This document shows positions 1 to 64,000 of a stretch of DNA of 64,000 nucleotides, in pieces. Within the stretch, counting starts at the first letter, position 1. Every line of letters begins with the position of its first letter. The stretch comes from Nakamurella flava (lineage in GTDB: Bacteria > Actinomycetota > Actinomycetes > Mycobacteriales > Nakamurellaceae): NCBI RefSeq assembly GCF_005298075.1, contig NZ_SZZH01000001.1:248001-312000 (forward strand), in the 5' to 3' direction. Below the pieces are notes generated by a model. The model was not told the DNA's origin. It saw nothing but the letters and a program-made list of their open reading frames with translations, and made no database searches. The position numbers were made by a program, and so were the translations under genes.

Positions 1-1081
1 GCACCGCCCGCAACTGGTGGACATGGCGTTCGAGGTCCCGCGGCGTCGGGGCGGGGACGAAGCGCAGCCAGGCGGTGACTCCCCGGCCCTGGATGGTGGC
101 GAGCGTCTCGATGCCGAGCGCCTCCAGACCGGTGCGGACCGCGCGGAGCAGCGCGAACCCGTCGACCCGGGTGCGGCCGATCACCCGGAAAGCGAGGTGG
201 TGCCCACTCGTCCGCCAGCCCCGCTCGGTCATCCGGCGGTCGACGTCGGCGTCGTAGGTCTCGCCGAGATCGAGGAAGTCGCGCAGCAGATCGGAGGACA
301 CCGACGCATCGGTGACCGAGGCAACCTCGTCGATGAGGATGCGCGCCGCGACCGCGGGCATGGCGATCTCCGCGGCGACCGCCAGGGCGTCGAGTTGGCT
401 CTCCCCGATGCCGGCGGCGAAGAAGGCCAGCCGCAGGCCCGGTCGGGACGGGCTGTCCAGCCGGACGGACGCGACGGACAGCGCCGGGGTGTGCACGATG
501 CTGGTCCACCGGTCCCACTGCACCAGCTCGACCCACAGCCGTCCGACGTCGACCGCCGAGCGTTCGTCCCGGTACTCCTCGAGCACCCCGGAGGTGTCCA
601 GCAGGGCCACCCCGCTGTTCGTCACCGCCGACAGATGGCGCAGCAGGTCGCCGAGATCCCTTGCTCCGTAACGGAAAGCGGACGTCAGCCGGCGCACCAG
701 GTCCAGGACGACGGCGTCGCGGGCCAGGGCCAGCCGCCAGCACGCCTCCACCAGCTCGAACGGCCGGGCCACCGTCAGCACCGTCAGGCCGACCCGGTCG
801 GCCAGTCGGCGGGCTCCGCTGTCCAGCTGGTCGGCCCCGGGGACGGCCAACCCGCGATAGCCGTACTCGTGCACCCGCCGGAGGATCGCGTCCACCCGCC
901 ACGGTTCGTGGGGCAGCGGGGTGGCGACGACGGCGAGCCGGCCCGCGCCGGCCGGGTCCAGCTGGTCCTCGGTGAGAGCCGTTGCCGCAGTCGGCCAGTG
1001 GCCGTCGACCGGACCGGCGACGAGGCGAAGGCCCCCGCTGCGCGACTCGGCGAGCAACGCCGACAGGCCGAACCCGCTCAC
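1..1081 (-). CDS. PucR/CdaR-type transcriptional regulator, 3' end outside window
   Basis: A reading frame of 360 codons stays open on the minus strand from a GTG at 1081 to the left edge, so the C-terminus (where this family carries its helix-turn-helix) is not visible. The GTG overlaps the stop of the upstream DUF917 gene (GTGA), which indicates translational coupling. The N-terminal ~120 residues look like the purine-catabolism ligand domain of PucR proteins (segments VVATPLPHEPWRVDAIL and GYRGLAVPGADQLD); the later part resembles the GGDEF-like middle domain of CdaR/PucR regulators. PucR proteins usually activate purine or allantoin catabolic genes; by position it probably controls the permease-hyuA-DUF917 operon it ends. 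Family call is from motif memory, not a search. Confidence 0.75.
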   Translation of the reverse strand, partial: MSGFGLSALLAESRSGGLRLVAGPVDGHWPTAATALTEDQLDPAGAGRLAVVATPLPHEPWRVDAILRRVHEYGYRGLAVPGADQLDSGARRLADRVGLTVLTVARPFELVEACWRLALARDAVVLDLVRRLTSAFRYGARDLGDLLRHLSAVTNSGVALLDTSGVLEEYRDERSAVDVGRLWVELVQWDRWTSIVHTPALSVASVRLDSPSRPGLRLAFFAAGIGESQLDALAVAAEIAMPAVAARILIDEVASVTDASVSSDLLRDFLDLGETYDADVDRRMTERGWRTSGHHLAFRVIGRTRVDGFALLRAVRTGLEALGIETLATIQGRGVTAWLRFVPAPTPRDLERHVHQLRAV

Positions 1082-2115
1082 GGCGTCACCGTCGGTTCCA
1101 GGCCCACGACCCCGTAGGCGGACGGCACGACGCGGCGGAGACGATGCGGTCGGGCGGTCCACCAGGACGGCGCGGCCAGCTCGATGATCGCGACGTGGTG
1201 CGCGGGGGAGAGGTCGGTGATCTGCAGCACCGATCGGGTGCGGACGTCGAGCACGGCCAGCAAGTTGGGCGCGGCACTGATCACCTCGCCGTCGGTCATG
1301 AGCGCCAGTGTCTCCGAACCGGTCACCAGGCGGTGCACGACATCGTCGGACGAGGCGAGCTGGTAGGTCTGGATCTGCGGGTCGACGGGGTCGGTCAGGA
1401 CCGAGTGGATGCGTCCCTGGGCCAGCAACCGGCCGCCGAGGGCGGTCGCCAGGTCATCCATCGGTGCCTCGTGCGCCGCGGTGAAGCGCCGGCCGAGTGA
1501 TAGAGCCCGGCTGACGGTCCCCGTGCAGGCGTGCTCGGCCAGGTCGCCCACGGTGAACCCGCCGATGACGACGGCGCCGGAACCGCCGGACAGGCGCAGC
1601 GCGGCCCGCACCATGGCCTCGGCTTCCGCCGGGCGGGGCTGATCGACGACGCCGACCCCGTTGCCGGTCGTGGTCGCCACCACCAGGCCGGGCAACCCGT
1701 CGACGAGCAGGGTGATCTGATCGATCCCCGACAGCGCGCGACCCATGGTGTCCGCGTCGACGAGGGTGCGCCCCGCGGCGACGACGAACCCGGTCAGCCC
1801 GTTCAGACCGCCGATCTCGAGCGTGCACAGGGCCGGGATGCGGTGGCCCAGCCACCGTTCCACCGCGGCCATGGCCTGATGGATCTGGTCGGGATCGGGC
1901 AGGCGTTCGGTGATGACGATCGGGGAGCCGCCGACGGCCACGGTCATGCAGGGCGTGGCCGGATCCAGCTCGTCCACCCCGACGACGTCCACCGGCCAGT
2001 CCGCGGCCTGGGCCAGCAGACGCAGATGGGTCGGGCCCCCACCGCCGCCCGCGCCGAGCAGCGCGGAGCCGACGGCGAGGGCGTCGATGTCGCTGCGGTC
2101 GACGCGGAAGCCCAC
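1078..2115 (-). CDS. DUF917 family protein (third, divergent paralogue)
   Basis: 345 residues. It shares the DUF917 plan of the two genes upstream of it (N-terminal glycine-rich loop LLGAGGGGGPTH; E-I-G-G-x-N near residue 100; DADTMGRA), but it is more diverged: the DPY after the glycine loop in the other copies is GPT here. DUF917 (Pfam PF06032) has more recently been linked to S-methyl-thiohydantoin desulfurase activity; whether this copy keeps any enzymatic role cannot be told. The stop overlaps the GTG of the PucR-type gene by four bases. A 31-bp gap separates it from the preceding DUF917 gene, so all three belong to one transcript. Confidence 0.85.
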   Translation of the reverse strand: MGFRVDRSDIDALAVGSALLGAGGGGGPTHLRLLAQAADWPVDVVGVDELDPATPCMTVAVGGSPIVITERLPDPDQIHQAMAAVERWLGHRIPALCTLEIGGLNGLTGFVVAAGRTLVDADTMGRALSGIDQITLLVDGLPGLVVATTTGNGVGVVDQPRPAEAEAMVRAALRLSGGSGAVVIGGFTVGDLAEHACTGTVSRALSLGRRFTAAHEAPMDDLATALGGRLLAQGRIHSVLTDPVDPQIQTYQLASSDDVVHRLVTGSETLALMTDGEVISAAPNLLAVLDVRTRSVLQITDLSPAHHVAIIELAAPSWWTARPHRLRRVVPSAYGVVGLEPTVTP

Positions 2116-2146
2116 GAACGCGCAGCCTACTGGCGGGCCGGTCCGG

Positions 2147-3262
2147 TCAGTCGGTCGCCGGGACCGGGGCGCTGGCGCCCTTCTCCACGGGGAGGAACTC
2201 TTCGGTCAGCCCGAACGCCACCGGGCCGAAGGTGGCGAGCGCTCCCGGGGTCCGCATCAGATCGGGCGTCGAGATCCCCAGCACCCGGACCCGCTGGCCG
2301 TAGCGCAGCCGTTCGGTGGTGATCGGTTCGGCGCTCTCGTGGTCGAGGACGCAGATCAGGTCGGGCACGATCGCCAGCAGCTCGTCGCCGCGGTGGGCGG
2401 TCAGGTTCTCGTTCTGGAAACCGATCACCAGGTCCGGCCCGTCGCCCGTGGGGGCGATCCGTACCCGGCCGCGGGCGAACCCCTCGGTGGTGCGGCGTTC
2501 CACGTCGACGATCTTGCCCTCGAACAGGTCGGCGACATGGGAGTAGCCGGTGGGGGCGAGAGCCGCTGCGATGGCGGTGAACGGCGACCGCTTCTGTTCC
2601 CGGGCCACCCGGATGGCGCGGCCGAGCGCCAGCGCCATGGAGATGGTGCGGGGGACCGCGGTGCGGCGCACGTCCGCGCCGCTCATCGCGTACTCGGCGA
2701 TGTGGCCGACCCCGCCGAGGCGGATGGTGACGGCCCGGGCGAGCCACTCGAGTTGCTTGTCGTCGTCACCGGTGTCGATCACGACAGTCTCACCGCGCTC
2801 GCCGGCCAGGGCCAGCGGCGACCCGTGCACGCCGTAGACCGCGAAGGTCTCCATGGACAGCTCCGGGAACGCCCGGCCCATCCCATCGGCGTCCACGACC
2901 GGCAGACCGGTCTCCGCGGCGACCAGGAACGGGATCATCGAGTTCACGCCACCGCACTCGATCGGCATGGTGGCGTCCGCCTGCCGGCCGAGGTGGGACT
3001 CGAGCGTCCGCAGGGCCAGCGTCGGTTCGGTGCCCGCCGGCAGTTTCTCGATCATCACCGTCGGCGCGCCCATCTGGGCGGTCGGGATGACGAACGCGTC
3101 ATCGGCCAGATCCGACGGGTCCAGGACGGTGATCGACCCCGTCCCGAGGACCTGCTCGACGAGCTTGGACCCGATGTACGGATCGCCGCCACCACCGGTG
3201 CCCAGCAGGGTCGCCCCGCGGGCCAGGTCCGGCAGATCGGCCGCGGTCAGCTGCCAGCTCAT
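2147..3262 (-). CDS. DUF917 family protein (second paralogue)
   Basis: 371 residues from the ATG at 3262; the longer frame to 3376 would run into the upstream gene and lacks family sequence, while MSWQLTAADLPDLARG matches the N-terminus of its neighbour (MSWSIGFDDISDLARG). The ATG overlaps the stop of the upstream paralogue (ATGA). It contains the glycine-rich loop LLGTGGGGDPYIG, the IECGGVNS segment near residue 103 and VVDADGMGRAFPE. These family hallmarks are shared with PF06032 proteins, which often accompany hydantoinase A genes. Likely a metal-dependent enzyme acting on a hydantoin-like ring; exact substrate unknown. Confidence 0.9.
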   Translation of the reverse strand: MSWQLTAADLPDLARGATLLGTGGGGDPYIGSKLVEQVLGTGSITVLDPSDLADDAFVIPTAQMGAPTVMIEKLPAGTEPTLALRTLESHLGRQADATMPIECGGVNSMIPFLVAAETGLPVVDADGMGRAFPELSMETFAVYGVHGSPLALAGERGETVVIDTGDDDKQLEWLARAVTIRLGGVGHIAEYAMSGADVRRTAVPRTISMALALGRAIRVAREQKRSPFTAIAAALAPTGYSHVADLFEGKIVDVERRTTEGFARGRVRIAPTGDGPDLVIGFQNENLTAHRGDELLAIVPDLICVLDHESAEPITTERLRYGQRVRVLGISTPDLMRTPGALATFGPVAFGLTEEFLPVEKGASAPVPATD

Positions 3263-4362
3263 GCGGAGACCTCCGAGATCTGCCCGTCGAAGATCTGCCC
3301 GTCGAACCGGCGCGCGGGGACGTCGTAGCCGAAATAGCCCGGCCCGACCATCGCCAGCCCCGCCGCCGAGTGCCATCGCGGGTCGCTCGGCGCTGCGATC
3401 ACCCGGACCCGCTGGCCGTACCGCAGCCCCTCGGTGGTGACCGGTTCACCCGTGTCGTGCTCCAGCACGATGATCAGGTCGGGGGTGGTGGCGAGCACCT
3501 CATCGCCCCCCGACGAAGCGATGAGGTGCTCGTTCTGGAAGCGCAGCGTCAGACGCGCGCCGTCGGCCCCGGTGAGGGTGGCCGTGCCCCGGGCGAACCC
3601 GGTGGTGGTGGCCCGTTCCACGTCGACGACCTTGCCGGCGAACAGCTCGCGGCCGGCCAGGATGTCGACGGCGCGGGTCACCGGGTCGGTCTTGTCGAGG
3701 CGGGCCTGGGCGATACCGGCGCCCAGGTGCAGGGAGCGCTGCAGGGAGTCACGGACCAGCGACTCGCGGGCCTGGGCACCGCTCATCGCGAAGCCGCAGA
3801 TCATGACGGAGCAGCCCATCTCGACGGCGGAGACGCGCACGATGCGCTCCGTCCACGAGTTGTCGATGGTCTGCACGACGCCGACGTTGCCCTTCTCGTC
3901 GGCGAAGGCCAGCGGGGAGGCGCTGATCCCGGACAGGGTGGGCAGCACCATCTGCAGTTCCGGGAACGCCCGGCCCATGCCGTCGGCGTCCAGCAGCGGC
4001 AGTCCGAGAGCGGCCGCGGCGGCGATCGGGATGGTCGAGTTGACCCCGCCGATCTCCGCGCAGGCCACGTGCGTGGCCGGCCGGCCGAGGTGCGCGTCCA
4101 TGGCGCGGACCGGGGCGATGATCGACTCCAGGGTGGGCAGCTTCTCCACCATGACGGTGGGGGCGCCCAGCATGCCGACGGTGATGACCAGGGCGTCGTC
4201 GTCGAGTTCGTCGAGCGGGACCGCGGTGACGGGGCCGTGTTCGGTGATGGCCTGCCGGGCCAGCAGGGCGCCGATGTAGGGATCGCCCCCGCCGCCGGTG
4301 CCCAGCACGGCCGCGCCCCGGGCCAGGTCGCTGATGTCGTCGAAGCCGATGGACCAGCTCAT
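3259..4362 (-). CDS. DUF917 family protein (first paralogue)
   Basis: 367 residues, starting at the ATG that overlaps the hydantoinase A stop (ATGA, 4359-4362). Motifs: AVLGTGGGGDPYIGALL at the N-terminus, CAEIGGVNST near residue 103, LLDADGMGRAFPELQM, and a C-terminal LRYGQRVRVIAAPSDP region that is also present in the second copy. It is clearly a duplicate of the gene that follows. In related actinobacterial loci DUF917 proteins pair with hydantoinase/oxoprolinase subunits; here three copies may form a heteromeric complex or process different substrates. The family is known; the function in this operon is inferred from context only. Confidence 0.9.
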   Translation of the reverse strand: MSWSIGFDDISDLARGAAVLGTGGGGDPYIGALLARQAITEHGPVTAVPLDELDDDALVITVGMLGAPTVMVEKLPTLESIIAPVRAMDAHLGRPATHVACAEIGGVNSTIPIAAAAALGLPLLDADGMGRAFPELQMVLPTLSGISASPLAFADEKGNVGVVQTIDNSWTERIVRVSAVEMGCSVMICGFAMSGAQARESLVRDSLQRSLHLGAGIAQARLDKTDPVTRAVDILAGRELFAGKVVDVERATTTGFARGTATLTGADGARLTLRFQNEHLIASSGGDEVLATTPDLIIVLEHDTGEPVTTEGLRYGQRVRVIAAPSDPRWHSAAGLAMVGPGYFGYDVPARRFDGQIFDGQISEVSA

Positions 4363-5918
4363 CGGGCGTCCATCTGCAGATCGCCGACGGCCTTGACCCG
4401 CATGCGGGTGGCGTTGCCGGGCAGGTACGGGATCGGCACCTCGTCGAAGTCGACGATGGCCACCGAGTCGGGCCGGGCGCCGGCGGCAATGGCCTTCTCG
4501 ACCGCCTCCTGCTTCACCGTGGCGATCGTCTCCTCGCGACGGCTCGGCTCCACGGCGACGACCTTGTCGATCTCGCCGCCGACCTGCGCGATGGAGGCGC
4601 CGATGGCGTTGGCGACGGAGTAGTTCTCCGGCCGGTGCACCGTGCCGAACAGGGGGAGCTCGTCGGGCAGCAGGATGGAGCCGCCGCCGACGGCGACGAC
4701 GGGGATCGGATCCGGGGAGGTGCGCATGCGGTCGACGGCCTCGGCCACCCGCTCGGCGATGCGGGCCAGGACCCGGTCGACGAACGCCGGGTCCAGGTGC
4801 GCCACCTTGCTGCGGTCGCCGATGTCGGCGCGGCCGGCGGCCACCGCGATGTCGGTGGCCGTCAGGGTGGAGCCGCCGAAGACCAGCGCCTCGGTGGTGA
4901 GGCGGTAGCCGACGGATCCCGGGCCCACCTCGGCGGTCTCGGGATCGACGAGGCTGCCGCCGCCGATGCCGATGGACAGCACGTCCGGCATGCGGAAGTT
5001 GGTGCGGATCCCGGCGACCTTGACCTCGCCGGCGGTCTCCCGGGGGAACCCGCCGACCAGCAGGCCGACATCGGCGGTGGTACCGCCCACGTCGACCACG
5101 GCGCAGGTGGTCAGGCCGCTGGTGACCGCGGCGCCCCGCATGGAGTTGGTCGGCCCGGAGGCGAACGTGGCCACCGGGTAGCTGCGGACGAAGTCCTCGT
5201 CCATCAGCGTGCCGTCGTTCTGGCTGAGGTAGATCGGGGCGGTGATGCCCTGGGCCCGGGCCGCCGCGGTCAGCCCGTCGACGATCTCCCCGGCCAGCTC
5301 GCGCAGCGCGGCGTTGATGACGGTGGCGTTCTCGCGTTCGAGCAGACCGATGCGGCCGATCTCGTGGCTCAGCGAGATCGCGACCGGGGTGCCGTCCTCG
5401 GCGAAGACGTCGCGGACGATCTGTGCGGCCTGCACCTCGAGGTCGTGGTTGACCGGTGAGAAGACGCTGGAGATGGCGACCGACCGGATGCCGTGCCCGC
5501 GCATGTCACGGGCGTGCGCGCGCAGCTCTTCCGGGTCGAGCGGAGAGATGGGTCGCCCGTCGAACTCGTAGCCGCCGTGGGCCAGGTAGGTACGGGCCGA
5601 CAGGGCGTCGACCAGCTCGGCCGGCCAGTCGACCATCGGCGGCAGCGACCTGGTGGCGGGCAGTCCGAGGCGGAGTGCGGCGGTCGGGGCGAGCCGCTTG
5701 GCCTCGACCAGGGCGTTGATGAAGTGCGTGGTCCCGATCATCACGGCCTGGATCTCCGGGCCGGTGAACTGGTGCTGCTCACGGAGAGCCTCGATGGCCT
5801 GCACGATGCCGGTCGTCACGTCCGGAGTGGTGGAGTGCTTGACCCCGGCCAGCGTGGTGGCGCCGTCCATGAGGACGGCGTCGGTGTTGGTGCCGCCGAC
5901 ATCGATACCGATGTGCAT
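4359..5918 (-). CDS. Hydantoinase/oxoprolinase family protein (HyuA-like)
   Basis: 519 residues. The N-terminus MHIGIDVGGTNTDAVLMDG is the actin-like ATP-binding phosphate-1 loop of the hydantoinase/oxoprolinase N-terminal domain; a second ATPase segment (CAVVDVGGTTADVGLLVGG) lies near residue 272, followed by LSIGIGGGSLVDPET. HyuA-type proteins couple ATP hydrolysis to opening of a 5-oxoproline- or hydantoin-like ring. The length matches the short HyuA-like form that stands with DUF917 genes rather than with HyuB. It is translationally coupled to the first DUF917 gene. A hairpin lies in the 99 bp between it and the permease gene, which may tune expression relative to the permease. Confidence 0.92.
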   Translation of the reverse strand: MHIGIDVGGTNTDAVLMDGATTLAGVKHSTTPDVTTGIVQAIEALREQHQFTGPEIQAVMIGTTHFINALVEAKRLAPTAALRLGLPATRSLPPMVDWPAELVDALSARTYLAHGGYEFDGRPISPLDPEELRAHARDMRGHGIRSVAISSVFSPVNHDLEVQAAQIVRDVFAEDGTPVAISLSHEIGRIGLLERENATVINAALRELAGEIVDGLTAAARAQGITAPIYLSQNDGTLMDEDFVRSYPVATFASGPTNSMRGAAVTSGLTTCAVVDVGGTTADVGLLVGGFPRETAGEVKVAGIRTNFRMPDVLSIGIGGGSLVDPETAEVGPGSVGYRLTTEALVFGGSTLTATDIAVAAGRADIGDRSKVAHLDPAFVDRVLARIAERVAEAVDRMRTSPDPIPVVAVGGGSILLPDELPLFGTVHRPENYSVANAIGASIAQVGGEIDKVVAVEPSRREETIATVKQEAVEKAIAAGARPDSVAIVDFDEVPIPYLPGNATRMRVKAVGDLQMDAR

Positions 5919-5973
5919 CGAACTGGTTCTCCTGTGGCTGATCGCCGTTGGGTGCGGTGTTGGGGTGGGGCTC

Positions 5974-6010
5974 GGTGCGGAGCACGGCGAGATGGGCCGT
6001 GCCCCGCACC
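5974..6010 (-). terminator. Hairpin between permease and hyuA-like gene
   Basis: Arms 5974-5988 and 5996-6010 (GGTGCGGAGCACGGC and its near-perfect complement, 14 of 15 pairs) with a 7-nt loop. It lies inside what otherwise looks like one leftward operon, so it could be a leaky terminator or a stabilising stem setting the permease:enzyme ratio. No T-run is present, as is common in high-GC actinobacteria. Confidence 0.55.
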
Positions 6011-6017
6011 GAAGTGT

Positions 6018-7355
6018 TCAGGCCCGGCTGGGCGCCGCCGCGGCGGTTTCCTCGGGGGTACGGGTCTGACCGAGACCCTGGACGAGCCCGACCTTGCCGG
6101 CCGCGATGTACAGGACCATCGACAGCACGAGGCTCAGCACGGAGGGGATGCCCCAGGTGACGAAGTAGCCGACCAGGGACGAGACGGCCCAGATGATGAG
6201 CGTGGCCGGCACCAGCCGCGGGGCGGTGGCGGGCAGCACGTCGTTGCGACGGCTGGACTCCAGGTCGCCGCGCCAGCGTCGGACGATGAAGTACTCGGCG
6301 ACCATGATCCCGGCGATCGGCGGGAACACGACCGACAGCACGATGAGGAACTGCATGAAGTTCTGCAGGATGCCGGCGGCGGCCAGCACCGTCCCGGCCA
6401 CGCCGAGGAAGATCGTCGCCGGGACGCGGTGCAGCTGGCGGCGGAAGGACACCGAGATGAAGTTGAGCAGGCCGAGCGAGGCCGAGTAGAGGTTCCAGTC
6501 GTTGATCTTGAGCGTGCCGGTGATGACGATCAGCAGACCGACGAACCCGATGGACGACGTCACGATGGCCACGATGTCGCCGCTGCGGGCGGCGTGGGCC
6601 AGCAGCACCCCGGCCAGGCCGATCACGAACTCGCCGAGGGTGACGCCCACGACGGTCTGCTTGACGACGTCGCCCGGAGTGCGGTTGAACCGGGTCATGT
6701 CGCCGGTGATGATCGCGCCGACGATGACGCCGCCGGCCACGATGCCCGACCCGACCAGGACCGAGATCTCCGGACCGGCGGGGGCGCTGGTCAGCAGGCT
6801 GCCCAGGTCGTGACGGGAGAGCTCGGCGATGACCGACCAGGCGACCAGGACCAGGAAGAGCGGCACGGTGATGTTGGCCAGCACCTGCATGCCCTTGAAG
6901 CCGAAGGCCACGATGCCGGTGACGGCCAGGCCGACGATGACGCTCCACAGCCAGCCGGGGAGGGCGCCGGGCATCAGTGAGTCCAGCGAGCTGGCGGCGA
7001 TGGCCGACTGGATGCCGAACCAGCCGATGAGGCTGATGCCGACGGCCAGGCCGACGATCGAGGCGCCGACCTCGCCGAATCCGGTCCACCGGGCGAGCAG
7101 GGCGGTGTTCAGGCCCTCGCGCTGGGCGATGATCCCGACGAGGCACATGATGACCTCGACGATGATCGAGCCGAGCAGGATCGCCAGGAACGCGTTGGCG
7201 AAGGTCATGCCGTAGCCGAGGGTGGCGCCGAGTAGGAACTGGGAGAGCGCGGAGATCTGCCCGAACCGCTGCACGGCGATGCCGAACCAGTGCTTGCGTT
7301 CGGTCAGTGGCACCCGCGCCAGGGTGTAGTCGTCGATATGTGCGCTGCCGGACAT
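6018..7355 (-). CDS. NCS1-family (CodB-like) nucleobase/hydantoin permease
   Basis: 445 residues with about twelve hydrophobic segments and the early NCS1/cytosine-permease signature (ERKHWFGIAVQRFGQISAL, GATLGYGMTFANAF). The family imports cytosine, allantoin, hydantoins, uracil or thiamine precursors with Na+ or H+. As first gene of the leftward operon with the hyuA-like and DUF917 genes, it probably imports the substrate they degrade. The start ATG at 7355 is preceded by GAGGAGCACGCC, a good ribosome site. The stop at 6018 is followed by the intergenic hairpin. Confidence 0.9.
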   Translation of the reverse strand: MSGSAHIDDYTLARVPLTERKHWFGIAVQRFGQISALSQFLLGATLGYGMTFANAFLAILLGSIIVEVIMCLVGIIAQREGLNTALLARWTGFGEVGASIVGLAVGISLIGWFGIQSAIAASSLDSLMPGALPGWLWSVIVGLAVTGIVAFGFKGMQVLANITVPLFLVLVAWSVIAELSRHDLGSLLTSAPAGPEISVLVGSGIVAGGVIVGAIITGDMTRFNRTPGDVVKQTVVGVTLGEFVIGLAGVLLAHAARSGDIVAIVTSSIGFVGLLIVITGTLKINDWNLYSASLGLLNFISVSFRRQLHRVPATIFLGVAGTVLAAAGILQNFMQFLIVLSVVFPPIAGIMVAEYFIVRRWRGDLESSRRNDVLPATAPRLVPATLIIWAVSSLVGYFVTWGIPSVLSLVLSMVLYIAAGKVGLVQGLGQTRTPEETAAAAPSRA

Positions 7356-7508
7356 GGCGTGCTCCTCAGAGGGTCCAACCGTGGGAATCCTGATTCACGG
7401 TAGGGACGGGCCGCCCGGACTGCCATGTGCGTTGTGTCGGACCTGCGGCCTCCGATGGGCGTCTTGCACAGTTCCGTGTGACGCCTTCGTGACAACAGGA
7501 ACTCACGA
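7356..7508. promoter_or_regulatory. Control region of the permease-hyuA-DUF917-pucR operon
   Basis: 153 bp between the DUF1684 stop and the permease start, both transcribed leftward. Contains an imperfect inverted repeat at 7379-7400 (CCGTGGGAATC / GATTCACGG, two-base bulge), close to the permease start, and a wider pair AGTTCC / GGAACT around 7470-7502. Either could be the binding site of the PucR-type activator. No clear -10/-35 pair was assigned. Confidence 0.4.
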
Positions 7509-8384
7509 TCAGTGACCGGGGCGCTCCGTGGTGGCCGTGGCCCGCAGTTCCCCGGCGTTCACGGCCGCCCGGATCCGGTTCTGCGGCGGCGGGATCGGGC
7601 ACGAGTAGAAGTCGCTGAACCCACAGGGCGGCACGAACGCGCGGTTGAAGTCCAAGGTCAGGGACTGTGGCTCGGCGTTCTCGCCGATGGCGCCGGCCGG
7701 GCCGGGGAAGCGCAGGAAGCGTCCCGGGGCGTAGCTCGTACGGCCGGTGGTCGCGTCGGCGAAGACCAGCACCAGATGGTGCCCGTCGGCGAAGACGGTG
7801 AGGGAGTACTCGACCCCGTCGATGGTGGCCTCCACCGTCCCGGGTACGGCCTTGGTGTGCCCGTCGTCGGATGCCCGGGTGAAACCCCAGGGGGTCCGCT
7901 GGATCTCGGGCGCCGGACGGAACACCGCCGGCAGCACCCAGGCCGGGTCGTAGTCCGCGACCTCGATGCCAGCGAAGGCCAGCCGGGTCGGGGCGGCGGC
8001 ATCGTAGATCCGCAGCTCGCTGTCCGTCCCGTCCAGACTGAAGGCGTCCACGGTGATGTCGCCCGACCGCAGCAGCGGGAACCCGTCGGGGCCGAGTGAC
8101 GGGACCAGGGTCTCGCCGGTCACCAGTCGGGTCCCGTCGGCGGTGATGAGCGCCAGCTCGCCGGTGGGCCGGACCCGGACTCCGGGCTCGCCCGGCACCC
8201 GCCACACGGTGGCCGGCAGGCCCCGTACGGGTGTCTCCTCGGCGTCGACGGGTTGGTAGTCGACGAGGGCGGTGTTGCCGACCGGGCCGGAGACCTGGGC
8301 CAACCGCGCCTGTCGCCACGCCCGATGGGCGGCGCGGGGGTCGGCGGAATCGTCCGGCGGGATTGGGGAGGCGGAGTCCGTCAT
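7509..8384 (-). CDS. DUF1684 domain protein
   Basis: 291 residues from the ATG at 8384 (a second in-frame ATG lies at 8402). The C-terminal third carries the DUF1684 signature: LDFNRAFVPPCGFSDFYSC followed by PIPPPQNRI, a hallmark region with conserved Asn, Pro and Cys residues. The family is widespread in actinobacteria and other groups and has no assigned activity that I know. No signal peptide or membrane segment is seen. GAAGAT sits six bases before the ATG at 8384, which would suit a leaderless transcript. Function unknown. Confidence 0.85.
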   Translation of the reverse strand: MTDSASPIPPDDSADPRAAHRAWRQARLAQVSGPVGNTALVDYQPVDAEETPVRGLPATVWRVPGEPGVRVRPTGELALITADGTRLVTGETLVPSLGPDGFPLLRSGDITVDAFSLDGTDSELRIYDAAAPTRLAFAGIEVADYDPAWVLPAVFRPAPEIQRTPWGFTRASDDGHTKAVPGTVEATIDGVEYSLTVFADGHHLVLVFADATTGRTSYAPGRFLRFPGPAGAIGENAEPQSLTLDFNRAFVPPCGFSDFYSCPIPPPQNRIRAAVNAGELRATATTERPGH

Positions 8385-8461
8385 GGGGCCATCTTCGGCC
8401 ATCCCCGGTTGTGCGGACGCCGGAGCCCCGCCCGGCCGGCGGCGCGCCGGCGGTCACGCTC

Positions 8462-8467
8462 TAGCGT
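8462..8467 (+). promoter_or_regulatory. Possible -10 box of a leaderless transcript (TAGCGT)
   Basis: TAGCGT ends 6 bp before the GTG at 8474, exactly where a -10 hexamer should lie if transcription begins on the start codon. The same hexamer stands 7 bp before the rarA GTG at 63638. No convincing -35 hexamer is visible. Confidence 0.45.
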
Positions 8468-8473
8468 GGGGCC

Positions 8474-8518
8474 GTGATGAGCCCCCTCGAACCGGACGCG
8501 GTGGCCCGGTGGACATGA
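8474..8518 (+). CDS. Possible 14-codon leader peptide upstream of tauE-like gene
   Basis: GTG-ATG-AGC... encodes VMSPLEPDAVARWT and ends in a TGA that overlaps the next ATG as ATGA (8515-8518). The preceding TAGCGT and the absence of a ribosome site fit leaderless translation, with the permease gene then translated by termination-reinitiation. The peptide has no obvious attenuation codons. Short length means it could be chance; conservation in relatives would decide. Confidence 0.35.
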   Translation: MMSPLEPDAVARWT

Positions 8519-9276
8519 CCCTGCTGTCCTTCCTCTTGCTGGTGCTGGCCGGCGTCGGTGGGGGGCTGACCGGGAGCATCGCCGGGCTGGCCTCCCTGGT
8601 CACGTTCCCCGCGCTGTTGGCCGTGGGTCTGCCGCCGGTGGCGGCGAACGTCACCAACACGGTCGGCCTGGTCTTCACCGGGGTCGGCTCGTTCCTCGGT
8701 TCGCGCAAGGAACTGCGGGGCCAGGGGAGGTGGTTGCTGGGGATCGCGCCGGTTGCCGTCGTCGGGGGCGTGATCGGCGCGGTGCTGCTGCTCACGACGC
8801 CGGCCGAGGGTTTCGAGCGGCTGGTGCCGTTCCTGCTGGGCTTCGCCTCGCTGACCATCCTGCTGCCCCGGGGCCGGGCGGCTCGGGCGGGGCATCCGCA
8901 GGTTCGTCGGACGGGGGCCCTCGTTGCCCAGGCGGTCGCGCTGTTCCTCATCACCATCTACGGCGGGTACTTCGGCGCGGCCGCCGGCGTGCTGCTGCTG
9001 GCCCTGCTGCTGCGGACCCGCGACGACGACCTGCCGCGGGCCAATGCCGCCAAGAACGCGATCCTGGCCGTGGCCAACACGGTCGCCGCGATCATCTTCA
9101 TCGTCGTCGCCCCGGTCGACTGGGGGGCCGTCATCCCACTGGGCATCGGTTGCCTGATCGGTTCGCGAATCGGCCCGGTGGTGGTGCGATCGGTACCGGT
9201 TCGTCCGTTGCGCTACCTCATCGGAGCGGCCGGCTTCGCCCTGGCCATCACCCTGGGGTTCCGCGCGTTCGGCTGA
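8515..9276 (+). CDS. TauE/SafE-family (DUF81) membrane permease
   Basis: 253 residues from the ATG at 8515; the frame stays open upstream to 8272 but that part lacks membrane character and overlaps the divergent DUF1684 promoter. About eight hydrophobic helices in two halves, with the family pattern of a glycine-rich first helix (GVGGGLTGSIAGLASLVTFP) and its echo in the second half (TIYGGYFGAAAGVLLLALLL). Family members export or import sulfite, sulfoacetate, taurine-derived or other organic anions. There are no sulfur genes nearby, so the substrate is unknown. A GTG at 8509 is an alternative start. Confidence 0.88.
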   Translation: MTLLSFLLLVLAGVGGGLTGSIAGLASLVTFPALLAVGLPPVAANVTNTVGLVFTGVGSFLGSRKELRGQGRWLLGIAPVAVVGGVIGAVLLLTTPAEGFERLVPFLLGFASLTILLPRGRAARAGHPQVRRTGALVAQAVALFLITIYGGYFGAAAGVLLLALLLRTRDDDLPRANAAKNAILAVANTVAAIIFIVVAPVDWGAVIPLGIGCLIGSRIGPVVVRSVPVRPLRYLIGAAGFALAITLGFRAFG

Positions 9277-9388
9277 AGTCACAGGGGGTGACGAACGACT
9301 GCGACAAACGAGTCACCGGTAGTAGTGGTATTGCTACTCTCCGCGCAATTGCGGGCGGTGTCCGTCCGCTCCTGACCGGGGGGATCGC
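9277..9388. promoter_or_regulatory. Promoter region of the amidohydrolase-MFS operon
   Basis: 112 bp between the tauE-like stop and the amidohydrolase ATG. It has a short inverted repeat around 9318-9336 (AGTAG/CTACT) and locally AT-richer sequence, plausible as promoter or operator. Nothing more specific can be assigned. Confidence 0.3.
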
Positions 9389-11149
9389 ATGACGGTTCGA
9401 CTGTTGCTGGCCTCGACCGTGATCACGATGGATGAGGAGCGATCCCGGGCCGGCGCCGTCCTGGTCGACGACGCCACCGGGACGATTCTGGCCGTCGGGA
9501 GCGCCGACGAGTGCCGCGCCGCACTGCCGGCGGACGTCTCCTCCGGCGACGTCGAGGTGGTCGACCTCGGGGACACCGTCCTCGCCCCCGGCTTCATCGA
9601 ACCGCACAGCCACCCGGTGCTGTCCGGGATCTCCACCCAACCACCGGCCATCTGGATCGCCCCGTACGTCGGCTTCCCGACGTGGGACGACGTCGCGGCC
9701 GAGTTCCGGCGGGCGGACGCGGAGACCACACCCGGGCAGGCCCTGCTCTTCACCGGACTCGACCGACTCCTGCAGGGAGCCGACGAGCTGGATCGCACCA
9801 CCCTGGACGGGTTCTTCCCCGAGCGTCCGGTGGTGATCCTGGACAACTCCGGTCACGAGGTCTACTTCAACTCCGGGGCCATCGCCGTGTTGGGGTGGCC
9901 GGACGGCATCGCCCCGCCCGACCCGGTCGGCGCGTCGTACGGGCGGGACGCCGACGGGCGGTCCGACGGCCGGGCCAACGAGCTCGCCGCCGTCATGGCC
10001 GTCTGCGGTCCGGTGCTCGCGGACGCGGTCCCGCACCCGCTGCAGTCGGCCGCGCTCTGGTACGCGCAGATGGCCCGCAACGGCATCACCGCGACCAGCG
10101 ACATGACCTACGGCACCACGTCGCTACCCGCCTACGAGGCGCTGGCCTCGGTGCCCGACTGCCCCCTGCGCATCTCGCTCTACCACATGTCGACCGAGCC
10201 GGACGCGGACAAGCCCCTGCACTCCCGGGTGCCCGAGGCCATGCTGCGCAAGCAGGGCATCAAGCTGTGGGCCGACGGGTCACCGTGGGTGGGTACGGCC
10301 GCGCTCAGCTACCCCTACCTCGACAACGCCACCGTCCGCGGGGCCGGGATCCCCGTCGGACCGTCCGGCACCTCGACGATGAACTACAGCGCCGAGGAAC
10401 TGGACGCCATCATCGACCGGTTCGTCGGACCCGACTCCGAGGGGCACTGGCAGCTGTCCTTCCACTGCAACGGCGACGCCGGGCTCGACGTCGTGCTGGA
10501 CGTCTACCGCCGGGCCCTGCAGCGACACGGTCTGACCGGCAGCGACCATCGTTGGCGCATCGAGCATCTCGGTGGCGCCCGGGCCGACCAGTTCGCGACG
10601 GTCGCCGAACTGGGGGCCCACCCGTCCATGGGGCCGTTCCAGTTCATCTACTGGGGCGACCTGCTCGACGGCACCCTGTTCCCGTCCGAGATCGGCAGTC
10701 AGTGGATGCGGTTCGCCGATGCCGTCGACTCCGGGGCGTGCGTCTCGTTCCACAACGACGGTTCGGTCAGTCCCGCGATCCCGCTGCTCAACATCCAGGC
10801 GGCGGTCACCCGGCGGACCCCGTCGGGCACCCTGCACGGGCCGGAGCAACGCATCGGCCTCGACGCCGCCTGGTCCGCGCACACCGTGGCCGCCGCCCGC
10901 ACCCTGCACCGCGACCACGAGATCGGCTCCCTCGAACCCGGGAAACTGGCCGACCTGGTGGAACTCTCGGCCGACCCGGCCACCGTCGACCCCGACCGAC
11001 TGACCGAACTGGTGACGGTGCGGGGAACGTGGCGCGGTGGCCGGCGCATCGACCTCGACGCGTTCGTCGCCGAGATCACCGCCATCGACCCCAGCGAGCG
11101 GCAGGCCCACGCGACCGCGCTGCACGCCGCCCCGCGGCACACCTGCTGA
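9389..11149 (+). CDS. Amidohydrolase family 3 protein (YtcJ-like)
   Basis: 586 residues. Metal-binding pattern of the amidohydrolase superfamily: HSH in PGFIEPHSHPV (residues ~71-75), later LSFHCNGDAG, RIEHLGG and SFHNDGSVSP, placing the expected His, His and Asp ligands. YtcJ-type enzymes hydrolyse exocyclic amides or formamide-like bonds; the substrate is not predictable. Preceded by GGGGGATCGC before the ATG. Its TGA and the next ATG overlap (TGATG), so the MFS transporter is coupled. The pair probably imports and hydrolyses (or detoxifies and exports) one compound. Confidence 0.88.
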   Translation: MTVRLLLASTVITMDEERSRAGAVLVDDATGTILAVGSADECRAALPADVSSGDVEVVDLGDTVLAPGFIEPHSHPVLSGISTQPPAIWIAPYVGFPTWDDVAAEFRRADAETTPGQALLFTGLDRLLQGADELDRTTLDGFFPERPVVILDNSGHEVYFNSGAIAVLGWPDGIAPPDPVGASYGRDADGRSDGRANELAAVMAVCGPVLADAVPHPLQSAALWYAQMARNGITATSDMTYGTTSLPAYEALASVPDCPLRISLYHMSTEPDADKPLHSRVPEAMLRKQGIKLWADGSPWVGTAALSYPYLDNATVRGAGIPVGPSGTSTMNYSAEELDAIIDRFVGPDSEGHWQLSFHCNGDAGLDVVLDVYRRALQRHGLTGSDHRWRIEHLGGARADQFATVAELGAHPSMGPFQFIYWGDLLDGTLFPSEIGSQWMRFADAVDSGACVSFHNDGSVSPAIPLLNIQAAVTRRTPSGTLHGPEQRIGLDAAWSAHTVAAARTLHRDHEIGSLEPGKLADLVELSADPATVDPDRLTELVTVRGTWRGGRRIDLDAFVAEITAIDPSERQAHATALHAAPRHTC

Positions 11150-12717
11150 TGAGCAGCGGAACGGTCGCCGCCCCGCCCGTCAGCGGGACCGGAGCGGCCA
11201 CCCGGGGCCCGGTCGCCGGGTTGGCCCTGCTCGGGGTGATGGCCGGCGCCCAGGGCGCCGACCCGAACGTCGCCAGCACCGCGCTGGTCGGAGCCGGCCG
11301 CGGCCTGGGCATGTCCGGCGACCTGCTCGCGCTGGCCGCCAGCATCTCCACCCTCGTTCTGTCGGCAACGGTGATCTCCACCGGCCTGCTGGCCGACCGT
11401 CTCGGCCGCCGGGGCGTCCTGATGGCCGCCCTGGTGCTGGCCGCGGTGGGCGACCTGCTGGTGGCCGGCGCGCCGGCGTCCCCGCTCTACCTGCTCGGGC
11501 GGGCCCTGGCCGGGATCGGGTTCGGCGCGGTGTTCGGCGCGGCGTTCGCCTACATCCGGGCCATCACCCCACCGGACCGGATCGCCGGGGCGATGGGCGT
11601 CTTCGGTGCGGTCAGCGGCGGGACGGCGCTCGTCCTCACCTTCCTCGGCGGGGCGCTGGCCTCCGTGCACTGGCGCCTGGCCTTCGTGGTGCTACCGGTC
11701 GTCGCCCTGCTGTGCGTGCCCGCGGTCCGCGCTCTGCTGCCGGCCCAGGAACCGCGGCCGGACGGCCCGACCGACTACCCGGGCCAGGTGCTGCTGGCCC
11801 TCGGGGTCGTCGGGGTGCTCTACGGATTCAGCCATGCGGCGTCCGGGCTGACCTCCCCGGCAACCCTCGGTCCGCTCCTGGGAGGTTTCGCCCTGCTGGC
11901 CGCCTTTGCGTGGCGGGAGCGCGCGTCCGGGGCCGGCGAGGACCGGCGCTTCTTCCCAGTCGAACTGTTCCGGCGGCCGGTCTTCCTGGCCGCCGTGTGC
12001 GCCGGGTTCGTCTACAACTTCGGCACCGCCGTCGGGTTCCTGCAGCTGACCAACCTCTGGCAGTACGTCACCGGCCTGTCCACGCTGTCGGTCTCGCTGT
12101 GGCAACTGCCGTTCCTGGTCAGCGGCATCGCGGCGGCCGTCGTCGTCGGCCGGGCCATGACGCGCGGGCTGGCGGCCGCGGCCGTGGTCGGTATCGGGAC
12201 GCTGACCTCCGCGGTGGGTTTCGTCCTGCTCGCCGTCCTGCACTCGTCGACCTCGCTGTGGGGCTTCCTGCCCGGGTCGATCCTGCTCGGTGGCGGCGTC
12301 ATCATCGCCTCGCTGCCGTACGGCACCCTGATCATCTCGCAGGCCGACGCCCGGTACTTCGGCCCGGTGACCTCGGCGCGCACGACGATCGGCCAGTTCT
12401 ACTACGCCGCGGGCCTCGCGCTGTCGACCGTGCTGATCGACCGGCTGACCACCGGCGGCGTGGTGCGCCGCCTCACCGAGGCGGGGGTCCCGCCGACCCA
12501 GACCGGACAGGGCCTGGACGCCGTCACCGCCTTCGCCGCCGCCGGCACCCAGCCCGACACCGCCCTCGGCCAGCCGGCCCTGGGGGCGGCGACCGGCTCG
12601 TACGCGTCCGGCTTCGTCGTCACCATGCTCGTCTGTGCCGTCCTGGCGCTGGTCGTCGGTGGGGCGGGCTGGCTGCTGCTCCGCCGCAGCGCGCAGGCAC
12701 CGCCGGCCTCCCGGTGA
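11149..12717 (+). CDS. MFS transporter, 14-TM drug/solute type
   Basis: 522 residues beginning at the ATG overlapping the amidohydrolase stop. Long hydrophobic stretches consistent with 12-14 helices; the loop 2-3 signature is seen as GLLADRLGRRGVLMAA (residues ~81-96) and GRALAGIGFGAVFGAAFAYI resembles motif C/D regions of DHA2-type exporters. The MFS fold is clear; direction and substrate are not. Coupling to the amidohydrolase suggests a shared substrate. Confidence 0.88.
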   Translation: MSSGTVAAPPVSGTGAATRGPVAGLALLGVMAGAQGADPNVASTALVGAGRGLGMSGDLLALAASISTLVLSATVISTGLLADRLGRRGVLMAALVLAAVGDLLVAGAPASPLYLLGRALAGIGFGAVFGAAFAYIRAITPPDRIAGAMGVFGAVSGGTALVLTFLGGALASVHWRLAFVVLPVVALLCVPAVRALLPAQEPRPDGPTDYPGQVLLALGVVGVLYGFSHAASGLTSPATLGPLLGGFALLAAFAWRERASGAGEDRRFFPVELFRRPVFLAAVCAGFVYNFGTAVGFLQLTNLWQYVTGLSTLSVSLWQLPFLVSGIAAAVVVGRAMTRGLAAAAVVGIGTLTSAVGFVLLAVLHSSTSLWGFLPGSILLGGGVIIASLPYGTLIISQADARYFGPVTSARTTIGQFYYAAGLALSTVLIDRLTTGGVVRRLTEAGVPPTQTGQGLDAVTAFAAAGTQPDTALGQPALGAATGSYASGFVVTMLVCAVLALVVGGAGWLLLRRSAQAPPASR

Positions 12718-12754
12718 CCCGCAGGGGACCGGGAGGCCGGCGGTCGGACGCGGC

Positions 12755-13162
12755 TCAGGCGTGTCCCTGGGCGATCTGGTCGGTGTCCGCGGCGGTCGGC
12801 GTCGGGGCACCGTCCGGCGCCGCGCCGTCCGTGTTCCCGCCGGCCGAGCCGCCGGCGATCCGGTAGGACCACACCTCGCTCGAGACGCCCACCGGGTGCG
12901 GCGCCGGCCCACCGGAACGCTCCTGGGCCGACCGGTGACCGTGGGCGAACGCCGGGGACGCCATCCACGCCTGGAACGAGTCCTCGTCCCGCCAGCGGGT
13001 GATCACCAGCCAGGTGTTCCGCTCGTCGGCCGGCTGCAGCAGCTCGAAACCCTCGAAGCCGTCCTGGTTGTCGACCGATCCGGCCCGGGCGGCGAACCGC
13101 TTGGCCAGTTCGTCGCCGGAGTCGGCGGGCACGGTGATGGCGTTGATCTTGATGATGGTCAC
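12755..13162 (-). CDS. mhuD: MhuD/IsdG-type haem-degrading monooxygenase
   Basis: 135 residues from a GTG at 13162. The N-terminus VTIIKINAITVPADSG closely resembles mycobacterial MhuD (Rv3592), and the catalytic residues known in that family line up: Asn7 in KINAI, a Trp in FQAWM (residue ~66) and a His in AFAHGHR (residue ~75). MhuD opens haem to mycobilin and releases iron without CO. This protein has a ~35-residue extra C-terminal tail rich in Gly, Ala, Thr and Asp. No ribosome site is seen; CAAGAT lies six bases before the GTG, which would suit a leaderless mRNA. Divergent from the helicase gene. Confidence 0.85.
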   Translation of the reverse strand: MTIIKINAITVPADSGDELAKRFAARAGSVDNQDGFEGFELLQPADERNTWLVITRWRDEDSFQAWMASPAFAHGHRSAQERSGGPAPHPVGVSSEVWSYRIAGGSAGGNTDGAAPDGAPTPTAADTDQIAQGHA

Positions 13163-13306
13163 CCCGACATCTTGCCCCGCAAGCGGTGGAATTCGTCGTT
13201 GGTCCCAGAACGAAGCAGCTGGGCGTGACGGCACGTCCCACCAGGGACCATCCACATCCCGCTCCGGAATGACGTGTCCATCCGCACCCGACGGCAAGAT
13301 GTCCCC
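13163..13306. promoter_or_regulatory. Divergent promoter region, mhuD / helicase
   Basis: 144 bp between two divergent starts. The same 11-base sequence GGCAAGATGTC stands just before each start codon (13166-13176 on the minus strand, about 13292-13302 on the plus strand), forming a long-range inverted repeat. CAAGAT in each copy lies six bases before the start codon, the expected place of a -10 box for leaderless transcripts. A shared regulator could also bind both copies. Confidence 0.45.
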
Positions 13307-16300
13307 ATGAGTGACGCGCGTGGGCAGGACGACCGGCTGCGCGTTCTGCAGTTCTGGTGGACGAGTGAGCTGTTCAGTCCACAGTCGATCCCCACACTGA
13401 CATCGGCCTCGACCCGGCCGGCTGATCGTCAGACCGTCCGGTGGTCGCCGAACGAGCCGCTCCCCTGGGAGCGATTGACTCCTCCGCCCCGACTGCGGGG
13501 GACGGAGCGTGTCTGGCGGCACACGGTCTATCTCGGCGTCTACCCCCTGGAAGCGACCTACGAGTCCCTGCATCACGCGTTCGGGGAGGACCGTGATGCC
13601 TACGACGAACGGCCGGGCGGAGAAAGCGCTTGCGCTGCATTGGTTGCCGACCAGGCTGGGTTCCTGGTCCCTGATTCCGTCGTTCTCTCGTCGGCGCTGT
13701 GGGCGGTCGGCCGTATCCGCAGCCCGGGGATCCGAGACCCCGGCTGGGCCGATGGGTTCGACCGTGCGGCGCGGGAACTCCTCGAGGCCGTTGATGACTT
13801 CGAAGGCCGGCGTCGGGAGAAAACCGGATCCGACGGACCCCCGGCCCTCGACCGCGATGCGATGACCGGGCTGTTGGCCATCGCGCATTCGATCGCGGGA
13901 GTCGACGGCCTGACCGAGTTGGCCACTGCGCAGGTGGTCATCGACAGTCGGGCCATTTCCGTACGCCGGGAGGAGGACGCGGTCGACACCGACTTCCTCA
14001 ACAGCTTCTTCCTCGACGACCTCCGCCAGGTGCGCACCCAGGTTGCCAAGGGTGACATCGGCGCCGCTCTGGCCGCTTACCTGACACCGGAACACCGCGT
14101 CGACCCGGGGCGGCGTCTCGACGTCGTCGAGCGACCTGCAGTGGTCGAGGCCGGTGTGGTGGTCGAACGGCTCCCACCCGGGCGGTGGCCGAGCGAACCC
14201 GGCCATCCGTTGGCGCTCAGTCAGCAGTTCGCGGTGAACCAGGCGCTCAACGATCTGGGGCCGACGCGCGGGCTGATGGGTGTCAACGGGCCCCCCGGTA
14301 CGGGCAAGACGACGATGCTGCGCGACGTCCTGGCCGGCAACGTCGTGGAGCGCGCACGACGATTGGCTTCTTACGCCACCACCGATGCCGCCTTCACCCC
14401 GGTCACCCATCGGTGGAATGCTCAGGACGGACCCCCCCGACGAGTCAGACAGCTCCGTCCGGAGCTGACCGGATTCGAAATGGTCGTCGCATCCGCCAAC
14501 AACGCCGCGGTGGAGAACGTCACCACCGAGATTCCGGCCGATAAAGCCATCGCGAAATGCTGGCAAGGCTCTGCGGATTACTTCGGCTCGTTGGCGACCG
14601 AGATCCTTAAGGCATCAGCGAAGGATCAGCCCGAGGAGGCCCCGCCTCTGACGGCCTGGGGGCTGGTCGCAGCTCGGTTGGGAAACCGGAAGAATCGCTC
14701 CGACTTTCGTTCGACTTTCTGGTTCGACAAGAAGGATCCCCGGACCAAGGAAACCGTTCCCGGAAGTGTCCCGGCGATGCAGACCCGCCTGCAGCAATGG
14801 CACAGGGGACAGGTTCCGCACCGGACGTGGGGCCAGGCCCGAGAGTTGTTCGACCAGTCGTATCAGCGAGTCCTGTCATTGACAGCGGAACGGAGACGAG
14901 CCCAGGAGCGACTTCGACGACTACAGCCCCTGCGCGACGAGGAGCGTTCGAACATCGAACGAATCGCCCGAGACCGCGAAGCGCTCGCCGCGATCGAGCG
15001 AGCGTGGGCAGACGGGCACGCTTCGATGATCCACGCCGATTCCGTCCGGGCCGCTGCGGTCGACAATCACGATCGCCAGTTGATGGCCAAACCAGGCGTC
15101 CTGGAAATCATCTTCTCGTTCGGTGCCGCACTCAGGAAATGGCGTCCGGAGCTCGATCGGCTGGGGCAGGCGCTGCGGGATGCGCAGGACCGGCACCACC
15201 GAGCCACCGCCCTGTGCGATCAGCTACGACAGTCTGCCGAGCGCTCACGGGCGGATCTGCAGTCTGCGGAGCAGCGAGCTCAACGCATTCGACAGGAGCT
15301 GAAGATCCTCCAGGTGGACCTGTCGACGGACGAAAGCCGCTACGGCCTCTGCTACCCCGGTTCCGGGTGGACGGGTGACGCCCGGGAATTGCACGCACCG
15401 TGGCTCGACGCCGAGCTCGATACCGCCCGTTCGGAATTGTTCCTGGCCGCGCTACGCCTGCACGAGGACTTCCTGGCCTGCGCCGCTTCCGACCTGCTCG
15501 ACGGTCTCCGCGCCGCTGTGGAGGTGGTCGCCGGCTCGGTTCCGCCCAAGCTCGAGGACGAGAAGCGCCGAGCCGCCTGGCAATTGTTCTTCTTCGTCGT
15601 CCCCCTCATCTCGACCACCTTCGCCTCGGTCGGTCGCATGATGACCGGTCTCGGGCGGGAAGCGCTGGGGTGGTTGTTCATCGATGAGGCCGGTCAGGCC
15701 TCGCCGCAGTACGCGGTCGGCTCCATCTGGCGGGCGCAACGCGTGTTGGCGGTCGGCGACCCTCTGCAATTGCAGCCGGTCGTGACCATCCCGCCCAAGG
15801 CGCAGCGCGACATCGCCGGGTTCTACCGTGTGTCGGGAGTCTGGCTGCCGCCGCGGGCCTCAGTGCAGACGCTGGCCGACCGCGTGGCGGCCACCGGGAC
15901 ATTCCTCCCCCAGGGCGATGACCAGGTCTGGGTCAGCGCGCCGCTCCGTGTGCACCGCCGCTGTGACGATCCGATGTTCGGCGTCAGCAACCGCATTGCC
16001 TACGGGAACATCATGGTCAACGGTGTGCGCCGAAAGTCGGACAAGTTCGGCGACGAAGATGCAGAAAAGCTTGTCTGGCCCAGTTTCTGGGCCAACACGG
16101 CCGCCGTCCAGGCCGGGACGCATGTGCAACCCGGTCAGATGGAACGTCTGCGCGGCGCGCTGTCGTATGTCAGCGGGATGGACATTCCCCTGTCCGAAGT
16201 CATCGCCATCTCTCCGTTCAGGGAGGTTGCCGACCGGCTGGCCGCTCTGGCCCACGAGTACCCGGGGTTGCGAGCCGGGACGATCCACACGGCTCAGGGA

Positions 16301-16501
16301 CGCGAGGCGGACGTGGTGATCCTGGTGCTGGGTGGCGACCCTTCTCGCCCGGGAGCCCAGGTGTGGGCGTCGTCGTCGCCCAACCTGGTGAACGTCGCGG
16401 TCAGCCGGGCCAAGCGTCGCCTCTACGTCATCGGCGATCGCGATGCCTGGGGCCGTTACCCGCACTTTCGGGAGTTGGCCCAGGCACTGCCGACCAGGTG
16501 A
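13307..16501 (+). CDS. Superfamily 1 DNA/RNA helicase (DNA2/NAM7/Upf1-like)
   Basis: 1064 residues from the ATG at 13307. Walker [15 protein letters not shown] at ~residues 325-338; Walker B WLFIDEAGQASPQY at ~790-803, with DEAGQ typical of the Upf1/DNA2/NAM7 group; GDPLQLQPV motif III; GTIHTAQGREADVVIL and NVAVSRAKRRLYVIGD as motifs V-VI near the C-terminus. An N-terminal domain of ~320 residues (starts LRVLQFWWTSELFSP) and a charged, probably coiled-coil insertion (~520-680) separate the motifs. No nuclease motif was recognised. Codon use looks somewhat less GC-extreme than neighbours. Could act in nucleic-acid repair or antiphage defence; unassigned. Confidence 0.88.
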   Translation: MSDARGQDDRLRVLQFWWTSELFSPQSIPTLTSASTRPADRQTVRWSPNEPLPWERLTPPPRLRGTERVWRHTVYLGVYPLEATYESLHHAFGEDRDAYDERPGGESACAALVADQAGFLVPDSVVLSSALWAVGRIRSPGIRDPGWADGFDRAARELLEAVDDFEGRRREKTGSDGPPALDRDAMTGLLAIAHSIAGVDGLTELATAQVVIDSRAISVRREEDAVDTDFLNSFFLDDLRQVRTQVAKGDIGAALAAYLTPEHRVDPGRRLDVVERPAVVEAGVVVERLPPGRWPSEPGHPLALSQQFAVNQALNDLGPTRGLMGVNGPPGTGKTTMLRDVLAGNVVERARRLASYATTDAAFTPVTHRWNAQDGPPRRVRQLRPELTGFEMVVASANNAAVENVTTEIPADKAIAKCWQGSADYFGSLATEILKASAKDQPEEAPPLTAWGLVAARLGNRKNRSDFRSTFWFDKKDPRTKETVPGSVPAMQTRLQQWHRGQVPHRTWGQARELFDQSYQRVLSLTAERRRAQERLRRLQPLRDEERSNIERIARDREALAAIERAWADGHASMIHADSVRAAAVDNHDRQLMAKPGVLEIIFSFGAALRKWRPELDRLGQALRDAQDRHHRATALCDQLRQSAERSRADLQSAEQRAQRIRQELKILQVDLSTDESRYGLCYPGSGWTGDARELHAPWLDAELDTARSELFLAALRLHEDFLACAASDLLDGLRAAVEVVAGSVPPKLEDEKRRAAWQLFFFVVPLISTTFASVGRMMTGLGREALGWLFIDEAGQASPQYAVGSIWRAQRVLAVGDPLQLQPVVTIPPKAQRDIAGFYRVSGVWLPPRASVQTLADRVAATGTFLPQGDDQVWVSAPLRVHRRCDDPMFGVSNRIAYGNIMVNGVRRKSDKFGDEDAEKLVWPSFWANTAAVQAGTHVQPGQMERLRGALSYVSGMDIPLSEVIAISPFREVADRLAALAHEYPGLRAGTIHTAQGREADVVILVLGGDPSRPGAQVWASSSPNLVNVAVSRAKRRLYVIGDRDAWGRYPHFRELAQALPTR

Positions 16502-16528
16502 CCGCTACGGACTGGCCCGGTAACGCCA

Positions 16529-16572
16529 ACGGCCCCGGTCCGCCCGCCATTGGGTCGGGAGACCGGGGCCGT
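16529..16572. terminator. Bidirectional terminator, helicase / cyclophilin
   Basis: A perfect 12-bp stem (ACGGCCCCGGTC, 16529-16540, with its complement at 16561-16572) and a 20-nt loop, sitting between two convergent genes. Confidence 0.8.
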
Positions 16573-16584
16573 CGAGGCGTGCGA

Positions 16585-17586
16585 TCAGCTGGACGCGGGC
16601 GCGCTCGTCTCCGGGGCCGAAGCCTCGGGGCTGCCGGTCGCCGGGTCGGACGAGGCGTCCGTCGGGGCGGCGCCACCGTCCACGGCCGACGGGTCGAGAC
16701 CCGGGACGTCCGTCGACGCGGACGGGGTGGCGTAGGTGCCCGAGCCCTGCAGGGCGTCCTCGGGGACGACGACCTTGGAGATGGTCGCGGTGGTGGCCGG
16801 GGCGCCGTCCTGCGCGCCGTTGGCCGTGCCGCCCGCGGCGATCTGCTGGACCACGTCCATCCCGTTGCCGTCGACCTTGCCCAGCACCGTGTACTGCGGG
16901 GTCAGACCGGGGGAGTCGCCGTAGACGATGAAGAACTGCGAGCCGGTGTCGCTGGCGCCCGCGTTGGCCAGGGCGATGGTGCCCACCGGGTAGGAGTCAC
17001 CCGTGCTCTGGCCCGTCGTCGGGTCGACATTGCCGGTCGGCGGTTCGCTGGCGTAGCTGTAGCCGGGGCCACCGTTGCCCTGACCACTGGGGTCGCCGCA
17101 CTGCAGGACGTTCAGACCGGCGCTCTTGGTCAACCGCCAGCAGGTGGTGTCGTTGTAGAAGCCCTGCTGGGCCAGCGACAGGAACGCGTTGACCCCGCAG
17201 GGGGCCGTCGCCCGGTCCAGGGTTATGGGAACGGCGGAACCGTTGAGGGTGATCTCGGCCTGCACCGTGCCGCTGTTGAGCGGTGAGAGATTGTCGGGGG
17301 CGCTGACGGATTTGGCCGCCGCCCCCGACGCGGGATAGGAGCACGGGGTGCTCGGCGCCGTCGAGCTCGGAGTGGCACTGCCGTCCGCGCCGGATGCTGT
17401 CGAGGTGGCCGGGGAGGAGTGGTCGGCGAAGATCAGCCATACCGCACCCGAGACCACGAGTACGGCGGCCACGACCCCCACGACGAGCAGGCGCTGCCGG
17501 CGGCGCCGTTCCTGCTGCTGCCGACGGACGAGTTGCCGTTCGAGCTTGCGCTTCGCGGCTTCCCGACGCTGCTGGTTGGTGGGCAT
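16585..17586 (-). CDS. ppiB: Membrane-anchored peptidyl-prolyl cis-trans isomerase (cyclophilin)
   Basis: 333 residues. A strongly basic N-terminus (many Arg/Lys/Gln to ~residue 32), a single transmembrane helix (~33-53), a Ser/Thr/Ala-rich linker and then a cyclophilin domain (~residues 95-265) with GTIALANAGASDTGSQFFI, the conserved substrate/catalytic stretch; the C-terminal ~60 residues are low-complexity Pro/Ala/Ser. It should be anchored with the isomerase domain outside the membrane. Same architecture and position as M. tuberculosis Rv2582, next to the MBL gene and hisS. The catalytic Arg of classical cyclophilins (RxxxxFMIQ) is replaced here by TCWRLTKSAGLNVLQCG, a variant common in this family. 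Confidence 0.9.
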   Translation of the reverse strand: MPTNQQRREAAKRKLERQLVRRQQQERRRRQRLLVVGVVAAVLVVSGAVWLIFADHSSPATSTASGADGSATPSSTAPSTPCSYPASGAAAKSVSAPDNLSPLNSGTVQAEITLNGSAVPITLDRATAPCGVNAFLSLAQQGFYNDTTCWRLTKSAGLNVLQCGDPSGQGNGGPGYSYASEPPTGNVDPTTGQSTGDSYPVGTIALANAGASDTGSQFFIVYGDSPGLTPQYTVLGKVDGNGMDVVQQIAAGGTANGAQDGAPATTATISKVVVPEDALQGSGTYATPSASTDVPGLDPSAVDGGAAPTDASSDPATGSPEASAPETSAPASS

Positions 17587-17805
17587 GCTGGCCGTCCTCC
17601 TGCTGCGCTGACCCTCTCGGGCTGACGTACTGCCTCTGTCGTCCCCGCCGGCGGTCCCCCTGGAGGCCGTCCCGCCCGGTGCAGTCGACGATCGTCGAGC
17701 TGATCCCGGCCGCTTACTCTAGGCGAGCGAGGTCGACCGACCGGCGCACGAACCGGGCAAGACCATGAGAACCGACTGTGGGGAGACCGAAGTGAGGGTG
17801 GGCCG
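17587..17805. promoter_or_regulatory. Divergent control region, cyclophilin / MBL-hisS
   Basis: 219 bp between the cyclophilin start and the MBL GTG. TACTCTAGGC around 17714-17723 may include -10 elements on either strand. No repeat or riboswitch fold recognised. Confidence 0.3.
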
Positions 17806-18564
17806 GTGCTGATCGCAGGGTTCCCGGCCGGGTCCTTCCAGGCCAACTGCTACGTGCTGGCGCCGTCCGCCGGCGCCGACCTCCCCGCTCCGTGCGTGGT
17901 CATCGACCCGGGCGAGGGCGCTCTGGAGCCGCTGGCGCGGGTGCTGGCCGACCACCACCTGCGGCCGGTCGCGGTCCTGGTCACCCACGGTCATCTCGAT
18001 CACACCGCGTCCGCCGCTGCGGCCGGCCGGGAGTACGGCGTCCCCGTCGGCATCCACCCGGGTGACGAGTACATGCTGGCCGACCCCGGCGCGGCGCTGT
18101 CCGCGCAGTTGCGGGCCGCCCTGTCGGCGGCGGGCGACGCCTGGTCGGAAGGGGTGCAGCCCGACGAGGTGCGGTTGCTCGCCGACGGCGAGGAGCTGGG
18201 GTTGGCCGACCTGCCGCTGTCCGTCGTCCACGTGCCCGGCCACACCCCCGGGTCGGTGACCTACCGCCTGGCCGGGGAATCCCCCGACCCGGCCGCCGGC
18301 ACACCGGGCCGGCCCGAGCTGCTGTTCACCGGGGACACCCTGTTCGCCGGGTCGATCGGCCGCACGGACCTGGCGGGCGGGTCGATGCCCCAGGAGGTGG
18401 TGAGCATCGCCGATCGCCTGCTGACCCGGCCGGACGACGCGGTCATCGCCCCCGGGCACGGACCGACCAGCACCGTGGCCGCCGAACGCGCCGGCAATCC
18501 GTTCCTGCGGCCGCCGGCGATCGCCCAGGCCCGGGCCGAGCTGGCCGCCGGGCCCGGCGCCTGA
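17806..18564 (+). CDS. MBL-fold metallohydrolase (glyoxalase II-like)
   Basis: 252 residues from GTG. Metallo-beta-lactamase motifs: THGHLDH (residues ~63-69), [10 protein letters not shown] (third metal His), [17 protein letters not shown] (bridging Asp) and APGHGPTST (last His). N-terminal SFQANCYVL is typical of the glyoxalase II-like branch equivalent to Rv2581c. Hydrolyses thioesters or similar bonds in characterised relatives; physiological substrate unknown. 67 bp upstream of hisS on the same strand and probably co-transcribed, as in mycobacteria. Confidence 0.88.
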
Positions 18565-18631
18565 CGTCACCGGCGTCGATCCACCCGTCGATTGCCCCGA
18601 ACCCCGATCCGCCCCCGATCCGAAGGTCCCG

Positions 18632-19897
18632 ATGCCTGACTTCGTCGCCCCCAAGGGTGTTCCCGACTATGTGCCGGCGCGCAGCCGCGGGTTCGCCGCC
18701 GTTCGCTCGGCGCTGCTCGCCGCCGCCGACCGGGCCGGGTACGCCCCCATCGAGCTCCCGGTCTTCGAGGACACCGCCCTGTTCGCCCGCGGCGTCGGGG
18801 AGTCCACCGACGTCGTTTCCAAGGAGATGTACACCTTCTCCGACCGGGGCGGACGGTCGGTCAGCCTGCGTCCCGAAGGCACGGCCGGGGTGATGCGCGC
18901 GGTCATCGAGCACGGACTGGACCGGGGACCGCTGCCGGTCAAGCTGGTCTACGCCGGACCGTTCTTCCGGTACGAACGCCCGCAGGCCGGTCGCTACCGG
19001 CAGCTGCAGCAGGTCGGCATCGAGGCTGTCGGCAGTGACGACCCGACCCTGGACGCCGAGGTCGTCGCCGTCGCCGACGAGGGCTTCCGCAGCCTGGGCC
19101 TGACCGGCTACCGGCTGGAGATCACCTCCCTGGGCGACCGGAACTGCCGGCCGGCCTACCGTGAGCTGCTGACCGCGCATCTGGGCGGTCTGGACCTCGA
19201 CGAGGCCACGGCCGAACGCGCCCGCATCAACCCGCTCCGGGTGCTGGACGACAAGCGGCCGCACATGCGGGAGATGCTGGCCGACGCGCCGCTCATGCTC
19301 GACCACCTCTGTGACGCCTGCCGGGAGCACTTCGACCGGGTGCGGGCGGTCCTCGACCGGCTCGGCGTGGCCTACGAGGTCAACCCGCGCATGGTCCGGG
19401 GGCTGGACTACTACACCCGTACGACGTTCGAGTTCGTGCACCCCGGGCTGGGCGCCCAGTCGGGGATCGGCGGCGGCGGGCGGTACGACGGTCTGATGGC
19501 CGAACTCGGCGGGCAGTCACTATCCGGGATCGGGTTCGGCATCGGCGTGGACCGCACCCTGCTGGCGTGCGAGGCCGAAGGCATTCCCGTCGGGCAGCGG
19601 GCGCGCTGCGACGTCTTCGGTGTCCCGGTCGGGGGCACCGCGGCGGCCGATGCGGTCGCGGTGCTGCTCGGGCAGATCCGGCGGGCCGGGCACCGGGCCG
19701 ACATGGCCTACGGCGGTCGGGCCCTGAAGACGGCCATGAAGGCGGCCTCCGGCTCGGGAGCCCGGGTCGCCCTCATCGTGGGCGACCAGGAACTGGCGGA
19801 CGGCACCGCCGTGGTCCGCGATCTCGCTTCCGGTGACCAGCGGACCGTACCGCTGGCCGAGGTATCGGGTGCGGTGGAGAACCTGCTGGGGGACTGA
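18632..19897 (+). CDS. hisS: Histidyl-tRNA synthetase
   Basis: 421 residues, the normal bacterial length. Class II motifs: motif 2 [17 protein letters not shown] (~residues 110-126), the histidine A loop [11 protein letters not shown] (~261-271), and motif 3 region [12 protein letters not shown]; an anticodon-binding domain follows. Charges tRNA-His in the cytoplasm. A ribosome site (GAAGG) precedes the ATG. Conserved place beside the MBL gene and cyclophilin. No T-box leader was seen in the 67-bp gap. Confidence 0.97.
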
Positions 19898-20034
19898 CCC
19901 GAAGGAACGAGGGAGAAAGATGGGAAAACACTGAGCGTGGCTCTGCGTGTCACATCAGTCACACCCTCAACCTCCACATAGGTTGCGCAAGCCCGGCATA
20001 CCGCCGGACTGGCCGTTCCCTGGGAGGGTGCGTC
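19898..20034. promoter_or_regulatory. Promoter region of the cell-wall protein/sortase pair
   Basis: 137 bp after hisS. CATAGGTT at ~19976-19983 could give a TAGGTT -10 box, leaving a ~45-nt leader with GGGAGGGTGCGTC before the GTG start at 20035 as ribosome site. Confidence 0.4.
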
Positions 20035-20652
20035 GTGAAGGTTCACAAGCTCGGAGCAGTATCGAAGCGCGGAGCGGCGGTGGTCGGTCTCGCAGCCGCC
20101 GCCCTGCTGACCCTCGCCCCCGCCGCCGGTGCGGAGGAGAGCCCGGCCGTCGCCAGCTGCCCCACCCCGGTGCTGACCGCCATTCCGGCCGACGTCATGC
20201 CGGGCACCCAGGTCACCGTCAGTGGCAAGAACTTCGGTGGTTGCGTCGAGGAGCTCGAGGCGGCGGCGGCGACCAACACGGTCCAGATCGGCATCGCCAC
20301 CGACCAGAAGGTCGGCACCGTCCTGGCCACCGTCGAGACCTCCTCGGACGACCCGTTCACCTTCACGGCCACCGTCACCATCCCGGACGTCCCGTCCGCC
20401 GGTGACACCATCGCGCTGGCGGCCGGTACCGAGGACTCCAAGACCGGCCTGACCTACTTCGCGGTGCTGCCGCTGCAGTACACCGGCGGCTCGGCGACCC
20501 CGACCGGCGTTCCCGCCGGCACCGGCGGTTTCGGTCTGTCGGACGACGACTCGGGCAACACCGCCCTGACCGTCGCCGGTGGCGTCGGCCTCGCCCTGGC
20601 CGGTGCCGGCGCGCTCGGCCTGCGCCGCCGCAAGGCCAGCGCGCACGTCTGA
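20035..20652 (+). CDS. Secreted cell-wall protein with C-terminal sorting signal
   Basis: 205 residues from GTG. Signal peptide ~1-33 (basic KVHKLGAVSKRG, hydrophobic core, cleavage near AGA-EE). A compact Ig/TIG-like domain follows (PADVMPGTQVTVSGKNF), with two cysteines (~residues 42 and 69) that may pair. The C-terminus has VPAGTGGFG (~163-171), then a hydrophobic helix (LTVAGGVGLALAGAGALGL) and RRRK: the layout of a sortase substrate, with an LAxTG/LPxTG variant. A class F sortase gene follows 11 bp later, which strengthens the reading as an enzyme-substrate pair. Function of the domain is unknown. Confidence 0.75.
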   Translation: MKVHKLGAVSKRGAAVVGLAAAALLTLAPAAGAEESPAVASCPTPVLTAIPADVMPGTQVTVSGKNFGGCVEELEAAAATNTVQIGIATDQKVGTVLATVETSSDDPFTFTATVTIPDVPSAGDTIALAAGTEDSKTGLTYFAVLPLQYTGGSATPTGVPAGTGGFGLSDDDSGNTALTVAGGVGLALAGAGALGLRRRKASAHV

Positions 20653-20663
20653 GGTCGAACCGG

Positions 20664-21731
20664 ATGAACGACACGAGGCCAGGACCGGAGCCCCGCTGGG
20701 AGCATCCGTTCCTGCGTCGTGCCGCTCCTGGGCCGGACGAGTTCCCGCCGGCCCGGGGGCGGGTCCCATCGCCCGGTGCCCGTCCGGCCGGTCGTCCGCT
20801 CCCGCCGGCCGCACCGCCACCCGATCCCAGGTTCCGGGCGGCTACCCGACCGGGACCACCGCCGCAACGCCCTCGATCCCGGGCGGTCACCGGTCCGGCG
20901 TCACCGCCGCCCCGGGCGGCCGCTCCACATCGACGCTGGGCCTGGATGTCCCTGGCCCTGGGGGTCGCCCTGATGACCGGCGTCCAGCTGGCCGAGGCGC
21001 GCACCGTCACCGGCTCCGGGGATTTCTCGGCGACCGCCCCCGCCCCCCGGACACCCGCTTCCGGCCCGGCTGCACCTGGGGCCGCCAGTCCCGACGCCTC
21101 GACGTCGACCGCGCCGACCTCGTCGGCCGATGCGGCGCCGACGTCGCCGTCGTCAGCGGTACCCACGCCGGCCGCGGCCATCCCGGCAGCCCCGACCAGC
21201 GACAGCAGCTCGGCCGCCCCCAGCACCCAGGACCCGGCGCCGGCGCCGGCCCCGACCACGCCATCCCCGACCGCGGCGGCTCCTGTTCCGGCCGGCATCC
21301 CGGTCGGGTTCGCCCTCCCGCGGCTCGACGTGCAGGCGCCGATCGACCCGGTCGGGCAGGTGGACGGTGAGCTCGAGGTCCCAGAGGACATCCGCCGCCT
21401 CGGCTGGTGGACCGGAAGCGCGGCCGCCGGCGGCTCGGCCGGCACCACCGTGCTCGACGGTCACATCGACTCCCCCCAGGGGCGCGGCGTCTTCTTCCAC
21501 CTGCAGGAGGTCGAACCCGACGACGAGGTGGTGCTCACCGTCGCCGGAGGCGCCACCGTCACCTACAAGGTCACCGAGCGCCGGTCGTACCACAAGGCCG
21601 ATGGGCTGCCGGCCGAGGTGTTCGCGTCGACGGATCAGCCGAAGCTGGTTCTCATCACCTGCGGCGGCCGCTACGACTTCGCCCAGGCCAGCTACGACGA
21701 CAACATCGTGGTGATCGCCGTCCCGGCCTGA
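20664..21731 (+). CDS. Class F sortase
   Basis: 355 residues: a long Pro/Arg-rich cytoplasmic N-terminus (~1-90), one membrane helix (~91-110), an Ala/Pro/Ser/Thr-rich linker (~115-205) and a sortase domain at the C-terminus. Catalytic residues visible: His in TTVLDGHID, Cys in LVLITCGG, and an Arg in GGRYDF just after the Cys. The domain resembles actinobacterial class F enzymes, which cleave LPxTG-like signals. The upstream neighbour is the likely substrate. A second sortase of the same class lies at 57816-58685. Confidence 0.9.
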   Translation: MNDTRPGPEPRWEHPFLRRAAPGPDEFPPARGRVPSPGARPAGRPLPPAAPPPDPRFRAATRPGPPPQRPRSRAVTGPASPPPRAAAPHRRWAWMSLALGVALMTGVQLAEARTVTGSGDFSATAPAPRTPASGPAAPGAASPDASTSTAPTSSADAAPTSPSSAVPTPAAAIPAAPTSDSSSAAPSTQDPAPAPAPTTPSPTAAAPVPAGIPVGFALPRLDVQAPIDPVGQVDGELEVPEDIRRLGWWTGSAAAGGSAGTTVLDGHIDSPQGRGVFFHLQEVEPDDEVVLTVAGGATVTYKVTERRSYHKADGLPAEVFASTDQPKLVLITCGGRYDFAQASYDDNIVVIAVPA

Positions 21732-21806
21732 CCACGAGCCGACCGGACGGACTGTCGAACACCATCCCGCTTGCAATCGGACCATACACGTGTTCGTATG
21801 GATGGC

Positions 21807-22889
21807 ATGCGGTGGGAAGGTCGGTCGCTGACCGTCGAGGATCCATCGGCCCTGCCGGGTCTCGGCCGGCTGGCCGGTCTGGTGCGGACGGTGCGCACCC
21901 CCGAGTTCGCCGGGGTGACCTTCCACGAGGTGCACGCGAAGTCGGCGTTGAACCGGGTGCCCGGCGGATCGCCGATGCCGTTTGCCTGGACGGTGAACCC
22001 GTACCGGGGGTGCACCCATGCCTGCGTCTACTGCTTCGCCCGGCAGACCCACGCCTACCTCGAGTTCGACGCCGGCCGCGACTTTGACAACCAGATCGTC
22101 GTCAAAACCAACATCGGCGATGTGTTGCGGCGCGAGCTGGCCCGGCCGGGCTGGAAACGCGAGCACGTGGCGATGGGCACCAACACCGACCCGTACCAGC
22201 GGGCCGAGGGGCGGTACGCGCTGATGCCCGGGGTGGTGCGCGCCCTGGCCGACAGCGGCACGCCGTTCTCGATCCTCACCAAGGGCACCGTGCTGTCCCG
22301 GGACCTGCCGGTGCTGGCCACGGCGCACCGCTCGGTGCCGGTCGGCATCGGGGTGTCGCTGGCCCTCGTCGACCCCGAACTGCAGGCCACCCTGGAACCG
22401 GGTACGCCGAGTCCCCGGGCCCGGCTCGATCTCGTCCGCCGCATCCGGGACGCCGGCCTGCCGTGCGGCGTGTTCGTGGCCCCGGTCCTGCCCCACCTGA
22501 CCGACACCCCTGAGCAGATCGACGCCCTGGTCGCCCAGTTGGCCGATGCCGGTGCCACCGGGGTGAGCGGTATCGGACTCCACTTGCGGCCGGGCGCCCG
22601 GGAGTGGTTCTTCGCCTGGCTGGGCCGCCACCACCCGGACCTCGTCCCCGAGTACGAACGGCTCTACGCCCGGGGCGCGACCCTGCCGGCCGAGTACCGC
22701 CGCACGCTGGCCCGGCGGGTCGCCGACGCCGCACGTGCCCACGGGGTCGGGTCCGGCGCGATGCTCGACGCCGGCAACCCCGTCCGTGGGGTACCGGGCC
22801 AGGCGGAGGCGTCGTTCCCCGTCGGCAGCCTGCCCGCCGGAAGGAACGGACCAGCACCGGTGGAGGCCGAGCCGCTGGCCCTGTTCTGA
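21807..22889 (+). CDS. Rv2578c-family radical SAM protein
   Basis: 360 residues from the ATG at 21807 (another ATG at 21798 is in frame; the family usually begins MRW). Radical SAM cluster motif CTHACVYCFA at ~residues 70-79, in the CxxxCxxC spacing, preceded by the conserved PFAWTVNPYRG. Contains GTNTDPYQ and GIGLHLRPG family segments. Mycobacterial orthologue is Rv2578c; the reaction is unknown (related to SplB-like radical SAM proteins). Sits in the conserved hisS-aspS backbone. Confidence 0.9.
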   Translation: MRWEGRSLTVEDPSALPGLGRLAGLVRTVRTPEFAGVTFHEVHAKSALNRVPGGSPMPFAWTVNPYRGCTHACVYCFARQTHAYLEFDAGRDFDNQIVVKTNIGDVLRRELARPGWKREHVAMGTNTDPYQRAEGRYALMPGVVRALADSGTPFSILTKGTVLSRDLPVLATAHRSVPVGIGVSLALVDPELQATLEPGTPSPRARLDLVRRIRDAGLPCGVFVAPVLPHLTDTPEQIDALVAQLADAGATGVSGIGLHLRPGAREWFFAWLGRHHPDLVPEYERLYARGATLPAEYRRTLARRVADAARAHGVGSGAMLDAGNPVRGVPGQAEASFPVGSLPAGRNGPAPVEAEPLALF

Positions 22890-22956
22890 CGCTTGCCCGG
22901 GTGGCCGTCGCGCAGACCGGGTTTGGGACGGCGGTCGCCCGGTGATCTCCTGCCCC

Positions 22957-23355
22957 ATGACGACTCTCACGCTGACGGCCCGCGGCACCGCTCCGGTGGA
23001 CGTCGCCTGGGAGCGGTACGCCCGCCCCGACCGCTGGCCGGGCTGGTCGCCGCAGATCCGGCGGGTCGACGCGACCGCCGGGCGCATCGCACCCGGGGTG
23101 ACCGGGACGGTGCGGGCCGTCGGAGGGGTGTCCGTCGACTTCGAGGTGCTCGCCGTCGACGAGGCGGCCCGCACCTGGACGTGGCGGGTGCGGCTCGGCC
23201 CGCTGACGCTGCATCTGGAGCACGCGGTCCGACCGGATGCGTCCCGGGCCGCCGACGGGTCCGCGACCGAACTGCGCATCGACGGTCCGTGGCCGGTGGT
23301 CGTGGGGTACGCGCCGGTGGCCCGGCTGGCGCTGGGCCGGCTGGTCAGTCGGTGA
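22957..23355 (+). CDS. SRPBCC-family protein
   Basis: 132 residues from the ATG at 22957. The pattern PVDVAWERYARPDRWPGWSPQI is typical of START/Bet v1-like polyketide-cyclase/dehydrase and SRPBCC proteins, followed by alternating strands ending in a C-terminal helix (VARLALGRLVS). Such proteins bind small hydrophobic ligands in a helix-grip cavity; ligand unknown. Its end overlaps that of the convergent TMEM175-type gene by 11 bp. Confidence 0.75.
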   Translation: MTTLTLTARGTAPVDVAWERYARPDRWPGWSPQIRRVDATAGRIAPGVTGTVRAVGGVSVDFEVLAVDEAARTWTWRVRLGPLTLHLEHAVRPDASRAADGSATELRIDGPWPVVVGYAPVARLALGRLVSR

Positions 23356-24022
23356 CGTCCTCGCCGTCGAGCAGGTCGTCGCTGTCGCCCAGCCGGGACG
23401 CCGGACCCCACACGCGGTCCCCGATCGCCTCGACCAGCGGGCCGGCCACGAACAGCCCCAACCAACTCCACTGGGCCACGTTCGCCCCGAACCGGTAGCC
23501 CAGTGGGATCGACACCAGGAACACCAGCGGCACCGGGATGGAACCGAGGAGGTGACGGCGCTGCTGCGCCGTCGTCGGCGGGTGTCGGAGCAGGCCGTGA
23601 CGGGCGGCCGTCTGCCAGACGGCGGCCTGCATGACTCCCAGATAGCTCAGCACCACCGCGTAGGCCGCGACCGCGAGGGGCTGGGTGCCCTGCCGGCCCA
23701 GCGCCTCGGTGACGAACGGCAGCAGCACGATGCCGAACATGAAGGCGACGTTGACGGTGATCAGCCGGTTGTCGAGCGCCCGGAAGCTGGCCAGCATCCG
23801 GTGGTTGGCCCGCCAGAACGACACCACCACCAGGAAACTGATGGTGAAGGCCAGCAGCGACGCCCCGTTGGCCTCCCGCAGCGCCGACAGGCTCGACCAG
23901 GCCTCCGGGGTGAAGTCGTCGACCGTCGTGATCAGCAGCGTGACGGCGAACGCGAAGATCGCGTCGAAGAAGGTGATCGCCCGGGCGAACTCCAGCGCCT
24001 CACGGTCGTAGGAACGAGCCAC
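23345..24022 (-). CDS. TMEM175-family (DUF1211) putative potassium channel
   Basis: 225 residues with about six hydrophobic helices. The first helix AITFFDAIFAFAVTLLITTV corresponds to the pore-lining FSD-containing helix of TMEM175 channels, here with FD rather than FSD. A second conserved stretch is SFWRANHRML. Bacterial TMEM175 proteins form K+-selective leak channels. Only 20 bp downstream of the DEAD-box helicase gene and probably on its transcript. Confidence 0.85.
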   Translation of the reverse strand: MARSYDREALEFARAITFFDAIFAFAVTLLITTVDDFTPEAWSSLSALREANGASLLAFTISFLVVVSFWRANHRMLASFRALDNRLITVNVAFMFGIVLLPFVTEALGRQGTQPLAVAAYAVVLSYLGVMQAAVWQTAARHGLLRHPPTTAQQRRHLLGSIPVPLVFLVSIPLGYRFGANVAQWSWLGLFVAGPLVEAIGDRVWGPASRLGDSDDLLDGEDVTD

Positions 24023-24042
24023 CGGGCGATCCTCCTCGACCG

Positions 24043-26073
24043 TCAGTCGCGACGCTCGCCGCGACGCTCCTTGCCGAACCGTCGCGGGGTGCGGGGGCCG
24101 TGCTGGCCGGGCGCGTGGGCGGCCCCACCCGTCCGGCGGCTGCCCCCGGTGTCGGGCTGGATGCGCAGCGCCCGGCCCGACACCTTGGCCGCCCCCAGGC
24201 GGCTGAGTGCGGCGTCCGACAGCGGCTCGTTGATCTCGACGAGCGAGAACGTGTCATAGATGTCGATCTTGCCGAGATCGGAGCCGCGCAGGTCGCTTTC
24301 GCCGGTCAACGCGCCGACGATGCCGGCCGGGCGCACTCCGTCGCGGTGTCCGACGGCCAGCCGGTAGCGGGGGCCGATGGGGCCCTCGCGACGGCGTCCG
24401 CCGCGTTCGGCGGAACCGCGATCGGAGACGCTGCGGTCCCCGCGACCACCGGGTCGGTCGCCCCGCGTCGGTCGGTCGCTGCGGGTGCGCTCGTCGAAGG
24501 TGTGCTCGACCTCGGGCTCTGCCATCGGCCGGCCCTCGTCACCGATCGACAGGGCCAGCAGGGCCACGGCCAGTTCCTCGGCGGTGGCCTGCCCGGTGGC
24601 GAGGAAGTCGGCGACGGTGCGCCGCGTGTTGCTCAGCAGGCCGGCGTCCGACCGTTCGACGGCGCGCCGCAGCATCGACCCGAGCCGGTGCGAGGCGACC
24701 TCGGCCGCGGTGGGCGGGGTGACCTGGGTGATCTTCTGCCGGGTGGCCCGCTCGATGGCGCGCAGCCGGCCGACCTCGCGGGGGGTGAAGAACGTCAGGG
24801 CCTGTCCGGTCCGACCGGCCCGGCCGGTGCGGCCGATGCGGTGGACGTAGGACTCGGGCTCGAGCGGGGCGTCGAAGTTGACGACCAGGTCGATGCGCTC
24901 GACGTCCAGACCGCGGGCGGCGACGTCGGTGGCGACCAGGACGTCCAGACGCCCGTCGCGGAGGCGCTCGATGATGCGCTCGCGTTCCTTCTGCGGCACG
25001 TCGCCGTTGAGGGCGGCGGCGGTGACGCCGCGGGCGACCAGTTCGGTGCCGACCTCGTCGCAGGCCTGCTTGGTGCGGACGAAGACGATGGTGGCCGGCT
25101 TCTGGTCCTCACCGTCGGCGCCCGCGGCGGCGGCAGCGGTGCCCTCGTTCATCTGCAGGATGCGGGCCAGCACGTCGACCTTCTGCCGGAACGGCACGAC
25201 CGCGTAGGTCTGGGTGACGTTCTCGACGGTCGAGGACTGCCGGGCCACGGCGATGTCGACGGGGTTGGTCAGGTGCGAGGCGGCGATCGACCGGATGGCC
25301 GGCGGCATGGTGGCCGAGAACAGGGCCGTCTGCCGGTCGGACGGGGCGTCGGACAGGATGCGGTCGACGTCCTCGGCGAAGCCCATCCGCAGCATCTCGT
25401 CGGCCTCGTCGAGTACGAGGTAGACCAGGCCGGAGAGGTCGAGGGTGTGGCGCTCGAGGTGGTCGATGACCCGCCCCGGGGTGCCGACGACGATCTGGGC
25501 GCCCTTGCGCAGCGCGTCCCGCTGGGGCGGGAACGGGGCCCCGCCGTAGACGGCGACGACGTCGACGCTGGGCAGGTGCTTGGCGAAGGTGGTCAGGGCC
25601 TCGGCGACCTGCATGGCCAGCTCGCGCGTCGGGGTCAGCACGAGGGCCTGCACCTGGCGCTGGCGGGGCTGGATGGCGGCCAGCAGGGGCAGGCCGAAGG
25701 CCGCGGTCTTGCCGGTGCCGGTCTGGGCGACGCCGGTGATGTCGCGTCCGGCCAGCAGGGCCGGGATGGCCGCGGCCTGGATCGGGGAGGGGGTGACGAA
25801 CTCGAGGTCGACGACGGCGCGCAGCAGCGGCTCGGGCAGGTCGAGGTCGGTGAACCGGAGCTGTGGGGAGAGCAGCTCGTCGTCGTCGGACTGGTCCGAC
25901 TCGTCGGAGCGGTCGAGAGCGTCGGACCCGTCGGTCGCGTCCGCGTCGACGTCGGCGGCCGGCTCGGAGGTCAGGTCGGTGGCGCCGTCGGACTCGACGG
26001 CCGCAGGGGCGTCGTCGAGCGACGGAATCGATTCAGAGATGGTGTCGGGGGACAGGGTCGCGTCAGAGGTCAT
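24043..26073 (-). CDS. deaD: DEAD-box RNA helicase with DbpA-like RNA-binding tail (DeaD/CsdA type)
   Basis: 676 residues from the ATG at 26073. An acidic Asp/Ser/Glu-rich N-terminus (~1-70) precedes the core: Q-motif FTDLDLPEPLLRAV, Walker A AQTGTGKTAAFG (~117), DEAD in YLVLDEADEML, SAT in ALFSATMPP, and HRIGRTGRAGRTG as motif VI. A charged Arg/Gly-rich linker leads to a DbpA-type RNA-binding domain (RYRLAVGHRDGVRPAGIVG). Unwinds structured RNA in ribosome assembly and mRNA decay. A long leader upstream fits the cold-inducible deaD habit. Confidence 0.93.
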   Translation of the reverse strand: MTSDATLSPDTISESIPSLDDAPAAVESDGATDLTSEPAADVDADATDGSDALDRSDESDQSDDDELLSPQLRFTDLDLPEPLLRAVVDLEFVTPSPIQAAAIPALLAGRDITGVAQTGTGKTAAFGLPLLAAIQPRQRQVQALVLTPTRELAMQVAEALTTFAKHLPSVDVVAVYGGAPFPPQRDALRKGAQIVVGTPGRVIDHLERHTLDLSGLVYLVLDEADEMLRMGFAEDVDRILSDAPSDRQTALFSATMPPAIRSIAASHLTNPVDIAVARQSSTVENVTQTYAVVPFRQKVDVLARILQMNEGTAAAAAGADGEDQKPATIVFVRTKQACDEVGTELVARGVTAAALNGDVPQKERERIIERLRDGRLDVLVATDVAARGLDVERIDLVVNFDAPLEPESYVHRIGRTGRAGRTGQALTFFTPREVGRLRAIERATRQKITQVTPPTAAEVASHRLGSMLRRAVERSDAGLLSNTRRTVADFLATGQATAEELAVALLALSIGDEGRPMAEPEVEHTFDERTRSDRPTRGDRPGGRGDRSVSDRGSAERGGRRREGPIGPRYRLAVGHRDGVRPAGIVGALTGESDLRGSDLGKIDIYDTFSLVEINEPLSDAALSRLGAAKVSGRALRIQPDTGGSRRTGGAAHAPGQHGPRTPRRFGKERRGERRD

Positions 26074-26370
26074 GACTGCCGTTCGGTGCGGTGGTGGTGG
26101 AGAGGGAGAACGTCCGACCACATGGCCGTCCGTTCCTCCGGATCTAGTCGCCCCGTCCCCGCACGACCGTGATCGATCCCGGGCCCTGGCAGCGACCGGT
26201 GCTGCACCGATCGGAACGCCGTCCCACAGCGAGAAGCTCGCGACACACTCCTTGAGCGGATCAAGCCTACCAAGCCGCTCGTCCTGGCTCGGGCGAACGA
26301 GACCGGGCTCACCCGCGCGAGCGGGTGGCGTCCGGTTCGTCCTCTGCGGCGGTCGCGCCGATGCGGCGGG
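26074..26370 (-). promoter_or_regulatory. Long 5' leader and promoter of deaD-like gene
   Basis: 297 bp without a supported gene. On the minus strand TAGGCT (around 26266-26271) is a plausible -10, giving a leader of nearly 190 nt before the deaD ATG; long leaders are usual for cold-shock helicases. A short GC hairpin at 26311-26326 (ACCCGC/GCGGGT, 4-nt loop) lies just beyond the YdeI-like stop and may terminate that gene. Confidence 0.4.
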
Positions 26371-26616
26371 TCAGACGTTCTGGAGCGGGTGCGGGGATCC
26401 GTGTTCCTCGGCTTCCCGGCGGCGGTAGGTGCGCACGTGCTGGGCGAGTTCCCCCAGCCGTTCGGCGCGCTCGGTCGGTCGGGCCTTGCCGATCCAGTCC
26501 ACGTAGACGCGCTGGTCGTCGGGGCGCAGGGCCTGGAAGGCCGCGAGCGCCTCCTGGTCGTCCTGCAGTGCCGTGGCCATGTCGTCGGGGACAGCCACTC
26601 CCTGGTCGGTGATCAT
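26371..26616 (-). CDS. YdeI/OmpD-associated (OmdA) domain protein, short form
   Basis: 81 residues from the ATG at 26616, preceded by a clear ribosome site (GAAAGGA). It contains only the C-terminal OmdA/YdeI domain: VPDDMATALQDDQEALAAF and VDWIGKARPTERAERLGE, the conserved region that in longer members follows another domain. Relatives are noted in resistance to cationic peptides or oxidative stress, but no clear mechanism is known. Stands alone, divergent from aspS. Confidence 0.85.
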   Translation of the reverse strand: MITDQGVAVPDDMATALQDDQEALAAFQALRPDDQRVYVDWIGKARPTERAERLGELAQHVRTYRRREAEEHGSPHPLQNV

Positions 26617-26909
26617 CGTCGATCCTTTCCCCTCGGGTGTTGCGGTGCTCGTCGGTCCGGCCGGGGTCGGGCGCCCCGGCGGAGACGGGCGGGTCGGCGC
26701 CGTTGCCGACACGCACCGACCAGTGTTCTCCTGCCGCGCCCGGGTTGCCACCGCTTGCGCGGGCGGATGGCCCGGCCGGGTGACGACCGTAGGATCGACG
26801 GGCTGGTGCGCCCGCCGGCCCGCGTCCCGCCGTTTGATCCCAGGGACGCCCGCGGACGCCAGCGCCCGACGAACCGCCAGTACCGAACGAACTCCAGTAA
26901 GGACTCCTC
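26617..26909 (+). promoter_or_regulatory. Promoter and leader of aspS
   Basis: 293 bp between the YdeI-like start and the aspS GTG. TAGGAT at 26790-26795 is a good -10, implying a leader of ~108 nt; AAGGA before the GTG is the ribosome site. No T-box signature sequence was recognised in the leader. The left half must hold the promoter of the YdeI-like gene. Confidence 0.5.
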
Positions 26910-28748
26910 GTGCTCCGTGATCGCACCGCCGGATCTCTGCGTGCCGCCGATGCCGGCACCCGTGTCACCCTCGCCGGGTGGGTCGGCCGGCGCCGGGACC
27001 ACGGTGGCGTGCAGTTCATCGACCTGCGCGACGCCAGCGGTGTCGTGCAGGTGGTCTTCCACGACGAGTCGGTGGCCGCGGCGGCCCACGCCCTGCGCAA
27101 CGAGTACTGCATCCGGGTCAGCGGCACGGTGAGCGTGCGGCCGGCCGGCAACGAGAACCCGGAGCTGCCGACCGGCGAGATCGAGGTCGAGGTCGACGAG
27201 CTGACGGTGCTGTCGGAGGCGGCCACACTGCCGTTCCAGATCGAGGACTCCTCGTCCGGAGCCGGAACGGTCGGCGAGGAGACCCGACTGCACTACCGCT
27301 ACCTGGACCTGCGGCGCCCGGCGCCGGCGGCCGCGCTGCGCCTGCGGTCGGCAGCCAACCGGGCGGCCCGGTCGGTGCTGGACGGGCACGAGTTCACCGA
27401 GATCGAGACGCCGACCCTCACCCGCTCCACCCCGGAGGGGGCCCGCGACTTCCTGGTCCCGGCCCGGCTGCGGCCCGGGTCCTGGTACGCCCTGCCGCAG
27501 TCGCCCCAGCTGTTCAAGCAGTTGCTGATGGTGGCCGGGATGGAGCGGTACTACCAGATCGCCCGCTGCTACCGCGACGAGGACTTCCGGGCCGACCGTC
27601 AGCCGGAGTTCACCCAGCTCGACGTCGAGATGTCGTTCGTCGAGCAGGACGACGTCATCGCGCTGGCCGAGGAGATCCTGGTCGCCCTGTGGAAGCTGGT
27701 CGGCCACGAGATCAGCACGCCCATCCCGCGCATCACCTTCCGTGAGGCCATGGACGCCTACGGCTCCGACAAGCCCGACCTGCGGGTCGACACCCGGCTG
27801 ACCGAGCTCACCGAGTACTTCGCGAACACCCCGTTCCGGGTGTTCCAGGCGCCGTACGTGGGCGCGGTCGTGCAGCGCGGCGGGGCGGCCACCCCGCGGC
27901 GCGGGTTCGACGCCTGGCAGGAGTGGGCCAAGCAACGCGGGGCGCGCGGCCTGGCCTACGTCACCGTCGCCCAGGACGGGACGCTCGGCGGTCCGGTGTC
28001 CAAGAACATCTCCGATGCCGAACGGGAGGGTCTGGCCGCGGCCACCGGAGCCCAGCCGGGCGACGCGATCTTCTTCGCCGCCGGCGCCCGTCGCGGCGCC
28101 CAGGAACTGCTCGGCGCGGCACGCCTGGAGATCGCCCGCCGCGACGGGTTGATCGACGAGTCGGCGTGGTCGTTCGTCTGGGTGGTGGACGCCCCGCTGT
28201 TCGAGCCCACCGGCGAGACCGGCGACGTCGCGGTCGGCGGCGCGGACAGCCAGTGGACCGCGGTGCACCACGCGTTCACCTCGCCCAAGCCCGAGCACCT
28301 GGACACCTTCGACACCGATCCGGGGTCGGCGCTGGCCTACGCCTACGACATCGTCTGCAACGGCAACGAGATCGGTGGCGGGTCCATCCGTATCCACCGG
28401 GCCGACATCCAGCAGCGGGTCTTCGGCGTCATGGGCCTGAGCCCGGAAGAGGCGCAGGAGAAGTTCGGCTTCCTGCTGGAGGCGTTCTCCTTCGGCGCCC
28501 CGCCGCACGGCGGCATCGCCTTCGGCTGGGACCGCATCGTCATGCTGCTGGCCGGGGCGTTGTCGATCCGCGAGGTCATCGCGTTCCCGAAGTCCGGTGG
28601 CGGTTACGACCCGCTGACCGGCGCCCCGGCGCCGATCACCGTCGAGCAGCGCCGGGAGGCCGGGGTGGACACCCGGCCGGCGAAGCCCAAGCCCACCGAC
28701 AGCCCGGACGGCGGGCCAGTTTCCGGGGACGAAACACGTCCTTCGTAG
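26910..28748 (+). CDS. aspS: Aspartyl-tRNA synthetase
   Basis: 612 residues from GTG, the size of bacterial-type AspRS with the GAD insertion. N-terminal OB-fold anticodon domain ([21 protein letters not shown]), motif 2 area [21 protein letters not shown] (~residues 217-237), insertion starting after [13 protein letters not shown], and motif 3 [19 protein letters not shown]. Charges tRNA-Asp; many actinobacterial enzymes of this type also charge tRNA-Asn for later amidation, which cannot be decided here. Its TAG stop is also part of a possible -10 (TAGAGT, 28746-28751) for the next operon. Confidence 0.97.
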
Positions 28749-28789
28749 AGTGACGCCCGCTCGGCACACTCGAACAGAAGGGCTGTGAC

Positions 28790-31700
28790 GTGGGGATCAA
28801 GGTCGCCCTGGAACACCGGACCACGTATTCGTTCGACCGGCTGGTCACCATCCATCCGCACGTGGTCCGGCTGCGGCCGGCCCCGCACACCCGGACGGCG
28901 ATCGAGTCGTACTCGTTGACCATCGAACCGGCCGACCACTTCATCAACTGGCAGCAGGACCCGTTCGGCAACTACCTGGCCCGCATCGTCTTCCCGGAGC
29001 GGGCCCGGGAGCTGTCCATCACCGTCGGTGTGGTCGCCGACCTGCAGGTGGTCAACCCGTTCGACTTCTTCATCGAGGAGTACGCCGAGACCTACCCGTT
29101 CGCCTACCCGGCCGAGCTGGCCGACGACCTGGAGCCGTACCTGCGGCCGGTGGACGAGACGGAAGCCGGGTCGGGGCCGGGGCCGCGGGTCCGCCAGTGG
29201 CTGGCCGACTTCCCGATCACCCCGGGGACGCCCATCGTCGACTTCCTGGTGCAGCTGAACCTGGCCGTCCAGGGCGACGTCGGGTACTCGGTCCGGATGG
29301 AACCCGGCGTCCAGACGCCGGACCACACCCTGACCACCGCCATCGGGTCCTGCCGGGACTCGGCCTGGTTGCTGGTGTCCCTGCTCCGGCAGCTGGGTCT
29401 GGCCGCCCGGTTCGTGTCGGGCTACCTGGTCCAGCTGACCGCCGACCAGGCGTCACTGGACGGCCCGTCAGGGCCGGCGGCCGATTTCACCGACCTGCAC
29501 GCCTGGGCCGAGGTGTTCGTGCCCGGGGCCGGTTGGATCGGCATGGACCCGACGTCCGGGTTGTTCGCCGGGGAGGGGCACATCCCGCTGTCGGCCACGC
29601 CGCACCCCAGCACGGCGGCGGCGATCGACGGCTCGACCAGCCCCTGTGTGGCCACCCTGGACTTCGCCAACATCGTCCGCCGGGTCCACGAGGACCCACG
29701 GGTCACGCTGCCGTACACGCCCGAACAGTGGACCGCCATCGACGCGGTCGGCCGGTCGGTCGACGAGCGACTGACCGCGGGGGACGTCCGGCTGACGATG
29801 GGCGGTGAGCCGACCTTCGTCTCCATCGACGACTACGTGGCCCCGGAGTGGACGGTCGCGGCCGACGGCCCGTTCAAGCGGCGCCGGGCCGGTGAGCTGG
29901 CCGAGCGGCTGCGGCAGGTCTACGCCCCGACCGGTCTGGTGCACCGCGGCCAGGGCAAGTGGTACCCGGGAGAACCGTTGCCGCGCTGGCAGATCGCGCT
30001 GCACTGGCGGACCGACGGGCAGCCGCTCTGGTCGGCGCCCGAGCTGCTGGCCGACCCGTGGGCGGTGGCTCCGGGAACGCCGGGGGTGCCGCTGACGAAG
30101 AAGGACCGCGAACGTCCGGCGCCGCCCGGCCCGCTCGCCGCGCTCGACGAGACGGAGCGGGCCGACCTGACCCGCCGGTTCGTCACTGCCGTGGCCGGCC
30201 GGTTCGGTCTGCCCGACAGTCAGGTGCGACCGGTCTTCGAGGACCCGGTGGCCGCCCTGGTCGCCAGGCTGCGGGCACCGGCGGGCGATCCGCCGACCGC
30301 CGATCTGGTGCCCGACGCCGACGGTCCCGACGCCCGGGCCGCGCTGGTGGCCCGACTGGATCGGCCCGTCACCGTGCCGGCCGCCCATCTGCTGCCGTTG
30401 CACGCCGACCCGGTCGACGCCGACGACGAGCGGGTCAAGGGCGTCGACTGGGGCAGCGCCGACTGGCAGCTGCGCCGCGGCCGGATCGTGCTGCTGCCCG
30501 GGGACTCCCCGGCCGGCCTCCGGTTGCCGCTGGACGCCATCTCCTGGGAGCCGGCCGACCCACCGGCCGACGCCGACCCCTACGCCGCCCGCGGCGACCT
30601 GCCCGCCGCGGCTCAGGGCGGGGTGCGGGCGGTGGTCACCAGCGCCGACAAGGCGCCCACCACTGCACTGGTGGTGGAGGTCCGGGACGGCTGGCTGCAG
30701 GTCTTCCTTCCCCCGCTGACCGACCTGGACCGCTTCGTGGAACTGATCGACGCGGTCGAGAATGCCGCCCGCACGGTCGATGTCGCGGTCGTCCTGGAGG
30801 GTTACGGGCCGCCCGGCGACCCGCGGTTGCAGACGCTGACGGTCACCCCCGACCCCGGCGTGATCGAGGTCAACGTGCAGCCCACCGGCTCCTGGGCCGA
30901 GCAGGTGGAGCTCACCACCGTGCTGTTCGAACAGGCCCGCCTGAGCCGGCTGGGCACCGAGACGTTCGCGATCGACGGCAGCCACCGGGGGACCGGCGGC
31001 GGCAACCACATCACGCTCGGTGGCCGGACCCCGGAGGAGTCGCCGCTGCTGCGTCGACCGGACCTGCTGGTCTCCCTGCTCACCCACTGGCAGCGGCACC
31101 CGTCGCTGTCGTACCTGTTCTCCGGTCAGTTCATCGGTCCGACGTCCCAGGCGCCGCGGGCCGACGAGGGGCGCGCGGAGACGCTGTACGAGCTGGAGAT
31201 CGCGTTCGGCGAGATCCGCCGCCAGCTGCGGGAGGACGGCACGGTGGCCCCGTGGGTGGTCGACCGGGCGCTGCGGCACCTGTTGACCGACGTCACCGGT
31301 AACACCCACCGGGCCGAGTTCTGCATCGACAAGCTCTACAGCCCGGACTCCTCGCGTGGTCGGCTCGGCCTGCTGGAACTGCGCGGTTTCGAGATGCCGC
31401 CGCACGCCCAGATGTCACTGGTCCAGGCCCTGCTGGTCCGGTCCCTGGTCGCCCGGTTCTGGTCCGATCCCCTCAGTGATCCGCTCATCCCGCACGGCGA
31501 CGACCTGCACGGCCGCTTCCTGCTGCCGCACTACGTGCACGCCGACATCGTCGAGGTGATCGAGGACCTCCGCGCCCACGGCATCGCGTTCGCCACCAGT
31601 TGGGTGGACCCTTTCCTGGAGTTCCGTTTCCCCCGCCTGGGAACTGTCACCATCGGCGAGATGGAGCTGGAACTGCGCTGGGCGATCGAGCCCTGGCATG

Positions 31701-32284
31701 TGCTGGGTGAGGAGGCGACAGCCGGTGGTACCGCCCGGTACGTCGACTCGTCCGTCGAGCGGCTCCAGGTCACCCTGGACGGCGCCGATCGCGACCGACA
31801 CGTGTTGCTGTGCAACGGCTTCCCCGTGCCGCTGCGAACCACGGGCATCCCCGGGCGGCAGGTCGCGGGAATCCGCTACCGGGCGTGGCAACCGCCCAGT
31901 TCGCTGCACCCGACCATCCCGCCGGACGCCCCACTGCGGTTCGATCTGGTCGATTTGGCCGCCGGTGACGCGGCGGTCAGCCTGGGCGGCGCGACGTACC
32001 ACGTGGCCCACCCGGGCGGCCGGTCCTACGAGGCCCCACCGGTGAACGCGATGGAGGCCGAGGCGCGGCGGAACCGACGCTTCGACGCAGCGGGCCACCG
32101 GTCGGGGGCCATCGACATGGGTGTCCTGCGCGAGCGGATGGCCCGGCAGGCGATGGACCGCTCGGCACCCGGATTGCTGGATCTGCGGCGGGCCCGCACC
32201 CTCGACGGGCCGCAGGGCGGTGGCCGGCCGGGGGCCGGTACCGGGTCTCGCGACGCCGTCGTCGGGAAGGCACCGCGGGGGTGA
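28790..32284 (+). CDS. Transglutaminase-like protein with DUF2126 domain
   Basis: 1164 residues from GTG, with an AGAAGGG ribosome site. Domains: bacterial transglutaminase-like N-terminal domain (~1-90, ALEHRTTYSFDRLVTIHPHVV), transglutaminase core with Cys188 in GSCRDSAWLL, His237 in LHAWAEVF and Asp near 252 in GMDPTSG, then the large DUF2126 region (~280-1110) with NHITLGG, HRAEFCIDKLYSPD and ELRGFEMPPH. Orthologue of M. tuberculosis Rv2566. First gene of a three-gene operon with an ATP-grasp/alpha-E ligase. Predicted to act in synthesis or turnover of a peptide-like product; not proven. Confidence 0.9.
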   Translation: MGIKVALEHRTTYSFDRLVTIHPHVVRLRPAPHTRTAIESYSLTIEPADHFINWQQDPFGNYLARIVFPERARELSITVGVVADLQVVNPFDFFIEEYAETYPFAYPAELADDLEPYLRPVDETEAGSGPGPRVRQWLADFPITPGTPIVDFLVQLNLAVQGDVGYSVRMEPGVQTPDHTLTTAIGSCRDSAWLLVSLLRQLGLAARFVSGYLVQLTADQASLDGPSGPAADFTDLHAWAEVFVPGAGWIGMDPTSGLFAGEGHIPLSATPHPSTAAAIDGSTSPCVATLDFANIVRRVHEDPRVTLPYTPEQWTAIDAVGRSVDERLTAGDVRLTMGGEPTFVSIDDYVAPEWTVAADGPFKRRRAGELAERLRQVYAPTGLVHRGQGKWYPGEPLPRWQIALHWRTDGQPLWSAPELLADPWAVAPGTPGVPLTKKDRERPAPPGPLAALDETERADLTRRFVTAVAGRFGLPDSQVRPVFEDPVAALVARLRAPAGDPPTADLVPDADGPDARAALVARLDRPVTVPAAHLLPLHADPVDADDERVKGVDWGSADWQLRRGRIVLLPGDSPAGLRLPLDAISWEPADPPADADPYAARGDLPAAAQGGVRAVVTSADKAPTTALVVEVRDGWLQVFLPPLTDLDRFVELIDAVENAARTVDVAVVLEGYGPPGDPRLQTLTVTPDPGVIEVNVQPTGSWAEQVELTTVLFEQARLSRLGTETFAIDGSHRGTGGGNHITLGGRTPEESPLLRRPDLLVSLLTHWQRHPSLSYLFSGQFIGPTSQAPRADEGRAETLYELEIAFGEIRRQLREDGTVAPWVVDRALRHLLTDVTGNTHRAEFCIDKLYSPDSSRGRLGLLELRGFEMPPHAQMSLVQALLVRSLVARFWSDPLSDPLIPHGDDLHGRFLLPHYVHADIVEVIEDLRAHGIAFATSWVDPFLEFRFPRLGTVTIGEMELELRWAIEPWHVLGEEATAGGTARYVDSSVERLQVTLDGADRDRHVLLCNGFPVPLRTTGIPGRQVAGIRYRAWQPPSSLHPTIPPDAPLRFDLVDLAAGDAAVSLGGATYHVAHPGGRSYEAPPVNAMEAEARRNRRFDAAGHRSGAIDMGVLRERMARQAMDRSAPGLLDLRRARTLDGPQGGGRPGAGTGSRDAVVGKAPRG

Positions 32285-32291
32285 GGATGTG

Positions 32292-34847
32292 ATGACCGAC
32301 GGGCTGGTCGCCCGCTACCTGTCCCGGCCCGGGGCGACGGCCGCGACGGCGGACGCCGCTCCGGCGGCCCGGCGGTTCCAGGAGATGACGGGCACCTCGG
32401 GCGAGCTGCGTCCCGGGTGGGTCGACCTCGCCCGGCTGCTCGACGTGCTGGGCCCGTCCGGACTCGCCGAACTGGACCTCTCGGTGGAGCGCCTGCTCGA
32501 GGACGACGGGGTCGTCTACACGCCGATCGCCGGCACCTACGACGGCGGTCCGACGGCCCCGGAGCGCTGGCGCCTGGACCCGCTGCCGCTGGTGGTCGAG
32601 GACGCCGAGTGGCAGCAGCTGGAGGCCGGTCTGATCCAGCGTTCGGTCCTGCTCGACGCGGTGATGACCGACCTCTACGGCCCGCAGGCCCTGCTCGACC
32701 TCGGGCTGCTGCCGCCCGAGCTGGTCTTCGGCCACTCCGGGTACCTGCGGGCTGCGGCCGGGATCCGCAACCCGGGCGCCCATCAGCTGTTCTTCCACGC
32801 CGTCGACGTGGTGCGTGACGGACAGGGCGCCTTCCGCGCGCTCGGGGACCGCAGTCAGGCCCCGTCGGGCGCCGGATACGCCCTGGCCGATCGGCGGGTG
32901 GTGTCCCGGGTGCTGCCGGATCTGTTCCGCCGCAGCGCGCCTCGCGGGCTCGGCGCTTTCTTCCACACCATGAGGTCGGCGCTGATCTCGGTCGCTCCCC
33001 GGACGGCCGAGGATCCCCGGGTGGTGGTGCTGTCCCCGGACACCCACTCCGAGAGCGGTTTCGACCACGCCCTTCTGGCCTCGACCCTCGGTGTGCCACT
33101 GGTGGAGACGGCCGACCTGACGGTCCGGCACGGTCGGCTGTGGATGCTGTCGGTGGGCCGGCTGGAGCCGGTGGACGTGGTGGTCCGACGGGTGGACGCC
33201 GACTGGTCCGATCCGTTGGAGCTGCGACCGACGTCCCGGTACGGCGTCGTCGGATTGACCGAGGTCGCCCGGCGGGGTGCGGTGTCGGTGGTCAATCCCA
33301 TCGGCAGCGGTCTGCTGGAGAGCCCGGGGCTGCTGCCGTTCCTACCGGAGCTGGCCGGCGCGATCCTCGGCGAGTCGTTGAAACTGCCGTCGCAGCCGTC
33401 GTTCTGGTGCGGACGGCCGATCGATCTCGACCACGTGCTGGCCCATTTCGAGCAGATGGTCCTGCTCCCCACCGACCGGGGCCGGTCGATCCACCCGGCC
33501 CGTCTGTCGCGGGCCGAGCAGGCGGCCTGGCGGGACCGGGTCCGCGCCGAGCCGCACCGGTGGGTGGGGCAGTCGATCAGCGACCTGGCCGAGGCGCCGA
33601 TCGCCGATCCGACGGGTCTGCGGTCCGGGCAGGTCAGCATGCGGTTGTTCTCGGTGGCCCACGGTTCCGGGTACGTGGCGATGCCGGGTGCGCTCGGGCG
33701 GACCCAGGACGTCGCGATCCCGGGCGGTCCCAGCGTGGCCAAGGACGTCTGGGTGCAGGCGCCGCGGCGGTCGGCCGGCCGTGACCGGGTGTGGCTGTAC
33801 GAGGGCCCGACGGTCACCCCGGTGCCGGTCGAGTCGACCTCGTCGCCCCGCGTGCTGGAGGACATGTTCTGGCTCGGTCGGTACGCCGAACGGGCCGAGG
33901 ACCTGATCCGGCTGCTGAACGTGACCCGGGAGCGGATCGACGAGTTCCGGTTCCGTCCCGACCATCCGGGGGCCGGCACCGTTCCGGTGCTGCTGGCCGC
34001 GGTGTCCGCGGTGACCGGGACCCGGCCCAGCGCGCCGGGCGATCCGCTGCGGTACTTGCGGGACCTGTTGCTCGACGGTGCGGATCCGGGATCGGTCGCA
34101 CAGTCGCTGACCGGGTTGCGCAGCGCCGCCCGGGCCGTTCGCGATCAGCTGTCGGACGACACCTGGATCGTGCTGGCCGGGATGGACCGGGCCATCGCGG
34201 AGCTGGCCGCGGCACCCGATTCCGCCGACGGCGGCGGGATCCTGCTGGAATCGGCCCAGGCCGCCGTGCTCACCGGGATGCTTGCCCTGTCGGGGATGGC
34301 CGCGGAGAACATGGTCCGCGACCCCGGTTGGCACTTCCTGGATCTCGGTCACCGGATCGAACGCGCACAGCAGCTCACCGCGCTGCTGCGGGCCACGCTG
34401 CGCCGATCGCACGGTCCCGCGGTCGACTCGCTGGTCGTCGAATCGGTGCTGACGGTCGGGGAGTCCGGCGTGACGTACCGCCGCCGCTACCGGGGCCGCA
34501 TCCAGATTGCCACGATGCTGGAGTTGCTGCTGCTCGACCCCGGTAACCCGCGGTCGGTGGCCTACCAGGTGGCCCAGGCCCGGACGGACCTGCGGGCGCT
34601 GCCGGTCGGCTCGGCGACCTCGCGACCGGCCCGCCGGCTGGAGGAGATCGACGCGGTGCTGCGGCGGTGTCGGCCCGAGGAGCTCGAGGTCGAGAACGAG
34701 ATCGGGGAGAGGGTCGAGTTGACCGCGTTGCTGGACGGTCTGAACGACGCCTTCCGGGCGGTGGCCGACGCCACCACGGCCCAGCACTTCTGGCGGCCCG
34801 CGCCGATGGTGTCCTTCGGTCTGGACGGCCTGGTGGAGACCCGGTGA
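32292..34847 (+). CDS. Circularly permuted ATP-grasp / alpha-E fusion protein
   Basis: 851 residues from the ATG at 32292, seven bases after the preceding gene. The N-terminal ~500 residues match the circularly permuted ATP-grasp type 2 domain (DUF404/DUF407; e.g. ALLDLGLLPPELVFGHSGYL, FFHTMRSALISVAP, VVNPIGSGLLESPGLLPFLP). The C-terminal ~310 residues are the alpha-helical alpha-E domain (DUF403), beginning LEDMFWLGRYAERAEDLIRL. In many bacteria these are separate genes; here and in Rv2567 they are fused. ATP-grasp ligases join an amine to a carboxylate; the substrates of this system are unknown. Confidence 0.92.
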   Translation: MTDGLVARYLSRPGATAATADAAPAARRFQEMTGTSGELRPGWVDLARLLDVLGPSGLAELDLSVERLLEDDGVVYTPIAGTYDGGPTAPERWRLDPLPLVVEDAEWQQLEAGLIQRSVLLDAVMTDLYGPQALLDLGLLPPELVFGHSGYLRAAAGIRNPGAHQLFFHAVDVVRDGQGAFRALGDRSQAPSGAGYALADRRVVSRVLPDLFRRSAPRGLGAFFHTMRSALISVAPRTAEDPRVVVLSPDTHSESGFDHALLASTLGVPLVETADLTVRHGRLWMLSVGRLEPVDVVVRRVDADWSDPLELRPTSRYGVVGLTEVARRGAVSVVNPIGSGLLESPGLLPFLPELAGAILGESLKLPSQPSFWCGRPIDLDHVLAHFEQMVLLPTDRGRSIHPARLSRAEQAAWRDRVRAEPHRWVGQSISDLAEAPIADPTGLRSGQVSMRLFSVAHGSGYVAMPGALGRTQDVAIPGGPSVAKDVWVQAPRRSAGRDRVWLYEGPTVTPVPVESTSSPRVLEDMFWLGRYAERAEDLIRLLNVTRERIDEFRFRPDHPGAGTVPVLLAAVSAVTGTRPSAPGDPLRYLRDLLLDGADPGSVAQSLTGLRSAARAVRDQLSDDTWIVLAGMDRAIAELAAAPDSADGGGILLESAQAAVLTGMLALSGMAAENMVRDPGWHFLDLGHRIERAQQLTALLRATLRRSHGPAVDSLVVESVLTVGESGVTYRRRYRGRIQIATMLELLLLDPGNPRSVAYQVAQARTDLRALPVGSATSRPARRLEEIDAVLRRCRPEELEVENEIGERVELTALLDGLNDAFRAVADATTAQHFWRPAPMVSFGLDGLVETR

Positions 34848-34872
34848 CCGCTCACCGATCGTCGGTGCGGCG

Positions 34873-35784
34873 ATGACGACCGGCGGGGCGGTGGTGCCCG
34901 ATGATGCGGTCGTGACGACCCGCCGCTACCGCATCGAGCATCGCACCGAATACCGGTACTCGGACGAGGTGTCGTCCTCGTACGGCCGAGTGTCGTTGCG
35001 GCCGCGCGACTTTCCTGGGCAGCAGTGCCAGGACCATCAGTTGACGGTGGACCCCGTACCGGACGACGAGTCGGACGGCTCCGACGTCTACGGCAACCAC
35101 ACCGGTTACTACCAGATCAGCCACCCGCACCGGGTTCTCAGCGTGGTCGGGGTGTCCCGGGTGCAGGTGCAGCGACCGGTCGTCGACGAGGTCGCGGCCG
35201 GGCAGCCCTGGGAGTCGGCCCGCCCGGCGGGACCACTGGGGGCCCGCGCCATGGAGTTCGCACTGCCGTCCACCCGGATCCAGCTCGGACCGGACGTCGC
35301 GGCCTACGCGGCCCGTTCGCTGCAACCCGGGCGCCCCCTGTTGGACGCGGTCCTGGATCTGACCCACCGCATCCACGCCGATTTCCGGTACGACAGCGAG
35401 GCCACGACGGTCTCCTCGACGATCGCCGACGTCCTGAACACCCGAGCCGGGGTCTGTCAGGACTTCGCGCACCTGGCCGTCGCCGCGCTGCGGACCCAGG
35501 GGCTGGCCTGTCGCTACGTCTCGGGTTACCTCGCGACCGACCCGCCCCCGGGCCGGGAGCGGATGGTGGGGGCGGACGCGAGCCATGCGTGGGCGGCGGT
35601 CCGGCTGCCCGACGGGGAGTGGGTCGGGTTCGACCCGACCAACGATCAGCTGGCCGACGAGCGCTACACGGTGCTCGCCTGGGGGCGCGACTACGAGGAC
35701 GTGGCCCCGTTGCGCGGGATCATCTTCACCGACGCCGAGAGCAGCGAGATGTCCGTGTCGGTGGACGTCGCCCCGCTCGACTGA
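34873..35784 (+). CDS. Transglutaminase family protein
   Basis: 303 residues from ATG. An N-terminal transglutaminase-like domain (RRYRIEHRTEYRYSDEVSSSY) is followed by the core with Cys ~195 in RAGVCQDFAH, His ~238 in DASHAWAAV and Asp ~254 in VGFDPTND, the complete papain-like triad. Related to mycobacterial Rv2569c. In the same operon as the DUF2126 and ATP-grasp/alpha-E genes (26-bp gap). Might cleave or transfer the peptide bond made by the ATP-grasp partner (inference). Confidence 0.92.
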   Translation: MTTGGAVVPDDAVVTTRRYRIEHRTEYRYSDEVSSSYGRVSLRPRDFPGQQCQDHQLTVDPVPDDESDGSDVYGNHTGYYQISHPHRVLSVVGVSRVQVQRPVVDEVAAGQPWESARPAGPLGARAMEFALPSTRIQLGPDVAAYAARSLQPGRPLLDAVLDLTHRIHADFRYDSEATTVSSTIADVLNTRAGVCQDFAHLAVAALRTQGLACRYVSGYLATDPPPGRERMVGADASHAWAAVRLPDGEWVGFDPTNDQLADERYTVLAWGRDYEDVAPLRGIIFTDAESSEMSVSVDVAPLD

Positions 35785-35815
35785 GACGGGGCCGGTCGGC
35801 GGGAGGAACGACGAA

Positions 35816-35860
35816 CGGCGCCGCCGGGCGGGACCTCGTCGTCCCGCGCCGGCGGCGCCG
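35816..35860. terminator. Bidirectional terminator, transglutaminase / FGGY kinase A
   Basis: Long GC stem: arm 35816-35834 (CGGCGCCGCCGGGCGGGAC) against 35841-35860, 6-nt loop, one small bulge. It lies between convergent genes and marks the left border of the polyol regulon. Confidence 0.8.
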
Positions 35861-35923
35861 TGGTGTCGTGCGGTGGTGTGGATGACCGGGGCGGATCGGC
35901 CGGACCGACCCGCCCCCGGGACA

Positions 35924-37480
35924 TCACAGACCGGAGGCGGCCGCCTTGCGGGTGGCGGCCTGCAGGGCGTCCCACGAGGACAGCGTCGACTCGCGCAGCG
36001 AGCGGTACACGCCGAAGAAGTCGTCGTAGATCGCGGTCTTGCGGCTGTCGGGCTCGTACTCGCGCACGATGTTGACGGTCGCGTCGGCACCCTCGGCGTA
36101 GCTGGAGAAGATCCCGGCGCCGACGCCGGCGACGATCGCCGCACCCTTGGCGCCGAACTCGGTGCCGGCCGGGATGATGATCCGGCGGCCGAGGACGTCG
36201 GCGAAGATCTGCGCCCACACGGCGCTGTTGGCGCCGCCGCCGGCCATCCGGACGGTGTCGACCTGGGTCGGGATGGCGTCGAGGCAGTCGCGGATGCCGT
36301 AGGCGACACCCTCGTACACCGCGCGCAGCAGGTGGAAGCGGGTGTGGCTGCCGGTGATGCCGTTGAACGAACCGCGGGCGCTCGGCTTGACGAACGGCGC
36401 ACGCTCGCCGCCGGGGGCCAGGTAGCCGTGGAAGATGACCCCGGCGCTGCCGACGGGGGTGTCGTTGAGGGCCTGGTCCAGGTACTTGAACAGCTTGACG
36501 TTGTTGGCCGACGCCTCGTTGCGGAACGGCTCGCCGAACTCCCGCAGGAACCAGTCGAGGTTCGGGGTGCAGTTGTTCATGCCCAGGGCGCGGATCCAGG
36601 TGTCCGGGCCGTGCGGGATCATCCAGCCGACGTCGCGGGGCTCGATGGTCTCACCGATGCTGTCGGTGGCCACCGTGACGATGCCGGCGGTGCCGACGAC
36701 GGCCATGCAGTCGCCGGGGCGGGCCACGCCGACGCCCAGCGAGGACGCGGTGATGTCCATCTGGCCCTTGTAGACCGGGGTGCCCTCGGCCAGCCCGGTG
36801 ACGCCGGCGGCGTGCTTGGTGACGGTGCCGCACAGGTCGGTGGGCTTGCGGATGGTCGGCAGCACCGACTTGGTCCGCTCGTCGAAGCCCCAGGTGTTGT
36901 TCACCTCGTCCGACCAGTCGCGGTTGCGGACGTCGATACCGGCCAGCGAGGCGTCGGAGGCGTCGGTGGACAGGTCGCCGGTCAGGTTGTACTCGACCCA
37001 GTCCTTGCACCACAGGTTCGTGGAGCCCTCGAGCTTCTCGGGCTCGTTGTCCTGCCGCCAGCGCAGCAGGGCCGAGGTCGTGCCGGCGTACGGGCCGCAG
37101 CCGGAGATGTCGAACTGCTTGGAGACGGTCCCGTCGACGTACCAGCCGTCGATGATCTCGCCGGCGCGCCCGTCGGTCCACAGGTAGGTCGGCCCCTTCG
37201 GGCGACCGTCGGCGCCGACCAGCCAGGTGCCGTCGCCCTGGCCGGTGGCCGACAGGGCCTTGACGTCCTCGGCCTTGACCGAGCTGCCCACCAGGGCCTC
37301 GCGGATGGCCTCGGTCGCCGCGACCCAGACCTCGTCCATGTTCTCCTCGGCCAGGTGCGGCTGAGGGTTGGTGATCGGAACACTCTTCGCCCCGCGGGAA
37401 AGCTCGTTGCCCGCCTGGTCGAAGATCGCGGCCTTGACGACCGACGTTCCCGCATCCAGGCCGATGATGTAGTCAGCCAT
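35924..37480 (-). CDS. FGGY carbohydrate kinase A (erythritol kinase/LyxK-like)
   Basis: 518 residues from the ATG at 37480. N-terminal phosphate loop YIIGLDAGTSVVKAAIFD, then GQGDGTWLVGADGRPKGP and WTDGRA, which recall the EryA/L-xylulokinase branch; C-terminal FGGY signature region with GGGANSAVWAQIFADVLG and the EFGAKGAAIVAG adenosine segment. Should phosphorylate a polyol or ketose with ATP in the cytosol. It shares a divergent control region, including the tandem operator at 37620-37638, with the Zn alcohol dehydrogenase. The branch assignment is from motif memory; substrate (tetritol, pentitol or ketopentose) is open. Confidence 0.88.
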   Translation of the reverse strand: MADYIIGLDAGTSVVKAAIFDQAGNELSRGAKSVPITNPQPHLAEENMDEVWVAATEAIREALVGSSVKAEDVKALSATGQGDGTWLVGADGRPKGPTYLWTDGRAGEIIDGWYVDGTVSKQFDISGCGPYAGTTSALLRWRQDNEPEKLEGSTNLWCKDWVEYNLTGDLSTDASDASLAGIDVRNRDWSDEVNNTWGFDERTKSVLPTIRKPTDLCGTVTKHAAGVTGLAEGTPVYKGQMDITASSLGVGVARPGDCMAVVGTAGIVTVATDSIGETIEPRDVGWMIPHGPDTWIRALGMNNCTPNLDWFLREFGEPFRNEASANNVKLFKYLDQALNDTPVGSAGVIFHGYLAPGGERAPFVKPSARGSFNGITGSHTRFHLLRAVYEGVAYGIRDCLDAIPTQVDTVRMAGGGANSAVWAQIFADVLGRRIIIPAGTEFGAKGAAIVAGVGAGIFSSYAEGADATVNIVREYEPDSRKTAIYDDFFGVYRSLRESTLSSWDALQAATRKAAASGL

Positions 37481-37619
37481 GCTGCTCCTCTGCAGTGAGG
37501 TGAGGTCCCGGGGGAGGGGATCCATGAGATTGAGCCCGCGCCGCAGCGCGACGGCCCGCATAGTGTGACCCGGCCCACGAAGATCCGCAATAGACAGGGC
37601 TGATCTTGTCTTCACAGTT

Positions 37620-37638
37620 CTAGACAGGGCTAGACAAG
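37620..37638. promoter_or_regulatory. Tandem operator A (FGGY kinase A / Zn-ADH)
   Basis: On the minus strand CTTGTCTAGCCCTGTCTAG: half-sites CTTGTCTAG and CCTGTCTAG in direct orientation, 10 bp apart. A partial extra copy (TAGACAGGGCTG) lies at 37591-37602. For the dehydrogenase, TAGCAT at 37664-37669 is a -10 box 8 bp before the ATG, so the operator covers about -40 to -58. Confidence 0.7.
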
Positions 37639-37677
37639 TCTGGCCGGGTCGGTCGACCACCACTAGCATCGGTTTCC

Positions 37678-38718
37678 ATGCGCGCCTTGGTGAAGTACGC
37701 GACCGGTCCGGACACCGTCGAACTGCGGGATGTCCCCGCCCCCACCGTCGGCCCCGGCCAGATCCTCATCGACGTGGCCGCGGTCGCCATCTGCGGCACC
37801 GACCGGTCGGCCATCGAGGGTGGACACGACATCGGCCGGGTGCCAAGGACTCTCGGACACGAGGTCAGCGGCGTGGTCGCCGAGATCGGCCCGGACGCCG
37901 ACACCGACCTGCAGGTGGGGGATCGGGTCACCACCGAGACCGACGCCTACCTGTGCCACCGCTGCGAGTACTGCCGCAAGGAGGAGTACCAGCGCTGCAT
38001 CAACCGCCGGGGTATCGGCACCACCGCCGACGGCGGCCTGGCCGACCAGCTGGTGATGCCGGCGCTGGCCGTCCATCGCCTGCCGGACAACGTCACCCTC
38101 GCGGAAGGGGCGCTCACCGAGCCGCTGGCCGTCTCGGTGCACGCCGTCGTCGAGCAGAGCCCGTCACTGGCCGGCCAGGTCGTCGTGGTCATCGGGCCGG
38201 GGGCCATCGGACAGCTGTGCGCCCAGGTGGCCCGGGCGGTCGGGGCGACCGTCGTGCTGGTCGGGCGCTCGCGGCACACCGACCAGTTCGAGCGGGCCCG
38301 CCGGGCCGGCATCCCGCACACCGTCGATTCCGAGACCACCGACGTGGCCGACTATGTCAAGAACCTGACCGGCGGCTACGGGGCCCACTCGGTGTACGAG
38401 TGCAGCGGCGCGCCCGGGGTGCTGGAGGGTGTCCCGCCGATGCTGCGCAAGGGCGGCCGCATCGTGCTGCTCGCCTTCTTCAAGACCCCACCGGCGGTCG
38501 ACGTCGACAAGCTGCTCAACTGGGAGTTCGAACTCGTCGGCGCCCGCGGGAAGAAGGCCTCCAGCTACCGCACCGCCCTGGCGCTGATGGAGCAGGGCAT
38601 GGTGGACCTCGACGCCGTCATCGGTGCCAAGCTCCCGCTCGACGACTGGGAGAAGGGCATCGAGCTGGTCGGTCGTGGCGTCAAGGTCGTGCTGGAAGTG
38701 CGCCCCGAAAGCTCCTGA
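37678..38718 (+). CDS. Zinc-dependent alcohol dehydrogenase (polyol or polyol-phosphate type)
   Basis: 346 residues. Medium-chain dehydrogenase pattern: catalytic Zn Cys in AICGTDRS (~37), GHEVSGVV, the four structural-Zn cysteines in CHRCEYCRKEEYQRC (~residues 97-111), and the Rossmann loop VVVIGPGAIGQLCAQ (~172). Oxidises a secondary or primary alcohol with NAD(P)+. The context with three sugar kinases suggests a polyol or polyol phosphate (arabinitol-phosphate-, threitol- or sorbitol-like). Very short or absent leader; no strong ribosome site before the ATG. Confidence 0.9.
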   Translation: MRALVKYATGPDTVELRDVPAPTVGPGQILIDVAAVAICGTDRSAIEGGHDIGRVPRTLGHEVSGVVAEIGPDADTDLQVGDRVTTETDAYLCHRCEYCRKEEYQRCINRRGIGTTADGGLADQLVMPALAVHRLPDNVTLAEGALTEPLAVSVHAVVEQSPSLAGQVVVVIGPGAIGQLCAQVARAVGATVVLVGRSRHTDQFERARRAGIPHTVDSETTDVADYVKNLTGGYGAHSVYECSGAPGVLEGVPPMLRKGGRIVLLAFFKTPPAVDVDKLLNWEFELVGARGKKASSYRTALALMEQGMVDLDAVIGAKLPLDDWEKGIELVGRGVKVVLEVRPESS

Positions 38719-38851
38719 CGCCGACGAAACCCGCTGACGCTGATCGTTCGAGCAGCACAACGCTGATGCCTGGGGGTCAGTACTTCGTCGATCAGTCTCG
38801 GCGACCTCGGTCAGCGTCAACGACCACCTAAGCAGGCCCGGAAAGGCCGAA

Positions 38852-38884
38852 GGCCCGGGCTCGCAGGAGTTGCGAACCCGGGCC
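38852..38884. terminator. Bidirectional terminator, Zn-ADH / FGGY kinase B
   Basis: Arms GGCCCGGGCTCGCA (38852-38865) and TGCGAACCCGGGCC (38871-38884): 13 of 14 pairs, 5-nt loop, between convergent genes. The 133 bp before it contain looser GACGCTGA/TCAGCGTC repeats that may extend the structure. Confidence 0.75.
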
Positions 38885-38903
38885 GGGCACAGAGCAGCTT
38901 CGC

Positions 38904-40460
38904 TCAGAAACGGCTGGAGAACTCGGCCAGCGCGTTGTACTGGCCGGCGTTCGCGATGGCCTCGTACAGACCGCGGTACACCTTGTTGGCCTCGTCGTAC
39001 AGCTCGCGGGTGTCCTCGTTGGGCACGAACTCCGACTCGACGTTGACCATCGCGGCGACGGCGTCGTCGATCGACGGGAACGAGCCCGACCCGAAGGCGC
39101 CGAGGATGGCGGCACCCAGCACGGTGCACTCGCGCTCACGGGTGACCTTGGTCGGCTGGCCGATGATGTCGGTCATGATCTGGGCGAATCCGTCGGACTT
39201 GGTGCCGCCGCCGGTGAGCCGCAGGTCGGTGATGCCGCCCTTGATGTCGGAGTTGAAAGCGTCGACCACCATGCGCATCTCGTGGGCGCAGCCCTCGAGC
39301 AGTGCGCGCAGCATGTCGGCGCGGGTGTGGTTGAGACCGAGGCCGATCCATCCACCGCGGGAGGCGGCGTCGTAGTACGGGGTGACCTGGGAGACCAGGA
39401 ACGAGTGGAACATCAGCCCGTTGGCGCCGGGGGGCGCGGTGAGGGCCTTCTCGACCATGACGGCGTAGACGCTGCGGCCGGTCTTGTCCGCCTCGACCTG
39501 CTCCTCCATGCCCAGGTTGTCGCGCCACCACTTGAGGTTGGCGCCGAGGGAGAACGCGCCGCCCTCGATGTCCCACGCACCGGGGACGGCGTGACCGCCC
39601 CACCAGAGGTTGCGACCCTGGACCCGGTCCAGGCTGTCCAGGTGGGCGACCATGACACCGGCGGTACCGACGGTGAACTCGGCCTGACCCTGCTCGACGA
39701 CACCGGCCCCCATGGCGGCGCACTGCTGGTCGCCGGCGCCGCGGCACAGCGGGGTGCCCTCGGGGATCCCGGTGGCGAACGCCGCGGCCGCGGAGACGAC
39801 GCCGGCCTTGCCGGTGGGAATGCCGACGGGGGGCAGCTTGTCGCGGCTGACGCCGCACAGCTCGAGGATCTGGTCGCTCCAGTCGAGCTTCTCGATGTCG
39901 AGCATGCCGTTCAGAGTCAGCGAGGCCGGGTCGGTGACCCATTCCTCGGCACCCATCTTGAACAGGAAGTACTCCTGGCCATTGGCGAACCAGCGGGTCT
40001 TGTTGAACAGCTCGGGCTCATTGTCGCGCAGCCAGGCGAATTTCGCGGCCGACCACAACGGTGACAGCTGCATCCCGGTGTGGGTCTGATAGTCCTCGGC
40101 GGAAATGGTCTCCGCGAAGATGTCCTGGTACTTCAGAGCCCGGCCGTCGTTCCACACCAGGGACGGGGCGAGCGGGTTCTTCTCCTCGTCCAGCAGAATG
40201 AAAGTGCCGCGCTGACTGGAGAAGCCGACCGACTTGTAGGCCTCGGCGGGCAGGTCGGCGGCGGCGACGGCCTGCTTGCTGGCCGCGCAGATCCCGCGCC
40301 AGACGTCGTCGACGTCCTGTTCGATCCAGCCGGCGCGCGGCGAGGTACAGGGGTATTCCTGATATCCCTCGCCCAACCGCTGACCATTCTGATCGAAGAC
40401 CATCACGGTGCACCCGGTGGTGCCGGCGTCGATACCGACGAACGCCTGCGTCTCGGTCAT
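38904..40460 (-). CDS. FGGY carbohydrate kinase B (xylulokinase-like)
   Basis: 518 residues from the ATG at 40460. Motifs: AFVGIDAGTTGCTVMVFDQ phosphate-1, GWIEQDVDDVW, SSQRGTFILLD, AGDQQCAAMGAG in the sugar-binding region, and C-terminal LRLTGGGTKSDGFAQIMTD. Overall closest to XylB/xylulokinase-type members. Members of that branch phosphorylate D-xylulose and, in E. coli, also 1-deoxy-D-xylulose. It has its own promoter with tandem operator B and is followed at a distance by the terminator shared with the Zn-ADH. Confidence 0.85.
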   Translation of the reverse strand: MTETQAFVGIDAGTTGCTVMVFDQNGQRLGEGYQEYPCTSPRAGWIEQDVDDVWRGICAASKQAVAAADLPAEAYKSVGFSSQRGTFILLDEEKNPLAPSLVWNDGRALKYQDIFAETISAEDYQTHTGMQLSPLWSAAKFAWLRDNEPELFNKTRWFANGQEYFLFKMGAEEWVTDPASLTLNGMLDIEKLDWSDQILELCGVSRDKLPPVGIPTGKAGVVSAAAAFATGIPEGTPLCRGAGDQQCAAMGAGVVEQGQAEFTVGTAGVMVAHLDSLDRVQGRNLWWGGHAVPGAWDIEGGAFSLGANLKWWRDNLGMEEQVEADKTGRSVYAVMVEKALTAPPGANGLMFHSFLVSQVTPYYDAASRGGWIGLGLNHTRADMLRALLEGCAHEMRMVVDAFNSDIKGGITDLRLTGGGTKSDGFAQIMTDIIGQPTKVTRERECTVLGAAILGAFGSGSFPSIDDAVAAMVNVESEFVPNEDTRELYDEANKVYRGLYEAIANAGQYNALAEFSSRF

Positions 40461-40538
40461 GTGACATCCTTGTCGCTGAGGGGGGTTGAGCCGACCGTGT
40501 GGCCTGCTCCGCAGATGGATGAAGCGTAAATCAGCCAT

Positions 40539-40557
40539 CTATACCTGTATAGACAGG
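40539..40557. promoter_or_regulatory. Tandem operator B (FGGY kinase B)
   Basis: Minus strand CCTGTCTATACAGGTATAG: half-site CCTGTCTAT followed 10 bp later by the weaker CAGGTATAG; the centre also reads as an overlapping palindrome (CTATACCTGTATAG on the plus strand). Lies ~80 bp before the kinase B ATG, in the 124-bp gap after the AraM-like stop. Confidence 0.7.
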
Positions 40558-40584
40558 CGCCGCATTTTCTCGCCGAGCGAGGTG

Positions 40585-41979
40585 CTACAGGCCCCCGCCG
40601 GCCTGCGCCGCCCGCTCGAGCACGCGATCGAGCAGGGCGTCGTCCCAGCGGCCGGCGAACAGCAGCAGATCGGCAACGGTGAACCGGTCGCGCATGTACG
40701 GGAGGGTGCGCAGGGTCCATCGCGCCAGGTCGGCGTCGACCGACGGCGTCAGCTCGGAGAACCGACGGGGGGCGCCCCAATTGGCCAGCGCGGCGGCCGG
40801 CGTCTCCGGCGGTGCGGTCAGCCGGCGGAACACCGTCTCATGGCGGTTCCAGTCGGCGAAGAACGCGCCGATCGACTCCTGGTGGCTGTCCCAGGTCGCC
40901 ACCTTCTTGCTCACCGACGTCCAGCATTCCGCGCCCACCCGACCGGACGGGTCGACCTGCGCCCAGGACTGCTTCACGGTCTCCTCGAGGCCTTCCGGCG
41001 GCGCCATCCGGCTCGGGTCCAAGCGGCCGAGACCGACCTCGTCGAGGGCGATCTCCCACAGTGCGGCGGAGACGACGGAGGCGACGCCGACCTGCGCGCC
41101 GTGCAGATCGTGTTCGGTGTCCCGGGCCATGGCGGACATGTCCAAAAGATGGCTGATGAGGTGTTCGCACCCGGACAGTCCCGCGGTGGTCCCGGTGTGA
41201 CCGATGCCGAGCCCGCCGATCGTCAGCGTGTCCACCAGCGCGTCCAAGGCGGCCGGGTCGTCGGACGGGGTGTCGATCAAAGCCTGGGCGATCTCCCGGA
41301 CCGGGGTGATCGAATCCTCGACCCAGGTGGTGTCCAGGCCCAGCGCGTTGGCCAGGTACCAGTCGGCGGGGGAGGACCAGACGGCCGCCGCATCGCCCAC
41401 CCCGGAACGGGTCAGCTTCGCCGGTGCGCCGGCCAGCACGTCGTGATCGATGATCAGCGCGCCGGGCCACGTCGTGGGCAGGGTGCGCTTGGCGCCGTTG
41501 CGGACCAGGACGGAGAGTGAGTCGGAGTAGCCGTTGACCGACGCGGCGGTCTGCACCGCCACCAGCGGGATGCCCAGGTCGGCGGCGACCGCCTTGGCCA
41601 GGTCGCTCACGGTTCCGGACCCGACGGACAGCAGACCGCCGACCCCGCGGGCCGCGGCGATCGCGGCATCGACCGTGGTCTCGTCGAGGACGGTCCCGTG
41701 CGCGCCCTGCTGCGCGACGACGTCCCGGAGGGGGCGGTCGCCCAGCGCGGCCCGGACGACGTCCAGCAGGTCACGGTCACCGAACCGCTTGGCGGTGCCG
41801 TCGTGCAGCAGCGCGAGCTCACCGTCCGGTGCGATGTCCACGACGATGGCCGGCAGTTCGGCAAGGGCGCCCGGGTAAGACGGAATGGTCCGCAGGGGAA
41901 GTTCCCAGGAGGCCGCGGCGGCCGCCGCCGCACCCGCCCCCTTCGGGTCGGCGGGGGCGGATGCGGGGACGGCGTTCAT
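40585..41979 (-). CDS. sn-Glycerol-1-phosphate dehydrogenase-like protein (AraM/EgsA family)
   Basis: 464 residues; the iron-containing alcohol dehydrogenase fold with the NAD loop GGLLSVGSGTVSDLAKAVA (~residue 95) and metal ligands expected from GVGDAAAVW (Asp), SGCEHLISHLLDM (His) and HGAQVGVA (His). AraM of Bacillus makes sn-glycerol-1-phosphate from dihydroxyacetone phosphate; here it may run in either direction or act on another polyol phosphate. Its ATG overlaps the stop of the HAD-IIA gene (ATGA), repeating the araL-araM adjacency of Bacillus subtilis. Last gene of the E1-E2 operon. Confidence 0.87.
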   Translation of the reverse strand: MNAVPASAPADPKGAGAAAAAAASWELPLRTIPSYPGALAELPAIVVDIAPDGELALLHDGTAKRFGDRDLLDVVRAALGDRPLRDVVAQQGAHGTVLDETTVDAAIAAARGVGGLLSVGSGTVSDLAKAVAADLGIPLVAVQTAASVNGYSDSLSVLVRNGAKRTLPTTWPGALIIDHDVLAGAPAKLTRSGVGDAAAVWSSPADWYLANALGLDTTWVEDSITPVREIAQALIDTPSDDPAALDALVDTLTIGGLGIGHTGTTAGLSGCEHLISHLLDMSAMARDTEHDLHGAQVGVASVVSAALWEIALDEVGLGRLDPSRMAPPEGLEETVKQSWAQVDPSGRVGAECWTSVSKKVATWDSHQESIGAFFADWNRHETVFRRLTAPPETPAAALANWGAPRRFSELTPSVDADLARWTLRTLPYMRDRFTVADLLLFAGRWDDALLDRVLERAAQAGGGL

Positions 41980-42818
41980 GAGGAGGTCCTGATCTCCTGC
42001 CGACCGGAATCGAGCAGGGGGATGAGTTCGTCGATGGACTCGAGCACCAGATCGGGCTGCAGTTCGGCCGGGGCCGCCTCCAGCATGGCGCGATCGGTCT
42101 CGCCGGTGAGCACCAGCGCGCTGATCATGCCGTTGTTGCGGGCGAACGCGATATCGGTGGACAACCGATCACCGACCATGACGGTGGTCGTCGGGTCGAG
42201 ACCCGTTGCCCAGCTGATGATGTCGAACAGACCGCGTTCGGGCTTGCCGAAGACGGCCTCGCACTCGACGCCGGTCCCCGCGGTGATCGCCGCGGTGATG
42301 CACGCCGCGTCGGGTTCGCCGCGGCCACCCGGGAACGGGCAGAACCGGTCCGGATTGGTGGCCACCAGCCGGGCCCGCTTGTGGAACCAGAGGGCGTCGA
42401 ACGCGATCTGCAGCTTGCGGTACTCGAAGGTCCGGTCGTACGAGCTGATCACCAGGTCGATCTGCTCGGGATCCTCGCTGATCCGGACGCCGGCCGCGGA
42501 CAGCGCCTCCCACAGCGGCTGCTCGCCGATGGGGAAGACCGCGGCGCCCGGCATCACGGTGGTCACCCACTTGACCGTGGCGGCCAGTGAGGTGAACACC
42601 TCGGCCTCGTCCGTCGGGATACCGAGCCCGGTGAGCTTGTCGGCGTAGGTCGCGGTGGACTTCGTCGGGTTGTTGCTGCAGAAGACGGTGCGCCGACCGG
42701 TGGCGCGCAACGTCTCGATGAGACGTTGCGCGCCCGGCAGAAGACCGTCGCCCAGGTAGATCGTGCCGTCCAGATCGAAGACGGCGGTCTCGATGGTGTG
42801 GGTCGTCTGTGCGGTCAT
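41976..42818 (-). CDS. HAD-IIA sugar phosphatase (NagD/AraL-like)
   Basis: 280 residues from the ATG at 42818, eight bases after the E2 stop. HAD motif I in TAVFDLDGTIYLGD (nucleophile Asp ~15), motif II FCSNNPTKS, motif III Lys in VFGKPERGLFD, motif IV VMVGDRLSTDI. NagD/AraL enzymes dephosphorylate a broad range of sugar phosphates and are thought to relieve sugar-phosphate stress. Its pairing with an AraM homologue matches the Bacillus araLM order. Confidence 0.9.
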   Translation of the reverse strand: MTAQTTHTIETAVFDLDGTIYLGDGLLPGAQRLIETLRATGRRTVFCSNNPTKSTATYADKLTGLGIPTDEAEVFTSLAATVKWVTTVMPGAAVFPIGEQPLWEALSAAGVRISEDPEQIDLVISSYDRTFEYRKLQIAFDALWFHKRARLVATNPDRFCPFPGGRGEPDAACITAAITAGTGVECEAVFGKPERGLFDIISWATGLDPTTTVMVGDRLSTDIAFARNNGMISALVLTGETDRAMLEAAPAELQPDLVLESIDELIPLLDSGRQEIRTSS

Positions 42819-42826
42819 AAATGCGG

Positions 42827-44230
42827 TCAGACGACGATCAGCAGCGGGTTCTCGACCAGCTCCTTGAAGCGTGCCAGCCACTGGGCACCGACGACGCCGT
42901 CCACCGGACGGTGGTCGACCGAGAGCACGACCTTGACGATGGTGCGGACCTTGACCTTGCCCTTGTCGGTGACGACCGGGGTCGGGGTGGCCGCACCCAC
43001 GGCGAGGATGCCGGCCTGCGGCGGGTTGATGATGGCGTCGAACTCCTCGACCCCGAACATGCCCAGGTTGGAGATGGTGAGCGTGCCGCCCTCCAGCTCG
43101 GACTGCTGCAGCTTGCCGGCGTTGGCGCGGGCGACCGCGTCCTTGATGCGGCCCGAGAGCGACGACAACGACAGCGATCCGATGTCGCTGATCACCGGCG
43201 TGACCAGACCGCGCTCGCTGGCGACGGCCACCGCGACGTCGGCGGTCGGAGCCTGCAGGACGGCGTCCTCGCTCCACACCACGTTCATGTCGGGAACGTC
43301 CAGCAGGGCGCGGGCGGCGGCCTTGACGAGGAAGTCGTTGACCGACAGGCGCGTCGTGGACACCGCGTTGAGCTCGGCGCGGAGCTTGAGCAGCGCGTCC
43401 ACCTGCAGGGAGGTACGCAGGTAGAAGTGCGGCGCCTGCTGCTTGGACGCCTGCAGCCGGGAGGCGACCAGCTTGCGCAGCTTGGAGTGCGGCACCGCGT
43501 TCCAACCCGGGCGGGAGACCGCCGGAGCGGCGGCCGCGGCCGGAGCCGGAGCGGACTGGGGAGCGGGCGCATCCGGAGTGGGAGCGGGGGCCGGCGCCGA
43601 CTTGGCGCTCTCCACCGCCTTGCGGACGTCGTCGCGGACGATGCGGCCACCGGGGCCGGTGCCCTCGATGTCCGCGACGTCGAGCCCGGCCTCCTTGGCC
43701 AGCTTGCGGGCGATCGGGCTGGCGAAGACCCGGCCGTGGCTGCCACCGTTGGTGCTCGGCGCGCCCGCGCCGGCGGCCGGAGACAGCGGAGCCGCGGGGG
43801 CACCGGCAGACACCTCGGCCGGCACGGCCGGGGTGCTGGGATCCGGTGCGGCAGCCTCTTCGGGCGCCGACTTCACGGCCGCGTCGGCCTCGCCGCCGGT
43901 GCTCGGCTCGGCGGCCGCGGGCTTGTCGGAGCCACCGCCGGAACCGACACCGAGCTGGGCGACCAGCTTGTCGCCCTCGGCGGGGTCCTCGCCCTCGGCG
44001 AGGAGCACGGCGATCGGGTCGCCGACGGGAACGGTCGCGCCATCGGCGACCAGGAGTGCGTGCACGACGCCGTCGATGTCGGATTCGACCTCGACCACGG
44101 CCTTCTCGGTCTCCACGGAGGCCATGGCCTGGCCGCTGGAGATGGTGGCTCCGGCCTTGACGCTCCAGGCCTCCAGGACTGCCTCGTCGGCATCGGCCGA
44201 GACGCCGGGCATCCGGAACAGTGTTGCCAT
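42827..44230 (-). CDS. Dihydrolipoamide acyltransferase E2
   Basis: 467 residues from the ATG at 44230. N-terminal lipoyl domain with the lipoylated Lys in VETEKAVVEVES (~43), an Ala/Pro linker, a peripheral-subunit-binding domain (ASPIARKLAKEAGLDVADIEG, ~170-190), a second Ala/Pro linker and the acyltransferase core ending in SVDHRPVDG, with His and Asp of the HxxxDG active site. It transfers an acyl group from the E1-bound thiamine adduct to CoA. One lipoyl domain only. No E3 gene is nearby, so the complex must borrow a dihydrolipoamide dehydrogenase encoded elsewhere. Confidence 0.93.
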   Translation of the reverse strand: MATLFRMPGVSADADEAVLEAWSVKAGATISSGQAMASVETEKAVVEVESDIDGVVHALLVADGATVPVGDPIAVLLAEGEDPAEGDKLVAQLGVGSGGGSDKPAAAEPSTGGEADAAVKSAPEEAAAPDPSTPAVPAEVSAGAPAAPLSPAAGAGAPSTNGGSHGRVFASPIARKLAKEAGLDVADIEGTGPGGRIVRDDVRKAVESAKSAPAPAPTPDAPAPQSAPAPAAAAAPAVSRPGWNAVPHSKLRKLVASRLQASKQQAPHFYLRTSLQVDALLKLRAELNAVSTTRLSVNDFLVKAAARALLDVPDMNVVWSEDAVLQAPTADVAVAVASERGLVTPVISDIGSLSLSSLSGRIKDAVARANAGKLQQSELEGGTLTISNLGMFGVEEFDAIINPPQAGILAVGAATPTPVVTDKGKVKVRTIVKVVLSVDHRPVDGVVGAQWLARFKELVENPLLIVV

Positions 44231-44280
44231 CAGTTCGTCGTCCTTACTGGATCGGTCACAGCTATGGGTGCGATGAGAGG

Positions 44281-44317
44281 GTCCGCCGGGACGGCGCGGT
44301 GGCGAGTCCCGGCGGAC
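44281..44317 (-). terminator. Strong hairpin between E1 and E2 genes
   Basis: Perfect 12-bp stem GTCCGCCGGGAC (44281-44292) with 44306-44317, 13-nt loop, in the 98-bp gap inside the E1-E2-HAD-araM operon. Probably a partial terminator or mRNA stabiliser setting the E1:E2 ratio; no separate operator is seen after it. Confidence 0.6.
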
Positions 44318-44328
44318 GGCAACACGTC

Positions 44329-46503
44329 TCAGACGGCCTTGAGGGCGTCGACGATGTCGTCGACGTTGGCCAGCGCGGCGGCCTCGAGCACCTTGGAGAT
44401 GCTGGGCGAGGACTCGCTGCCGGTGACCCGGGCGACCGGGGCATCCAGCCAGTCGAAGTAGCGGCGCTGGATCTCGTCGGCCAGCCACCCGCCGTAGGAG
44501 GTGCCCAGGGAGCCCTGCTCGACGATCATGACCTTGTTGGTCTTCTTGATGCTGGCCTCGATGGTGTCCCAGTCCAGGCTGGCCCGGTCGAGCCACCGCA
44601 GGTCGATGATCTCGGCGTCGACGCCGGCCTTCTCGGCGGCCTCGATCGACTTCTGCACCATCGCCAGGTAGGAGATGACGGTGACGGCGGAACCCTCACG
44701 ACGGATCGCGGCCTGCCCGGGCGGCAGGATGTAGTTCCAGTCCGACTTCGGGGCCGGGAAGTTCGCCTTGTACAGGTCGGCGTCGTGCTCGAGCACCACG
44801 ACCGGGTCCTTGAGGTGCATGGCCGCGTTGACCAGCCCGACGTAGTCCAGCGCGTTGGACGGGGCGATGATGCGCCAGCCGACGGACGTGGCCATGATGC
44901 CGGCCGGGTCCATCGAGTGCTGGGAGCCGTACCCGGTGTTGATGCCGATCTTGATGCGCATGAGCAGCGGCATGTCGTGGTCGCCGCCGAACATGTGGCG
45001 GGCCTTACCGATCTGGTTGAAGATCTGGTCGGCCGCGACCCAGAGGAAGTCGGCGTACATCAGCTCGACGACCGGGTAGAACCGACCGTCCTGGGCCAGG
45101 CCGCCGCCGAGACCGGTGAACGCGGCCTCCGAGATCGGCGTGCCGAGGACGCGGTCCTCGTACTTTTCCGGCAGGCCCTTCGTGGCGCCGCGGGAGCCGC
45201 CGTTGAGGCGGTGCACGTCCTCGCCCATGACGATGATGCGGCCGTTCTCGGCCATCCGGACGCCCATGACGTCGGCGACGACGTCGACGTACTTGCGGGT
45301 CTCGAGCTCATCGGCGGAGAAGTCGTCGTTCTCCCGGACCTTGAGGTCCTTCAGGGAGGACAGGTCGCCGCGGATGCCGACGTCCAGGAAGGCCGGGTCC
45401 GGCCACAGCTCGGGACGGATGCGCTGCTGTCCGGGCTTGCCGTTCGGGTCCTGCTCGACCAGTCGCGAGCCGATCTCGCCCAGGGTGGCCTTGATCGACT
45501 TGCGGACCTTGCCCAGCTCCTCCTCGGTGTACAGGCCCCGGCGCACCAGGTGGCCCTCGAGCTTGGCGATCGGGTCGCGGTCCCGCCAGGACTGCTCCTC
45601 CTCCTTCGGGCGGTAGCCGAAGGCGCTGCCCGGGAACGGGCCGTTCTGGTGGAAGTAGCGGTAGGTGTCGATCTCGATGACCGTCGGTCCGCCGCCGTGC
45701 CGCATGACGTCCAGCGCCTGCTGCATGGCCAGGTAGACAGCGACGGTGTCCATGCCGTCGACCTTCCAGCTGGGGATGCCGAAGCCGGTGCCACGGGCGG
45801 ACAGTCGCGGTTCGCCGGTCGCCTCGTAGACGGTGGTGGAGACGGCGTACTGGTTGTTCTCGATGAAGAAACAGACCGGCAGCTTCCAGGCGGCGGCGAG
45901 GTTCATCGTCTCCAGGACGGAACCGATGTTGGTGGCGCCGTCGCCGAAGTAGCTGACCGAGACGTTGTCGGTGTCGGCGTGCTTGTCGGCGAACGCGAAG
46001 CCCGCAGCGAACGGCACGGCACCGCCGACGATGGCATTGGTGCCCATGGCGCCGGCGTCCATCCACTGCAGGTGCATGGAACCACCGCGGCCGTAGCAGT
46101 AGCCGTCCTTCAGGCCGGCGATCTCGGCCATGCCCTTGTACAGGACCTCGATGACCTTGTCCGACAGCGGCTGGCGGGGGTCGATGCCGTCGGGGGAGAC
46201 GAAACCGAACGCCTTGGCCAGGAACTGGTGGTGGCCCCGGTGCGAACCGTTGACCTGGTCGGCGGCGACCAGGGGCAGGATCGAACCGACGGCGCCACCC
46301 TCCTGGCCGATGGAGGAGTGCGCGGGGCCGTTGACCAGCTTCTGGCCGGCGAGGACGAGCACCTCCTCCTCGAAGGCACGGATCAGGTGGAGCTGGGCCA
46401 GCATCGTGTCGAGCACGGCCGGCTCGATCGCATCCCAGTCCTTGTCCGTGGCGGTCAGTTCCACCCACGGAGCAAGCGGCTTGAGGGGTGTCAGCTCAGG
46501 CAT
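44329..46503 (-). CDS. Fused alpha-beta E1 of a 2-oxoacid/acetoin dehydrogenase-type complex
   Basis: 724 residues from the ATG at 46503. The first ~370 residues are E1-alpha with the thiamine diphosphate motif FGDGATNIGSVLETMN...ENN (~170-205) and YCYGRGGSMHL; the rest is E1-beta (VVADVMGVRMAENGRIIVMGEDV; later MYADFLWVAADQIFNQIGK). GRGGSMHL and the following glycine-rich part resemble acetoin- and pyruvate-dehydrogenase E1 proteins. Substrate is therefore an alpha-keto acid or an acyloin. First gene of an operon driven from the operator region at 46696-46714. Its presence among sugar kinases is unusual. Confidence 0.9.
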   Translation of the reverse strand: MPELTPLKPLAPWVELTATDKDWDAIEPAVLDTMLAQLHLIRAFEEEVLVLAGQKLVNGPAHSSIGQEGGAVGSILPLVAADQVNGSHRGHHQFLAKAFGFVSPDGIDPRQPLSDKVIEVLYKGMAEIAGLKDGYCYGRGGSMHLQWMDAGAMGTNAIVGGAVPFAAGFAFADKHADTDNVSVSYFGDGATNIGSVLETMNLAAAWKLPVCFFIENNQYAVSTTVYEATGEPRLSARGTGFGIPSWKVDGMDTVAVYLAMQQALDVMRHGGGPTVIEIDTYRYFHQNGPFPGSAFGYRPKEEEQSWRDRDPIAKLEGHLVRRGLYTEEELGKVRKSIKATLGEIGSRLVEQDPNGKPGQQRIRPELWPDPAFLDVGIRGDLSSLKDLKVRENDDFSADELETRKYVDVVADVMGVRMAENGRIIVMGEDVHRLNGGSRGATKGLPEKYEDRVLGTPISEAAFTGLGGGLAQDGRFYPVVELMYADFLWVAADQIFNQIGKARHMFGGDHDMPLLMRIKIGINTGYGSQHSMDPAGIMATSVGWRIIAPSNALDYVGLVNAAMHLKDPVVVLEHDADLYKANFPAPKSDWNYILPPGQAAIRREGSAVTVISYLAMVQKSIEAAEKAGVDAEIIDLRWLDRASLDWDTIEASIKKTNKVMIVEQGSLGTSYGGWLADEIQRRYFDWLDAPVARVTGSESSPSISKVLEAAALANVDDIVDALKAV

Positions 46504-46695
46504 CGGGACAGTCCTTCGGGGGTCGGGTCGGGCGGGGGGCCGCGAGCGCTCCGGGGCGATGGTCAACCGCGCGAAGGCATCGTCGGGACCACCTACCCAG
46601 GGGTACTGGCACTTCCGAACGGAGAACGCTGAGTGGGGACATCGTGGGTGATGCTCCCAGGACCTGCATGTCGACGCATCCTGCTGCGCGAACGA

Positions 46696-46714
46696 CCATA
46701 CAACTCTATACATG
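46696..46714. promoter_or_regulatory. Tandem operator C (E1 operon)
   Basis: Minus strand CATGTATAGAGTTGTATGG: half-sites CATGTATAG and GTTGTATGG, 10 bp apart. It overlaps the perfect 14-bp palindrome CTATACATGTATAG (46706-46719) and a possible -10 TATGGT for the leftward operon. Confidence 0.7.
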
Positions 46715-46874
46715 TATAGGCTTTGGTGACAAGGCCGACATGGTGGTGGCGATCCGAGCGCGCCCACGCTCAGTCAAGGCGGTCGCGGCGCGCAGCAGGT
46801 GGATGGCAGACCGCAGACGGGTGAACGGCTCGTAGAATGGTTGTACAGGTACGACGATGTAAACAGCCGTTTCG

Positions 46875-46893
46875 CCTGTACCAAGATGTGCAG
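46875..46893. promoter_or_regulatory. Tandem operator D (gntR leader)
   Basis: CCTGTACCAAGATGTGCAG: half-sites CCTGTACCA and GATGTGCAG, 10 bp apart, the weakest match of the set. A further single half-site, GTTGTACAG, lies at 46840-46848 over the predicted gntR transcription start. Suggests autoregulation. Confidence 0.5.
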
Positions 46894-46985
46894 AGTATCC
46901 GCCACCGTCTACCAGGCCGGCAGCGGCGCCGACCCAGACCAACCGGGGGAACACCGATGACTGTCGACACGATCGTCCGATTCCC

Positions 46986-47732
46986 GTGACTGCCACCGCT
47001 GAACTGTCGCTCGACCGTGGGGGCTCCACGCCGCTGTACATCCAGCTCGCCAACGTCCTCCGGGAGAAGATCGAACGCGGCGAGTGGAAGCCCGACCAGA
47101 AGATCCCGTCCGAGAACGAACTGAACCGGATGTACGGGATCAGCCGGATGACCGCCCGACAGGTGCTGGCCCAGCTGGTCAACGAGGATCTGCTCTTCCG
47201 GGTGCAGGGTAAGGGCACGTTCGTCGCCCACCGCAAGATCTCCACCCGGTCACCGGCGTACATGGGCATCCGCGAGCAGCTGGAGCACATGGGGTATCAG
47301 ACGAGCACCCGGGTACTGTCCAGCGAGCTGATCTCGGCCTCGGCCAAGGTCGCGCGTTCCCTCGACATCGCCGAGGAGGAGCCGGTCCACGAGATCCGGC
47401 GGATCCGGCTGGTGGACAACGAGCCGATCAGCCTGCACACCACCTGGGTCCCGCACCGGCTGGCCAAGGAGCTCGCGGCCGACGATCTGGTGAACCGGCA
47501 GCTGTGCGCGATCCTCGAGGAGGAATACGGCCTGCGGATGGCCGCCGTCCACGAGAGCCTCGAATCGACCCTGCCCAATCCGGACGAGGCCCGCTTGTTG
47601 CGCATCCGCCGCAGCTCACCGCTGTTGCTGCTCCGCCACCGGATCACCGATCCGAACGGTCGGCCGTTCGAGATGTCCCGCATCCTGTTCCGCGGCGACA
47701 AGATCAAGCTCGAGTTCCAGTACGACCTGTGA
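46986..47732 (+). CDS. GntR-family (HutC subfamily) transcriptional regulator
   Basis: 248 residues from GTG. Winged HTH at ~14-80 (PLYIQLANVLREKIERGEW, IPSENELNRMYGISRMTARQ) and a UTRA effector domain ~95-245, including EEPVHEIRRIRLVDNEPISL and HESLESTLPNP. HutC-type proteins are mostly repressors released by a small metabolite, often a sugar phosphate. It is the only regulator gene in the polyol region and lies centrally, so it is the best candidate to bind the tandem CnTGTnTAG operators (inference). Ends at a very strong terminator. Confidence 0.92.
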   Translation: MTATAELSLDRGGSTPLYIQLANVLREKIERGEWKPDQKIPSENELNRMYGISRMTARQVLAQLVNEDLLFRVQGKGTFVAHRKISTRSPAYMGIREQLEHMGYQTSTRVLSSELISASAKVARSLDIAEEEPVHEIRRIRLVDNEPISLHTTWVPHRLAKELAADDLVNRQLCAILEEEYGLRMAAVHESLESTLPNPDEARLLRIRRSSPLLLLRHRITDPNGRPFEMSRILFRGDKIKLEFQYDL

Positions 47733-47770
47733 TGCCCGCCGCCTGAGCCGGCATGATCCGGCCGACGATG

Positions 47771-47817
47771 ACGAGAAGGGGCCCGTCCGAGGGGTGATCG
47801 GACGGGCCCCTTCTCGT
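47771..47817. terminator. Bidirectional terminator, gntR / CbbY-like
   Basis: Perfect 20-bp stem: ACGAGAAGGGGCCCGTCCGA (47771-47790) with 47798-47817, 7-nt loop, between convergent genes. Confidence 0.9.
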
Positions 47818-47830
47818 ACTACTTCATGGC

Positions 47831-48619
47831 TCAGGCGGTCGCGGCCCGCGGTGCGGGGGTGCTGGCCACGGCGGCGCGCAGCGATTCGAGGTCGATGACT
47901 CCGTCGTGGCGCAGGTCGACCCCGGCCAGGAACTCGGCCGGTTCGCCGGGCTCGCCCAGGTTCGACACCACGGCACTGGCCGCGGGGAACGGATCGCGGG
48001 TGGTGAACGAGCTGACGGTGACGATGTGCCGGATCCCGGCCGCGGCCGCGGCCTTGGCGCCGGACTCGGAGTCCTCGATGACGACGGCCTCGTCGGCGGT
48101 GCGGCCGAGCTCGCGCAGGGTCATCAGGTAGATGTCCGGAGCGGGCTTCTTGGCCGGGACGATGTCCCCGGCCCACACGCCTTCCATCCGGGCCCGGGTC
48201 ATCGGCCCGACCACCGCGGCCAGTACGGCCTCCACGCTCTTGGTCGCCGAGGTCGACGCCACGGCCACCTGCCACCCGTCGTCCAGGGCGGACTCGATGA
48301 GCCGCTTGACCCCGGGACGGCCGGGCAGCTTGCCGGCCTCGACCAGCTCGACGTACAGCTTGCTTTTGAGCTTGTGGACCTCGGCGACCTTGGCCGCCTT
48401 GTCCTCGTCGGAGCCCAGGTCGATCTCCGGGTGCTGGGCCAGGTAGGCCAGCATCCGCTCCTTGCCGCCGCCGACCTTGAGCAGGCCGTCGTATTCCTGC
48501 TCAGACCACTGGAACGGCAGTCCCAGCTCGGTGAAGGCCTGGTTGAAGGCCACCAGGTGACCGTCGCGCTCGGTGTCGGCCAGGACGCCGTCGCAGTCCA
48601 GGATCAGGGCCTTGGTCAT
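47831..48619 (-). CDS. HAD hydrolase, CbbY/beta-phosphoglucomutase-like
   Basis: 262 residues. HAD motif I LILDCDGVLADTERDGH (nucleophile Asp ~8), cap domain, motif II VASTSATKS, motif III Lys in IVPAKKPAPDIYL, motif IV VIEDSESGAKAA. FAGD-like GVWAGDIV resembles CbbY, the xylulose-1,5-bisphosphate phosphatase. Its ATG shares one base with the stop of the aldolase gene (TCA/CAT overlap at 48619), so the two are translationally coupled. May remove dead-end bisphosphates or act directly on a pathway intermediate. Confidence 0.87.
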   Translation of the reverse strand: MTKALILDCDGVLADTERDGHLVAFNQAFTELGLPFQWSEQEYDGLLKVGGGKERMLAYLAQHPEIDLGSDEDKAAKVAEVHKLKSKLYVELVEAGKLPGRPGVKRLIESALDDGWQVAVASTSATKSVEAVLAAVVGPMTRARMEGVWAGDIVPAKKPAPDIYLMTLRELGRTADEAVVIEDSESGAKAAAAAGIRHIVTVSSFTTRDPFPAASAVVSNLGEPGEPAEFLAGVDLRHDGVIDLESLRAAVASTPAPRAATA

Positions 48620-49497
48620 CAGGCAGCGCTCCCGTTGCTGGCGGCCTTACCGGCCGAACCGAACTCGTTGATGTGCTCGGTGACGGTGGCCTGCACGGCC
48701 TTGTTGACGTCGTCGAACATCTTGACCGGCTCCCACTTGCCGGTCTCCTCGGCCTTGGCGATGTGGTCACGGGCCGCGTGCATGTACGCCAGCTTCACCG
48801 TGGTCGAGATGTTGATCTTGGCCACGCCGTTGGCGATGAACCGCTCGAAATCCTCCGGCGACAGACCGGTCCCGCCGTGCAGCACGACCGGCTTGTCGGT
48901 CAGCTTGCCCAGCTCGGTGACCCGGTCGAACTGCAGCACCGGCGAGGACTTGTACATGCCGTGGGAGGTGCCCAGGGCCGGAGCCAGCAGATCGGTGTCG
49001 GTGTCGTCGGCGACCTCGACGATCTTGTCGTTGCTGTAGGAGTGGGTGGCCTCGTCGCTACCGACCCCGTCCTCCACGCCCACGATGTTCTCGATCTCGG
49101 ACTCCACCCCGACGCCGGCGGCGTGGCACTCCTTGACCACCTCGCGGGTCTCGTCCCACGCCTGCTGCAGCGGGCGATCCGAGGCGTCGAACAGCACCGA
49201 CGACCAACCGTGCTTGATGACCTCGGTGATCACCGCGCGGTCCGGGCAGTGATCCAGGTGCAACGCGACCGGCACGGACACGGCACCAGCCGCATTCTTG
49301 TAGATCCCGGCGATGATCTCGGCACCCATGCTCTTCACCGTCTTGACGGAGGTCTGCAGGATGATCGGCGACTGCGCGGCCTCGGCCGCGGCGATGATCG
49401 CCCGCATCGACAGGTCGTCGACGATGTTCACAGCGGGTACGGCGTAACCGTCCCGCTTCGCCGCAGCGACGAGCTCGACGGTGTTCGCGATGGTCAT
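48619..49497 (-). CDS. Class II fructose-bisphosphate/ketose-bisphosphate aldolase
   Basis: 292 residues from the ATG at 49497. Class II aldolase motifs: PVALHLDHCPD (~78-88, catalytic Asp and first Zn His), ESEIENIVG (~130), LAPALGTSHGMY (Zn His ~176) and VVLHGGTG (Zn His ~203), then a C-terminal NISTTVKLAY phosphate-binding stretch. Reversibly cleaves a ketose phosphate to dihydroxyacetone phosphate and an aldehyde. The GatY/KbaY/FBA branch cannot be set by eye. Leads an operon with the CbbY-like gene; -10 TAGGAT (minus strand of 49631-49636) next to operator E. Confidence 0.92.
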   Translation of the reverse strand: MTIANTVELVAAAKRDGYAVPAVNIVDDLSMRAIIAAAEAAQSPIILQTSVKTVKSMGAEIIAGIYKNAAGAVSVPVALHLDHCPDRAVITEVIKHGWSSVLFDASDRPLQQAWDETREVVKECHAAGVGVESEIENIVGVEDGVGSDEATHSYSNDKIVEVADDTDTDLLAPALGTSHGMYKSSPVLQFDRVTELGKLTDKPVVLHGGTGLSPEDFERFIANGVAKINISTTVKLAYMHAARDHIAKAEETGKWEPVKMFDDVNKAVQATVTEHINEFGSAGKAASNGSAA

Positions 49498-49641
49498 GGC
49501 GGTCCTTCGGTCGGGGTGAGGGTGGCTCACCCGGGTCGGTCAACGAGGAAGCGTGGGGGTGGGGCTGATCTCGGGTCGCAAGGGGCAGGAAACGTGATGC
49601 GCGCTGCCGCCCTGGCTGGCGTTGCTGTTCATCCTAACGAG

Positions 49642-49660
49642 CCTGTCTGGACTTGTATAG
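49642..49660. promoter_or_regulatory. Tandem operator E (aldolase-cbbY operon)
   Basis: Plus strand CCTGTCTGGACTTGTATAG: half-sites CCTGTCTGG and CTTGTATAG, 10 bp apart. It lies directly upstream of the leftward -10 TAGGAT (49631-49636 complement), so a bound protein would block the promoter. Confidence 0.75.
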
Positions 49661-49716
49661 GCAACTTTGCCGATCAGTCATCCGACGGTCATCAGACTGT
49701 CAAACGCGGGGGCCGG

Positions 49717-50493
49717 TCAGCGCCCTGACCGAGCTCGGACCTCCCGAACCTCGCGCACGATGGACAGGAAGTTGTCGACGTTCACGCCGAAGCGCGCCAT
49801 GAACAGGCCGTCCGGTACCGCATCCTGCCGTGAGCCGGCCGCTTCCGCGACCGCAGAGTAGGTGCCCGGCTGGGCGCTACCGCCGTAGACGACCCGGGCG
49901 CCCGACGTGCGCTCGGCGATCATCGAGCGAACCGTGGCCACCGCGTCGGCGACGTGGTCGGCGGGGGCGGGTTGCGGCTGGCCGATGGCCCAGGCCGGTT
50001 CGTAGGCGACCAGGAGATCGGCTCCTTCCGGCAGACCCGAGAGCCAGGCGTCGAACTGCTGGGCCACCGCCTTTGCGGGGGAGATCGACTGCTCGGCCTC
50101 GCCGACGACGATGATCGGGGTGCGACCGGCCGCCGCCGTGGCAGCCACCTTGCGGCCGACCAGTTCGTCGTCCTCGCCGAAGTACCGCCGACGCTCCGGG
50201 TGACCGGCCATGACGAACGTGCAGCCCATCTCGGCCAGCAGGTCGGCGCTCACCTCGCCGGTGTAGGCGCCGGGTCCGTAGACCGAGACGTCCTGCGAGC
50301 CGACCAGGCCGCCGCCCCGGCCCAGGGTCTCGAGGAAGACGGGGATGAGCGGGAACGAGGGACAGCAGAAGAGGCCGGTGGCACCCTCCGGGTCGGAGGC
50401 GACCTCGGCGAGCACCCGCGGGCCCCATTCCTGTGCCTGGGCGAGCGAGAAGTAGCTCTTGGAGCTGCAGCCGACGAGTGTTTCGGGGAGCAC
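49717..50493 (-). CDS. Triosephosphate-isomerase homologue, divergent (possible tetrose-phosphate isomerase)
   Basis: 258 residues from a GTG at 50493 with GGAAGGGAA upstream. Catalytic residues of TIM are kept: Lys12 in CSSKSY, His in MAGHPERRR (~95-100) and Glu in AYEPAWAIG. But the hallmark NWKMN is CSSKS, GHSERR is GHPERR and the loop-6 GTG is GQP. Such changes are seen in TIM paralogues of tetritol pathways (EryH, DerI, LerI types), so it may isomerise a tetrulose phosphate rather than triose phosphate. The housekeeping tpiA would be elsewhere. Divergent from the GlpD-like gene with a shared operator. Confidence 0.85.
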   Translation of the reverse strand: MLPETLVGCSSKSYFSLAQAQEWGPRVLAEVASDPEGATGLFCCPSFPLIPVFLETLGRGGGLVGSQDVSVYGPGAYTGEVSADLLAEMGCTFVMAGHPERRRYFGEDDELVGRKVAATAAAGRTPIIVVGEAEQSISPAKAVAQQFDAWLSGLPEGADLLVAYEPAWAIGQPQPAPADHVADAVATVRSMIAERTSGARVVYGGSAQPGTYSAVAEAAGSRQDAVPDGLFMARFGVNVDNFLSIVREVREVRARSGR

Positions 50494-50561
50494 GGCGGAG
50501 GGTTCCCTTCCAAAGGCGGGCGACGGCCGCCGACCGGGGGGTCGACAGCAAGTGCACCTAT

Positions 50562-50580
50562 CTTGTTCAATCATGTACAC
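50562..50580. promoter_or_regulatory. Tandem operator F (TIM-like / GlpD-like)
   Basis: Plus strand CTTGTTCAATCATGTACAC: half-sites CTTGTTCAA and CATGTACAC, 10 bp apart. For the leftward TIM gene it falls between -35 TTGTGT and -10 TAGGTG (18-bp spacer) on the minus strand. Confidence 0.7.
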
Positions 50581-50649
50581 ACAAGCAACAGCGGATCCCG
50601 TGAGCGGGTGACCCACGCACAGACGCGTGACGGTGGAAAGGCTTGACCG

Positions 50650-52323
50650 ATGGATGTTCTCGACCGCCCCTCTGTGGAGCAGCTGCAAGGCGCCCACTTC
50701 GACGTAGCTGTCATCGGAGCCGGTATCAACGGCGCCGCCGTGGCCCGGGACGCCGCCACGCGGGGTCTGTCCGTACTGGTGGTGGACAAGGCCGACATCG
50801 GGTCGGGCACGTCCAGCTGGTCCAGCCGGCTCATCCACGGTGGCCTGCGCTACCTCGAACACGGCGAGCTGCGGCTGGTCTACGAATCGCTGCACGACCG
50901 CGAGAAGCTGCTGCACATCGCCCCGCACCTGGTCACCCCGCTGCCCTTCGTGGTGCCGCTGTACAAGCACAACCACAAGCCCGGCTGGATGTTCCGGATC
51001 GGGATGTACCTCTACGACACGCTGTCGCTGCGCAAGTCGGTGCCCCGTCACCGCCGCCTGGATCGCAAGGCGATCAAGGTGGAACTCGGCTCGCTCAACC
51101 CGGAGGGCCTGTCCGGTGGTCTGCGGTACTACGACGGCCAGGTCGTCTTCGCCGAGCGGCTCGTGCTCGAGACCCTGATCTCGGCGGTCGAGGCGGGTGC
51201 CCGGTTCCTCACGTACGCGGAAGCCTCCGTCGCGGTCTCCGGCGGACGGGTCACCGGTCTGAAGGTGCACGACCAGCTCACCGGTCAGCAGTTCGACGTG
51301 CACGCCTCCGTCGTCGTCAACGCGGCCGGCCCGTGGGTCGACGAGGCGGGTGCCGGACTCCAGCTGGACCGGATGATCGGTGGCACCAAGGGCACCCACC
51401 TGGTGGTCGATCCCTTCCCCGGGGCTCCCGACGTGGCGCTGTACTACGAGGCCCGGTCCGACAATCGACCGATCCTGGTCATCCCGTGGAACGGGCGCTA
51501 CCTGATCGGCACGACGGACGACCGCTTCGAGGGCGACCTCGACGCCACGCGGGGTACCGACGACGAGATGGACTACCTGCTCACCGAGACCAACACGCTG
51601 ATCCCCGAAGCCGGGCTGACCCGTGACTCGGTGCTGTTCACCTACGCCGGGGTGCGCCCCCTGCCGTACCGCCCGGGCGTCAAGAGCGGCAACATCCCGC
51701 GGAGTCACCTGATCCTGGACCACGAGTCGATCGGCGGGCTGATCTCCATCGTGGGCGGCAAGCTGACCCCCCACCTGAGCCTGGGAACGGAGACGGTGGA
51801 CAAGGTCGCCGCCGTACTGGGGCGCAAGCTTCCGGCCTCCCGAACGGCCGAGACCGCGCTGCCGGGTGGAGCCTCCGACTGGCCGGCGGCCGCGCGGGCG
51901 CTGCGTCGGGAGCTGGCCGGTCACGACTACACGGCGGCCGTCGTCGACCGTCTGCTCGACGTCTACGGCACCCGGGTGCGGGTCCTGCTCGACCTCGTGA
52001 AGTCGGATCCGGCGCAGGGCGCTCTCATCGGCAGCGGCGACAGCGCACTGCTGACCGCCGAGGTCACCCTCGCCGTCAAGGCCGAGGGCGCCGTGCACGT
52101 GGCCGACATCCTGCACCGACGTTCCATGGTCGGTCTGCTGCCGACGCTCGGCCTGGACGTCGACCAGGCCGTGGCCGAGGTGGCCGCGCCGCTGCTCGGC
52201 TGGTCGGCCGAGCAGGTCGGGTCCGAGGTGGCCGCGCACCGCGAGTACGTCCGCCTCCGGCTCCTCGGCGGCGTGGACCGGGCCGTGCTCGACGAGGCGG
52301 GTCAGCCCGTGGCCACGTCGTGA
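50650..52323 (+). CDS. FAD-dependent glycerol-3-phosphate dehydrogenase family (GlpD/EryB-like)
   Basis: 557 residues; GGAAAGG ribosome site. FAD-binding dinucleotide loop VAVIGAGINGAAVARDAATR (~residues 19-38), the GlpD signature TSSWSSRLIHGGLRYLEHGE, and later GIRYYDG-like GLRYYDGQVVFAERLV. A C-terminal helical domain completes the GlpD size. Oxidises a polyol phosphate at C2 and passes electrons to quinone at the membrane. EryB of Brucella, which oxidises L-erythritol-4-phosphate, belongs to the same family, so either glycerol-3-phosphate or a longer polyol phosphate is possible. Confidence 0.92.
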   Translation: MDVLDRPSVEQLQGAHFDVAVIGAGINGAAVARDAATRGLSVLVVDKADIGSGTSSWSSRLIHGGLRYLEHGELRLVYESLHDREKLLHIAPHLVTPLPFVVPLYKHNHKPGWMFRIGMYLYDTLSLRKSVPRHRRLDRKAIKVELGSLNPEGLSGGLRYYDGQVVFAERLVLETLISAVEAGARFLTYAEASVAVSGGRVTGLKVHDQLTGQQFDVHASVVVNAAGPWVDEAGAGLQLDRMIGGTKGTHLVVDPFPGAPDVALYYEARSDNRPILVIPWNGRYLIGTTDDRFEGDLDATRGTDDEMDYLLTETNTLIPEAGLTRDSVLFTYAGVRPLPYRPGVKSGNIPRSHLILDHESIGGLISIVGGKLTPHLSLGTETVDKVAAVLGRKLPASRTAETALPGGASDWPAAARALRRELAGHDYTAAVVDRLLDVYGTRVRVLLDLVKSDPAQGALIGSGDSALLTAEVTLAVKAEGAVHVADILHRRSMVGLLPTLGLDVDQAVAEVAAPLLGWSAEQVGSEVAAHREYVRLRLLGGVDRAVLDEAGQPVATS

Positions 52324-52386
52324 CGGATTGAGCGTCCGCTCTCACGGGGCGAGATTGTGATGTCCCCGTAAGCGTTTCGGCGCGCG

Positions 52387-52427
52387 AACGGCCGGATTCG
52401 AGGAGAAGATCCTCGAATCCGGCCGTT
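52387..52427. terminator. Terminator of GlpD-like gene
   Basis: Perfect 18-bp stem AACGGCCGGATTCGAGGA (52387-52404) with 52410-52427, 5-nt loop GAAGA. Confidence 0.85.
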
Positions 52428-52570
52428 GTCGTTCCCGGGGGCAGTCCTGCTGCCGACGACGCTGTCGGGGGAGGGGAGGCGGTGCGCGATGTCGGTCGGC
52501 GACACACATCGACTGCTCTGCCCCGACCCGTCCCCATCAGTGACGTTCGCTGACGAAGGTCCCGCAACGA

Positions 52571-52619
52571 CGACGACCGGCCCGTCGATCCCGGCGTGGG
52601 ATCGACGAACCGGTCGTCG
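52571..52619. terminator. Terminator, probably of GlpK-like gene
   Basis: Two nested 10-bp stems: CGACGACCGG (52571-52580)/52610-52619 and CGTCGATCCC (52583-52592)/52598-52607, separated by a 2-nt internal loop, with a 5-nt apical loop. Confidence 0.75.
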
Positions 52620-52707
52620 GTCGGGCCCTGGCGCACCCCCGACGGACGGGACCCGGCGTGGGCCCCGTCCTCGTCATTCCAGGGTCATGCAGTGCGTGGG
52701 TTCGGGG

Positions 52708-54213
52708 TCAGTCGGTCGAGACCTTCTGGGCCCAGCCCTTGGTCAGCTCGCGGGCCTGCTGCCAGCCGGCGTACATCGACTCGGCCTGGTCGCGGCTCAT
52801 GGACGGCTCGAAGCGACGGTCCTCCTGCCACTTGCTGGCCACCTCGTCCAGCGAGGAATAGATGCCGGTCGACAGGCCGGCCAGCAGCATCGTGCCGAAC
52901 ACGGTCGCCTCGGAGATGACCGGCCGGACGACCGGCACGCCGAGGATGTCGGCCTGCAGCTGGCACAGGAAGTTGTTCTTCACCGCGCCACCGTCGACCC
53001 GCAGCTCGGGGATCGAGATGGAGCCGTTGGAACCCTGCAGGGCGGCGTCGACCACGTCGCGGGTCTGGTAGACCATCGACTCCACGGCGGCCCGGATGAT
53101 GTGCAGACGCGTGGTGGCGTTGCTGATCCCGATGATCGCGGCGCGGGCGTAGGGATCCCAGGTCGGCGCGGACAGGCCGGTGAAGGCCGGGATCAGGTAG
53201 ACGCCCTGGGTGCTGGGCACCTGGCCGGCGTACCACTCGGAGTCGGGGGCCGCGTGGATGAGCTTCATGTCGTCGCGCAGCCACTGCATGGTCTTGCCCA
53301 TGGCGAAGAGCACGCCTTCGATCTCGTACGTGGCCTTGCCCTGCACCCCCCACGCCATCGACGGGGTCAGGCCGGGGATCCGCTGCGGGCTGGTACCGCA
53401 GTTGATGTTCAGGACGCCCGCGGTGCCGTAGGTCATCTTGTTCTGGCCCGGGCTGAAGGCGGCCTGGCCGAACAGGCCGGCCTGCTGGTCACCCATGTTG
53501 GAGGCGATCGGGACGGCGGCACCGAAGGTGGCGCTGAGGTCGCCGACAACCGCGTCGGAGGGCACGATCTCGGCCAGCATCCGCTTGGGGATGTTGTAGC
53601 CGGCGAGGAGCTCCTCGTCCCACTCGAGCTTTTCGAAGTTGAACATCATGGTGCGCGAGGCGTTCGAGTAGTCGGTGACGAACGACTTGCGGCCGGTGAG
53701 GTTCCAGATCAGCCAGGTGTCGACCGTGCCGGCGAGCAGCTCGCCGTTCTCGGCCCGCTCCTGCGCCCCGGGGACCTGGTCCAGGATGAAGCGGATCTTG
53801 GAGGCGGTGTAATAGGCGTCGGGGATGAGACCCGTGCGCTCCTCGATCTTCTCGCCGAGGCCGGCGTTGACCCAGTCCTCGACGACGCCGACGGTCTGAC
53901 GCGAGGCCCACACGACGGCGTTGTAGATCGGGCGCCCGGTGTCCTTCTCCCAGACGATCCCGGTCTCGCGCTGGTTGGTCAGGCCGGCCGCCGACAGATC
54001 GGAGGGCTGCAGCTTGGCCTGCCGCAGCGCGGCCCGGATGACCTCGAGCTGGACGTTGAGGATCTCCATCGGATCGTGCTCGATCCAGCCGGCCCGCGGG
54101 TAGATCTGAGTCAGTTCGGCGGCCGCCAGGCCGACGACCTCACACTCCTCGTTGATGATGAACGCACGGGCACCCGTGGTTCCTTCGTCGATGCCCAGGA
54201 TGTACCTAGTCAC
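52708..54213 (-). CDS. glpK: Glycerol kinase-like FGGY kinase (GlpK type)
   Basis: 501 residues, the GlpK length. Motifs match glycerol kinase: GIDEGTTGARAFI phosphate-1 loop, LTNQRETGIVWEKDTG (Arg and Glu that bind glycerol), Tyr in DAYYTASKIRFIL, DTWLIWNLTG, DYSNASRTMMFN, and NMGDQQAGLFGQ (Asp/Gln substrate pair). The usual DQGTTSSR is DEGTTGAR here, so a modified substrate range is possible. Phosphorylates glycerol or a close polyol. Promoter TTGCCC-17-TAGGTT on the minus strand (54318-54323 and 54295-54300) directly follows operator G. Confidence 0.88.
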   Translation of the reverse strand: MTRYILGIDEGTTGARAFIINEECEVVGLAAAELTQIYPRAGWIEHDPMEILNVQLEVIRAALRQAKLQPSDLSAAGLTNQRETGIVWEKDTGRPIYNAVVWASRQTVGVVEDWVNAGLGEKIEERTGLIPDAYYTASKIRFILDQVPGAQERAENGELLAGTVDTWLIWNLTGRKSFVTDYSNASRTMMFNFEKLEWDEELLAGYNIPKRMLAEIVPSDAVVGDLSATFGAAVPIASNMGDQQAGLFGQAAFSPGQNKMTYGTAGVLNINCGTSPQRIPGLTPSMAWGVQGKATYEIEGVLFAMGKTMQWLRDDMKLIHAAPDSEWYAGQVPSTQGVYLIPAFTGLSAPTWDPYARAAIIGISNATTRLHIIRAAVESMVYQTRDVVDAALQGSNGSISIPELRVDGGAVKNNFLCQLQADILGVPVVRPVISEATVFGTMLLAGLSTGIYSSLDEVASKWQEDRRFEPSMSRDQAESMYAGWQQARELTKGWAQKVSTD

Positions 54214-54325
54214 GTGGTTGATTCTCCGATCAAGCGACAGCGGTGGCGCCGAGGGGCTTTTCCCGTCGGGCTCAGGGCCGCGGGCGATGCGGTCAACCTA
54301 GACCGGCTGTCCGATCCGGGCAAGA

Positions 54326-54344
54326 CTTGTACACACTTGTACGT
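54326..54344. promoter_or_regulatory. Tandem operator G (GlpK-like / membrane protein)
   Basis: Plus strand CTTGTACACACTTGTACGT: half-sites CTTGTACAC and CTTGTACGT, 10 bp apart, the most regular site of the set. For the rightward gene a near-ideal promoter TTGTAC (54327-54332)-17 bp-TAGTGT (54350-54355) runs through it; for the leftward gene it abuts the -35 box. Confidence 0.8.
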
Positions 54345-54434
54345 ACAGATAGTGTTTCCGCCGCGGCCCTCCCATCCGGGGGACGGGACCGCGATCCGTT
54401 CCCTACACCGTGGTACGCGTACGGAAGGCCGCTG

Positions 54435-55364
54435 ATGAACTTCGACCTGCTCTTTCTCCTGATGGCTGCTGGTGGTGGCTTCTTTGCCGCCGCCATCGGC
54501 GCACTCCACGCCTTCATCTTCACCGGCTTCATGGTGTTGCTGGGCAATGCCGTGATCATGGCCGGCGGAGGCCCGGCCTTCCTGAACGACGTGGCCTTCG
54601 GTCCGGTCTTCGGCCCGCACATCGCGTTCGCGGGCGGCGTCGCCGCGGCTGCGTACGCCGCGCGGGTCAGCGACAAGGTGGGCGGCAAGGACATCGGCGT
54701 TCCGCTGATCTCCATCGAGCGCATCGACGTGCTGCTCGTGGGCGCCGGGTTCGGCATGCTGGGCTACCTCATCAACCTCGGGGTCACGAAGATCCCGTGG
54801 TTCGGCACCCACACCGACACCGTCGCGTTCACCGTCGTCGTCTCGGCGATCATCGTCCGGCTGGCCATCGGTCGCGGCAGCCTGTTCGGCAACATCGACC
54901 AGCAGGCCGCCGGCTGGGGCCGCTTCGCGCCGAAGGACTCGGCCGCGTGGGTCCGCTACCACGAGAAGTTCGTGCCGAACTCGTTCCTCGGCTTCTTCGT
55001 CGGTCTGCTGTCCTCCGGGCTGGCCATGCTGCTGGCGCGGGCCTACCCCGATCTGGCGATCGCCACGGTGTTCTTCGGCATTTCGGCCGTCTCGCTGTTC
55101 TTCCTCAGCCTGGGCCTGAGCTTCCCCGTGACCCACCACATCACCCTGATCGCGGCGGTCGCCACCGTGAACTTCCTGCCCATCGTCGGCAACGAGATCG
55201 GCACCCTGTTCATCGGTGCGATCGCCGGCATGGTCGCCGCCTGGTTCGCGGAGTTCTTCGCCCGGTTCCTGCACGACCACGGCAACACCCACATCGATCC
55301 GCCGGCGGCCGCCATCTGGCCTGCCACCACGATCGTCCTGGCGCTTGCCGGGGTGCTCGCCTGA
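54435..55364 (+). CDS. Unrecognised polytopic membrane protein, candidate polyol transporter
   Basis: 309 residues from the ATG at 54435 (GGAAGG upstream). About eight or nine hydrophobic segments, starting MNFDLLFLLMAAGGGFFAA with no signal peptide. Two parts look alike: FGPVFGPHIAFAGGVAAAA (~residues 55-75) and FPVTHHITLIAAVATV (~230-246), each with a Pro-x-His pattern before a small-residue helix, suggesting an internal repeat with re-entrant loops. I do not recognise a transporter family. Its promoter contains operator G, shared with the GlpK-like gene, and the regulon has no other membrane transporter, so a role in polyol uptake is the simplest inference. Confidence 0.8.
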   Translation: MNFDLLFLLMAAGGGFFAAAIGALHAFIFTGFMVLLGNAVIMAGGGPAFLNDVAFGPVFGPHIAFAGGVAAAAYAARVSDKVGGKDIGVPLISIERIDVLLVGAGFGMLGYLINLGVTKIPWFGTHTDTVAFTVVVSAIIVRLAIGRGSLFGNIDQQAAGWGRFAPKDSAAWVRYHEKFVPNSFLGFFVGLLSSGLAMLLARAYPDLAIATVFFGISAVSLFFLSLGLSFPVTHHITLIAAVATVNFLPIVGNEIGTLFIGAIAGMVAAWFAEFFARFLHDHGNTHIDPPAAAIWPATTIVLALAGVLA

Positions 55365-55446
55365 TCTGCTGGGTGACCAGCAGCGGGATGCATACCCGCG
55401 AAGTGTCCACCGTCGGCCGGTAACCTGGTCGGGTCGGATCTTCCGG

Positions 55447-55484
55447 ACAGAGCCCGTCCTCCGCCACAGGGGGACGGGCTCTGT
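55447..55484 (+). terminator. Terminator after the membrane protein gene
   Basis: Perfect 13-bp stem ACAGAGCCCGTCC (55447-55459) with 55472-55484, 12-nt loop, marking the right end of the polyol regulon. Confidence 0.8.
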
Positions 55485-55674
55485 TCCGTTTCCGGCCCCG
55501 GTCGTCGCCGCCCGCGTGGCCCGTCGGAACCCTTCGAGCCAGCGGGCCCGCCGCCCCGCGCCGGGCGGGCCGGGGTCATCACAGACGACCACTGCCCACG
55601 ATCACCGCCCTTGACCACTGCCCATGACCGTCGCCGGACCACTGTCCGGTCGATCTGTGAAACGAGGCCATCAC

Positions 55675-56499
55675 GTGCTGGAACTCCCCCTGGACCTGTC
55701 CCGGACCCGGGCCGTCATCCTCGACGTCGACGGCACCATCGCCGGCTCCGACCACCGGGTCGCCGACCGCACCATCCGGGCCATGCGCGAGCTGGACCGG
55801 GCCGGTCTCGCCGTCATGCTGGCCACCGGCCGTTCCCGCTCGAACGTCCTGGACCTCTCCCGGGAGGCCGAGCTACGGGCGCCCCAGATCAGCTGCAACG
55901 GCGGGGTGACCACGGATCCGGTGTCCGGGGAGGATCTTCGCGTGCGCACGATGGACCCGGTCGAGGTGCGGGCGATGGTGACGCTCCACGAACGCACCGG
56001 GCAGGACTTCACCTGGTGGACCGCCGACGGCATCTACGTGACCACGCCCGCCCTGCAGCGAACCCTGCTGGCGTTCAACGACTCCGACGTCGTGTTGGCG
56101 TCGGCCAACCAGCTCGACGAGACGGCCGTGCTCAAGGCCATGGTGTGGGGAACGAAGGCGCAACTCGACGCCATCTCGCCGGAAGTCAGCGAACTGGTGC
56201 CCCGGGCGACCCGGTCGATGGACGAGTTCTGGGAGATCTCGGCCCCGGACGCGAGCAAGTGGGCCGCCGTCGCCTTCGTTCTCGACCGGCTCGGCATCGA
56301 CCCCGCCCTGGTGGCCGGTGCCGGTGACGGTGGCAACGACGCCGTCTGGATGGAGCAGGTCGGCGCGCCGGTCGCGATGGGCAACGCCCGTCCCGAGGCC
56401 GTCGCGGCCGCCCGGGCCCAGATCGGGCACCACGACCAGGAGGGGGCGGCGGAATTCCTGGAGGAGATCGCCCGGCAGATCGGGTGTCCGGTCGGCTGA
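55675..56499 (+). CDS. Cof-type HAD-IIB sugar phosphatase
   Basis: 274 residues from a GTG at 55675, chosen because GAGG lies 7 bases upstream; an ATG at 55624 in the same frame lacks a ribosome site. HAD motif I RAVILDVDGTIAGSDH, motif II VMLATGRSRSNV, motif IV AGAGDGGNDAVWMEQVG with the GDGxND of HAD-IIB proteins. Cof-like enzymes dephosphorylate sugar or cofactor phosphates. It lies just outside the regulon terminator and has no operator copy upstream, so its link to polyol metabolism is uncertain. Confidence 0.87.
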   Translation: MLELPLDLSRTRAVILDVDGTIAGSDHRVADRTIRAMRELDRAGLAVMLATGRSRSNVLDLSREAELRAPQISCNGGVTTDPVSGEDLRVRTMDPVEVRAMVTLHERTGQDFTWWTADGIYVTTPALQRTLLAFNDSDVVLASANQLDETAVLKAMVWGTKAQLDAISPEVSELVPRATRSMDEFWEISAPDASKWAAVAFVLDRLGIDPALVAGAGDGGNDAVWMEQVGAPVAMGNARPEAVAAARAQIGHHDQEGAAEFLEEIARQIGCPVG

Positions 56500-56733
56500 G
56501 CCGGGATGGGTCGCCGGACGCGCGGGGTGATGGCGATCAGGCTGTGGATCGACCCGCCGGGCGGGTGGAAGATGGCGGCAGTCGGGCTGTGGACGTGCTC
56601 CCGCCGTTTGCCGGGGGAGATGCTGGGTATTCGGCAGCAGGCCCCATCGCCGGTGACGGGGCTGTCGGCTTCACCGGTTCCACGACGCGTCTCGGGCCCC
56701 GACGTGTCCCCTCGCTCGATTCAGGAGTACCCC

Positions 56734-57759
56734 ATGCGTGACTTCGCCTGCCCGCACTGCGGCCAGCAGCTCGCCTTCGAGAACTCGAAGTGCTTGAACT
56801 GCGGCAACAACCTCGGTTTCGATCTGGCCGACCGCCAGTTCGCCGTGGTGGGGCCGGACGGCACGACTCCGGCCCAGCCGCCGCGCCGGGTCTGCGACAA
56901 CCTCAACGTGGCGGCCTGCAACTGGTTGGTGCCCGTGGAGGGGACCGGTCTGTGCCGGTCCTGCTCACTGACCCGCACCCGGCCCGCTGACGGTGACGCG
57001 GCGATGCCCCAGTTCGCCGAGGCGGAGGCGGCCAAGCGGCGGGTCATCGTCGAGCTGGTCGAACTGGGTCTCCCCATCAAGGACCGCACGGAGGATCCGG
57101 ACACCGGTCTGGTCTTCGACCTGCTGTCCAGCGAGCACCAGCAGGTGATGACCGGGCACGACAACGGTCTGATCACCCTGGATCTGGCCGAGGGTGACGA
57201 CGTCCACCGCGAGCAGCTGCGGATCTCGATGAGCGAGCCCTATCGAACCCTGCTCGGGCACTTCCGTCACGAGATCGGCCACTACTTCTTCTTCAAGCTC
57301 GCCGAGACCGGTGAGCCCCGGCAGCGGTTCGAGGAGCTGTTCGGCGACCCGGACACCAGCTACCAGGACGCCCTCGACCGGCACTACTCCCAGGGGCCGC
57401 CGTCGGACTGGGAGCAGGACTATGTCTCCTCCTACGCCACCATGCACCCGGCGGAGGACTGGGCCGAGACGTTCGCGCACTACCTGCACATCCGCGACAC
57501 GCTCGACACCGCCGCCGCTTTCGGCATGGCTCCGGCCGGCGCCGCCGCCACCCAGCCGCTGGTCGGGGATGTCGGATTCGATCGCATCATCGCTCTGTGG
57601 CTGCCGCTGTCCTGGTCGCTGAACATGATCAACCGGTCGATGGGTCACAAGGATCTCTACCCGTTCGTGCTCCCGCCCAAGGTGCTGGACAAGATGCGGC
57701 TGGTGCACCACCTGGTCGCCGCGTCCGACACCCCAGCCGTGGTCAACGCCGCGGTCTGA
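56734..57759 (+). CDS. Zinc-ribbon putative zinc-binding metallopeptidase
   Basis: 341 residues from the ATG at 56734 (CAGGAG ribosome site). N-terminal zinc ribbon CPHCGQQLAFENSKCLNCG (~5-23) and a second cysteine set CNWLVPVEGTGLCRSC. The catalytic HExxH is in FRHEIGHYFF (~residues 178-183), with an acidic DWAETFAHYLH segment downstream as probable third ligand region. Matches the Peptidase_Mx type of putative metallopeptidases (PF15887, by memory). Cytosolic by sequence, function unknown. Followed by a terminator shared with the sortase. Confidence 0.85.
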   Translation: MRDFACPHCGQQLAFENSKCLNCGNNLGFDLADRQFAVVGPDGTTPAQPPRRVCDNLNVAACNWLVPVEGTGLCRSCSLTRTRPADGDAAMPQFAEAEAAKRRVIVELVELGLPIKDRTEDPDTGLVFDLLSSEHQQVMTGHDNGLITLDLAEGDDVHREQLRISMSEPYRTLLGHFRHEIGHYFFFKLAETGEPRQRFEELFGDPDTSYQDALDRHYSQGPPSDWEQDYVSSYATMHPAEDWAETFAHYLHIRDTLDTAAAFGMAPAGAAATQPLVGDVGFDRIIALWLPLSWSLNMINRSMGHKDLYPFVLPPKVLDKMRLVHHLVAASDTPAVVNAAV

Positions 57760-57766
57760 GTCAACC

Positions 57767-57809
57767 CAGCCCCGCCCGCGGTCGACCTCGTCGGCCACGG
57801 GTGGGGCTG
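57767..57809. terminator. Bidirectional terminator, metallopeptidase / sortase
   Basis: CAGCCCCGCCCG (57767-57778) with CGGGTGGGGCTG (57798-57809), 11 of 12 pairs, between convergent genes. Confidence 0.65.
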
Positions 57810-57815
57810 TGTCGT

Positions 57816-58685
57816 CTACGCGGAGCGGGACGAGGTGAGCGACGCGAACGCGATGATGTTGTCCTCGTAGCTACCGGCGTCACTGTCGAACACCCCGCCG
57901 CAGGTGATCAATCGCAGCCCGGCGTGATCGAGATTGCCGTACACCCGCTGGGTCGGAAACTGCGCCTTGGGCACGTCCTCCACGGAGTCGACGGTGAAGA
58001 CGGCGACGCTGCCATCCGCCCGCGAGATCTCGATGGCGTCGCCGGCCTGCAGCTTCTTGAGGTCATAGAAGACACCGGGGCCGAAACGCCGGGAATCCAC
58101 GTGGCCGAGGATGATCGCCGGCCCCAGCGCTCCCGGTTCCGGTGAGTCGCGGAACCAGCCGGCTCCGGCGTCCGGATCGTCCAGTGACGGGACCTCGACG
58201 GTGCCGTCGGGGTTGCGCCCCAAAGTCGACAGCGGCGACGACACGCCGATCGCCGGCACCGACAGCGAGACCGGAGCCGAGTCCGGCAGGGATAGCGGCG
58301 TTCCCGCGGAGGCCGGTGCGGAAGGGGCCGAAAGCGTCGGATCGGTCGCGACTGCGGCCGGAGAGGGGGCGGTCGAGACTGGGGCGGTCCCTGGAGCCTC
58401 GACGGTTGCCGAGGTGAGGGAGCTCGAAGACTCGGTGCCGGCCGATGGAGTGGTCGCCGGCGCTGAGGTCGTCGCCGAGGCCGGCGGGACAGTCGCGGTG
58501 TCGGCCGGCCCGGCACAGGCGGTGAGGCCGAGCGTGATCGCCGCGACCAGCGCGGCCACGACACGTCGAGGGCCGCGGCGAGCGCCCTTCGTCCGCGGCC
58601 GGGTTCGTACGGGTACCGCGGTGGGAGTGGCTCCCGTCGGCGGGGGGACGTCCGGTCCGGGCGACAGAGCGCGGTGACTGGTCAC
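57816..58685 (-). CDS. Class F sortase with lipobox
   Basis: 289 residues from a GTG at 58685 (GAAGGA upstream). The N-terminal basic segment RTRPRTKGARRGPRR leads to a hydrophobic stretch ending LGLTACAGP, a lipobox (LTAC) that would make this a lipoprotein instead of a membrane-helix sortase. A Ser/Thr/Ala/Pro linker (~65-145) is followed by the sortase domain: His in AIILGHVDSRRF, Cys in LRLITCGGVFD, a final strand YEDNIIAFASL. The usual Arg after the Cys is not obvious, so the third active-site residue is unclear. Divergent from mntH. Confidence 0.87.
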   Translation of the reverse strand: MTSHRALSPGPDVPPPTGATPTAVPVRTRPRTKGARRGPRRVVAALVAAITLGLTACAGPADTATVPPASATTSAPATTPSAGTESSSSLTSATVEAPGTAPVSTAPSPAAVATDPTLSAPSAPASAGTPLSLPDSAPVSLSVPAIGVSSPLSTLGRNPDGTVEVPSLDDPDAGAGWFRDSPEPGALGPAIILGHVDSRRFGPGVFYDLKKLQAGDAIEISRADGSVAVFTVDSVEDVPKAQFPTQRVYGNLDHAGLRLITCGGVFDSDAGSYEDNIIAFASLTSSRSA

Positions 58686-58793
58686 TCTCGTCCTTCGCGG
58701 CGGGTCAGGGACCGGATGGGTCAAATTGCGCTCGGGCCGGCACTTCTTTCGCCACAGACCCATCCGGGTCCGGCCGGTCACCGAATGGAGCGC
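58686..58793. promoter_or_regulatory. Divergent region, sortase / mntH
   Basis: 108 bp. An AT-richer CAAATTGCGC at ~58730-58740 and CACTTCTTTC at ~58741-58750 are the only notable elements. No manganese riboswitch (yybP-ykoY) fold and no clear MntR box were recognised. Confidence 0.3.
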
Positions 58794-60149
58794 ATGGCCC
58801 TGATCAGCACCGCCGCCGGGGGCGGCCGCCGCGCGGTCCGACCTGTCGCTCCGGCCTCGCCGGCTCCGGACCCGGTGTCCCCGGTCGACGGAGGTCCGTC
58901 GCCGGTCGGCGCGAGCAGTCGATGGCGTCGCCTCGTGCTGCGCCTCGGGTGTCTGGGTCCGGCCTTCGTCGCCGCCGTCGCCTACGTCGATCCGGGTAAC
59001 GTCGCGGCCAACCTGCAGGCCGGTGCGCAGTACGGCTACCTGCTGGTGTGGGTGCTGGTCCTGGCGGTGGCCGCGGCCGGGGTGGTGCAGTTCCTGTCGG
59101 CCAAAGTCGGGCTGGTGACGGGTCTGTCGCTTCCGGAACTCTTGGGACGGCGACTGGCGCGGCGCTCGCGGCTGGCCTTTTGGGTCCAGGCCGAGGGCGT
59201 GGCCATGGCCACCGATCTCGCCGAGGTGGTCGGCGGGGCGATCGCCCTCTGGATCCTGTTCGACCTGCCACTCGTGGTCGGCGGAGCGATCTCCGGCGTC
59301 GTCGCGATGGGCCTGCTGACGATCCAGAGCGCCCGGGGGCAGCGTTCGTTCGAGCGCGTGGTCACCGGGTTCCTCGCGATCATCGCCATCGGTTTCGTGG
59401 CCGGTCTGTTCGTGGCCCCGCCGTCGCCGGGCGGTGTGGCCGCCGGTCTCGTGCCGCGCTTCGACGGGACGGACTCGGTGCTGTTGGCCGCCGCGATGAT
59501 GGGCGCCACGGTCATGCCCCACGCCGTGTACCTGCACTCGGCCCTCAGCCGGGACCGTTTCGGACGGGTCGGACCCGGCCCGCGTCGTCGTCGGCTGTTG
59601 TCGGCGACCCGCCTGGACGTCACCGTCGCGATGGTCCTGGCCGGGGGAGTCAACATCGCCATGCTGCTGGTGGCGGCGTCGGGTCTGCACGGGCTGGGCG
59701 GGTCGGCCCATGACCCGGCCACCATCGAGGGGGCGCATGCCGCCATCAGCGACACCCTCGGCCCCTCGATCGGGGTGATGTTCGCGATCGGTCTGCTCGC
59801 CTCCGGGCTCGCGTCCACGTCGGTGGGCAGCTACGCCGGCGGCGTCATCATGGAGGGGTTGCTGCAACGACGCATGCCTGCTGTCCTGCGCCGCGTCGTC
59901 ACCCTGATCCCGGCTCTGCTCATCCTGGCCCTCGGGGCGGACCCCACCTCTGTGCTCATCGTTTCTCAGGTGGTCCTGTCCTTCGGGCTGCCTTTCGTGC
60001 TCGTCCCGCTGATGCGGATGACCTCGAATGCCGAGCTCATGGGACCCGATGTCAACGGGCGCGGGACCAGGCTCGTGGGCTGGTCCATCGTCATCGCCAT
60101 CGTGGTCCTCAATATATTTCTGATCGCCGGAGTTTTTCTCGGATTCTGA
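58794..60149 (+). CDS. mntH: NRAMP-family manganese/iron transporter
   Basis: 451 residues from the ATG at 58794 (GGAG just upstream; ATG at 58785 is an alternative). Eleven or so helices; the two NRAMP metal-binding signatures are present: DPGN in VAYVDPGNVAAN (helix 1) and MPHAVYLHSAL with the Met-Pro-His of helix 6. Imports Mn2+ (and Fe2+) with protons. It stands in front of two ferritin-like genes, so metal handling may be linked. Confidence 0.93.
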   Translation: MALISTAAGGGRRAVRPVAPASPAPDPVSPVDGGPSPVGASSRWRRLVLRLGCLGPAFVAAVAYVDPGNVAANLQAGAQYGYLLVWVLVLAVAAAGVVQFLSAKVGLVTGLSLPELLGRRLARRSRLAFWVQAEGVAMATDLAEVVGGAIALWILFDLPLVVGGAISGVVAMGLLTIQSARGQRSFERVVTGFLAIIAIGFVAGLFVAPPSPGGVAAGLVPRFDGTDSVLLAAAMMGATVMPHAVYLHSALSRDRFGRVGPGPRRRRLLSATRLDVTVAMVLAGGVNIAMLLVAASGLHGLGGSAHDPATIEGAHAAISDTLGPSIGVMFAIGLLASGLASTSVGSYAGGVIMEGLLQRRMPAVLRRVVTLIPALLILALGADPTSVLIVSQVVLSFGLPFVLVPLMRMTSNAELMGPDVNGRGTRLVGWSIVIAIVVLNIFLIAGVFLGF

Positions 60150-60228
60150 CCCATCCGATCGCTCTCTCGGGTCGAAGTATCGACAGCAGGCCAATGGGGC
60201 ACTGCGGGTGATGTAAGGAGAACGGCTG

Positions 60229-60903
60229 ATGGCTGATCGAAGGATCTTCGATGGTAAGCCGGTGTTGGAATTCAGCACCGGCCTGCAACGGCGCAGTTTC
60301 CTGAAGTACGCCGGTCTGGTCGGTGTCGGTGCCGGCCTGGTGGTCGGCGGTGGGGTGTTCGGCGGCGGTGTCGCCGGGGCGGCCACCACGGGCGTCTCGG
60401 GTCGCGCGGCGGCGGCGGCGATCGACATGTCGGACATCGACATCCTCAACTATGCATTGACTCTCGAGTACCTGGAGGCGGACTTCTACGCCACCGGTCT
60501 GGCTGCGGGGCTGCTCAGCGATCGCGAGCTCGAACTCGTCACCCCGATCGGGGATCACGAGAACCAGCACGTCTCGGCGGTCACCGAGGCCGTCAAGGCG
60601 TTCGGTGGAACGCCCGCGACCAAGCCCAAGATCACCTACCCGGCCGGGGTCTTCGACAGCCGGGACAGCTTCCTCAAGAATGCCTCGGTCTTCGAGGAGC
60701 TCGGCGTGACGGCCTATCACGGCCAGGTCCCGCTCATCAAGGACGCCGATGTGCTGGCGTCGGCGGCCTCCATCGCCGGGGTCGAATCCCGGCATGCGGC
60801 GGTGGTGGCCGCATTGATCGCCGGGAATCCGTTCCCGAATCCCATCGAAGCCAATGCCTCGATGGATCAGGTTCTGGCCACCGTCAAGCCCTTCATCTCC
60901 TGA
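60229..60903 (+). CDS. Tat-exported ferritin-like (Ferritin_2) protein
   Basis: 224 residues with AAGGAG ribosome site. Twin-arginine signal QRRSFLKYAG at ~20-29 and hydrophobic region to ~residue 55. The mature part is a ferritin-like four-helix bundle: [17 protein letters not shown] (~76-92), ENQHVSAVTEAV, and SRHAAVVAALIAG, with Glu and His residues spaced for a di-metal site. This is the Ferritin_2 / desiccation-related type; enzymatic activity unknown. 18 bp upstream of a second ferritin-like gene and close to tatACB. Confidence 0.9.
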   Translation: MADRRIFDGKPVLEFSTGLQRRSFLKYAGLVGVGAGLVVGGGVFGGGVAGAATTGVSGRAAAAAIDMSDIDILNYALTLEYLEADFYATGLAAGLLSDRELELVTPIGDHENQHVSAVTEAVKAFGGTPATKPKITYPAGVFDSRDSFLKNASVFEELGVTAYHGQVPLIKDADVLASAASIAGVESRHAAVVAALIAGNPFPNPIEANASMDQVLATVKPFIS

Positions 60904-60921
60904 GCCGGAAAGGAAACGACA

Positions 60922-61686
60922 ATGTCGCGACAGGATTTCGTGCGCGGTCAGATGACCAGCCTCAATTCGGCCCAGGCGTTGGGTGCTCTGAACAATCGGT
61001 GGGCCTACGCCCGGGCCGAGGATTTCGGCAGTGACATCGACGTGCTGAACTACGCCCTCACCCTGGAGTACCTGGAGGCGGCGTTCTACCAGCAGGGCAA
61101 CAAGGCCGGCCTGCTCTCCGGGACCGAGCAGCAGTACCTCGGGACCATCCAGTCTGACGAGGAGTTCCACGTCAGCGCCCTACAGGACACCATCAAGAAG
61201 CTGGGTGGCACCCCCGTCGAGGCGCCGTGGGTCGACTTCGGCGGCTCTTTCGCCGACCGCACCTCCTACCTCACCACCAGCGTGACATTCGAGAACGTCG
61301 GCGTCGGCGCCTACCTGGGGGCGGCCGGCTACATCAAGGACAAGGCGATCCTGCAGGCCGCGGCCGGCATCTTCGGGGTCGAGGCCCGGCACGCCGCCGT
61401 GGTCGCCGACCTGCTGGGTTTGCCCGCCGAGGGCGGGGTCTACAAGGGAGCGTTCGAGACGCCGATCGCCAAGGCCGACGTGCTGACGGCGGTGGCCCCG
61501 TTCCTGTCCCAGATGAGCGGCGGCATGCCGTCCGGGGCGCCGGAGACCGGTGGTGGCAGCACCGCCGTCGGCCAGGGGCCGAACGCCGGGCTGATCGCCG
61601 CCGGTGGCGCGGCCCTCCTCGGCGCTGCCGCCTACGCCGGGCACAAGTTGACCGACCGCTCGGCCGAGGGCACCGACCAGGCCTGA
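60922..61686 (+). CDS. Ferritin-like protein with C-terminal membrane anchor
   Basis: 254 residues. Paralogous to the preceding gene: [20 protein letters not shown] (~36-55), [12 protein letters not shown] and [12 protein letters not shown]. It has no N-terminal signal peptide. After the bundle come [10 protein letters not shown] (~205-216), a hydrophobic helix [18 protein letters not shown] and HKLTDR: either a tail anchor or a sortase-like sorting signal (xPxTG-related). Export could depend on pairing with the Tat-carrying neighbour. Confidence 0.88.
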
Positions 61687-61838
61687 TGTGTCGAGCTCCC
61701 GCCGGACGGGCGAGGCGAACGCGTCACCGCAACGCCCGTCCGTCGGGGGCCGCCCCCGCAGCACCACATCCCTGCACCGCACCCGGCGCGCCGGTCCCGT
61801 CCGGCCGCCTCACATCGATGGAAAGAGGTGTGTTCGTC

Positions 61839-62129
61839 ATGGGCGGACTGTCCTGGTGGCACTGGCTCGTCATTCTCGCCGTCTTCATCCTGCTGTTCGG
61901 GGCCAAGAAGCTCCCCGATGCGGCGCGCGGCGTCGGACGTTCCCTGCGCATCCTCAAGTCCGAGGTGAGCGCCATGTCCGACGACGAGAAGGAGCAGACC
62001 GTCGCCCCGGCCCCGCCGGTGACCCCGGTGGCACCGGCAGTCGCGCTGACGGTCCCGGTCACTCCGGCGCCCGCGACTCCGGCCACGGTGGCCCAGCCGG
62101 CGCCCGTCGCGTCCGTCAACGGCCGCTGA
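61839..62129 (+). CDS. tatA: Sec-independent translocase protein TatA
   Basis: 96 residues from the ATG at 61839 (AAAGAGG upstream; ATG 61818 is in frame). N-terminal helix [18 protein letters not shown], hinge [16 protein letters not shown] and amphipathic helix [12 protein letters not shown], then a Pro/Ala/Val tail. Forms the protein-conducting part of the Tat pore. First gene of a tatA-tatC-tatB order that follows the ferritin-like genes. Confidence 0.93.
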
Positions 62130-62218
62130 CCATCCCGGACCGGCGGACGCCGGTCATCGACCCCGGTCCCGGAGCACCCGCCATCGGGTGACCCGGGGCC
62201 CCGGGGAAGGAGCACGTC

Positions 62219-63214
62219 ATGCCCGCTGCCCCGTCCGAACGACCGTCCGGGATTCCACCCCGATCCGACCGGCGCATCCGGTCCCGGCTGGGTCGAGTCC
62301 GCACCGCCGTCGCTCGCCGCCTGTCGTTCCGCCGGGCGCCGCGACCGGTCGACGGGACCATGGCCCTGCGGGACCATCTCATGGAGCTCCGCCGGCGGGT
62401 GTTCCTCGCGGCGCTCGGCCTGTTCGTGGGGACGGTGGTCGGCTTCGTCTGGTTCGCCCACGGCCCGTGGTTCCTCGGCCTGCGTTCCCTCGGTGACATC
62501 CTGACCGCCCCGTACTGTTCCGTGCCCGCGCAGTACCGCATCTCGCTCGGCCCCACCGGCGCCGAATGCCGACTGCTGGCCACCGGCCCGTTCTCCGCGG
62601 TGGAGTTTCGGCTCAAGGCGGCGCTGCTGGCCGGGACCGTCCTGAGCGCGCCGATCTGGCTCGGCCAGTTGTGGGGGTTCGTGACCCCGGGGCTGTACGC
62701 GAAGGAGCGACGGTATGCCCGCGTCTTCGCCGGTCTGGGCGGGGTCCTGTTCGCCGCTGGCGCGGTGCTGGCCTACGTCGTCGTCGGGGAGGGTCTGACC
62801 GTGCTGCTGGGATTCGGTGGCGAGACCACGGTGTCCGCGCTGACCCCGGAGAGCTACTTCACCTTCATCATCTCGATGCTGCTCATCTTCGGGGTGTCCT
62901 TCGAGTTGCCGCTGATGCTCATCCTGCTGAACCGGGTCGGCGTGGTGACCGGAGCCGCCTTGGCCCGCTCGCGGCGGTACGCCATCTTCGGATTGGTCGT
63001 CTTCGCCGGTCTGGTCGTCCCGGGCAACGACCCCATCACCATGGGCGCCCTGGCCGTCTCGCTCTCGGTGCTGTTCGAGGTCGCCGTCCAGGTCGCCCGC
63101 CTGCACGATCGTTCGCTGGCCCGGCGCCAGGCCCGAGCCGCACTGCACGACGACGAGCCGTCGGCGCTCGAGGACATCAGCGTCGGTTCGTCGACAGGAT
63201 CAGGGAGGGCATGA
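62219..63214 (+). CDS. tatC: Sec-independent translocase protein TatC
   Basis: 331 residues with GGAAGGAG upstream. A ~45-residue basic N-terminal extension precedes the TatC start signature MALRDHLMELRRRV; six membrane helices follow, with FVTPGLYAKERRYAR, the conserved region after helix 2, and SFELPLMLILLNRVGVV. TatC recognises the twin-arginine signal. Stop overlaps the tatB start region (ATGATG). Confidence 0.95.
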   Translation: MPAAPSERPSGIPPRSDRRIRSRLGRVRTAVARRLSFRRAPRPVDGTMALRDHLMELRRRVFLAALGLFVGTVVGFVWFAHGPWFLGLRSLGDILTAPYCSVPAQYRISLGPTGAECRLLATGPFSAVEFRLKAALLAGTVLSAPIWLGQLWGFVTPGLYAKERRYARVFAGLGGVLFAAGAVLAYVVVGEGLTVLLGFGGETTVSALTPESYFTFIISMLLIFGVSFELPLMLILLNRVGVVTGAALARSRRYAIFGLVVFAGLVVPGNDPITMGALAVSLSVLFEVAVQVARLHDRSLARRQARAALHDDEPSALEDISVGSSTGSGRA

Positions 63215-63627
63215 TGTTCGGACTGTCGTGGACCCAGATCGGGATCATCGTGGTGGTCGGGGTCTTCGTCCTCGGCCCGGAACGGATACCGACCGCGGTG
63301 CGGTTCGTCGCCGACGGGACGACGAAGGTGCGGGGCATGGTGAGCGGCGCCCAGGACGGCCTTCGCCGCGAGATCGGACCGGAACTGGACGAGCTTCGTC
63401 GTCAGGTCGCCGAGCTCCAGGGGCTGCGGGACCTGATCGACCTGCGGGACCTGCACCCGCAGCGGTTGATCGGCGGGGCGCTGGCGGCATCGTCCGACCC
63501 GGCCGGTCCGGCGCCGGTCAGGCCGCCCGCCGGGCCGAGCCTGCACAAGACGCCGGCACCGGCCGACATCCCCAGCAGTTCCGGGCCATCGGCGACCCCG
63601 GACGTGACGGCGGCGACGATTCGGTAG
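63214..63627 (+). CDS. tatB: Sec-independent translocase protein TatB-like
   Basis: 137 residues from the ATG at 63214; GGAGG at 63204-63208 sits 5 bases before it and only 2 bases before the ATG at 63211. N-terminal helix [20 protein letters not shown] followed by [12 protein letters not shown], the TatB-type Glu-Pro hinge (TatA has KKLP), then a long amphipathic part and a Pro-rich tail. With TatC it forms the signal-binding complex. Order tatA-tatC-tatB is unusual for actinobacteria, where tatB generally stands apart. Confidence 0.9.
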
Positions 63628-63630
63628 CGT
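63625..63630 (+). promoter_or_regulatory. Possible leaderless -10 box of rarA (TAGCGT)
   Basis: TAGCGT overlaps the tatB TAG stop and lies 7 bp before the rarA GTG, with no ribosome site between; matches the arrangement at 8462-8467. Confidence 0.4.
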
Positions 63631-63637
63631 CGCCGGG

Positions 63638-64000
63638 GTGAGCGCGCAGGAACCCGGGCTGTTCGGGATCGCCGCGGATCCGGATGAGCCGCCGGACTCC
63701 GCGGTGTTCGGGACGGCGGACGCGACCGGCGGTCACCGACTCACCCCGGCCGTGGCCGTCCCCGTCCCGTCCGGACCACTCGCGGCCCGGCTGCGGCCGC
63801 GGACGCTGGACGAGGTCGTCGGTCAGGCCCACCTGCTCGGCCCAGGCGCCCCGCTGCGCCGGCTGGTGGAGGGTGGCGCGGCGTCGTCGATGATCCTCTA
63901 CGGCCCGCCCGGGACCGGGAAGACGACGCTCGCGACCCTGGTCGCCGGGAGCACGGGTCGCCGCTTCGAGCAGCTGTCGGCGGTGTCGGCCGGGGTCAAG
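63638..64000 (+). CDS. rarA: Replication-associated recombination protein A (RarA/MgsA), 5' part
   Basis: First 121 codons from GTG; the gene continues beyond the window. After a ~45-residue N-terminal extension: [21 protein letters not shown], the entry sequence of the clamp-loader-like AAA family, and Walker [17 protein letters not shown] (~86-101), then LSAVSAGVK. RarA acts at stalled replication forks. Equivalent to mycobacterial Rv2559c, consistent with the conserved backbone. Confidence 0.92.

Follow-up and report, generated by a model that had tools for sequence, protein, structure and literature searches.

The window, by which we mean the whole 64,000-nucleotide stretch analysed, comes from a GC-rich bacterium and contains a cluster whose products are largely predicted sugar or polyol enzymes. 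By position, these are an FGGY kinase, K1 (35924..37489, − strand, start approximate), a Tdh-like member of the Zn-dependent alcohol dehydrogenase family (37678..38718, +), a further FGGY kinase, K2 (38904..40438, −, start approximate), a glycerol-1-phosphate dehydrogenase-like dehydrogenase of the Fe-ADH type (40585..41979, −), and a HAD-IIA phosphatase listed as an open reading frame at 41976..43505 (−), whose HAD domain is the C-terminal half and whose true start is probably further downstream. These are followed by the E2 acyltransferase of a 2-oxoacid dehydrogenase-type complex (42827..44596, −, start uncertain) and a fused E1 alpha/beta subunit (44329..46510, −, start approximate). Beyond the regulator gene lie a HAD-IA phosphatase (47831..48619, −), a class II fructose-bisphosphate-aldolase family protein (48619..49530, −), a triosephosphate-isomerase (TIM) homologue (49717..50499, −, start approximate), and a GlpD-like protein of the FAD-dependent glycerol-3-phosphate dehydrogenase family (50650..52323, +). 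A glycerol-kinase-like FGGY kinase, K3 (52708..54213, −), scores 627.6 bits against NF000756 (cut-off 498) and 574.0 against TIGR01311, short of the cut-off of 590.35. Last comes a probable polytopic membrane protein (54435..55364, +), judged by eye from its translation, for which no NCBIfam family was matched. Erythritol-, glycerol- and apiose-type routes were weighed as possible pathways, and the domain calls (glycerol-kinase-like, GlpD-like, TIM-like, aldolase, HAD and RuBisCO-like) do not choose among them; a literature search on the pathway gave nothing direct.

The cluster-encoded GntR protein

The likely regulator (46986..47732, +) was assigned to the GntR/HutC subfamily from domain and family profiles. 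Its N-terminal GntR winged helix-turn-helix (PF00392, 1.7e-19) and C-terminal UTRA domain (PF07702, 2.4e-38) both score above cut-off, and the operator core described below, GTMTAKAC, holds GT and AC 4 nt apart, as is characteristic of the HutC subfamily. HutC (TIGR02018) is its best NCBIfam match, at 138.2 bits against an equivalog cut-off of 220; given this score and the lack of hut genes among the annotated cluster genes, HutC proper was ruled out. The nearest solved structures are NagR/YvoA (1e-37) and DasR (4e-27), and the IPSENEL and SRMT segments of the DNA-binding domain are identical in the seven proteins compared. In the alignment, the equivalent of NagR Arg48 (in SRMT) and both phosphate-binding arginines (Arg133 and Arg135 of NagR, as named in PMC4333415) are kept, whereas Asn (in PSEN) takes the position of Arg38, a residue that reads G-5 in NagR according to PMC4333415. 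This replacement is in line with NTGT rather than TGGT half-sites, and membership in the dre-site class of NagR and DasR, whose Arg38 and Arg48 equivalents read GG, was rejected on account of the Asn.

Predicted operator elements and their conservation

An earlier note on this DNA had proposed a regulon of seven tandem operators. A direct sequence check bore out its coordinates and 10-bp offset: a 19-bp element of two half-sites starting 10 bp apart is present at all seven places, which fall within six control regions bounded by cluster genes, and the half-site direction (CnTGTnTAG) is that of the + strand at four 19-mers and of the − strand at 37620, 40539 and 46696. Leave-one-out matrices ranked the seven sites 5th to 13th among about 128,000 window positions. 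With an independent matrix built from 16 sites of other genomes only (the relatives-only matrix, with Cryobacterium 11521 among its training sites), six of the seven score 21.3-27.5, and no position in a 360 kb background from this genome exceeds 15.3. The claim thus stands for these six and not for the site near gntR at 46875..46893 (+), whose score of 11.4 is at background level, being reached 4 times in the same 360 kb, and which has no counterpart seen near gntR in G002, the second species of the genus that also carries the GntR protein (the present genome being G000).

The array between K1 (−) and the Zn-dehydrogenase (+) (37590..37648, −; relatives-only score 21.9) comprises the core 19-mer at 37620-37638 with more 10-bp-phased half-sites at 37610 and 37590, and is partly conserved in G002. 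The K2 operator (40539..40557, −; 25.9), likewise assessed by comparison with G002, holds overlapping dyads CTATACCTGTATAGACAGG. Between the E1/E2 operon (−) and gntR (+), the operator at 46696..46719 (−; 27.5) contains a perfect palindrome, CTATACATGTATAG, at 46706-46719 that recurs unchanged in G002 and almost intact in Tessaracoccus. Upstream of the aldolase-HAD operon, whose genes lie on the − strand, the site at 49642..49660 (+; 27.1) includes a CTTGTATAG block that recurs in G002 and ahead of the aldolase gene of a Cryobacterium plasmid. The operator between the TIM homologue (−) and the GlpD-like oxidoreductase (+) lies at 50562..50580 (+; 21.3, with comparison to G002), and that between K3 (−) and the membrane protein (+) at 54326..54355 (+; 22.4) is conserved in G002; the promoter-like TTGTAC-17-TAGTGT element noted earlier is present exactly at 54327-54355, with this operator within it.

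The cluster is syntenic in G002, where the operator footprints and the membrane protein (72%) are conserved. The motif accompanies GntR orthologues down to 49% identity in the genus itself (G002), in Tessaracoccus, in Cellulomonas and on the Cryobacterium plasmid, and across these the top matches of a window-trained matrix lie in control regions. Lack of conservation in orthologous clusters was to count against the regulon; the outcome favours it. Cellulomonas sites are weaker (15.4-18.5 with the window matrix), and there, apart from GntR, the window genes recognised are confined to aldolase and HAD. No convincing site was found in the gntR regions of Cellulomonas 73-92 and Cryobacterium, and the Cryobacterium plasmid has an unexplained match of 18.8 at 18768, between backbone genes. 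Locus L032, whose second copy on the same contig (L033) was uncounted, has a match of 16.1 within a gene. Among loci of other HutC-type homologues, 3 of 28 reach 15.0-16.1. The locus of a 39% homologue in Paraburkholderia, a few kb from an annotated 3-oxo-isoapionate kinase gene, had no site above 8.7 and was dropped for want of the motif; another candidate (L036), a match over 34 residues, was also set aside.

Genome-wide occurrence and distant candidate targets

The bare consensus shows no genome-wide enrichment over reversed control patterns. CNTGTNYANNCNTGTNYA with one mismatch matched 16 times in G000, exactly as often as its reversed form (16), with corresponding counts of 25 and 18 in G002; it matched 5-20 times per genome in the 15 genomes without GntR, and a longer pattern matched 26 times in the whole G000 genome against 58 reversed. 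Such loose patterns discriminate poorly, and specificity therefore rests on the matrix. A profile made without the window sites (R1) yielded, at E<=10, two matches in G000 and two in G002, all four within the cluster, and none in the 15 other congeners; at that threshold it picked up just two of the seven sites in the window.

Matrix scoring covered the pattern-selected matches genome-wide, the 360 kb background, the window and the fetched loci. Nine of the 26 whole-genome pattern matches score at least 18.9: six in the cluster (five sites), one ahead of a transketolase gene and two, overlapping each other, ahead of a RuBisCO-like gene. High scores therefore mark the cluster and two related loci rather than random positions, an outcome in favour of the regulon. 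One distant locus is the transketolase gene, of which no other copy was found; the second is a set of genes for RuBisCO-like, TIM, kinase and GlpD-like proteins. Both carry the motif also in G002, the sole congener sharing the GntR protein. The transketolase site scores 24.0 and 23.9 in the two genomes with GntR and is absent (scores at most 12.0) in all 14 congeners without GntR that have upstream sequence (2/2 with, 0/14 without; P 0.008). The RuBisCO-like gene occurs in 2 of 17 genomes, the same two as GntR; its product lies near MtnW, below the MtnW cut-off.

On this sequence evidence, we consider it likely (probability roughly 0.8) that these genes form a sugar-phosphate or polyol regulon, with the cluster-encoded HutC-subfamily protein as the probable repressor acting at the shared element, and we infer that it represses the cluster genes. 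The earlier proposal of one regulon under this protein is supported by the co-occurrence of motif and orthologue; its extent is revised, as the predicted regulon reaches beyond the window.

Operator geometry and possible modes of binding

Spacing was evaluated without selection on spacing by anchoring 23 control regions on one 9-mer; two anchors (window K3/membrane and G002 TIM/GlpD) that hit 9-mers other than the site were retained in the counts. Further CNTGT cores are in excess 10 bp to either side of the anchor (z 7.2 at -10, z 4.9 at +10). A complete CNTGT lies at one of these positions in 9 of 23 regions; in 150 control draws of random, mostly coding stretches, the average was 0.05 regions and no draw gave more than 1. 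Reverse-strand cores recur at -11, -1 and +9, and the direct repeat is therefore half of the pattern. The 10-bp unit, roughly ACNTGTMYAK, is dyad-symmetric and contains GTMTAKAC, the operator consensus given for the HutC subfamily in PMC4494728, so that the same array can be described either as a direct repeat or as a palindrome. The idea that direct half-sites stand here as an alternative to palindromes is thus not sustained, nor is their supposed rarity among GntR/HutC regulators, as that paper reports direct repeats for FarR, NagQ and NanR.

The site table comprised 26 sites, omitting 46875, the Cellulomonas 73-92 and Cryobacterium gntR regions, Cryobacterium 11521 and stray matches. Counting GTMTAKAC at 6 of 8 or better in either of two registers, every one of the 26 has a core, and in 19 a second core lies one helical turn from the first; part of this core lies within the matrix that selected the sites. 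Three or more units occur in 8 of 27 sites (a unit-count table that retains 46875), and four at one, the G002 transketolase array CTTGTACGAG-CTTGTATAGA-GTTGTCTCCA-CTTGTATAG; the Cryobacterium aldolase site, with half-sites 20 bp apart and no middle one, was not scored as three. The dyads are completed by A at -1, 9 and 19 and C at 20, bases that are enriched (17, 16, 13 and 18 of 26 sites) and could also simply belong to the repeated unit. If cores spaced by 10 bp each carried a dimer, the two proteins would share contacts to ACNTGT and might clash.

We tentatively favour, at somewhat under even odds, two dimers on neighbouring cores. One GntR dimer would sit on a core (GT-MTAK-AC) through the conserved SRMT arginine; a second, bound to the adjacent core that shares ACNTGT with the first core, would lie on the same DNA face. 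With two to four such units, the -35/-10 region would be occupied more fully and transcription blocked, until a phosphorylated sugar bound by the UTRA domain lifts the block, whereupon the cluster, transketolase and the RuBisCO-like operon would be switched on together. The Pseudomonas histidine-utilisation repressor HutC is among the closest known systems: PMC12977541 describes a 28-bp region containing a Phut site with three half-sites, and binding as oligomers as large as a tetramer or hexamer. Domain architecture (GntR DNA-binding domain plus UTRA) and the HutC core, TGTA-N2-TACA, are shared; in contrast to HutC, the targets here are predicted sugar or polyol enzymes, not hut genes, and period-10 arrays occupy six confirmed window sites, with up to four units in G002.

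Two other arrangements would differ in geometry only. At each promoter a single HutC dimer may occupy an ordinary palindrome, with the other half-site as a weak accessory box, of a kind known from GntR-family sites, that adds little; this is a plausible though minority reading, suggested by the core present in every site and by a report of 23 orthologous groups in which weaker boxes lie at 7-12 nt from the centre (PMC4494728 section 17). The second unit is not weaker here, however: both units have similar information content, partly imposed by site selection, and the frequent second cores and arrays of three or more units also speak against a lone palindrome. One dimer could instead grip the direct repeat head-to-tail with swivelled DNA-binding domains, in the manner of FarR (also called MngR), NagQ or NanR, which we regard as rather unlikely. 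The strongest signal comes from half-sites in the same direction at 10 bp, a FarR-type feature, and in the G002 transketolase array none of the places tested holds a reverse core matching at 3 of 4 or better. FarR, itself of the HutC subfamily, is listed with ten-letter direct repeats, TGTATTAWTT (PMC4494728), and the DNA-binding domains of DNA-bound NagR are loosely attached (PMC4333415). Yet a pure direct-repeat reader would need neither the enriched A nor the C. In PMC4494728, FarR and NagQ sites were excluded because no alignment with the main group was possible, whereas the dyad-symmetric unit here fits the HutC consensus and all 26 sites keep its core rather than departing from it; NanR, for its part, belongs to the FadR subfamily.

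It seems very improbable that the element serves as a promoter or sigma-factor signal, or as another regulator's site with gntR a mere neighbour. Some elements do overlap -35/-10-like boxes, and the link between GntR and element comes from sequence; the period, however, is 10 and not 17, the transketolase element is missing from the congeners without GntR, and in Cellulomonas the motif stays with GntR where little else of the cluster is recognised.

No published description of the regulon or element was among the matches listed in the literature searches, and the function of accessory half-sites needs experimental study (PMC4494728 section 17). The predicted regulon is well bounded, with six control regions and two distant loci, and its 26 aligned sites can be used to study how overlapping cores spaced by one turn are recognised by a HutC-type dimer. 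An extendable operator lattice in place of a fixed palindrome, in which the repressor spreads along one DNA face as dimers occupy overlapping HutC cores one turn apart, and unit number (two to four) sets repression strength at each promoter, is a speculative extension that we think unlikely; if true, it would let one HutC-type protein couple a specialised sugar cluster and the RuBisCO-like operon to transketolase. The association of a rare regulator with transketolase and an operon for an uncharacterised RuBisCO-like protein narrows the search for the pathway.

Predicted operator architecture

The earlier note had described a 19-bp element of two same-direction half-sites in every control region of a cluster with kinases and dehydrogenases, and named a GntR protein (46986–47732; here placed on the + strand and in the HutC subfamily) as the probable repressor. 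Direct inspection confirmed the seven 19-mers, starting at 37620, 40539, 46696, 46875, 49642, 50562 and 54326, with half-site starts 10 bp apart, and ORF and domain calls placed them in six cluster control regions. Column statistics over 26 sites gave a repeated unit of approximately A C N T G T M Y A K, which includes GT-MTAK-AC, the consensus core of HutC-subfamily operators (PMC4494728). At least one such core, at 6 of 8 positions or better, occurs in all 26 sites, a match partly imposed by how the sites were selected (chance of one core given GT, 0.084, uncorrected for site selection), and 19 of the 26 hold two cores with centres 10 bp apart. As read from these sequences, a single period-10, dyad-symmetric array can thus be seen either as a direct repeat or as a palindrome; the same-direction repeat holds, but not as an alternative to a palindrome. 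Beyond the selected 19-mer, A recurs at −1 (17/26) and 19 (13/26) and C at 20 (18/26).

The period was also evaluated separately from the matrix, in 23 control regions, selected from gene borders, with the best single CNTGTNTAG in each taken as anchor. Forward cores repeat at −10 and +10 of the anchor and reverse cores at −11, −1 and +9; a complete CNTGT at ±10 was found in 9/23 regions, compared to 150 control draws (random stretches elsewhere, mostly coding) that averaged 0.05 and never exceeded 1. Uninterrupted runs of at least three half-sites, each matching 3 of 4 or better, occur in 8/27 sites. A run of four is found at a transketolase gene of G002, the same-genus genome with a GntR orthologue, where a reverse core at 3 of 4 was absent at the places tested, so that the direct repeat can occur almost on its own. 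We favor a geometry in which two GntR dimers would sit side by side on the array, an arrangement that sequence cannot tell from one dimer on one core or one dimer reading the direct repeat.

Related features have been reported: weaker extra half-sites 7–12 nt from the centre, of unknown function, in 23 orthologous groups of GntR-family regulators, direct-repeat operators for FarR, NagQ and NanR (both PMC4494728), and, for HutC, an operator of three half-sites with higher oligomers (PMC12977541). Among the literature matches listed, we found neither a description of this predicted regulon nor a HutC-type regulator with uniformly period-10 array operators.

Site scores and genome-wide specificity

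A non-circular, relatives-only matrix (16 training sites, all from G002, Tessaracoccus, Cellulomonas and a Cryobacterium plasmid) was compared with leave-one-out ranks among about 128,000 window positions. Scores (ranks) were 21.9 (8) at 37620 in the K1/Zn-dehydrogenase control region, 25.9 (7) at 40539 (K2), 27.5 (6) at 46696 and 11.4 (13) at 46875 (both E1/gntR), 27.1 (5) at 49642 (aldolase-HAD), 21.3 (13) at 50562 (TIM/GlpD-like) and 22.4 (9) at 54326 (K3/membrane protein), start codons being approximate for K1, K2, E1, E2, the HAD-IIA protein and TIM. Since the top four scores in 360 kb elsewhere in the genome were 15.3, 13.3, 13.1 and 12.9, six sites of the proposed seven are solid, but 46875 lies at background level.

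R1, a sequence profile built without window sites, matched twice in the window's genome and twice in G002 at E ≤ 10, all within the cluster, and had no match in the remaining 15 congeners; its sensitivity was low, with 2/7 window sites recovered. Loose consensus patterns were non-discriminating (16 matches vs 16 reversed in the window's genome; 25 vs 18 in G002), as was CNTGTNYANNCNTGTNTAG at two mismatches (26 vs 58 reversed in the window's genome), a search that leaves out 54326 (three mismatches). Nine of these 26 matches scored at least 18.9 with the relatives-only matrix. The cluster accounts for six of them, at five sites; the others are C1:972876 and two that overlap, C3:85456/85466. 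Below these come scores of 17.0 (cluster) and 16.9 (C9:42219).

Conservation and distribution

The elements are kept in orthologous clusters. G002 carries the cluster in identical gene order, with a GntR 77% identical and footprints conspicuous against diverged flanks, such as CTTGTTCAATCNTGTACANACAAGCAA (TIM/GlpD) and GGACTTGTATAG (aldolase). The GntR is rare, found (E ≤ 1e-45, own genome included) in 2/17 congeners, 2/397 sampled genomes of the order and 1/394 of the class. Further orthologues occur in Tessaracoccus sp. SD287 (59% identity), Cellulomonas sp. HZM and two Cellulomonas MAGs (52.5–54%) and Cryobacterium plasmid pA10BH1 (48.8%). In each of these loci the best match of a window-trained matrix precedes the aldolase, gntR or an adjoining operon; Cellulomonas matches are lower (15.4–18.5, with one more, 16.1, in a coding region). 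There, the only window genes recognised beside gntR are aldolase and HAD, which a Dak-type kinase adjoins in HZM and 73-92. IPSENEL and SRMT of the DNA-binding domain are identical in 7/7 proteins (window, G002, Tessaracoccus, three Cellulomonas, Cryobacterium), and 28 loci of other HutC-type homologues (30–35% identity) reached a top score of 16.1.

The HZM gntR locus occurs twice on one contig (NZ_JEOE01000014.1) in opposite orientations, either a large duplication or an assembly artefact. On the plasmid, the cluster includes dhaKL, aquaporin, TIM, RpiB and a split transketolase and adjoins a Tn3 transposase and a recombinase, which suggests mobility; a motif-like stretch at 18768–18786 of this locus (18.8, window matrix) is flanked by backbone genes of the plasmid and distant from the sugar genes.

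Predicted mechanism and reach of the regulon

In NagR, Arg48 reads G-4 and Arg38 reads G-5 (PMC4333415). Aligned with NagR/YvoA, the window protein keeps the Arg48 equivalent and the wing glycine and has Asn where NagR has Arg38, which we infer to agree with NTGT rather than TGGT half-sites. Both phosphate-holding arginines of NagR are kept, so a predicted sugar-phosphate effector would fit. The K3/membrane site lies, as had been claimed, inside a TTGTAC-17-TAGTGT element, conserved in G002 (TACTGT), and TTGTCT-17-TATAGT likewise encloses the aldolase site of Cryobacterium; the regulator would thus likely act at such promoters by occluding RNA polymerase. Judging from its enzymes, which are of the glycerol-kinase, GlpD, TIM, aldolase and E1/E2 types, the cluster may act on C3–C5 polyol or ketose phosphates as substrate. 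The conserved, apparently polytopic membrane protein (54435–55364), with no NCBIfam match, is possibly a transporter of that substrate.

A gene for a RuBisCO-like protein (MtnW-like, under cut-offs) has the three-unit array at C3:85456 upstream of it, and beyond this gene TIM, FGGY-kinase and GlpD-like genes follow on the same strand (C3:79.4–85.5 kb). The RuBisCO-like gene occurs in 2/17 congeners, the window's genome and G002, where it is also preceded by an array. In Tessaracoccus, a related gene and a glycerol-kinase-like gene are divergently oriented, and a three-unit array marks their border; this border site was included in matrix training, the own-genus loci not.

The site at C1:972876–972894 precedes the single transketolase gene found in the window's genome, about 105 bp ahead of where the match to that gene starts. 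G002 has two such genes: the copy at 5321206 is preceded by the four tandem units, and a second (C1:2498603–2500711), 98% identical over the match, carries one in-frame TGA within the matched stretch and no upstream motif. Transketolase loci were absent from matrix training; across 17 genomes, scores near 24 occur only at the window genome's gene and the 5321206 copy, the other 17 of 19 loci (one, in G003, without upstream sequence) scoring at most 12.0. By genome, the site is present in 2/2 with the GntR vs 0/14 without it (Fisher P 0.008). On these predicted operators, the regulon appears to include transketolase, an enzyme of central metabolism.
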